Virus record (IMG/VR): IMGVR_UViG_3300030390_000955
Coordinates: 1 to 25,209 of that record
Origin: a virus
Reading direction: 5' to 3' (one strand)
Length of the DNA: 25,209 nucleotides
In this document: in pieces, positions 1 through 25,209 of the stretch
Position numbering within the stretch: the first letter of the stretch is position 1
Layout of the letters: each line of letters opens with the position of its first letter
Notes under the pieces: model-generated
What the model was told of the DNA's origin: nothing
Seen by the model: only the letters and a program-made list of their open reading frames with translations
The model's database searches: none
Program-made: the position numbers and the translations under genes

Positions 1-104
1 CCTCCACACTGCACCCATTGTCCCACCTGAAGTTTTAATTGGCCTTTTTCTACAGCTCTCGCCATTTCCTTGTCCCAGAGATTAATTGTTTTTAAATAAG
101 TCAT
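1..104 (-). CDS. Phage protein of unknown function, N-terminal part
   Basis: Leftward gene cut by the window edge; about 34 residues are visible, starting MTYLKTINLWDKEMARAVEK and continuing with a GQWVQCG segment. The chosen ATG at 104 has a purine-rich GGAAGG about 11 bases upstream. The same frame stays open upstream to two GTG codons at 185 and 182, so a longer N-terminus is possible, but no ribosome binding site precedes those GTGs. It follows the 193-aa gene on the same strand and is probably co-transcribed with it. I do not recognise a function. Confidence 0.6.
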   Translation of the reverse strand, partial: MTYLKTINLWDKEMARAVEKGQLKLQVGQWVQCG

Positions 105-198
105 AACTTGAATTACCTTCCTTTCATAATAATTGCCTATTCTAGGTGCAGTATAGCTCCTAATTTCAAGAGATATGCCCACCACTAATGCTAGGGTA

Positions 199-780
199 CT
201 ACCTATTAACTACACGCTTATAAACAACCCATGTTATCGCCTGTACTTGATATGGTTTAAGCCCATGTTGATTCGCTACAATCTTATAAACTTCTCTCAC
301 TTCTCTATATTGTACCACACTCACCTTGTCAATACTCGCTGTCTTATCATCATAAGCCACACGCAGAGCATGCCTATCTACTGTCACTTCCTCGCTCTCT
401 TTATTGGATATGTTGTCAGCAAAAGAGTAAGTTTTAGTCCTGTTGTATGGTATGGTGAAAGTCCCATTAATAATAGCCTTACATTCTTTTAACATTTTCT
501 TGCTGGCAAAGTATTTAAAGCTAGGTTTAACACCATTAAACACTTCATTAAATAGTGCTATTGTTTCAAGCTTGTTTGTTTCCCATTTCTTTTGAGGACT
601 TAACACGCTTACCACTTGCGCCACCTGAAATAAGCTAACATCATATTGTTTAGCAAGTGTAGCGCATAGCTGCTGCGCTTCGCTATACCACTCCATACCT
701 GCTTTAATATCATGCTTAGTTGCCATATCCAGCCATTTATTAACACTGTTCACTTGCTGTCTGATTGTTAGCTTTTTCAT
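199..780 (-). CDS. Conserved phage protein of unknown function (193 aa)
   Basis: The start ATG at 780 is preceded by a strong purine-rich ribosome binding site (AGGGGAAGG). The protein is mostly helical in appearance. It carries two motifs that I associate with a recurring phage family: VLSPQKKWETNK (about residues 58-69) and VDRHALRVA (about residues 133-141). The SPxxxWExN plus DRHA pattern, in a helix-rich protein, is somewhat reminiscent of helix-hairpin-helix DNA glycosylase-like folds, but I cannot demonstrate a catalytic lysine or an Fe-S cluster, so this is only a suggestion. It sits 10 bases downstream of the 162-aa gene on the same strand, in a leftward block. Real gene: confident. 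Function: unknown. Confidence 0.8.
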   Translation of the reverse strand: MKKLTIRQQVNSVNKWLDMATKHDIKAGMEWYSEAQQLCATLAKQYDVSLFQVAQVVSVLSPQKKWETNKLETIALFNEVFNGVKPSFKYFASKKMLKECKAIINGTFTIPYNRTKTYSFADNISNKESEEVTVDRHALRVAYDDKTASIDKVSVVQYREVREVYKIVANQHGLKPYQVQAITWVVYKRVVNR

Positions 781-790
781 TATCCTTCCC

Positions 791-1279
791 CTAAATTTTA
801 ATTCTACATGCTTGCGTAATACCTACCTGTAGGCACATCCAAACAAAGTCATACTGATTATCAACAAAACGTTTGTTACTAAAATAATACTCCACTTGAC
901 CAAAAGTATCTGCCCACAGAATTTGCAATGCCAAGGGCGAGAGGCCATAGTTTTTAGCATCCTGTTGATGCTTCTCCACTGTGTTGGTTTCGCCTTGCTT
1001 ACTGAAGGACCAACCATTTTCAAGGTGAACTACATCGTGGTAAAACCGAAACAACGTATTTATATCCTTACCATAGATAGAAGTATCGCTTCCATAGTCT
1101 GCAATAGGGACGTGTTTATCTTTTGTCATTTCTTTTAAAGCCTTGAAACTTTCTGGTGCGTCATTAGTAGAGAAGAAAGACCAACCCTTTGAGGAGCACT
1201 CACTAGCCATAGTGAGAAGGAAGCCCTTTATCTCTATAACAGCCCTATCAAAGTCATCTTGTAATACCCAATTTCTCAT
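791..1279 (-). CDS. Conserved phage protein with a histidine/aspartate motif (162 aa)
   Basis: The start is set at the ATG at 1279, which has GGAG about 6 bases upstream. An in-frame TTG four codons earlier overlaps that ribosome binding site and is unlikely. The central segment RFYHDVVHLENGWSF, followed by ETNTVEKHQQDAKNYG, gives a HDxxH-like cluster followed by conserved E, H and Q residues, and the C-terminal third is aromatic-rich. The His/Asp cluster resembles metal-binding HD-type folds, but no family assignment can be proved by eye. The gene is on the minus strand, 10 bases upstream of the 193-aa gene, so the two are probably in one early or accessory transcript. Confidence 0.75.
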   Translation of the reverse strand: MRNWVLQDDFDRAVIEIKGFLLTMASECSSKGWSFFSTNDAPESFKALKEMTKDKHVPIADYGSDTSIYGKDINTLFRFYHDVVHLENGWSFSKQGETNTVEKHQQDAKNYGLSPLALQILWADTFGQVEYYFSNKRFVDNQYDFVWMCLQVGITQACRIKI

Positions 1280-1353
1280 TTGTATCTCCAATTGATTATG
1301 TAATTAATACGTCATAGCACACGATGATGATACCATTCATGCGCTATAGCTTA

Positions 1354-1425
1354 TCAATTTACCTCTTGTTCTAGTAATTCGATTAGGTCTTCTAATTCGT
1401 AGTGCTTACCGTGGTATAAGAACAT
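1354..1425 (-). CDS. Tiny acidic peptide ORF (23 aa), coupled to upstream gene
   Basis: The ATG shares its A with the TGA stop of the preceding 54-aa ORF (TGATG arrangement), and GGGAGGTGG lies just upstream as a ribosome binding site. The peptide, MFLYHGKHYELEDLIELLEQ plus three residues, has an amphipathic acidic helix after a short aromatic start. Length alone would not support it; the overlap and the ribosome binding site do. Function unknown. Confidence 0.45.
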   Translation of the reverse strand: MFLYHGKHYELEDLIELLEQEVN

Positions 1426-1589
1426 CACACCACCTCCCTATTATCTTTGAATAGTTTAGGTTCATCGTATCTATTGCCGCGAGGGTCTTCGAAGACTAGT
1501 GTGTATGGTCCCGCTGCAATACCGTAGGGCTTTGTGATAGTCATTAAGTTGTTATCTCTCGCTAATTGTATGAAGTTTTGAATAGTCAT
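1425..1589 (-). CDS. Small phage ORF of unknown function (54 aa)
   Basis: The ATG at 1589 is preceded by GAGGAAAGACA, a good ribosome binding site at normal spacing. The translation runs MTIQNFIQLARDNNLMTITK, then a stretch with FEDPRGNRYDEPKLFKDN, and ends in EVV. It looks like a small soluble folded domain. It is the first gene of the leftward block, with the 23-aa ORF attached by a one-base overlap. The region upstream (1590-2468) would hold its promoter. Not recognised. Confidence 0.55.
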   Translation of the reverse strand: MTIQNFIQLARDNNLMTITKPYGIAAGPYTLVFEDPRGNRYDEPKLFKDNREVV

Positions 1590-1614
1590 TGTCTTTCCTC
1601 AGTTGTTATATTGA

Positions 1615-1636
1615 AATGCACTATTGATAATGCACT
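1615..1636. repeat. 8-bp direct repeat AATGCACT, upstream of leftward genes
   Basis: AATGCACT occurs at 1615-1622 and again at 1629-1636, with a 6-base ATTGAT spacer. It lies 26-47 bases upstream of the start of the 54-aa gene. It could be a paired protein-binding site or part of the 5' leader; no function is shown. Confidence 0.35.
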
Positions 1637-1865
1637 TGAATATGTGAAGTATTCCAGTTATTAAGCTGTCGCCGCGCTCCACTCGCTAGCCCTTTAGTCT
1701 GATAAGCATCCCAGACAGGTTGTTCTTAACCCTTAGATGATATGCCTCGTTGGCACAATTCAAATATTAGACTAATCAACGAAGAGTGCAACCTTATTCT
1801 AAGAACAATAAAGAATATACATATACTAATATGGAATAGAAAGCCAAGCTATACATAGAATGAAA

Positions 1866-1877
1866 CGCACATGTGCG
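1866..1877. promoter_or_regulatory. 12-bp perfect palindrome CGCACATGTGCG
   Basis: A perfect inverted repeat without spacer in an AT-rich non-coding stretch, which makes its GC-rich ends stand out. The form suits a dimeric regulator binding site or a small hairpin. No binding protein is identified. Confidence 0.35.
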
Positions 1878-2079
1878 AATATCACAAACAATTAGATAGA
1901 GTCAATCCTTATCATTATAACTAATACATATAACAACCAAACAAAAAGGAATAATAAATAGAGATAGGCACTAACAATCGAGGTAGTAAACGTATGTATA
2001 CCTATACTATTAGAACAGCCACTCGACAGAGTGAATGACTGGGACTTGTACTAGTCATTACTATATACAAATCATCTAC

Positions 2080-2283
2080 TTAGCGTGGGATAGCTTCGCT
2101 AGCCTTAAGCGCCTCATCCTTCGCCGCCTTAAAGAAATTCTTTTCAGCTACGCTGAAAGAGTCCCCCACAGGGGGGTTATTACCCTCATGGGTCAATGTG
2201 CATAGCCCCTCAAGAATTTTTACAAAAAATCCGAGTGTCATAGCCTTGACTGGAGCCATGATGTTCGGTGTGGCTAAAGCCAT
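2080..2283 (-). CDS. Doubtful small ORF in control region (67 aa)
   Basis: This ORF has a hydrophobic N-terminal half (around MTLGFFVKILEGL) and an amphipathic C-terminus (KNFFKAAKDEALKAS), so it could be a small membrane-active peptide. Against it: the only ribosome-binding-site-like sequence (GAGG) is one base from the ATG, and the ORF contains strong GC hairpins that suggest a structural role for the DNA or RNA. A short inverted repeat (TGGCT/AGCCA) overlaps the start codon. It is isolated from the other leftward genes by about 490 bases. Confidence 0.3.
   Translation of the reverse strand: MALATPNIMAPVKAMTLGFFVKILEGLCTLTHEGNNPPVGDSFSVAEKNFFKAAKDEALKASEAIPR
2141..2185. other. Cluster of hairpin-forming inverted repeats
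   Basis: On the plus strand TTTCAGC-TAC-GCTGAAA (2142-2158) is followed by CCCCC-ACA-GGGGG (2163-2175) and GGG-TTATTA-CCC (2174-2185). The last two share bases and are alternatives. No T-tract follows on either strand, so they are not classical intrinsic terminators. They could structure a leader or small RNA, or be incidental to the doubtful ORF on the other strand. Confidence 0.35.
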
Positions 2284-2313
2284 ACCTCACACACAGCATC
2301 CCAATATACTATT

Positions 2314-2344
2314 TTGATATTCTTTTTAGTTATATAGATATAAT
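2314..2344 (+). promoter_or_regulatory. Possible sigma70-type promoter for the late operon
   Basis: TTGATA at 2314-2319 and a perfect TATAAT at 2339-2344 are separated by 19 bases, longer than the optimal 17. It lies 125 bases upstream of the holin start and faces the rightward genes. The AT-richness makes chance matches likely. Confidence 0.3.
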
Positions 2345-2381
2345 CTTTATAGAGAAAGAAGAGCATGCTTTACAGATAGTC

Positions 2382-2444
2382 GTGTGTAAACACACTTCTA
2401 GAGATTATAGCTACGGGTGGGGAAGGCAACTGAGCCTCACACCC
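2382..2444 (+). promoter_or_regulatory. Two leader hairpins before the first late gene
   Basis: GTGTGT-AA-ACACAC (2382-2395) and a longer hairpin with GGGTG (2415-2419) pairing to CACCC (2440-2444), plus an inner AGGC/GCCT pairing, lie in the 5' leader. The second ends 16 bases before the ribosome binding site of the 118-aa gene. They may stabilise or process the late transcript. Confidence 0.35.
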
Positions 2445-2468
2445 TAGCGACCTACACTTGGAGAGGAT

Positions 2469-2825
2469 ATGTGGTCTGTTGTTATAGGTGGTGTTGTTAA
2501 GGTTGTTGAAGGTTGGTTTACAACCAAACGAGCCAAGCAAGAAGCAGAAGCACAATACCATATAGCCCTTGCTAAAGGGGAACAGGACTGGGACATAATG
2601 GCTATGAAGAATAGCCAATTCTCTTGGAAAGATGAGTTTATCACCCTTGTGTGGTTTGCTCCTCTTATTGTAGCTTGGTGGTACCCAGAAAAAGCTATGG
2701 CTTGGGTGGACTTTGTAACCCTTATGCCTTTTTGGTATCAAGTATGCTTATTCGGAATAATAGCTGCCTCCTTCGGTTTACGATGGTGGTTTAAACAACA
2801 AGGTATGGGAGTGGTAAAGAAATGA
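2469..2825 (+). CDS. Holin-like membrane protein (118 aa)
   Basis: Predicted to form inner-membrane lesions that trigger lysis. It has a charged region (KRAKQEAEAQYHIALAKGEQ) followed by two hydrophobic segments, about residues 57-73 (FITLVWFAPLIVAWWYP) and 87-103 (FWYQVCLFGIIAASFGL), and a basic C-terminus ending in KK. The order (weak N-terminal hydrophobic patch, charged coil, two membrane segments) resembles the three-TM holins known from phages and gene-transfer agents. The ribosome binding site GGAGAGG lies directly upstream. It is the first gene of the late operon and stands two genes before the small-terminase candidate, as the gene 17.5 holin stands near gene 18 in T7. No endolysin is visible in the window. 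Confidence 0.7.
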   Translation: MWSVVIGGVVKVVEGWFTTKRAKQEAEAQYHIALAKGEQDWDIMAMKNSQFSWKDEFITLVWFAPLIVAWWYPEKAMAWVDFVTLMPFWYQVCLFGIIAASFGLRWWFKQQGMGVVKK

Positions 2826-2890
2826 GTAGATTGCCAGTATCAAGAAAACCCGTAAATACTAAACGCAAACCTTCAAAGAGATTCAGATGA
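2822..2890 (+). CDS. Tiny strongly basic ORF (22 aa) linking holin and tailspike
   Basis: The ATG overlaps the stop of the holin-like gene (ATGA at 2822-2825), and its own stop overlaps the ATG of the spike gene (ATGA at 2887-2890). The peptide begins MSRLPVSRKPVNTKRK and ends KRFR, with nine Lys/Arg in 22 residues and no acidic residue. It may be a real micropeptide, or may only carry ribosomes from the holin to the spike, which has a weak ribosome binding site. The first ten bases (ATGAGTAGAT) are identical to the start of the spike gene. Confidence 0.4.
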   Translation: MSRLPVSRKPVNTKRKPSKRFR

Positions 2891-4620
2891 GTAGATATGT
2901 AAAAGGGGCTTCCCCTAGAACAGTAGCCGCAATAGACACAGAACTGGAAGAGATTGAGGTTGCTATAGGTGATACTCTCTCTCGTAAAGGGGATACTCCT
3001 AATCAGATGGAAGCTGATTTGGATATGAATGATAATGCGCTTATCAATGCCCGTAGGGTCTTTACAGAAAACCTTACATATAAAGGACAGGATTTTGAGG
3101 CTTTCTTAGAGAGCATCACCCCTGTAGGTGTCCCTACATTTTCTAATATTATAACTCCTGCTATGTTTGATATTGTAGGAAACGGCTCTGATGAAACAGT
3201 TAAGATTCAACAGATGTTTGATGCAGCCAGTGGTAAAACAATCTACTTAGATGACAACGCCACATATGGCATTACCCTACTCACTATCCCTGATGATGTC
3301 TCCCTCGTTAGCTACAACTCCCAATTTAGAAAGCTAGTAGCAAATACAGACTACGGTATTTATGTAGGGAATAGGTTTAAAGCGGACCGCCTCCGTATAT
3401 CGAGTGGGGGAGGTTCTTCTGATAAAGGTATACGGATTACTGGTAATCTTGTAAAGATTGGATATTTGAGTGCATCTAGTGATGCTTTTGATTCTGAATG
3501 GGGAATCCATTTTGAGTCCACAGATGGGTCAGTCCTTGGTGGTATTGAGATTGATAAGATGACCACCACAAGATACCGTACAGGAAGTCTTATTTTTAAT
3601 GTAGCTGAGAGCCAGTTCAACAAAAGCACAACACAGGACTACATTGTAGGAATGTATTGCAGGGATGTTGCAGATGTTCAAGTCAACGGTCACATAGCAC
3701 GTTTTACGTCTCCTTCATCCCCCGGTACAGCCGGAAACAACGGGCTTCTTATTGAATCGACTCTTAGTAACTACTCCACTAACAACTGCGTATTTAATGA
3801 TATACACGTAGAGGATGCAGGAGAACATGGTATCCGCCTCGGGGGTAATGTTGCCTCTTCCAATTTGACATTCAATAATATAAAGGTATTGAATTCAGGC
3901 GCAGCAGGTGCAGGGGCGACAGGAGGGGCAGGATTTAAAGCTCTAATGAAAGATGAAACTCTCACTTTCCATAAAAACATTATTGTAAACAATCTGATTG
4001 TTGAGGACTGTTCTACTACAGGGAGTGGCCTAGGTAATTTTGCTGGAGTAATAATCGGCTTATGTGATGGGGTTTCTTTAAATAACATTATAGTTAGAAA
4101 CAAAAACAACGCCTTCTCCTGTTGGGACGGACTGAGCCTTTATGAATGTAAAAATGTTAATGTGACTAACTTCACTGCCCTAAATTGCCGTAGGCATGGG
4201 TTAAGATTAGAGGGGGGCTCAGGAGCCTTTGTCAGTGAGGAGATGACTGATATTAATATTACAAGCTCTACATTCCAGAATGAATCTACAGTTGCCAGTA
4301 GTGTTATTGAGTGTGATACGCTTAATACTTTATTCACTCGCGTTAATATTCAGGCAGATGTAAGATACGGCTCTCAAGCAGCCAACTATGACACAGGTAC
4401 TCTCCCTACTCCGTTTGTTGGATGCAACCTTGATATTACATATAGTGACCCTCTCAGTACAGCAGGGAATCCTCCTGTTACAAATAATAATATTATCAGG
4501 CTGAACTATCGTGGCCCTTGGTATGGGGCGTTTAATATGAATGGTTCAGATTCATCTCTCGTTCAAGAGGACTTGGGGAATGTTCGTATTAGAAAAGCTG
4601 GTGCATGGGTGACGCTCTAA
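2887..4620 (+). CDS. Tailspike 1, pectate-lyase-like beta-helix (577 aa)
   Basis: Receptor-binding tailspike, probably cleaving or binding a surface polysaccharide. Residues 1-60 form a short virion-attachment region (DTELEEIEVAIGDTLSRKGD, then LDMNDNALINARRV) also recognisable in the spike at 12392. From about residue 95 there is a typical beta-helix entry motif (FDIVGNGSDETVKIQQMF, then GKTIYLDDNATYGI). After it come many N/G/V-rich repeats (HGIRLGG, HGLRLEGG, NVNVTNF), as expected for a parallel beta-helix. The last about 100 residues may form a trimerising tail. Translation is probably coupled to the 22-aa ORF, as the only Shine-Dalgarno-like sequence (AAGAGAT) is weak. Catalytic residues cannot be assigned by eye. 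Confidence 0.8.
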   Translation: MSRYVKGASPRTVAAIDTELEEIEVAIGDTLSRKGDTPNQMEADLDMNDNALINARRVFTENLTYKGQDFEAFLESITPVGVPTFSNIITPAMFDIVGNGSDETVKIQQMFDAASGKTIYLDDNATYGITLLTIPDDVSLVSYNSQFRKLVANTDYGIYVGNRFKADRLRISSGGGSSDKGIRITGNLVKIGYLSASSDAFDSEWGIHFESTDGSVLGGIEIDKMTTTRYRTGSLIFNVAESQFNKSTTQDYIVGMYCRDVADVQVNGHIARFTSPSSPGTAGNNGLLIESTLSNYSTNNCVFNDIHVEDAGEHGIRLGGNVASSNLTFNNIKVLNSGAAGAGATGGAGFKALMKDETLTFHKNIIVNNLIVEDCSTTGSGLGNFAGVIIGLCDGVSLNNIIVRNKNNAFSCWDGLSLYECKNVNVTNFTALNCRRHGLRLEGGSGAFVSEEMTDINITSSTFQNESTVASSVIECDTLNTLFTRVNIQADVRYGSQAANYDTGTLPTPFVGCNLDITYSDPLSTAGNPPVTNNNIIRLNYRGPWYGAFNMNGSDSSLVQEDLGNVRIRKAGAWVTL

Positions 4621-5138
4621 TGGCAAAATACAAAGCCTCCAATGGCGTATATCTGAAGAGAGAGCTGTTCCTTGAGTGGAATAACCCCGATGCAGAGTTC
4701 AGTATAAGAGACACAGGACAAGAAGAGTATTACGAAGCCAACAGTGGCAAGAAGTACCGGAGCCTCCCCTATCTCTATCGGCAGTCCTTAGACGAGTATG
4801 AGTGTGCTATTCTGATGCTTGGCAGTTATGAGCATTGGAAAAAACTCTGTGCATGTGAATGGTTTAAGACAGGAAAGTTAAACGGAACACAATTCAGTGG
4901 CTTAAATGACTGGCGAGAAGAGAAGGCTCTTGCAGATGAAATGTCAGCTAAGAAAGTATTGATGCAAGCTATTGAAGAAGGTGACTTACAAGCAGCTAAG
5001 TTCATGTATGATAAAAGTACAAAGGCGAAGACTGCCACGGCTGGTAAAGGGCGACCTGAGAAAAAGGTTCCAAGTTTGAATAAGTCGAATGTAAGTGACA
5101 TCTATAACGAAATTAAAAAGAGAAGTTCTGGTAAGTAG
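4620..5138 (+). CDS. Small terminase subunit candidate (172 aa)
   Basis: Likely recognises phage DNA and regulates the packaging motor. Start set at the ATG at 4620, whose A is the last base of the spike stop (TAATG); an in-frame ATG 15 bases earlier is possible. The central helical part ends with AIEEGDLQAAKFMYDKS, the A(x)nGDxxAAKF pattern commonly seen at the end of the core of small terminases. The C-terminus is basic and ends in KKRSSGK, as expected of a DNA- or TerL-contacting tail. Synteny agrees: spanin-position gene and TerL follow, as in T7 18-18.5-19. No clear helix-turn-helix can be shown, so the call rests mostly on position and the C-terminal pattern. Confidence 0.6.
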   Translation: MAKYKASNGVYLKRELFLEWNNPDAEFSIRDTGQEEYYEANSGKKYRSLPYLYRQSLDEYECAILMLGSYEHWKKLCACEWFKTGKLNGTQFSGLNDWREEKALADEMSAKKVLMQAIEEGDLQAAKFMYDKSTKAKTATAGKGRPEKKVPSLNKSNVSDIYNEIKKRSSGK

Positions 5139-5192
5139 TATACCAGAGAAGGGTCTGCGCATGGCGCTACACTACTAAATAAGGAAAATTGC

Positions 5193-5543
5193 GTGGACGC
5201 AGAAATGGTAATAAAGTCTTTAATCGCTGTTGTACTCGGATATTTTTGGTATGACAAACGCAAACTAGATAGAGAGCTAGAAACTTATAAAAACCTCAAT
5301 GACCAAAAACATGAGGTAGTTCTCAGGGATTTAACAGAAGTGACTCGTAAACAAACAGAGCATGATAATAAGTTCGTAACAGACCAGAGAGTAAGGGATA
5401 TCGTCAAAGACGAGATAAAACCTTTAAAGGAGGATGTTGGTGGAATGAAGAGGGATATAGGCCATATCCTAGAGTCTCTCCAGAAACTAACTATAGAACT
5501 TAGTGTCAGTAATGCTCTACGTGAACAAGATAAAAATAAATGA
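5193..5543 (+). CDS. Membrane-anchored coiled-coil protein, i-spanin candidate (116 aa)
   Basis: The GTG start at 5193 has AAGGAAAA at good spacing. A single N-terminal hydrophobic segment (about residues 6-19, VIKSLIAVVLGYFW) is followed by a long charged, heptad-like region (RELETYKNLNDQKHEVVLRD onward). This is the topology of Rz-type inner-membrane spanins. It sits between the small-terminase candidate and TerL, exactly where T7 carries its Rz-like gene 18.5. I did not find an embedded lipoprotein (o-spanin) ORF. Alternative: a generic phage membrane protein with a coiled coil. Confidence 0.5.
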   Translation: MDAEMVIKSLIAVVLGYFWYDKRKLDRELETYKNLNDQKHEVVLRDLTEVTRKQTEHDNKFVTDQRVRDIVKDEIKPLKEDVGGMKRDIGHILESLQKLTIELSVSNALREQDKNK

Positions 5544-7150
5544 GTGAACAGATTAGAAAAGACTGTGAGAGCTCACTCTACACTTATGCTCAAGTAATGT
5601 TCCCTGAGAGGTATTTTGGGGATGTCCATGAAGAGATGTTTCACTTCTTCCAGAAGTCGTTAGAGACTGCTATGGAGAAAGGTGAGGGGGATAATGCAGC
5701 AGCTCTCGTACCACGGGACCACCAGAAGTCTTTCTGTATAGCTGTAGCATGTAGTTGGGCTATTACAAAACACCCTTGGTTTACTGTTACATATGTTTCT
5801 TCAAACCCTACACTAGCTGAAAGACAGCTTACGGTTATTAAGAATATATTTAAGAGTGACAATCATAGGGAGCTTTGGCCTGCTATGATGAACTACGAAA
5901 TAAATCCCCGTAGTAAAGAATATGAACACAAGCCTACAGGTACGTGGACTAAGACGGAGATAGGTGTAGACCACCCTGAGAGACCAAAGAGTGAGAAAGA
6001 CCCTACAGTAGCAGCCACTAGTGCTAAGTCTACTAATACAGGGGCTCACTATAAGATGTGTATCTTTGATGATTTGGTTACTAACGAGAACTACCGCAGT
6101 GCAGCAGAAAGAGAAGACATTAAAGAAGTTTATCAGTCTTATGCCTCTATTGCTACAACAGGTAGTATTAAGTGGATGGTAGGAACCCGCTACGGGGATA
6201 ACGACCTTTACTCTGAACTAAAAACCAAAGAGTATTACATATATGATGATGTGGGAAATATTGAAGAAACCCGTCCTCTTTGGAAATGGTTTGAGAGAAC
6301 AATAGAAGACAGCAAGAATAAAGATGGAAGCGGCACATACGTATGGCCTAGAGCACAGATGCCTGATGGAAGCTGGTATGGCTTTAACCAAACAGAATTA
6401 AGTAAGAAACGCTCGGAGGCTTTTAACTTAGAGCTGTTCTTTGCGCAGTACTACAACGACCCAAATGCGGCTGATGTAGACAAGATTACTAAAGAGAACT
6501 TTATGTATCTTCAGCCTAATATGCTTGAGAACAGACAAGGTAAATGGTTTTATGGTACTAAAGAACTCAAGATTGCTTGTGGTATGGATTTGGCTTTTAG
6601 TGAAGGCAGTGGAGTCAAAAAGACCAAGAGAGACTTCACCTCAATTGCTGTTATCGCATGGGACGGAGATGGTTACTTATACATACTTGACCTCCAGAGA
6701 TTTCAAACAGTTAAAGCGGAAGTCTACTATGAAAAACTTATAGAGCTTCATGCTTATTGGGACTTCAGAGAAGCCACAATAGAAACTAACTCAGGGGGTT
6801 CTGTCGTAGCCACATTTATACAGGATGAGTTACGTAGAGCAGGACACACCCTTGTGATTAAGCATCAACATAAGAATCAGAAAGATGGTTCAAAAGAAGA
6901 ACGTAACTCACAACTCTTTGAGCCTTTATACAGAACAAAAAGTGTCTATCATACGAAAGGCGGTTTTACAAGACTCTTGGAAGAAGAGCTTCGCCTAACA
7001 AGACCCCCTCACGACGATTTGAAAGATGCTGTATGGATAGCTGTTAGTAATAGTAAGCGTCCGTCTAAACCTAAATTTGCAACAAATAAAAAAGAAAGGA
7101 ATGTTGTTAATGCTAATAGCAGATTCCTCAACAGGAGAAAGAGAGCTTGA
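5540..7150 (+). CDS. terL: Terminase large subunit (536 aa)
   Basis: ATP-driven DNA packaging motor and nuclease. ATPase domain: a deviant Walker A, LVPRDHQKS (residues 56-64), an adenine-side segment before it, and Walker B CIFDDLV (about residues 174-180). The C-terminal RNase H-like nuclease shows D350 in GMDLAFSEG, E415 in ATIETNSGG and D492/D493 in PHDDLKDAV, the expected acidic triad. Length is close to T7 gp19 (586 aa). The ATG overlaps the stop of the preceding gene (ATGA) and its own stop overlaps the portal start, so all are translationally coupled. Only a weak ribosome binding site is visible. Confidence 0.95.
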   Translation: MSEQIRKDCESSLYTYAQVMFPERYFGDVHEEMFHFFQKSLETAMEKGEGDNAAALVPRDHQKSFCIAVACSWAITKHPWFTVTYVSSNPTLAERQLTVIKNIFKSDNHRELWPAMMNYEINPRSKEYEHKPTGTWTKTEIGVDHPERPKSEKDPTVAATSAKSTNTGAHYKMCIFDDLVTNENYRSAAEREDIKEVYQSYASIATTGSIKWMVGTRYGDNDLYSELKTKEYYIYDDVGNIEETRPLWKWFERTIEDSKNKDGSGTYVWPRAQMPDGSWYGFNQTELSKKRSEAFNLELFFAQYYNDPNAADVDKITKENFMYLQPNMLENRQGKWFYGTKELKIACGMDLAFSEGSGVKKTKRDFTSIAVIAWDGDGYLYILDLQRFQTVKAEVYYEKLIELHAYWDFREATIETNSGGSVVATFIQDELRRAGHTLVIKHQHKNQKDGSKEERNSQLFEPLYRTKSVYHTKGGFTRLLEEELRLTRPPHDDLKDAVWIAVSNSKRPSKPKFATNKKERNVVNANSRFLNRRKRA

Positions 7151-8901
7151 TTACTCTAAACTACACCGATAAAGGTTCTCTGGCAGGAAGTCTTGCTGGA
7201 AAATGGCATGAGTGGAATTCGGCAAGGACACAAGCTATGGAGCTGTGGTCAGAGATTGATAGTTACTTGCATGCTACAGATACTAGTATGCTGGAAGGAG
7301 GAGATAGTTTTGACCATAAGACACACCTCCCTGTACTCTCTGAGCTGCATGAAGACCTTCTTGCTATTGTCTATAGCACAATGTTTCCCCATGATGACTG
7401 GCTAGGTTGGAAGGGCTTTGATATTAATGCTATTACTAAGGCAGTACGTAGTAAGGTGTTGAGCTATGTTAAACAGTGTCACTCCTTGAATGGTTTCTCC
7501 CAAGAGATGCGTAAGGCAGTAGATGACCTTGTACGTTATGGTAATTGTTTTACACAGGTACACTACCAGAACCAAACACTAGATACAGAGGAGGGAGTTT
7601 CAGAAGGTTATATTGGCCCTGTAGTAAAACGCCTAAGCCCTTTTGACATTGTCTTCAATCCTGTAGCTTCCTCTTTTGCTAAGACACCTAAACTAATCCG
7701 CTCCCTTGTTACACTTGGAGAGTTGGTGGAGTTTGTAGATAGTATCAGTGATGAAGATTTAGAAGTAAGTGATGAGCAGCTAAAACGCCTCCTTACTCGA
7801 CGTACAGGTTCAGGCAATGACTATACAGAGCGATATAAAGAGAAGCAGTTTATCCCTCAAGGTTTTGGTAGTATTCAGGAATATTACACATCCGGCTACA
7901 TAGAGCTCCTTTGGTTCTATGGGGATATATTTGATGACACTACAGGGGACTTCCATAAGAAGCGCTGCATTGTTGTTGCAGATAGAGACACAGTATTACT
8001 AGACAGAGAAGAATCTCGTCCTGCTATATTCAAGGGAAGCTGGACAGCACGTCCTGATAACTTATGGTCTCAAGGCCCGCTTGATAAGGTGGTAGGAATC
8101 AACTACATGATTAACCACAGAGAGAACGGTAAAAATGATGCTATTGATAAGTTTATTTATCCTGACAGGGCTTATGTTGGTGATGTTGAGGAAATATATG
8201 ACGAGGTCACTGGTCATACTAAATACATCATGCCTGAAGGTGGAAGTGTTTCTGATATACGCCCTGATAGTACAGTGCTTACATTTGATAACCAGATTAT
8301 GATGCACAGAGAACTTGCCCGTACTAGTGCAAGACTCCCTCAGCAACTCGCTGGTTTTAGAACGGCAGGAGAGAAGACAGCTACGGAAGTTCAGAGTTTG
8401 AATGATGGAGCTTTCCGAGGCTTTATTAATAAGGTAGCTCAAGTAGAAGAAGACTTAGTAGAGCCAATGATACAAGCAGAGATTAGAATAGCTAAAGATA
8501 ACTTTGCCAGTATTATTAAAGTACTGGAAGAAGATGAAGACGGAATAATGCTTACTACAAGTATTACGGAAGAGGACTTGAGTGCGAATGGTAAACTTGT
8601 ACCTCATGGTTCTAGACGTTTTAGTAGGCAGCTACAGCAACTCTCCGGCTTAAATCAGCTCGCTAACTCTAACTTGATTCAAGTTCTTGGACCTCATATT
8701 AATACTTACCAATTAAGTAAAACCTTTGAAGAGTTGAACGGTTTCGATAAATTTGGCTTTGTGAACAAGTTTGCCTCCGTGGATGAACAGCTTGAGATGC
8801 AAGAGAAGCAGATGTTGGCTGAACAGGAGATGGTGAAACAAAGCTCAGAGCCTACAATGCTAGAAATGGAAATGGAAGCAGGAGATGATTTTGAAGAGTG
8901 A
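7147..8901 (+). CDS. Portal (head-tail connector) protein (584 aa)
   Basis: Forms the dodecameric ring through which DNA enters and leaves the head. The TTG start at 7147 overlaps the TerL stop and is preceded by AGGAGAAAGAGAG; the next in-frame Met would lose a conserved-looking N-terminus. Features typical of T7-like portals: an N-terminal helical region with WSEIDSYL, SPFDIVFNPVA (about residues 165-175), and the motif LAGFRTAGEKTATEVQ (about residues 402-417). The C-terminus is rich in M and E. Length is comparable to T7 gp8 (536 aa). Direct adjacency to TerL differs from T7, where the genome ends lie after gene 19. Confidence 0.9.
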   Translation: MITLNYTDKGSLAGSLAGKWHEWNSARTQAMELWSEIDSYLHATDTSMLEGGDSFDHKTHLPVLSELHEDLLAIVYSTMFPHDDWLGWKGFDINAITKAVRSKVLSYVKQCHSLNGFSQEMRKAVDDLVRYGNCFTQVHYQNQTLDTEEGVSEGYIGPVVKRLSPFDIVFNPVASSFAKTPKLIRSLVTLGELVEFVDSISDEDLEVSDEQLKRLLTRRTGSGNDYTERYKEKQFIPQGFGSIQEYYTSGYIELLWFYGDIFDDTTGDFHKKRCIVVADRDTVLLDREESRPAIFKGSWTARPDNLWSQGPLDKVVGINYMINHRENGKNDAIDKFIYPDRAYVGDVEEIYDEVTGHTKYIMPEGGSVSDIRPDSTVLTFDNQIMMHRELARTSARLPQQLAGFRTAGEKTATEVQSLNDGAFRGFINKVAQVEEDLVEPMIQAEIRIAKDNFASIIKVLEEDEDGIMLTTSITEEDLSANGKLVPHGSRRFSRQLQQLSGLNQLANSNLIQVLGPHINTYQLSKTFEELNGFDKFGFVNKFASVDEQLEMQEKQMLAEQEMVKQSSEPTMLEMEMEAGDDFEE

Positions 8902-9175
8902 GTTTAAAGTTCCTAGTTTTATATCGGAATACTTTAATGGTTTAGATGCCGAGCAGAAAGCCGAAGCCGTAGCGAGATATAAGAGCTGGTATGCACACGA
9001 TTTCACAGAACTCTTTATCCAGCACCTTTCCCAACAGAGAGAGAAACTTGTACAGGAAGATGAGGAGAAAACAGATTTTATGTCTTGGTTTCAGTTCTCC
9101 TATAAGAAGGCTCATAACAGAGCTAAACGTTCTTTATTGAGAGAGCTCCAATCTAAACTGAATTGGAAGATATAA
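8885..9175 (+). CDS. Small charged protein of unknown function (96 aa)
   Basis: Overlaps the end of the portal gene by 17 bases. The ATG at 8885 has a weak GGAAG site; an in-frame TTG at 8891 sits 6 bases after AGGAG and may be the real start. The protein is soluble, helix-rich and ends in a basic stretch (YKKAHNRAKRSLLRELQSKL). It lies between portal and scaffold, so a role in head assembly is conceivable. I do not recognise a family. Confidence 0.7.
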   Translation: MILKSEFKVPSFISEYFNGLDAEQKAEAVARYKSWYAHDFTELFIQHLSQQREKLVQEDEEKTDFMSWFQFSYKKAHNRAKRSLLRELQSKLNWKI

Positions 9176-9363
9176 TGCCTACGTACACATACAACTGTAA
9201 GAGCTGCGAAAAAGATACGGAAGTGGTACATAAAATGATGGAAGACCCTATAATCAAATGTACAGTTTGTAATAAGGTAGCACAAAAAGTTATAAGGAGC
9301 TCCAACTTCCATTTAAAAGGGAGTGGGTGGTTCGGTAAATCTAAAGAAACTAAAGGATATTAA
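9175..9363 (+). CDS. FmdB-like zinc-ribbon protein (62 aa)
   Basis: The start is the ATG at 9175, sharing its A with the previous stop (TAATG); an upstream TTG in frame is rejected because FmdB-type proteins begin MPxYxYxC, exactly as here (MPTYTYNCKSC). Four cysteines form two CxxC knuckles (C8/C11 and C29/C32), followed by IRSSNFHLKGSGWFGKS, which matches the end of the FmdB zinc-ribbon family (IxxSxFxLKGxGW). Cellular members are called putative regulatory proteins with no firm function. The occurrence in the portal-scaffold interval suggests a structural or packaging role, which is inference. Confidence 0.85.
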   Translation: MPTYTYNCKSCEKDTEVVHKMMEDPIIKCTVCNKVAQKVIRSSNFHLKGSGWFGKSKETKGY

Positions 9364-9365
9364 TA

Positions 9366-10121
9366 ATGTCAGAGTCTAACCCAGACTTAAAAGAAACTCA
9401 GGAGGCTAACCAGCCAGTATCTCAGGAAGAGAAAAAGCCATTGTTTAGTGGCGTAGATAGTCAAGGCAAAGAGAGACTTTTCAGTGATGCTGAAGAAGCT
9501 CAACAGTCTTGGCAAAGTGCTCAGAACTTTATCAAGGATAAGGTGGATGAGACAAAATCGTTGGAGACTAGGATTCAGGAACTTGAAGCTCAACTTAACC
9601 AAAGTACGAAGCTGGAAGATGCTTTACAGCAATTGAAGAATAAAGAGGAAACCCCTGTGACTGATGAACAAACTCCACAAACCACTGAGACAACCCCTCA
9701 AGTGGATGTTGAAACGCTAACTGCTCAAATCACTCAGCAAGTGATGGGACAACTAACTGCTTCACAGCAACAACAAGTTCAAGCCCAAAACCAAACTGAG
9801 AGCATTCAGGCAGCTCAAGCGTTATACGGAGACTCTTATGAAGAGAAGCTCCGCCAAAGCGCACAGGAGATTGGTATGTCTGATGAAGACATTATCAAAG
9901 AAGCGCAGTCTAATCCCAAACGATTTAAAAAGTTATTTGGCTTAGATAAACAACAACCAAAGACCTATAGCCCTTCTAGCAGTGCTTCCGGTTTTAATCA
10001 ACAATCAAGTAAACCAGAGCTGAAGCTTAATAGTGGTTTTAGTGGAAAAGATAAACTTCACAATCATCTTGGAAACTTAGAAGCACTAGCTAAAGCGAAA
10101 GGCTTAGACATTAAATTTTAA
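9366..10121 (+). CDS. Capsid assembly scaffolding protein (251 aa)
   Basis: Internal scaffold that guides procapsid assembly. The sequence is acidic, very Q/E/T-rich and coiled-coil-like (for example ETRIQELEAQLNQSTKLEDA around residues 65-84, and a TAQITQQVMGQL region around residue 120). There is a disordered S/P-rich linker at about residues 195-215 and a conserved-looking basic C-terminal end (HNHLGNLEALAKAKGLDIKF), as expected for the capsid-binding helix. It lies directly upstream of the capsid gene, as gp9 precedes gp10 in T7, and is preceded by AAAGGATATT. Confidence 0.85.
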   Translation: MSESNPDLKETQEANQPVSQEEKKPLFSGVDSQGKERLFSDAEEAQQSWQSAQNFIKDKVDETKSLETRIQELEAQLNQSTKLEDALQQLKNKEETPVTDEQTPQTTETTPQVDVETLTAQITQQVMGQLTASQQQQVQAQNQTESIQAAQALYGDSYEEKLRQSAQEIGMSDEDIIKEAQSNPKRFKKLFGLDKQQPKTYSPSSSASGFNQQSSKPELKLNSGFSGKDKLHNHLGNLEALAKAKGLDIKF

Positions 10122-10136
10122 TTGAGGAAATAAAAA

Positions 10137-11105
10137 ATGGCTTATAATAGCACAAACGAAGCAAATGTAGTTCGCCAAGAACTTTATGATGCAACCCTAG
10201 AAAAGTCTTTAGATGACTGGTTAGTGGGTAAACCTTTATTTGACGATAAGACAGGTATGTTCCCTGACGGTGATACGTTAAATATTACTAAAACTGGAGA
10301 CCGTGCTGTATCTGATTACTCAGAAGATAGTGCTATCTCTTTTGACAACATGCAGACCTCCCGTGTTGACCTTACTGTTACTGATTATAAGCAAGACGGT
10401 TGGTATATCACAGATAAGCTAAAACAAGATGGACATCAAGCAGAATCTTTCTGGGCAGAGAATGTTCGTAAATCAGCTATTGCTATGGAGCGTGATTTAG
10501 AGAAAGCTTGCTTCTCTATTGCTAACACAGGCCAAACGGCTGGTGACTTGAACGCTATTAATGGTGCAGCTCACCGTTTCCTAGGTGGTGGTACTGGTGG
10601 TGCTCTTCAGATTGAAGATATCGGTGCAATCAAACTAGCTTTTGATAAAGCTATGGTTCCTACTGAGAATCGTGTACTTGTTATCTCTCCTGAAATGGAA
10701 TTTGAATTAAACAAACTACTTAACATTACTGAAGTGAGTAATGGTAGCCAGTTTAACTTCAATGTTGATGGTATGGTACAGACTGGTTTTGGAGACCGTC
10801 TAAACATCATCCGTAATATCTATGGTATTAACTTGATGGTTAGTCACAACCTTCCAGACGTTACTGATACTATTACTAAGTATGACGGTACAGGTAGTGC
10901 TACGGTAACTGGTGGTAAGTTGTGTGTTGCAATGTCTATGGCTGATGCTTCATCTATGCCAATCATGGGTGTTATTCGTCAACGTCCACAATCGGAATTC
11001 TTCCGTAATACTCACTACAAACGTGATGAGTGGTCTTCTACCTGTCGTTATGGCTTCGGCTTAAAACGTGCAGAGACCCTTGCCACAATCGTAACACCTG
11101 CTTAG
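10137..11105 (+). CDS. Major capsid protein (322 aa)
   Basis: The shell subunit, probably of HK97 fold. It begins MAYNSTNEANVVRQELYDAT with an N-terminal arm, then an E-loop-like part (TLNITKTGDRAVSDYSE), a long helix with FWAENVRKSAIAMERDLEKA (about residues 105-124), and a P-domain/A-domain stretch with VLVISPEMEFELNKLL. Length fits T7-type capsids (about 340 aa). GAGGAAATAAAAA precedes the ATG. Codon choice is richer in CGT, GGT and GCT than in neighbouring genes, as expected for a very highly expressed protein. It follows the scaffold by 15 bases. Confidence 0.9.
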   Translation: MAYNSTNEANVVRQELYDATLEKSLDDWLVGKPLFDDKTGMFPDGDTLNITKTGDRAVSDYSEDSAISFDNMQTSRVDLTVTDYKQDGWYITDKLKQDGHQAESFWAENVRKSAIAMERDLEKACFSIANTGQTAGDLNAINGAAHRFLGGGTGGALQIEDIGAIKLAFDKAMVPTENRVLVISPEMEFELNKLLNITEVSNGSQFNFNVDGMVQTGFGDRLNIIRNIYGINLMVSHNLPDVTDTITKYDGTGSATVTGGKLCVAMSMADASSMPIMGVIRQRPQSEFFRNTHYKRDEWSSTCRYGFGLKRAETLATIVTPA

Positions 11106-11116
11106 GAGATAAATAA

Positions 11117-11545
11117 ATGAGTTCAGCACCTTTAAACTTATATGCCGTAGACGCATATACTGCCTCTAAAAAAGGCCAAGTAGTAGCTAACTATGCTGGT
11201 GACAGTGTAGAAGTGGAATATTTATTCGATGTAACAGACGGCCCTGCGTCTTCTGCTACGGATACTTCTGTCCACACTATCCCTTCTGGCAGTGTCATTG
11301 AAGCAGTTGATGTTTTTGTAGAGTCAACTGTCTCAGGCGGTACTGCGGGTACTCTAGGCTTGGAACAGCCTTCAGGTACTGTCATTGATGCGGATGGTCT
11401 AGAAGCTACACTCCCTACTACTGGCTATGAGCTAGGAGCAGGCGCTTTAGTAGGTACTCAGATTACTGTTGATGGTCAAGTTGTTCTTGGCGGAGACCGT
11501 ACTGCTGGTGTCTACAAAGTAGTTCTACGTTATAAGAAAGCCTAG
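11117..11545 (+). CDS. Small beta-rich head protein, possible decoration protein (142 aa)
   Basis: Directly after the capsid gene, with AGGAGATAAATA as ribosome binding site. The protein is rich in V, T, G, A and S, with alternating hydrophobic strands and no cysteine or membrane segment (SVEVEYLFDVTDG, QITVDGQVVLGGD, VYKVVLRYKKA). This composition and position suit a capsid decoration or stabilising protein, or an adaptor of the head. No motif allows a firm family call. It appears to close the capsid cassette, since a strong hairpin follows. Confidence 0.65.
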   Translation: MSSAPLNLYAVDAYTASKKGQVVANYAGDSVEVEYLFDVTDGPASSATDTSVHTIPSGSVIEAVDVFVESTVSGGTAGTLGLEQPSGTVIDADGLEATLPTTGYELGAGALVGTQITVDGQVVLGGDRTAGVYKVVLRYKKA

Positions 11546-11559
11546 ATAGGGCTTCTTTA

Positions 11560-11583
11560 AAGAGCATTCTTAGGAGTGCTCTT
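11560..11583 (+). terminator. Strong hairpin after the capsid cassette
   Basis: AAGAGCATTC (11560-11569), a TTAG loop and GAGTGCTCTT (11574-11583) form a 10-bp stem with one G-U pair. It lies in the only gap of about 60 bases within the late operon. No T-tract follows, so it is not a classical intrinsic terminator. By analogy with the T7 late terminator between genes 10 and 11, it may reduce read-through or mark an RNase cut so that capsid mRNA exceeds tail mRNA. Confidence 0.55.
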
Positions 11584-11606
11584 CATAAGAATCCTTGGAG
11601 ATAAAA

Positions 11607-12392
11607 ATGCAAAGAACACTACTACAGGTTGTTCAAAACTACTTAGATAGAACCAATGGGTTTTATGTTAATAGTATTAATGACACAGATGAAAGTTTAC
11701 AGATAGCTAAGATAGCGGAGGATGTGTACTACAAGATGGTACAGGAATTCCCCAATCTCCTCTTCACTATGAAAGAGCGTACACTTGATTCTGTTTCAGA
11801 CCCAGAAAGACCTAATTATATGCTCCTTCCAAAGAACGTCCAGAAAGTTCAGGAGAGTAAGATTTACTATAATATCTCCACAGAAGGAGGTAAAATTGAC
11901 TATAGAGAGATTACCTACCTGCCTCCTTTGGAATTTGTCTCTTCTACTAATAACACATCTAGTACCGAAACCCTGATTGTAGAGGGCTATGATGAAAACA
12001 AAATGGTGGTCCCCACTAAAAAGTTTCCGTCTTATTGTACATCTTTTGATAATCAGTTTGTTGTATTTGATTCTTATCACAGCGATTATGAAAGCAGTTT
12101 ACAAGCGAGTAAAACACGAATTGTTGTTTCTGAGGAGGAAGTATTTCTCCAAGATGACAACTTTATAATTCCTATTCCCGACCACCTCTCTGAAACTTAT
12201 TTAGATATGTTTCTTAATGAGGCTATGACTTTTATTTATCAGCAGTCTAACCCTCTTTTAGCTACAAGAGCTAGAGCAGCTAAGATTAAACTCCAGCAGG
12301 ATAATAGAACTCTTGGCAGCAGTAGGAAAGGGAAGCGTTATGGGAGAAAAGGCTTAGTGGGGAGTTACGTACCAAGGGGGCATGGGCACTAG
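11607..12392 (+). CDS. Tail adaptor / tubular tail protein A-like (261 aa)
   Basis: Likely links the portal to the nozzle. The start ATG at 11607 has TTGGAG just upstream; a TTG four codons earlier overlaps that site and is rejected. The N-terminus (MQRTLLQVVQNYLDRTNGFY, then IAKIAEDVYYKMVQEFPNLL) matches the helical start of T7 gp11-type adaptors, followed by a region with RPNYMLLPKNVQKVQ. The C-terminus is very basic (GSSRKGKRYGRKG). It is longer than T7 gp11 (196 aa). It lies between the capsid cassette and the tail genes, as in T7. Confidence 0.8.
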   Translation: MQRTLLQVVQNYLDRTNGFYVNSINDTDESLQIAKIAEDVYYKMVQEFPNLLFTMKERTLDSVSDPERPNYMLLPKNVQKVQESKIYYNISTEGGKIDYREITYLPPLEFVSSTNNTSSTETLIVEGYDENKMVVPTKKFPSYCTSFDNQFVVFDSYHSDYESSLQASKTRIVVSEEEVFLQDDNFIIPIPDHLSETYLDMFLNEAMTFIYQQSNPLLATRARAAKIKLQQDNRTLGSSRKGKRYGRKGLVGSYVPRGHGH

Positions 12393-13987
12393 TGGCTAAA
12401 TATACAAGAAATGATTTAACAGGGCTACTTTCTGCGGTGAATGTAGAGTTAGAGAAGATTGAAAACTCTTTAGCTGATAAACTTGACAGAGAACCTTCTG
12501 TTGCCCAAGCAAATTCAATGGGTAATCTCTTGGATATGAATTCTCAAAGAATTACTAATCTAGCAGCCCCTTCTAATCTTAATGATGCAGCACGTTTACG
12601 TGATGTCCAGAGCGCATCAACAGAAGCTATCCTTCCTCCACAAGAAGGGCAAGGAGGTAAATACCTTACAACAGATGGAAGTGGTACTTTTTGGGAGGAT
12701 GTAGATACAACAATCCAATACGTGGATACCTTTTCTAATCTTCAAGCATTAGAGCCAGAGGATACAAACGATTCTTTTATTTGTCTTGAAAGAGCTAATG
12801 CTCATTACGTGTTACAAGCATCTGGTTATGCAGCCTTATCTGGTGACGTTACTTTCGCCAATGGGCGTGTAGGGGCTTTGCAATTCACAAAAACAGCTAT
12901 AGCTGAAAAGTTCGGAGTAACATACTCAGGTGATGAAACGGTATTGCTTCAAAGTATTATTGACAGAGTTGCAAATACTGGTGGAGAAATTGTCTTATCT
13001 GCATTGGTTAATGTGTCTGGTATTACCATACCTCAAAGGGTCGTTTTGAAAGGAGTTGATTATGGATTTGCAAATCAATTTATTGATAACGAGGTATCGC
13101 CAAAGGGCAGCGGTTTGTTTTTAATCACAGGGAGTGATTCGGATGTTGTTACACTAAAGCTTGCTGTTACACTGTCTGACGGTGACTTAGTTGATGACTA
13201 TGATGGGACTATAAATAACGACTATCGGTATTTTGGAGGGCTAAAAGACTTAGTTGTATACGGTAATCGCTCAGACACTGCAAACCCGCCATCTGTAGTT
13301 GATAATAATACATCAGGAAACGGTGTTGCAGTCAAGGGTGTTAGATACCCTATATTGCATAATGTAGTTATTATGATGTGCGCCGAAGATGGATTTACTT
13401 GCGATAGTTTTGATTATGGATTAGGCTCAAACGCTTGTAATAACCATGATTTTGACAACGTTATATGTCTCAGCAATGCAGTAAACGGGGCATCTCTCTC
13501 AGGTGGCGACGCAATTATGAGGAAGATAATAGCAGGTTACAACGGCAACAATGGGATCACTTCCACATCTGGATCCGGGTCTATTACTGGTGAATGCTGG
13601 AACAATCAAAACCACGGTATACAGATATCAGGGGGCAAAAGGATAACATATGATTTTGCGTCATACGATAATAAGGTGAATGGCTGGAGGATAACGGACA
13701 CTAAAGGAGTTACGTGCCGTGGGTCAGCTAATGCCAACGGCAGGGACACTGGGCAGGGAGCAGGGCAGAGGGTAGGTGTGTTGACAGGGGATAGCAACGA
13801 GGGCTTGGTTTTAAATATAAATTCAGACGGAAGTGATGGAGTAACAACATATCAAGCATATGGCTTTAATATTAGTAATGCATCTAATCCCATCGTAGTT
13901 GCTGGATGCTTCGCAACAAATAACTTCTCAAGCGACTGGCTGATAACTACGCCCGCTAACATAATAAAGGATACTAACGCACCATGA
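12392..13987 (+). CDS. Tailspike 2, pectate-lyase-like beta-helix (531 aa)
   Basis: GTG start overlapping the preceding stop (TAGTG). Residues 1-75 are a virion-attachment module (VELEKIENSLADKLDRE, then LLDMNSQRITNLAAP and AARLRDVQ), related to that of spike 1 and common in phage fibres. From about residue 165 a beta-helix entry (KFGVTYSGDETVLLQSII, then GGEIVLSALVNVSGITIPQR) leads into repeats such as GNGVAVKGVRYPILHNVVIM and NNHDFDNVICLSN. The second half uses visibly different, more G-rich codons than the first, suggesting domain replacement. Its place between tail adaptor and nozzle is unusual. Likely a polysaccharide-binding or -cleaving receptor protein. Confidence 0.8.
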   Translation: MAKYTRNDLTGLLSAVNVELEKIENSLADKLDREPSVAQANSMGNLLDMNSQRITNLAAPSNLNDAARLRDVQSASTEAILPPQEGQGGKYLTTDGSGTFWEDVDTTIQYVDTFSNLQALEPEDTNDSFICLERANAHYVLQASGYAALSGDVTFANGRVGALQFTKTAIAEKFGVTYSGDETVLLQSIIDRVANTGGEIVLSALVNVSGITIPQRVVLKGVDYGFANQFIDNEVSPKGSGLFLITGSDSDVVTLKLAVTLSDGDLVDDYDGTINNDYRYFGGLKDLVVYGNRSDTANPPSVVDNNTSGNGVAVKGVRYPILHNVVIMMCAEDGFTCDSFDYGLGSNACNNHDFDNVICLSNAVNGASLSGGDAIMRKIIAGYNGNNGITSTSGSGSITGECWNNQNHGIQISGGKRITYDFASYDNKVNGWRITDTKGVTCRGSANANGRDTGQGAGQRVGVLTGDSNEGLVLNINSDGSDGVTTYQAYGFNISNASNPIVVAGCFATNNFSSDWLITTPANIIKDTNAP

Positions 13988-14043
13988 CGCCAATAGAAAC
14001 GCCTAAGTATGTAGAAGAAGCATTAAAAAAAAATGGGTTTTAA
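13984..14043 (+). CDS. Tiny ORF (19 aa) with an A9 run, after tailspike 2
   Basis: The ATG overlaps the spike stop (ATGA at 13984-13987). The frame reads MTPIETPKYVEEALKKNGF then stop. A run of nine A at 14025-14033 lies near its end. A +1 shift there gives a product ending HPDYDG, and a -1 shift one ending MMGR whose stop overlaps the next ATG (TAATG at 14067-14071). It could be a frameshifted micro-gene or a remnant. Function unknown. Confidence 0.4.
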   Translation: MTPIETPKYVEEALKKNGF

Positions 14044-14068
14044 TCATCCAGATTATGATGGGTAGATA

Positions 14069-14404
14069 ATGATAAAAGCAGAAAAATTTACAAGAACAAC
14101 ACAGACAGGAGTAGAGTACACACTTCTCTATAATGGGTTGTATTATTGGAGCCGCGAGGGAAGCACACCAGAGGCGTTAAAAGGACGTTACTCAGGCCAG
14201 TATGAGGCTCTCAGGGGTTTTGAGCTCTATGATGCTTCTATTGCACCTCAGATTTCACATATAGAGGAAGATGTAGAGCTTGAAGAGCTTACTAAGAAAG
14301 CTGACCTTCAAAAGTGGGCTGATATGCAAGGTGTAGAAGTACCTCCTGAATATAAACAGCCCAGTGCTATAAAGAAATTTCTATTAGGAGTATTTAATGC
14401 CTAG
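14069..14404 (+). CDS. Small phage protein with HeH/LEM-like C-terminus (111 aa)
   Basis: Lies between tailspike 2 and the nozzle. The N-terminal half is aromatic-rich (YTLLYNGLYYWSREG). The C-terminal part, LTKKADLQKWADMQGVEVPP with a following AIKKFLLGVF, resembles HeH/LEM-type helix-extended-loop-helix domains found in small phage structural proteins. Its ribosome binding site is weak (GGGTAG), and its end overlaps the nozzle gene by 8 bases. It may be a spike-associated or tail assembly protein; function not established. Confidence 0.7.
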   Translation: MIKAEKFTRTTQTGVEYTLLYNGLYYWSREGSTPEALKGRYSGQYEALRGFELYDASIAPQISHIEEDVELEELTKKADLQKWADMQGVEVPPEYKQPSAIKKFLLGVFNA

Positions 14405-15374
14405 AGTTGGGGGACAGAAAGAATACGTCAGTCTCATTAAAGGACTGGTTACAGAAGCGAGTCCCCTTACTTTCCCAGAAGGGAGTACAAGTGGGGAGCT
14501 TAACTTCGTTGTAAATAAAGAAGGGCTCTTGAGAGAAAGACGTAGAGGTTTTGATTTTGTTTATGAAACAAACAGCACCTTTGCAGGGGCAGGTTCTACA
14601 CTAGAAAACCTTTTCTATTGGCGAGGTAGCGGCTACGTTATTGCAATAATTACGAATAATACCCCAGAGACATATGTACGCATACATGAGATGGGTAATA
14701 CTTTTGATGATTTTGCTGATGTGAAGATAGCTGATTCTGTTGTTAGTACACAGATTGCAGCCTTAACTAACTACCTTGTCATTACCCTTAGCAATGGGCA
14801 GAAGCCAATACTTCTTGATTATAAGGAGGCTGACAACACAATCTCTGTTAACGAAGTAGACCTCTATCTCCGAGACTTTGAACTTGTAGATGACGGTTTG
14901 AGTGCCTCACAACACCCTGTAGGACTTACTGATAACCACAAATATAACTTGTACAACTCAGGGTGGTATGTAGATAAGAAGGATGAGACTACAGCAGGAA
15001 ATCCTCTAGATAGTGTTATTGATGTATACTTTACAAACTTCTCGGAATATCCTAGCAATGCAGATAGTGTGGCTGTTGGTATGATTACTAATGCTAGTGG
15101 AGAGCTTACCTTCTCTCCTGAGTATGTAAGGGATGCGGGTTTAGGTAATAGTCTTGCCCCTAGAGGGCATTTTGTTTACACAATTAACTCTTTTGATAGG
15201 GATGTAAGAAATGCAGCCCCCACTTTAGATGGGAGCCCTTCAACGACACTAACAGAGTTGAGTTCAATTGATAATAGTGGAAACCCCACTTACAATCCTG
15301 ATGACCCTACAGACCCACAAGACCCGCCTTGGTTTATTTATGAACCTCCCTCTGGCGGCATAATTGACTTTTAA
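14397..15374 (+). CDS. Tail nozzle protein, N-terminal part (tubular tail protein B-like, 325 aa)
   Basis: The start ATG follows TAGGAG. The N-terminus, with SLIKGLVTEASPLTFPEGST followed by GELNFVV and LRERRRGFDFV, is the recognisable beginning of T7 gp12-type nozzle proteins (about 800 aa in one chain). Here the reading frame stops at 15374 after a Pro/Asp-rich end (DPTDPQDPPW), where the family normally continues. The remainder is encoded by the next gene in a different frame. Together the two chains make 732 residues, close to the 794 of T7 gp12. Either the protein is naturally two chains or a mutation has split it. Confidence 0.8.
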   Translation: MPRVGGQKEYVSLIKGLVTEASPLTFPEGSTSGELNFVVNKEGLLRERRRGFDFVYETNSTFAGAGSTLENLFYWRGSGYVIAIITNNTPETYVRIHEMGNTFDDFADVKIADSVVSTQIAALTNYLVITLSNGQKPILLDYKEADNTISVNEVDLYLRDFELVDDGLSASQHPVGLTDNHKYNLYNSGWYVDKKDETTAGNPLDSVIDVYFTNFSEYPSNADSVAVGMITNASGELTFSPEYVRDAGLGNSLAPRGHFVYTINSFDRDVRNAAPTLDGSPSTTLTELSSIDNSGNPTYNPDDPTDPQDPPWFIYEPPSGGIIDF

Positions 15375-15388
15375 GAGGATATGAACAA

Positions 15389-16612
15389 ATGGCTGTAGAT
15401 GCGCCAAGAACAACATACAAGAATCCAAATTGCTGTGCCTCTGCCTTTGGTCGTATTTTCTATGCCGTAGATAGTTTGATTTACTTCTCACAGGTGTTAG
15501 TTACGGCTAAGGATGCAGGAAGATGTTATCAGAATAATGACCCTACGAGTGAAGAGATACCTGATTTGGTGGACACAGATGGGGGTGTAATCACCCTTGA
15601 GGAATCTGTGAGAATAAAAGCACTAAAGCCTTTTAGCTCTGGTGTTTTAGTTTTTGCAACAAACGGGGTTTGGTATATCTACAATCCTGATGGGGGTTTT
15701 AAGGCAACAGCCTTCAATCTCTCCAAGGTGAGTGAGAGAGGAGTAGAGAGCCCTCGAAGTATCGTGGAGGCGGAAGGTGCAGTTTTCTACTTCTCCAATA
15801 ATGCTGTAATGCGAATCAGTGCTAGTGAGTTTGATGTCCTTCAGAGTGAGGATGTAAGCTCTCCTGCTATACGTGGCTACTTCCTAGCTAACTTCTCAGG
15901 GGAGAGTAGCCAAGGTGTCTATGATGAAGCTAGTAAACAAGTGGTATGGTGGAATCCCGATAGTGACTCTCAAGGTTTAATCTATGATTTAGAAATAGGA
16001 GCTTTCTATCCACAGAAGCAAAGTAGTACAGAGTGGAAGATGGGGAGACCTTTTACTATTGATAATGCTGTATTCTATCCTGCTTGGAAACAAGATACAG
16101 AGAACGTTCAAATTGAATACGGTGTAAGTCAGCGCTTTAATACAAGCTTTCAGGACTTCGGGGCAAACATTTCTGCTTATATGATTAGTGGATGGGAGAC
16201 TCTGGGTAAGTTTGCTAATAGTAAGTCCATTACGCAAGCTAAGATATTCTTTAAGAAAACTGAAACAGAAATCACAGGGGAGGTTGATGGTTCTTATACT
16301 TTTGACAGTCCGAGTGGTTGCCTCTTCCAATCTCGCTGGGACTATGACAGCTCAGATGCCTTTGCTAAATGGACAGGGATAAATGACTTCGGTGGCACGG
16401 GGACTATTATGCAAGTATATAATCCTTTACAGAGGGGCTTTATACCAAATAGTTATCCATACACCTTTAATACAGGTGAAAGTGTTATAAGCAAGAAGTT
16501 CAGTATTAGAGGAAGTGGTGATGCTGTACAGTTTGTATTTGAAGCTGAAGATAACAAAGATATGAAACTTCTAGGTTATAGTGTGAACTACACAATGAGA
16601 GGTAGAATGTGA
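15389..16612 (+). CDS. Tail nozzle protein, C-terminal part (407 aa)
   Basis: The ATG at 15389 has AGAGGAT at usable spacing and starts 14 bases after the stop of the N-terminal part. It begins MAVDAPRTTYKNPNCCASAF, then GRIFYAVDSLIYFSQVL, the segment that in one-chain nozzles follows the N-terminal beta region. It continues with FSSGVLVFATNGVWYIYN, KVSERGVESPRSI and AVFYFSNNAVMRI, all typical of gp12-like propeller repeats. The well-placed ribosome binding site and intact frame argue for a functional second gene rather than decay. Confidence 0.8.
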   Translation: MAVDAPRTTYKNPNCCASAFGRIFYAVDSLIYFSQVLVTAKDAGRCYQNNDPTSEEIPDLVDTDGGVITLEESVRIKALKPFSSGVLVFATNGVWYIYNPDGGFKATAFNLSKVSERGVESPRSIVEAEGAVFYFSNNAVMRISASEFDVLQSEDVSSPAIRGYFLANFSGESSQGVYDEASKQVVWWNPDSDSQGLIYDLEIGAFYPQKQSSTEWKMGRPFTIDNAVFYPAWKQDTENVQIEYGVSQRFNTSFQDFGANISAYMISGWETLGKFANSKSITQAKIFFKKTETEITGEVDGSYTFDSPSGCLFQSRWDYDSSDAFAKWTGINDFGGTGTIMQVYNPLQRGFIPNSYPYTFNTGESVISKKFSIRGSGDAVQFVFEAEDNKDMKLLGYSVNYTMRGRM

Positions 16613-16626
16613 TTGGAGAAATAAGT

Positions 16627-16926
16627 GTGTCAACAGATGTGCAACATCCTTGCGTCTACAAAGAAGATGCCTTCTCTGTTTATGTGGAGGATAGTCCTAT
16701 TGGGTGGCTTCTGCATTGTACTGTTACCTCATGGGGTGTATCCACTTACAGGAAACTTCTAGATTGCCTTGCCCTCATTATCCAAGAGGCTCCTCGTAAA
16801 GAGGTTTATGCTATCTCTCAAAACAAGAAACTCTCTAAGTTTGCAAGTTTATTTGGGATGGAAAGTATTGATAACTTTACAGATAGTGAAGGTAGAAAAG
16901 GAGAACTCTTATGTTTGACCCTGTAA
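16627..16926 (+). CDS. Acyltransferase-like internal virion protein, gp13 position (99 aa)
   Basis: The GTG at 16627 is preceded by GGAG about 8 bases upstream; an in-frame GTG at 16609, overlapping the nozzle stop, would add six residues. The layout PIGWLLHCTVTSWGVSTYRK, then EVYAISQNKKLSKFASLFGM and a final strand, resembles a shortened GNAT fold. Many podophages, including T7 with gp13, carry such an acetyltransferase-like protein between nozzle and core proteins. No convincing acetyl-CoA P-loop (RxxGxG/A) is visible, so it is probably structural and not an enzyme. Confidence 0.6.
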   Translation: MSTDVQHPCVYKEDAFSVYVEDSPIGWLLHCTVTSWGVSTYRKLLDCLALIIQEAPRKEVYAISQNKKLSKFASLFGMESIDNFTDSEGRKGELLCLTL

Positions 16927-17327
16927 CAGCTTTAACAGTAGCCGTTGTCGGTACGTCAGGCGCTAGTATTGTAAGCGCAGAGAAGGGTAGAAAAGAACAA
17001 AGAAAAGCGAGACGAGTTCAAGAGCGTGTTCGTCAAGTACAAAGTGCTAGGGATAGGATGTCCCAAGTGAGGCAACAACGGATTGCCCAAGCCCAGATAG
17101 TTCAGGGAGCGGCTACACAAGGTACAGCACAGAGCAGTGCAGCCCAAGGAGGCTATAGTGCTGTAGGTTCTCTCTCTTCGGGTAATATGCAGTTCTTAAA
17201 TCAAATGGACAGTCTTAGTCAAACTATTCAGGGTCATATGAATAAAGCAAGCCAGTATTCGGGACAGGCTAGTATGTTAAATGCCGTGAGTAATCTTGCC
17301 CTTCAGGCGTCCGGTGGTGTGAAATAA
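16911..17327 (+). CDS. Internal virion protein, gp14-like (138 aa)
   Basis: AAGGAG precedes the ATG, and the gene overlaps its neighbour by 16 bases. A short hydrophobic N-terminus (VTALTVAVVGTSGASIV) is followed by a very basic helical region (RKEQRKARRVQERVRQVQ) and an Ala/Gln/Ser-rich second half (QGAATQGTAQSSAAQ). This is the pattern of T7 gp14-type ejection proteins, which insert into the outer membrane during DNA delivery; length is shorter than T7 gp14 (196 aa). Position between the gp13-like and the large ejection proteins agrees. Confidence 0.75.
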   Translation: MFDPVTALTVAVVGTSGASIVSAEKGRKEQRKARRVQERVRQVQSARDRMSQVRQQRIAQAQIVQGAATQGTAQSSAAQGGYSAVGSLSSGNMQFLNQMDSLSQTIQGHMNKASQYSGQASMLNAVSNLALQASGGVK

Positions 17328-20300
17328 TGAGAATAGTTGAAGACCAGAAAGAAGGCATACAGCAATACCCTGAAGACGTTGACATAAAACAGCGACTTGC
17401 TTCTTTAAAGGAGGAGGGTTTTACAGATGAGCAAATTAAGAAAGTGGCAGACAGACTTCCTCTTAATAAAGCAGTCTCTTCTCAAATTGAAGCTAATGTA
17501 CAAACCCCTCTGGAAGGGGGTCGCTTTGTAGATGAGGAGCCAGAGGCCGATGTTGTGTGGAATGTTGATGCACAGCGAGTTGATGTAGAGGAAGATTATA
17601 TAGCGCAGAAAGCGGCTCCAGATGAAGGTTGGGAGCTAGGCTTTGAAGGGACACCCGCATTTAAGCCACCTAAGACAAAAGAGAGTGTTAAGGAGCTTGC
17701 TGGTCTTGTAACGCAAGTTACGGGAGCTGACAGAAACTTTGTAGAAGAGCAGATAGGAACATTTGATGACACTCCTGTGCAAGAAGCTGTTACTCAGATA
17801 CAGAAAGAACTTCAAGATTACTTAATGGCAGGCATTTCGCAAGAGATAGAAGAGGCTGAGAGTCCTGAAAAAGTAGCCTCTATACTTGAAAGAGTGCAAG
17901 GAGAGAAAGCCGCTATAGTAAACCTCAGTACGTTGAGAGCTTATTCTGTGGGTAAAATGGAGCAAGTCCTTCCAGAAAGGCTGGGTGCTGTAACGCAGCA
18001 CACATTAAAAAGAATTTATCTGGCTCAAGAAATCTCTAAGAGGGAGAATGAGCTTATGGCTAATGCCTCTTTCTTCGAACTTGTAGGAGACTTTCTAGAA
18101 TATGCTGTTCCTGTAGTAGGGGTGGCTTCTGAAGAATACTCCAAGTATAAACAGGGGCTACCGGAAGTGTTAGGGAAGCTGGATAAGGCCACACCTGACC
18201 AACAGGAAGCCATCCTGAAAGCAGCTCTCGATGCTTGGGAAGAGCAGGAGTCCCTTCTAATACAAAACAACAACTCCTTAATGACTGCTGCACAGTTCTC
18301 CTCTTTAAAAGAAGCCCTCCTCCAAGGGGGCATGGAGATGATTGAGCAGGGAGATATATCACCTTCCCAATACAAACAATATACAGAGACTTTATTAAAT
18401 GTAGGTCTTGAAGCTCCTGCTATTTTAGCGGCTTTTGGTAAAGGTCTTTCTGGCTTGGTGAGGTTTACTTCAAGCAGGAGCCTCTCAGGGTCAAGACTCG
18501 CAGCAAAAGAATTCAGCCCTGAACTTATGGCTAAACTCTTCTCTCCTGAACAGCAGGGGGATAATATCCTTAAAGTGGAACCCACCACAAGAAAGAATAG
18601 TCATGTTATAGATACGGAGTACGTAGAGATTCCCCTCAATAAAATGAAGAAGGAACAAGAGGGGGGTTTAAAAGATATTTCCGAGAAAGAAGGCATGTCC
18701 GTAGAGGATGTGGCTGCAAGACAACTTCCTACACCTACACCCGAGACAGATGTGGGTTTTCCTAACACGATTGAGACACGAAAGGAATTGAATGATTTAG
18801 TGCTTCTGGATAATGATGCTACAAGCATTGGTATGTCTCTAGCAAGGGAGGTGGAGCGTAAAGCAGGGACATCTCTAACGCCTATTCAAAGTGCTACAGG
18901 CTTTAAGGGGTATTCTAAAGATGACAACTCTATTGGCTTATTTACCTTCCTACTAGGAGACGGGTCCAAAGGAGGGTTTAAAACAGCACAGGAAGTGGAG
19001 GACGCTGCACGTTTGGGCCTTGCGGGGCATGACTACCGTATAGTAGATAAGGATGGAAAATGGTTTGCAGAAGTGGATATAGAGCACTACCTCAACCCTG
19101 ACTTTGATGTAGGGGGCTTGTATACAGACCCCGAGAAGGCTTTTGGAACAGCTTCAAAATTACTAGGGATGAACCCTATAAGGGTTTTAGGAAGCAAAGT
19201 ATTATCCGGAATACATGCTCTAAAAGGTGTTCATCGTTCACGTGTTCAGAAAATAGAGGATAAGTTTAAAGCTTCAACAAAGAAACTCAGCTTCAAGCAG
19301 GGTTTAAGTCTTCAGAAAGCCCTTCAACAAGGTGACCTCTACGAGCAAGAGTGGACTTCTCTTCGTGCCTTTAAGGCTGATACAGGTATTGATGACAAGA
19401 AGGTATTCAAAACATATAGGGAAATGAGGGATATTTATGAGGAAATATACCATATAAGGAATAAGAACTATTATAACAAACTGAGAGCGAAGAATATGAA
19501 ATTTGTGGCTCTTGAGGATGATGGTAATCTTGGTAGTATTCTAAACCCTAAAAGCAAGGATGTTAAAACGAATGATGGTTTTGTATATGATGTGGAAACA
19601 AAGTCCCTTGTAAAAGCTGACCCTGATGATGGAATGTCTTATGTTCGTTTAACGAATGGTATTCTGGATGAAGTCACGGGCTATCGCTTTGTTGTCCGTA
19701 TGAAGCCTGACAGAATTAAGGCTCTCCCTATGAATCTCCTTAATAAAAGGAAGGGACATATTGACAGATTCTACAGGGATACGGGCTGGGTAGTAAGAAA
19801 GCCTAGAATGGGGCAGGTGGAAGGTAAGGAGCAACCCATAGGGGAGGGCTCTACTACACACATCGTTCGTACAGAAGCGGAGGCTAAGAGGATAGAAGAA
19901 GAGACTGGAGGTGTGGCATCAAGAGCAAGAGAGAACGATGACTTAGATGAAATATTCTCTCAGGATGATGCTATCCAATTCACATATGGCTCCTCCCATA
20001 CTAAGAAGAGGGGAGAGAAGCTGAAAGGCGCTGATGGGAATGAAGCCTCTATTCTGAATGTCTTTGAAACAATGGGTCGGACTATTGCTAGTACGCAGAG
20101 AGCCCTTGATTATAACATGATGCAAACCTTAAAGGCTCGTTTATACCATGAGTTTGGAGATATGTTTGTGGATGGGGCAGCTACCCCTATGAAGAACAAA
20201 GCTGTAGATATGCTAAAAGGGGAGTGGAAGAGCCGGATAGGGGCTACGGCCCGATTACAGAACTTTGAAAACTGGCATCAGTACATACGTGTTTTAGAAA

Positions 20301-22168
20301 ATAACGAAAAAGGAGCCTTGTTTAAACAGGCGGATGCTATGCTATCGGGTATTTTCGACCCTATATTAAGTGTAAAGGGTGTTTCTACGGATACAGGGAG
20401 GGCTGTAGATAGTTTGAGAAAACTTGTTGCTGACTTAGTTGTTGTATGGAACCCTCTGTACCAGATACCTCAGAACTTAGTCCCCGCCCTTTACCTTTCT
20501 TTCACAAAAGGTTCTGACGGTGTAAGGGCTTCTCTTGCAATGGGTGGCTTAAGGAGAGCCCTCAAGAAAGGAGACTACTCGATATTAGGTAAGACTTTAG
20601 GGGTAGAGGAAAGTCTCGCTAAGGAGATGATAGAGGAACTAAAATCTAACGGGCTCCTTGATGCTGTGGGGCGCTCTAATGACTTCCTCGACCTTGCTAG
20701 AGGAGATATTGATATAGGCTCTACTAATAGAGCAAAAGCTGCTTGGCAGAAGGTGAAAAAGAACTCAGGAGGTCTTGCATATGATGCCTCCCGTAAAGGC
20801 CAAGAAGGTGCTATTAGCTTAATGAATACTATGTCTTATATGACAGAGTTTAGAAAAGCTATAAGGGAGGGCAAGAAGTTTGATGCTAAGACTAAGGCGG
20901 AAGTAAGTTTCAGAGCTCAGAAGAATCTACAGTCTCAGAACTCTATGGATATGTTGTGGTATCAAAACCCTCAGAATGTTTTCGGTTTGGGCCTTCAGTT
21001 CTTTCAACACATGAATAAGCTCTTCATGGACATCGTAGCTGAGCCTCAGTATCGAGTAATTACGGCTGCATATGAGACGGTCCTAAAAAGGAAGTTCTCA
21101 GAAGGTAAATACTTTGGTAGGGAGGCAGGGCCATATGCTGAATCTTTTTCACAGGCGCTTCTTACGACAGTTTTAACCTATTCTGTATTCGGACTTTCTG
21201 GAGGGATGGGAGAGAACATAGGGGGTTTTGTAGAGGATAAGCTTAGAAAGAATTTTCCTGAAGTAGCAGAGAGTTTGGTAGGAGAGTCTCTTATAGATGG
21301 AGCCTTGAATGAAACTATTAATGGAACTATAAAGGCATTCGGGGGACAAGGGGCTGTGGACATTACTTCTACATTTGGTCCTGCTGGTTTCCTTGATATG
21401 ATGAATGATTTTATTATGGAGGGACTTCCTAGTTTTAACTTTATGGGTGTATCTGGAAATGTTGTAGGGGGTATCTCTGAGAGTATTTTCAGTGCAGGAG
21501 CGTTGTCAATAGCTTCTAATATAGATACTACAGATAAGGCAATGGCTATAGCAGGGGAGCTTCTTGAACCTATACAGGGCTGGAAGAATCTGGAGAAAGC
21601 CAGCCTTGCTTACATGTTTGGTCAACTGCCTTTCGCTAGTAGCCTTTCAGGGAATGCAAGGGTAGAGGCAACAGAAGCCGTATTTATGGCAGCTAACATT
21701 CAACCTCAACTAGTAGTGGACTACTTTGATAAGGCTGACTTTAAAAAACAGCAAAGCAGTATATTTGATATGCTAGACAGTGAGTATTGGGCAAGTCTTA
21801 TTGGAAAGACTATGCTTCAGGGGTTTGCTCGGAGTCTTCAGACTGCGCATCTTAAAGGGGAAACGGACTTTATAACAAGAGAGAGACTCCTTAAACAATG
21901 GGTAGAGGCTGGTAAAGGACTTGTCCTTGACAAACACGAGGGTACAATTGAAAGGATGTTTGCAGAAAGGGCTTTGAGTTCTGGCTCTGGTACATACGAA
22001 GAGTATATCAAGCCATACATACAGGCAGGAACAAAAACAACGCATGCGGAACATTTAAGAATTCTAGAGCAAAAAGCGAACAGTGCAGAGGCGAAAGCCC
22101 TCTTCCAGTCTTATCGTGAGTTTTATGAAAAACAGGATGCAATGGCTAAGGTGTTAGAGGATAAATAA
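17327..22168 (+). CDS. Very large internal virion / DNA ejection protein (1613 aa)
   Basis: By position and size the counterpart of the T7 core proteins gp15/gp16, which leave the particle before the DNA and build a channel across the envelope. The N-terminus is acidic and disordered (EDQKEGIQQYPEDVDIKQ, a DEEPEADVVW segment), then long helical regions. A hydrophobic patch lies at about residues 1030-1060 (LVADLVVVWNPLYQIPQNLV) and another at about 1275-1292 (ALLTTVLTYSVFGLSGGM), followed by glycine-rich stretches. I see no soluble lytic transglycosylase signature (catalytic Glu with GLMQ-type motif), in contrast to T7 gp16. It is larger than gp16 (1318 aa). It starts on TAATG and has only a weak ribosome binding site. 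Confidence 0.75.
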   Translation: MRIVEDQKEGIQQYPEDVDIKQRLASLKEEGFTDEQIKKVADRLPLNKAVSSQIEANVQTPLEGGRFVDEEPEADVVWNVDAQRVDVEEDYIAQKAAPDEGWELGFEGTPAFKPPKTKESVKELAGLVTQVTGADRNFVEEQIGTFDDTPVQEAVTQIQKELQDYLMAGISQEIEEAESPEKVASILERVQGEKAAIVNLSTLRAYSVGKMEQVLPERLGAVTQHTLKRIYLAQEISKRENELMANASFFELVGDFLEYAVPVVGVASEEYSKYKQGLPEVLGKLDKATPDQQEAILKAALDAWEEQESLLIQNNNSLMTAAQFSSLKEALLQGGMEMIEQGDISPSQYKQYTETLLNVGLEAPAILAAFGKGLSGLVRFTSSRSLSGSRLAAKEFSPELMAKLFSPEQQGDNILKVEPTTRKNSHVIDTEYVEIPLNKMKKEQEGGLKDISEKEGMSVEDVAARQLPTPTPETDVGFPNTIETRKELNDLVLLDNDATSIGMSLAREVERKAGTSLTPIQSATGFKGYSKDDNSIGLFTFLLGDGSKGGFKTAQEVEDAARLGLAGHDYRIVDKDGKWFAEVDIEHYLNPDFDVGGLYTDPEKAFGTASKLLGMNPIRVLGSKVLSGIHALKGVHRSRVQKIEDKFKASTKKLSFKQGLSLQKALQQGDLYEQEWTSLRAFKADTGIDDKKVFKTYREMRDIYEEIYHIRNKNYYNKLRAKNMKFVALEDDGNLGSILNPKSKDVKTNDGFVYDVETKSLVKADPDDGMSYVRLTNGILDEVTGYRFVVRMKPDRIKALPMNLLNKRKGHIDRFYRDTGWVVRKPRMGQVEGKEQPIGEGSTTHIVRTEAEAKRIEEETGGVASRARENDDLDEIFSQDDAIQFTYGSSHTKKRGEKLKGADGNEASILNVFETMGRTIASTQRALDYNMMQTLKARLYHEFGDMFVDGAATPMKNKAVDMLKGEWKSRIGATARLQNFENWHQYIRVLENNEKGALFKQADAMLSGIFDPILSVKGVSTDTGRAVDSLRKLVADLVVVWNPLYQIPQNLVPALYLSFTKGSDGVRASLAMGGLRRALKKGDYSILGKTLGVEESLAKEMIEELKSNGLLDAVGRSNDFLDLARGDIDIGSTNRAKAAWQKVKKNSGGLAYDASRKGQEGAISLMNTMSYMTEFRKAIREGKKFDAKTKAEVSFRAQKNLQSQNSMDMLWYQNPQNVFGLGLQFFQHMNKLFMDIVAEPQYRVITAAYETVLKRKFSEGKYFGREAGPYAESFSQALLTTVLTYSVFGLSGGMGENIGGFVEDKLRKNFPEVAESLVGESLIDGALNETINGTIKAFGGQGAVDITSTFGPAGFLDMMNDFIMEGLPSFNFMGVSGNVVGGISESIFSAGALSIASNIDTTDKAMAIAGELLEPIQGWKNLEKASLAYMFGQLPFASSLSGNARVEATEAVFMAANIQPQLVVDYFDKADFKKQQSSIFDMLDSEYWASLIGKTMLQGFARSLQTAHLKGETDFITRERLLKQWVEAGKGLVLDKHEGTIERMFAERALSSGSGTYEEYIKPYIQAGTKTTHAEHLRILEQKANSAEAKALFQSYREFYEKQDAMAKVLEDK

Positions 22169-23862
22169 TGGTAGATTTTACAAGAGATATTAAGCAAGCA
22201 CAGAAGACTGCGAGTTCTACTCCTCAGTTTGCTGCACCGAGCCAAACTCTCGGAACAGATATTGTCAATGCTGTGGGGACAGGGTTTCAGATATTCCAAC
22301 AAATACAGGCCAAAAAAGAGCTTGGAGATTTGAAAAGCCAAGCGGCTGCATATGAAGCACGTGTTGCGGAAGGAGCGAGGGGATTGGCTAATCTCCGAAT
22401 AGAGCTAAGTGCTAATCAACTATCTCCCACAGTAGTAGCTAAGAAAACTCAAGAATATATGTCGTCTTTTTCGAATATGGAATGGGGTGACATTACATCA
22501 CAAGCTAATAAAATTACGGGTTCCAATACGTTAAGTTTAATGGAGAAGGCAGCAAGGGCTCAGGAGGAGAGAGAGACTTCTTTTAAAAATCTCCAAATAG
22601 AAGCTGTGGAGGCGGCTGCGCAGTTCGGAGGAAGTATCAACCCTAATGAAATGTCAGAAAATGAACTACACCAAATTGTCCTTAAAGGGAAAAAGACTGA
22701 AGCCACACGTACTGTAAGACTTGCAGAGATGACGGAAGAGTTGAAGGGGATGCAAACAGAAGAGGCCCGTCAAAACCAACAATCTCGCATGTTTGAGTAT
22801 TATGCAACGGATAGTTTTGTTGCTGGCATTAGCAGTGAAATGGGGACATGGGTGCAGGGTCAAGGAGGTCTTACCCCAACGAGTGCTCCTGCAATGGTAG
22901 AGTATTTAACAGAGCAGAAAGTCTCTCTAAGGAATAAGTTTAACTCCCAGTACGTAGCACAAGCAAGGGAGGCAGGGTTTTATGTTTCACAGGAAGCTAT
23001 TAACAAAAGTATTGCCACGGCTGAAGGTACTATTGATAGCCTCATAGATATGCTTGGTAATGAGGACCAATTAAAAGCTATTAGAAATAATTCCGCAGTG
23101 CTCTTTGAAGGGAGCCTCCTTCGTATGATAGGGAGCCCCAACGAGTTGGAGAGAACAGCTTCTATGAATATTCTAGCTGCTAATTATTCTAAACAGCCTC
23201 TAGTGCTAAAAGACTTTGAGCAACAGTCTAAGTTTGTAGCGGGGATTCTTTCTGGGAGCCTGAACCCCTCACAAGAGGGTTTTGGGACAAGACTAAAAAC
23301 AACTTTGAATACTTTGTCCCCTTTGGACCCAAAGAAGGCTTCTGAGCGTTTTGATTATACGGATGAGATATTAGAATCAGTTCTTAATGGAACCACAAAG
23401 CAACAGAAGGCGGTAGCTGCACAAGGGGGTCTTGATACTGTTACGCAGATACTGGCTAAGGAGGGGGCTACTATAGTAAATCCCGCTAAAGCCCAAGAGC
23501 ATGCGGATAACTTATCGCGTCTAGGTTCCAAAGCTATATCAGCAGAAATTGCAAAGATAACAACGAAGTCCGCTACAGCTCTAGAGGGTTCAACTCAAAG
23601 GGGATATGCAAGCCTTGCAACACCAAACCCTCTGGATAACTATGGAGTCTCCGTAGGCAAGGATGGATTGAGTTTGAAGCTAGTTCTTACTACGAAGCAG
23701 CCTACTGCTCCGAAGAGAGATACGAATGTAGAAGCTTTGAATGAGATGATTAATAACCACTTAGAATCATTTAATCAATTAGGTATGGATGAGGATTTCA
23801 AGAGGGCTTTTATTAATGATATTCTTACAAGTCTTTCTATATCTCCTTCTAATATTAAATAA
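22168..23862 (+). CDS. Internal virion protein, second ejection protein (564 aa)
   Basis: AGAGGATAAATA precedes the ATG, which overlaps the stop of the 1613-aa gene (TAATG). The protein is almost entirely helical, Ala/Glu/Gln-rich, with repeated coiled-coil-like stretches (AAYEARVAEGARGLANLRIE; EARQNQQSRMFEYYAT) and no membrane segment. This fits a T7 gp15-like core protein forming the periplasmic tunnel. In T7 the gp15-like gene precedes the gp16-like one, so the order here appears reversed, if both assignments are right. A gap of 229 bases follows its stop, closing the main late operon. Confidence 0.7.
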   Translation: MVDFTRDIKQAQKTASSTPQFAAPSQTLGTDIVNAVGTGFQIFQQIQAKKELGDLKSQAAAYEARVAEGARGLANLRIELSANQLSPTVVAKKTQEYMSSFSNMEWGDITSQANKITGSNTLSLMEKAARAQEERETSFKNLQIEAVEAAAQFGGSINPNEMSENELHQIVLKGKKTEATRTVRLAEMTEELKGMQTEEARQNQQSRMFEYYATDSFVAGISSEMGTWVQGQGGLTPTSAPAMVEYLTEQKVSLRNKFNSQYVAQAREAGFYVSQEAINKSIATAEGTIDSLIDMLGNEDQLKAIRNNSAVLFEGSLLRMIGSPNELERTASMNILAANYSKQPLVLKDFEQQSKFVAGILSGSLNPSQEGFGTRLKTTLNTLSPLDPKKASERFDYTDEILESVLNGTTKQQKAVAAQGGLDTVTQILAKEGATIVNPAKAQEHADNLSRLGSKAISAEIAKITTKSATALEGSTQRGYASLATPNPLDNYGVSVGKDGLSLKLVLTTKQPTAPKRDTNVEALNEMINNHLESFNQLGMDEDFKRAFINDILTSLSISPSNIK

Positions 23863-24091
23863 TACTTATGTATAATTATCTTATTATAATTAGTATATAT
23901 CTAAACCCTTAAAGAAAGAAAAAGAAAAACGAGAAAAAGAAAAAGAAAGGAATACCGAAGGTACATACACAAGGTAGAGGTGTTTTTAAAAAGATGCAAC
24001 CTAAAAGGCCCAAAAAGGCAATGTCTATCCTAATATGTACAGAATAAAGCAATAATTATCCTAGAGAGTTACGCGTAACCGGAGAAGAGAA
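23863..24091. other. Intergenic gap: AT-rich then polypurine tract
   Basis: The first about 45 bases are nearly all A/T and include a repeated TATAATTA (23874-23881 and 23888-23895). A purine run from 23911 to 23953 is interrupted only by one C. A 17-codon ORF at 23992 begins after an unconvincing ribosome binding site, and its frame is open, Lys-rich and start-less upstream. A palindrome sits before the next gene. The gap may hold a terminator for the late operon and a promoter for the last two genes, but I cannot point to a convincing one. Confidence 0.5.
24068..24079. promoter_or_regulatory. 12-bp perfect palindrome GTTACGCGTAAC before HNH-like gene
   Basis: A perfect inverted repeat two bases upstream of the GGAGAAG ribosome binding site. 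It could be an operator, or in RNA a small hairpin next to the ribosome binding site. Confidence 0.35.
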
Positions 24092-24385
24092 ATGGCTAAG
24101 AAAGGTGAAACCAAGTCGAATGCAAAGCCTGCCAGTAAGCAGAAAAGGGCTTACAACAGTACAGAGAAAGCTAAGAAAGAAAGAGCTGCAAGAAATAAGG
24201 CACGCAGGCAAGCCCTTGCTAAAGGGATTGTTAAGAAAGGGGACGATAAGGATATCGACCATAAAGAGCCTCTTCGTAAGGGAGGCAGTACAGAGAAGAG
24301 TAATACACGTGTAAGAAGTGCTAAAGCTAATAGAGCTGACAATGGAAGTTATAAGGGCATGAAGCGGAAAGGTAAACGAAAATGA
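24092..24385 (+). CDS. Small basic HNH-like phage protein (97 aa)
   Basis: Start ATG with GGAGAAG upstream. About 40% of residues are Lys or Arg. The centre, KKGDDKDIDHKEPLRKGG followed by SNTRV and KANRADNGS, matches the short HNH-like family frequent in podophages (DxDHKxPLxxGG...N.RV...NR). D-H of the first motif and N of the second are present, but a final catalytic His and zinc-binding CxxC pairs are not seen, so nuclease activity is uncertain. Such proteins are often annotated as HNH endonuclease or virion-associated. Its neighbour on the right is a tail fibre. Confidence 0.65.
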   Translation: MAKKGETKSNAKPASKQKRAYNSTEKAKKERAARNKARRQALAKGIVKKGDDKDIDHKEPLRKGGSTEKSNTRVRSAKANRADNGSYKGMKRKGKRK

Positions 24386-24421
24386 TATTTCATATAAGTT
24401 TTTATTCTAAGGGGAGGGGTC

Positions 24422-25209
24422 ATGCCACAATATAACGATATTAGGACGGAGTGGTTTTTAGAGGGGTTAGATTTAGCAGAAAAGAATGCCCTTGGCGTTT
24501 CAAGTAGCACAGACACTAATTTTGCCCCTCAATTACCAGAGGCAGATTCATCGGCAACGGTAGTAACTGATATTACAAACCCGACACTAACAAAAGAATG
24601 GGATAAGTTTTCAGAAAATATAGCGAGAATTGGCGGAAATATTGTTCAAGCTGGCGAAAATTTACCCGACAGCAACTACATAACATCGGACACGATCAGC
24701 CCCGCGCATGTTGTTTCGTTTTTGTTTTATGGTGATGTATTTGAAATTAGATACAAAGTTTTAGTTGGGTCAATGCGGGTTCTAGTCGATGGAAAACCAG
24801 CCGCAAAGATAAACCTGCCGTCTAGTACAGGCCAAGAGAGATATATGCGCGTATCCTTTCCTGACTCAAGACTTAGACGAATAGATATTGTCTCTTCTTT
24901 GGTTTACACCGGAAACCTGAGAACCGACCCGACAGATACAGTCCAGCCAACTTTAAATCCAAGTCGCGTTATTATTGCTGGTGACTCTTTCACAGAAGGT
25001 ACAGCGGGAGCGAGTGAAAAAGGAAAAGGATACGTTGATTTATTACGCATGCTATCTGGAAACTTCAACATAGTTCAGTCAGGTTCAGGCGGCACTGGGT
25101 GGCTCAGGCCTAACGGCGAGCGTGTAGGGCTTGTTGATAGGGCGCAAGCTGACATTGTTGATGTTGGCGCTGACGTTGTAATTATCGCAATGGGCATCAA
25201 TGATAACGG
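24422..25209 (+). CDS. SGNH-hydrolase tail fibre / esterase, N-terminal part (open at right edge)
   Basis: Open frame of 262 codons running off the window; GGGGAGGGGT precedes the ATG. Residues 1-60 (MPQYNDIRTEWFLEGLDLAE onward) look like a phage-attachment region. A beta-rich insert (FEIRYKVLVGSMRVLVDGKP) follows. Then the SGNH core: block I VIIAGDSFTEG (residues 183-193; nucleophile S189), GSGGTGW as candidate block II, and IIAMGINDN (N260) as block III; the final D-H block lies beyond the edge. Such domains on fibres de-acetylate or de-acylate surface polysaccharides. From about 24560 the CpG-rich codon use differs from the other late genes, suggesting recent acquisition. Confidence 0.8.
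   Translation, partial: MPQYNDIRTEWFLEGLDLAEKNALGVSSSTDTNFAPQLPEADSSATVVTDITNPTLTKEWDKFSENIARIGGNIVQAGENLPDSNYITSDTISPAHVVSFLFYGDVFEIRYKVLVGSMRVLVDGKPAAKINLPSSTGQERYMRVSFPDSRLRRIDIVSSLVYTGNLRTDPTDTVQPTLNPSRVIIAGDSFTEGTAGASEKGKGYVDLLRMLSGNFNIVQSGSGGTGWLRPNGERVGLVDRAQADIVDVGADVVIIAMGINDN

Follow-up and report, generated by a model that had tools for sequence, protein, structure and literature searches.

The window analysed here, a linear record of 25,209 b that makes up the entire IMG/VR entry and is probably a fragment lacking most of the early region, raises the question of how many receptor-binding proteins its phage carries and how each of these is mounted on the tail. The initial annotation had proposed three separate receptor-binding modules, two beta-helix spikes and an SGNH-type fibre, on one podovirus, in contrast to the single fibre gene of classical T7. 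All three ORFs lie where it had placed them (Table 1); however, a beta-helix is only probable for the two spikes, the term fibre is unsupported for the third product and a T7-like assignment is wrong at family level. On the evidence of its genes, the phage is a marine-type podovirus of the Zobellviridae and is not T7-like. Its terminase large subunit (TerL) is nearest to those of Zobellviridae (45-50% identity; Pseudoalteromonas RIO-1 and HP1, Vibrio 1.208.B and 172P1) rather than Autographiviridae, and the nearest relatives of its portal, capsid and tail tube proteins belong to the same family. The late genes are collinear with those of RIO-1 and HP1 and follow the order of RIO-1, namely holin-position ORF, spike, small-terminase-position ORF, TerL, portal, scaffold and capsid, followed by tail tube A, the tail appendage halves, the large internal virion protein and a late protein. 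A megablast search against phage records gave zero matches. Classical T7 was the wrong yardstick for the window, since several receptor-binding genes are the rule in the closest family.

Table 1. Features of the window, with positions, strand and supporting matches.
Feature	Position	Strand	Remarks
Holin-position ORF, upstream of locus A	2469..2825	+	Placed like RIO-1/HP1 holins; phrog_2524 E 8e-25 (function unknown); holin by position only
Spike 1 (locus A), 577 aa	2887..4620	+	Counterpart by synteny: RIO-1_55 virion structural protein
Anchor module, locus-A type, residues 1-70	2887..3096	+	Leave-out HMM E 1.5e-21; nearest L022 among locus-A anchors
Small-terminase-position ORF, overlapping spike 1 end	4605..5138	+	Matches RIO-1_54 and relatives; phrog_8035
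Terminase large subunit	5540..7150	+	phrog_38 E 9e-74; Zobellviridae 45-50%
Tail tubular protein A	11595..12392	+	phrog_7592 E 4e-58; RIO-1, HSd1 homologues
Spike 2 (locus B), 531 aa	12392..13987	+	Anchor and low-confidence beta-strand model
Anchor module, locus-B type, residues 1-72	12392..12607	+	Leave-out HMM E 2.7e-15; locus-B clade, support 99/99
Head domain of spike 2, residues ~111-175	12722..12916	+	Common to Pseudoalteromonas H6/1 tailspike, Alteromonas PB15 and unanchored L050 ORF
Spike 2 C-terminal end, residues 417-531	13640..13984	+	66% identity to L050 ORF at locus A
Small ORF, displaced by spike 2	14069..14404	+	43-55% homologues adjoin tail tube A 3' in G003, G013, G014, G022, G026, G028
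Internal-virion-type protein, late operon end	22168..23862	+	Syntenic with RIO-1_36; homologues in G024, G026
97-aa conserved ORF marking locus C	24092..24385	+	76-82% in close relatives; phrog_4590 E 4e-20; PF01844 (HNH) E 0.028, below cut-off
Putative SGNH/GDSL hydrolase, N-terminal 262 aa, locus C	24422..25209	+	PF13472, PHROG, motifs; cut by contig end; no anchor

Several features outside the receptor-binding genes were also recorded. An early ORF on the minus strand (199-780) matches DUF7178 (PF23802, E 2.4e-36), a domain of unknown function, and a zinc-ribbon protein (9163-9363; PF09723, E 2.5e-11) is encoded between portal and scaffold, at a site that it shares with some close relatives. 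Two ORFs (14397-15374 and 15389-16612) make up the split tail appendage protein of tube B type; they are adjacent here and in close relatives and have one to three genes between them in HP1 and RIO-1. At 17327-23862, the internal virion protein (1,613 aa) and the ORF after it share just ~30-40% identity with relatives whose neighbouring genes are 55-82% identical, which suggests mosaic exchange of ejection proteins. A viral-contig scan with the late protein (22168-23862) found no relatives.

What unites the two spikes is their N-terminus, as both begin with an anchor module of ~70 aa of the RIO-1 type. An anchor HMM built without the window sequences matched just these two products among the 125 window ORFs of at least 40 aa (E-values in Table 1). 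The same module forms the N-terminus of RIO-1_55, annotated as a "virion structural protein", and of HP1 gp29, HP1 gp30 and HSd1 ORF4, and is also present on short ORFs of 172P1 and 1.208.B, while beyond the anchor each spike is poorly conserved. At least two anchors were found in 29 of 97 anchor-bearing records, an undercount, as most of these are fragments, and in a set selected for anchor or tail-tube similarity rather than at random. The spike 1 ORF starts with ATG and that of spike 2 with GTG, the latter overlapping the stop of tail tube A. A possible ORF of 19 codons (13984-14043) overlaps the stop codon of spike 2 (ATGA) and terminates ahead of the displaced small ORF at 14069.

Mapping of the relatives revealed three loci for receptor-binding genes, with locus A lying before the terminase, locus B after tail tube A and locus C after the internal virion proteins, and all three are occupied in the window. 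Most relatives whose locus A is in view encode one or two anchored spikes there. Among close relatives, locus B is occupied in the window, G001 and L005-L010, while G003, G013 and G022 have no spike there (TerL ~80%). The locus-B spike directly adjoins tube A in the window and in L005/L006, and lies behind the small ORF in G001 and L007-L010, indicating that the insertion point differs. The possibility that spike 2 is an extended form of RIO-1_45, a 69-aa ORF behind tail tube A, was considered and rejected; RIO-1_45 has no anchor and its counterpart in the window is the small ORF.

The anchors of the two loci are not alike. In a tree of 30 anchors, limited by its 73 columns, the seven locus-B sequences form one clade (support 99/99) apart from the locus-A anchors. 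Mean anchor identity is ~57% among close locus-A sequences and 63% within B, against ~37% between A and B. The window and G001 each hold one anchor of either type, which ties the split to position rather than to genome. As judged from these comparisons, the phage carries two position-specific anchor subtypes. The anchors are nevertheless homologous, and tandem spikes at locus A (G013, G022, HP1) both bear A-type anchors; these points speak for a competition of spikes 1 and 2 for the same attachment sites, giving rise to mixed or alternative particles. We consider such competition somewhat unlikely; a distinct, position-bound clade of locus-B anchors would be needless if the sites were equivalent.

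The arrangement that we favour, and hold to be moderately probable, is that of a podovirus of the Zobellviridae whose two tailspikes are each mounted directly, through A- and B-type anchors, with receptor ends able to move between loci and an SGNH accessory protein. In both spikes the anchor would be joined to a receptor-binding domain that is probably a beta-helix; the anchor of spike 1 is of the locus-A type common throughout the family, and that of spike 2 of the locus-B subtype tied to the position behind tail tube A. Through these anchors the spikes would be fixed to the tail hub, most likely at the tube A/tube B ring, and their sites there may be separate or may overlap in part. An interaction with tube A is predicted by analogy with other podoviruses, tube A being the tail protein where fibres attach (PMC10386132). 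One particle might thereby have two glycan specificities, or one spike might cut while the other holds.

The initial annotation had instead suggested branched or layered spikes. A system of this kind is known from phage G7C, where an anchored spike is paired with a deacetylating one (PMC6872550, PMC10743462), and its counterpart here would have the SGNH protein and one spike docked on the other spike as the sole tail-mounted one; the short anchor-bearing ORFs of 172P1 and 1.208.B do resemble adapters. However, spikes 1 and 2 each have their own anchor from residue 1, in both of them the next predicted domain follows the anchor after just ~40 residues, and a profile search found no Pfam match to a T4gp10-like or other docking domain in either spike at E-values up to 1. 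With both spikes self-anchored, no docking domain found and the SGNH ORF bearing neither an anchor nor a recognised docking peptide, a branched complex is less likely, and we regard it as quite improbable. G7C gp66/gp63.1 do resemble the window in being two spikes of which one is a glycan esterase, but the G7C system is N4-like and branched, with a T4gp10-like platform and a single anchored spike, whereas two anchored spikes and no platform were seen here.

That receptor ends can move between loci, as this directly mounted arrangement proposes, is suggested by L050 (TerL 82%). The visible 115 residues of its locus-A ORF correspond to the end of spike 2 (Table 1), so that close relatives carry matching receptor ends at different loci. 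Movement of receptor ends between anchor types would be in keeping with this, although L050 starts inside the gene and the anchor type is out of view. The next gene (L050:356-1951) encodes an unanchored probable spike of 532 aa that opens with the spike 2 head domain. An unanchored ORF of 559 aa also follows the spike 1 counterpart in G001, and the unanchored ORFs of L050 and G001 are candidates for attachment via the head domain.

In silico analysis of the spike folds agrees in part with the beta-helices proposed initially. The AlphaFold models have all-beta middles and low confidence scores, the mean pLDDT being 48 for spike 1 and 39 for spike 2. Beta-helix tailspikes and enzymes, alginate epimerases among them, account for most of the PDB matches listed by Foldseek (AlgG, AlgE6, CBA120 TSP2, TSP3, P22), none of which reaches an E-value of 0.001. 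The top matches for spike 1 are AlgG and CBA120 TSP3/TSP2 (E 0.07 or worse), and the best for spike 2, which has regular beta-strands at residues 312-446, is the beta-helix of AlgE6 (E 0.035). Neither spike has a convincing Pfam or PHROG domain, and PDB sequence searches with both spikes and the SGNH ORF gave nothing useful. A right-handed beta-helix is thus probable in both spikes as modelled. A viral-contig scan with the receptor end of spike 1 found no relatives. Spike 1 is 96% identical to A0A516LET8 (a UniProt viral protein of 577 aa, found via BFVD) and is therefore already in public databases.

The third gene occupies locus C, where the late protein and the conserved 97-aa ORF precede it. 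The latter encodes a basic protein whose conservation is about equal to or above that of the capsid protein, and this weakly HNH-like ORF at the border of a variable locus may mark or promote exchange there. The SGNH ORF possesses SGNH blocks I (GDSF at 24980) and III (GIND at 25193), with the catalytic Asp-x-x-His of block V falling beyond the contig end, and has moderate matches to PF13472 (E 2.9e-5, below the gathering cut-off) and to the PHROG families "head decoration" (E 4e-7) and "hydrolase" (E 7e-6). An NCBIfam search gave one marginal acetylxylan-esterase match (E 0.0015), far below cut-off. Among phage proteins, the one closest to the SGNH ORF product is an SGNH-domain "tail protein" of Bacillus phage Mater (33.5% over 188 residues), and scans of viral contigs and genome contigs found no relatives. 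The ORF has a good ribosome-binding site (AGGGGAGGGG), which together with the gene place argues for a late gene. No anchor HMM match was obtained even with filters off, so while the SGNH motifs of the proposed fibre stand, the designation of fibre finds no support in an anchor, and the idea of several receptor-binding proteins on one podovirus is supported for the two anchored spikes.

It reads best as an esterase-like accessory protein of putative virion status, which would strip acyl groups from the surface glycan as a third tail accessory or, alternatively, as a non-virion enzyme. That it acts outside the virion, for example in host surface modification, or is a recent insertion, has in our estimation slightly less than an even chance. 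The missing anchor, the position at the late operon end, the presence of PF13472 in the window alone among 40 related records and the lack of any long late-strand ORF at locus C of G001 all favour this, while the "tail protein" annotation of its best phage match and the tail-type or lectin-type ORFs at locus C of several relatives speak for a virion role. Locus C encodes a LamG-like ORF in G024 (PF13385, E 4e-6, just under cut-off), tail-fibre-like ORFs in G003, and anchored ORFs in Vibrio 172P1, 1.208.B and T2S1. The combined action on polysaccharide backbone and acyl groups that had been predicted is possible. A three-slot, non-branched apparatus, with two anchor subtypes at two tail-hub places, swappable receptor ends and an enzyme slot at locus C, we think unlikely.

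Several receptor-binding proteins on a podovirus are known (PMC6872550), and such an arrangement is unsurprising in a short-tailed phage, and especially so in the Zobellviridae. RIO-1 and PSA-HP1 (Zobellviridae, Melvirus) are like the window in late gene order and in the anchor on their locus-A spikes; unlike the window, they have no locus-B spike and no SGNH match, and the two anchored spikes of PSA-HP1 are in tandem at locus A. Closest in layout is the IMG/VR record G001 (L002, 36,204 b; TerL 82% identical), with anchored ORFs at loci A and B as in the window; its locus-B gene, however, lies after the small ORF and has a short product, an extra unanchored probable spike is present at locus A and locus C is without SGNH. 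Cobaviruses, roseophages of the RIO-1 subgroup, have two tail-fibre genes near the terminase, departing from the simplicity of T7; in this they resemble the window, whereas the accessible text of that account describes no anchor subtypes for them (PMC6775973). In Klebsiella KP32/KP34-type podoviruses and K1-5, a T7-type tail likewise bears two receptor-binding proteins, but these use an anchor plus a branch, or an adapter, and the anchor is of the T7 gp17 kind, as opposed to the RIO-1 kind of the window.

The paired attachment types are thus the modestly new part, multi-spike short-tailed phages being already known; no description of a position-bound second anchor subtype was found in the literature covered, to which the two papers on RIO-1 itself do not belong. 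In the Zobellviridae, the anchor provides a simple sequence marker for spike genes that are often annotated as "hypothetical protein". The two-spike podoviruses in the literature covered use one anchor with a branch or adapter. If true, a position-bound second anchor subtype would be another way of mounting two spikes, and it would make predictable the receptor ends that can combine on one tail.
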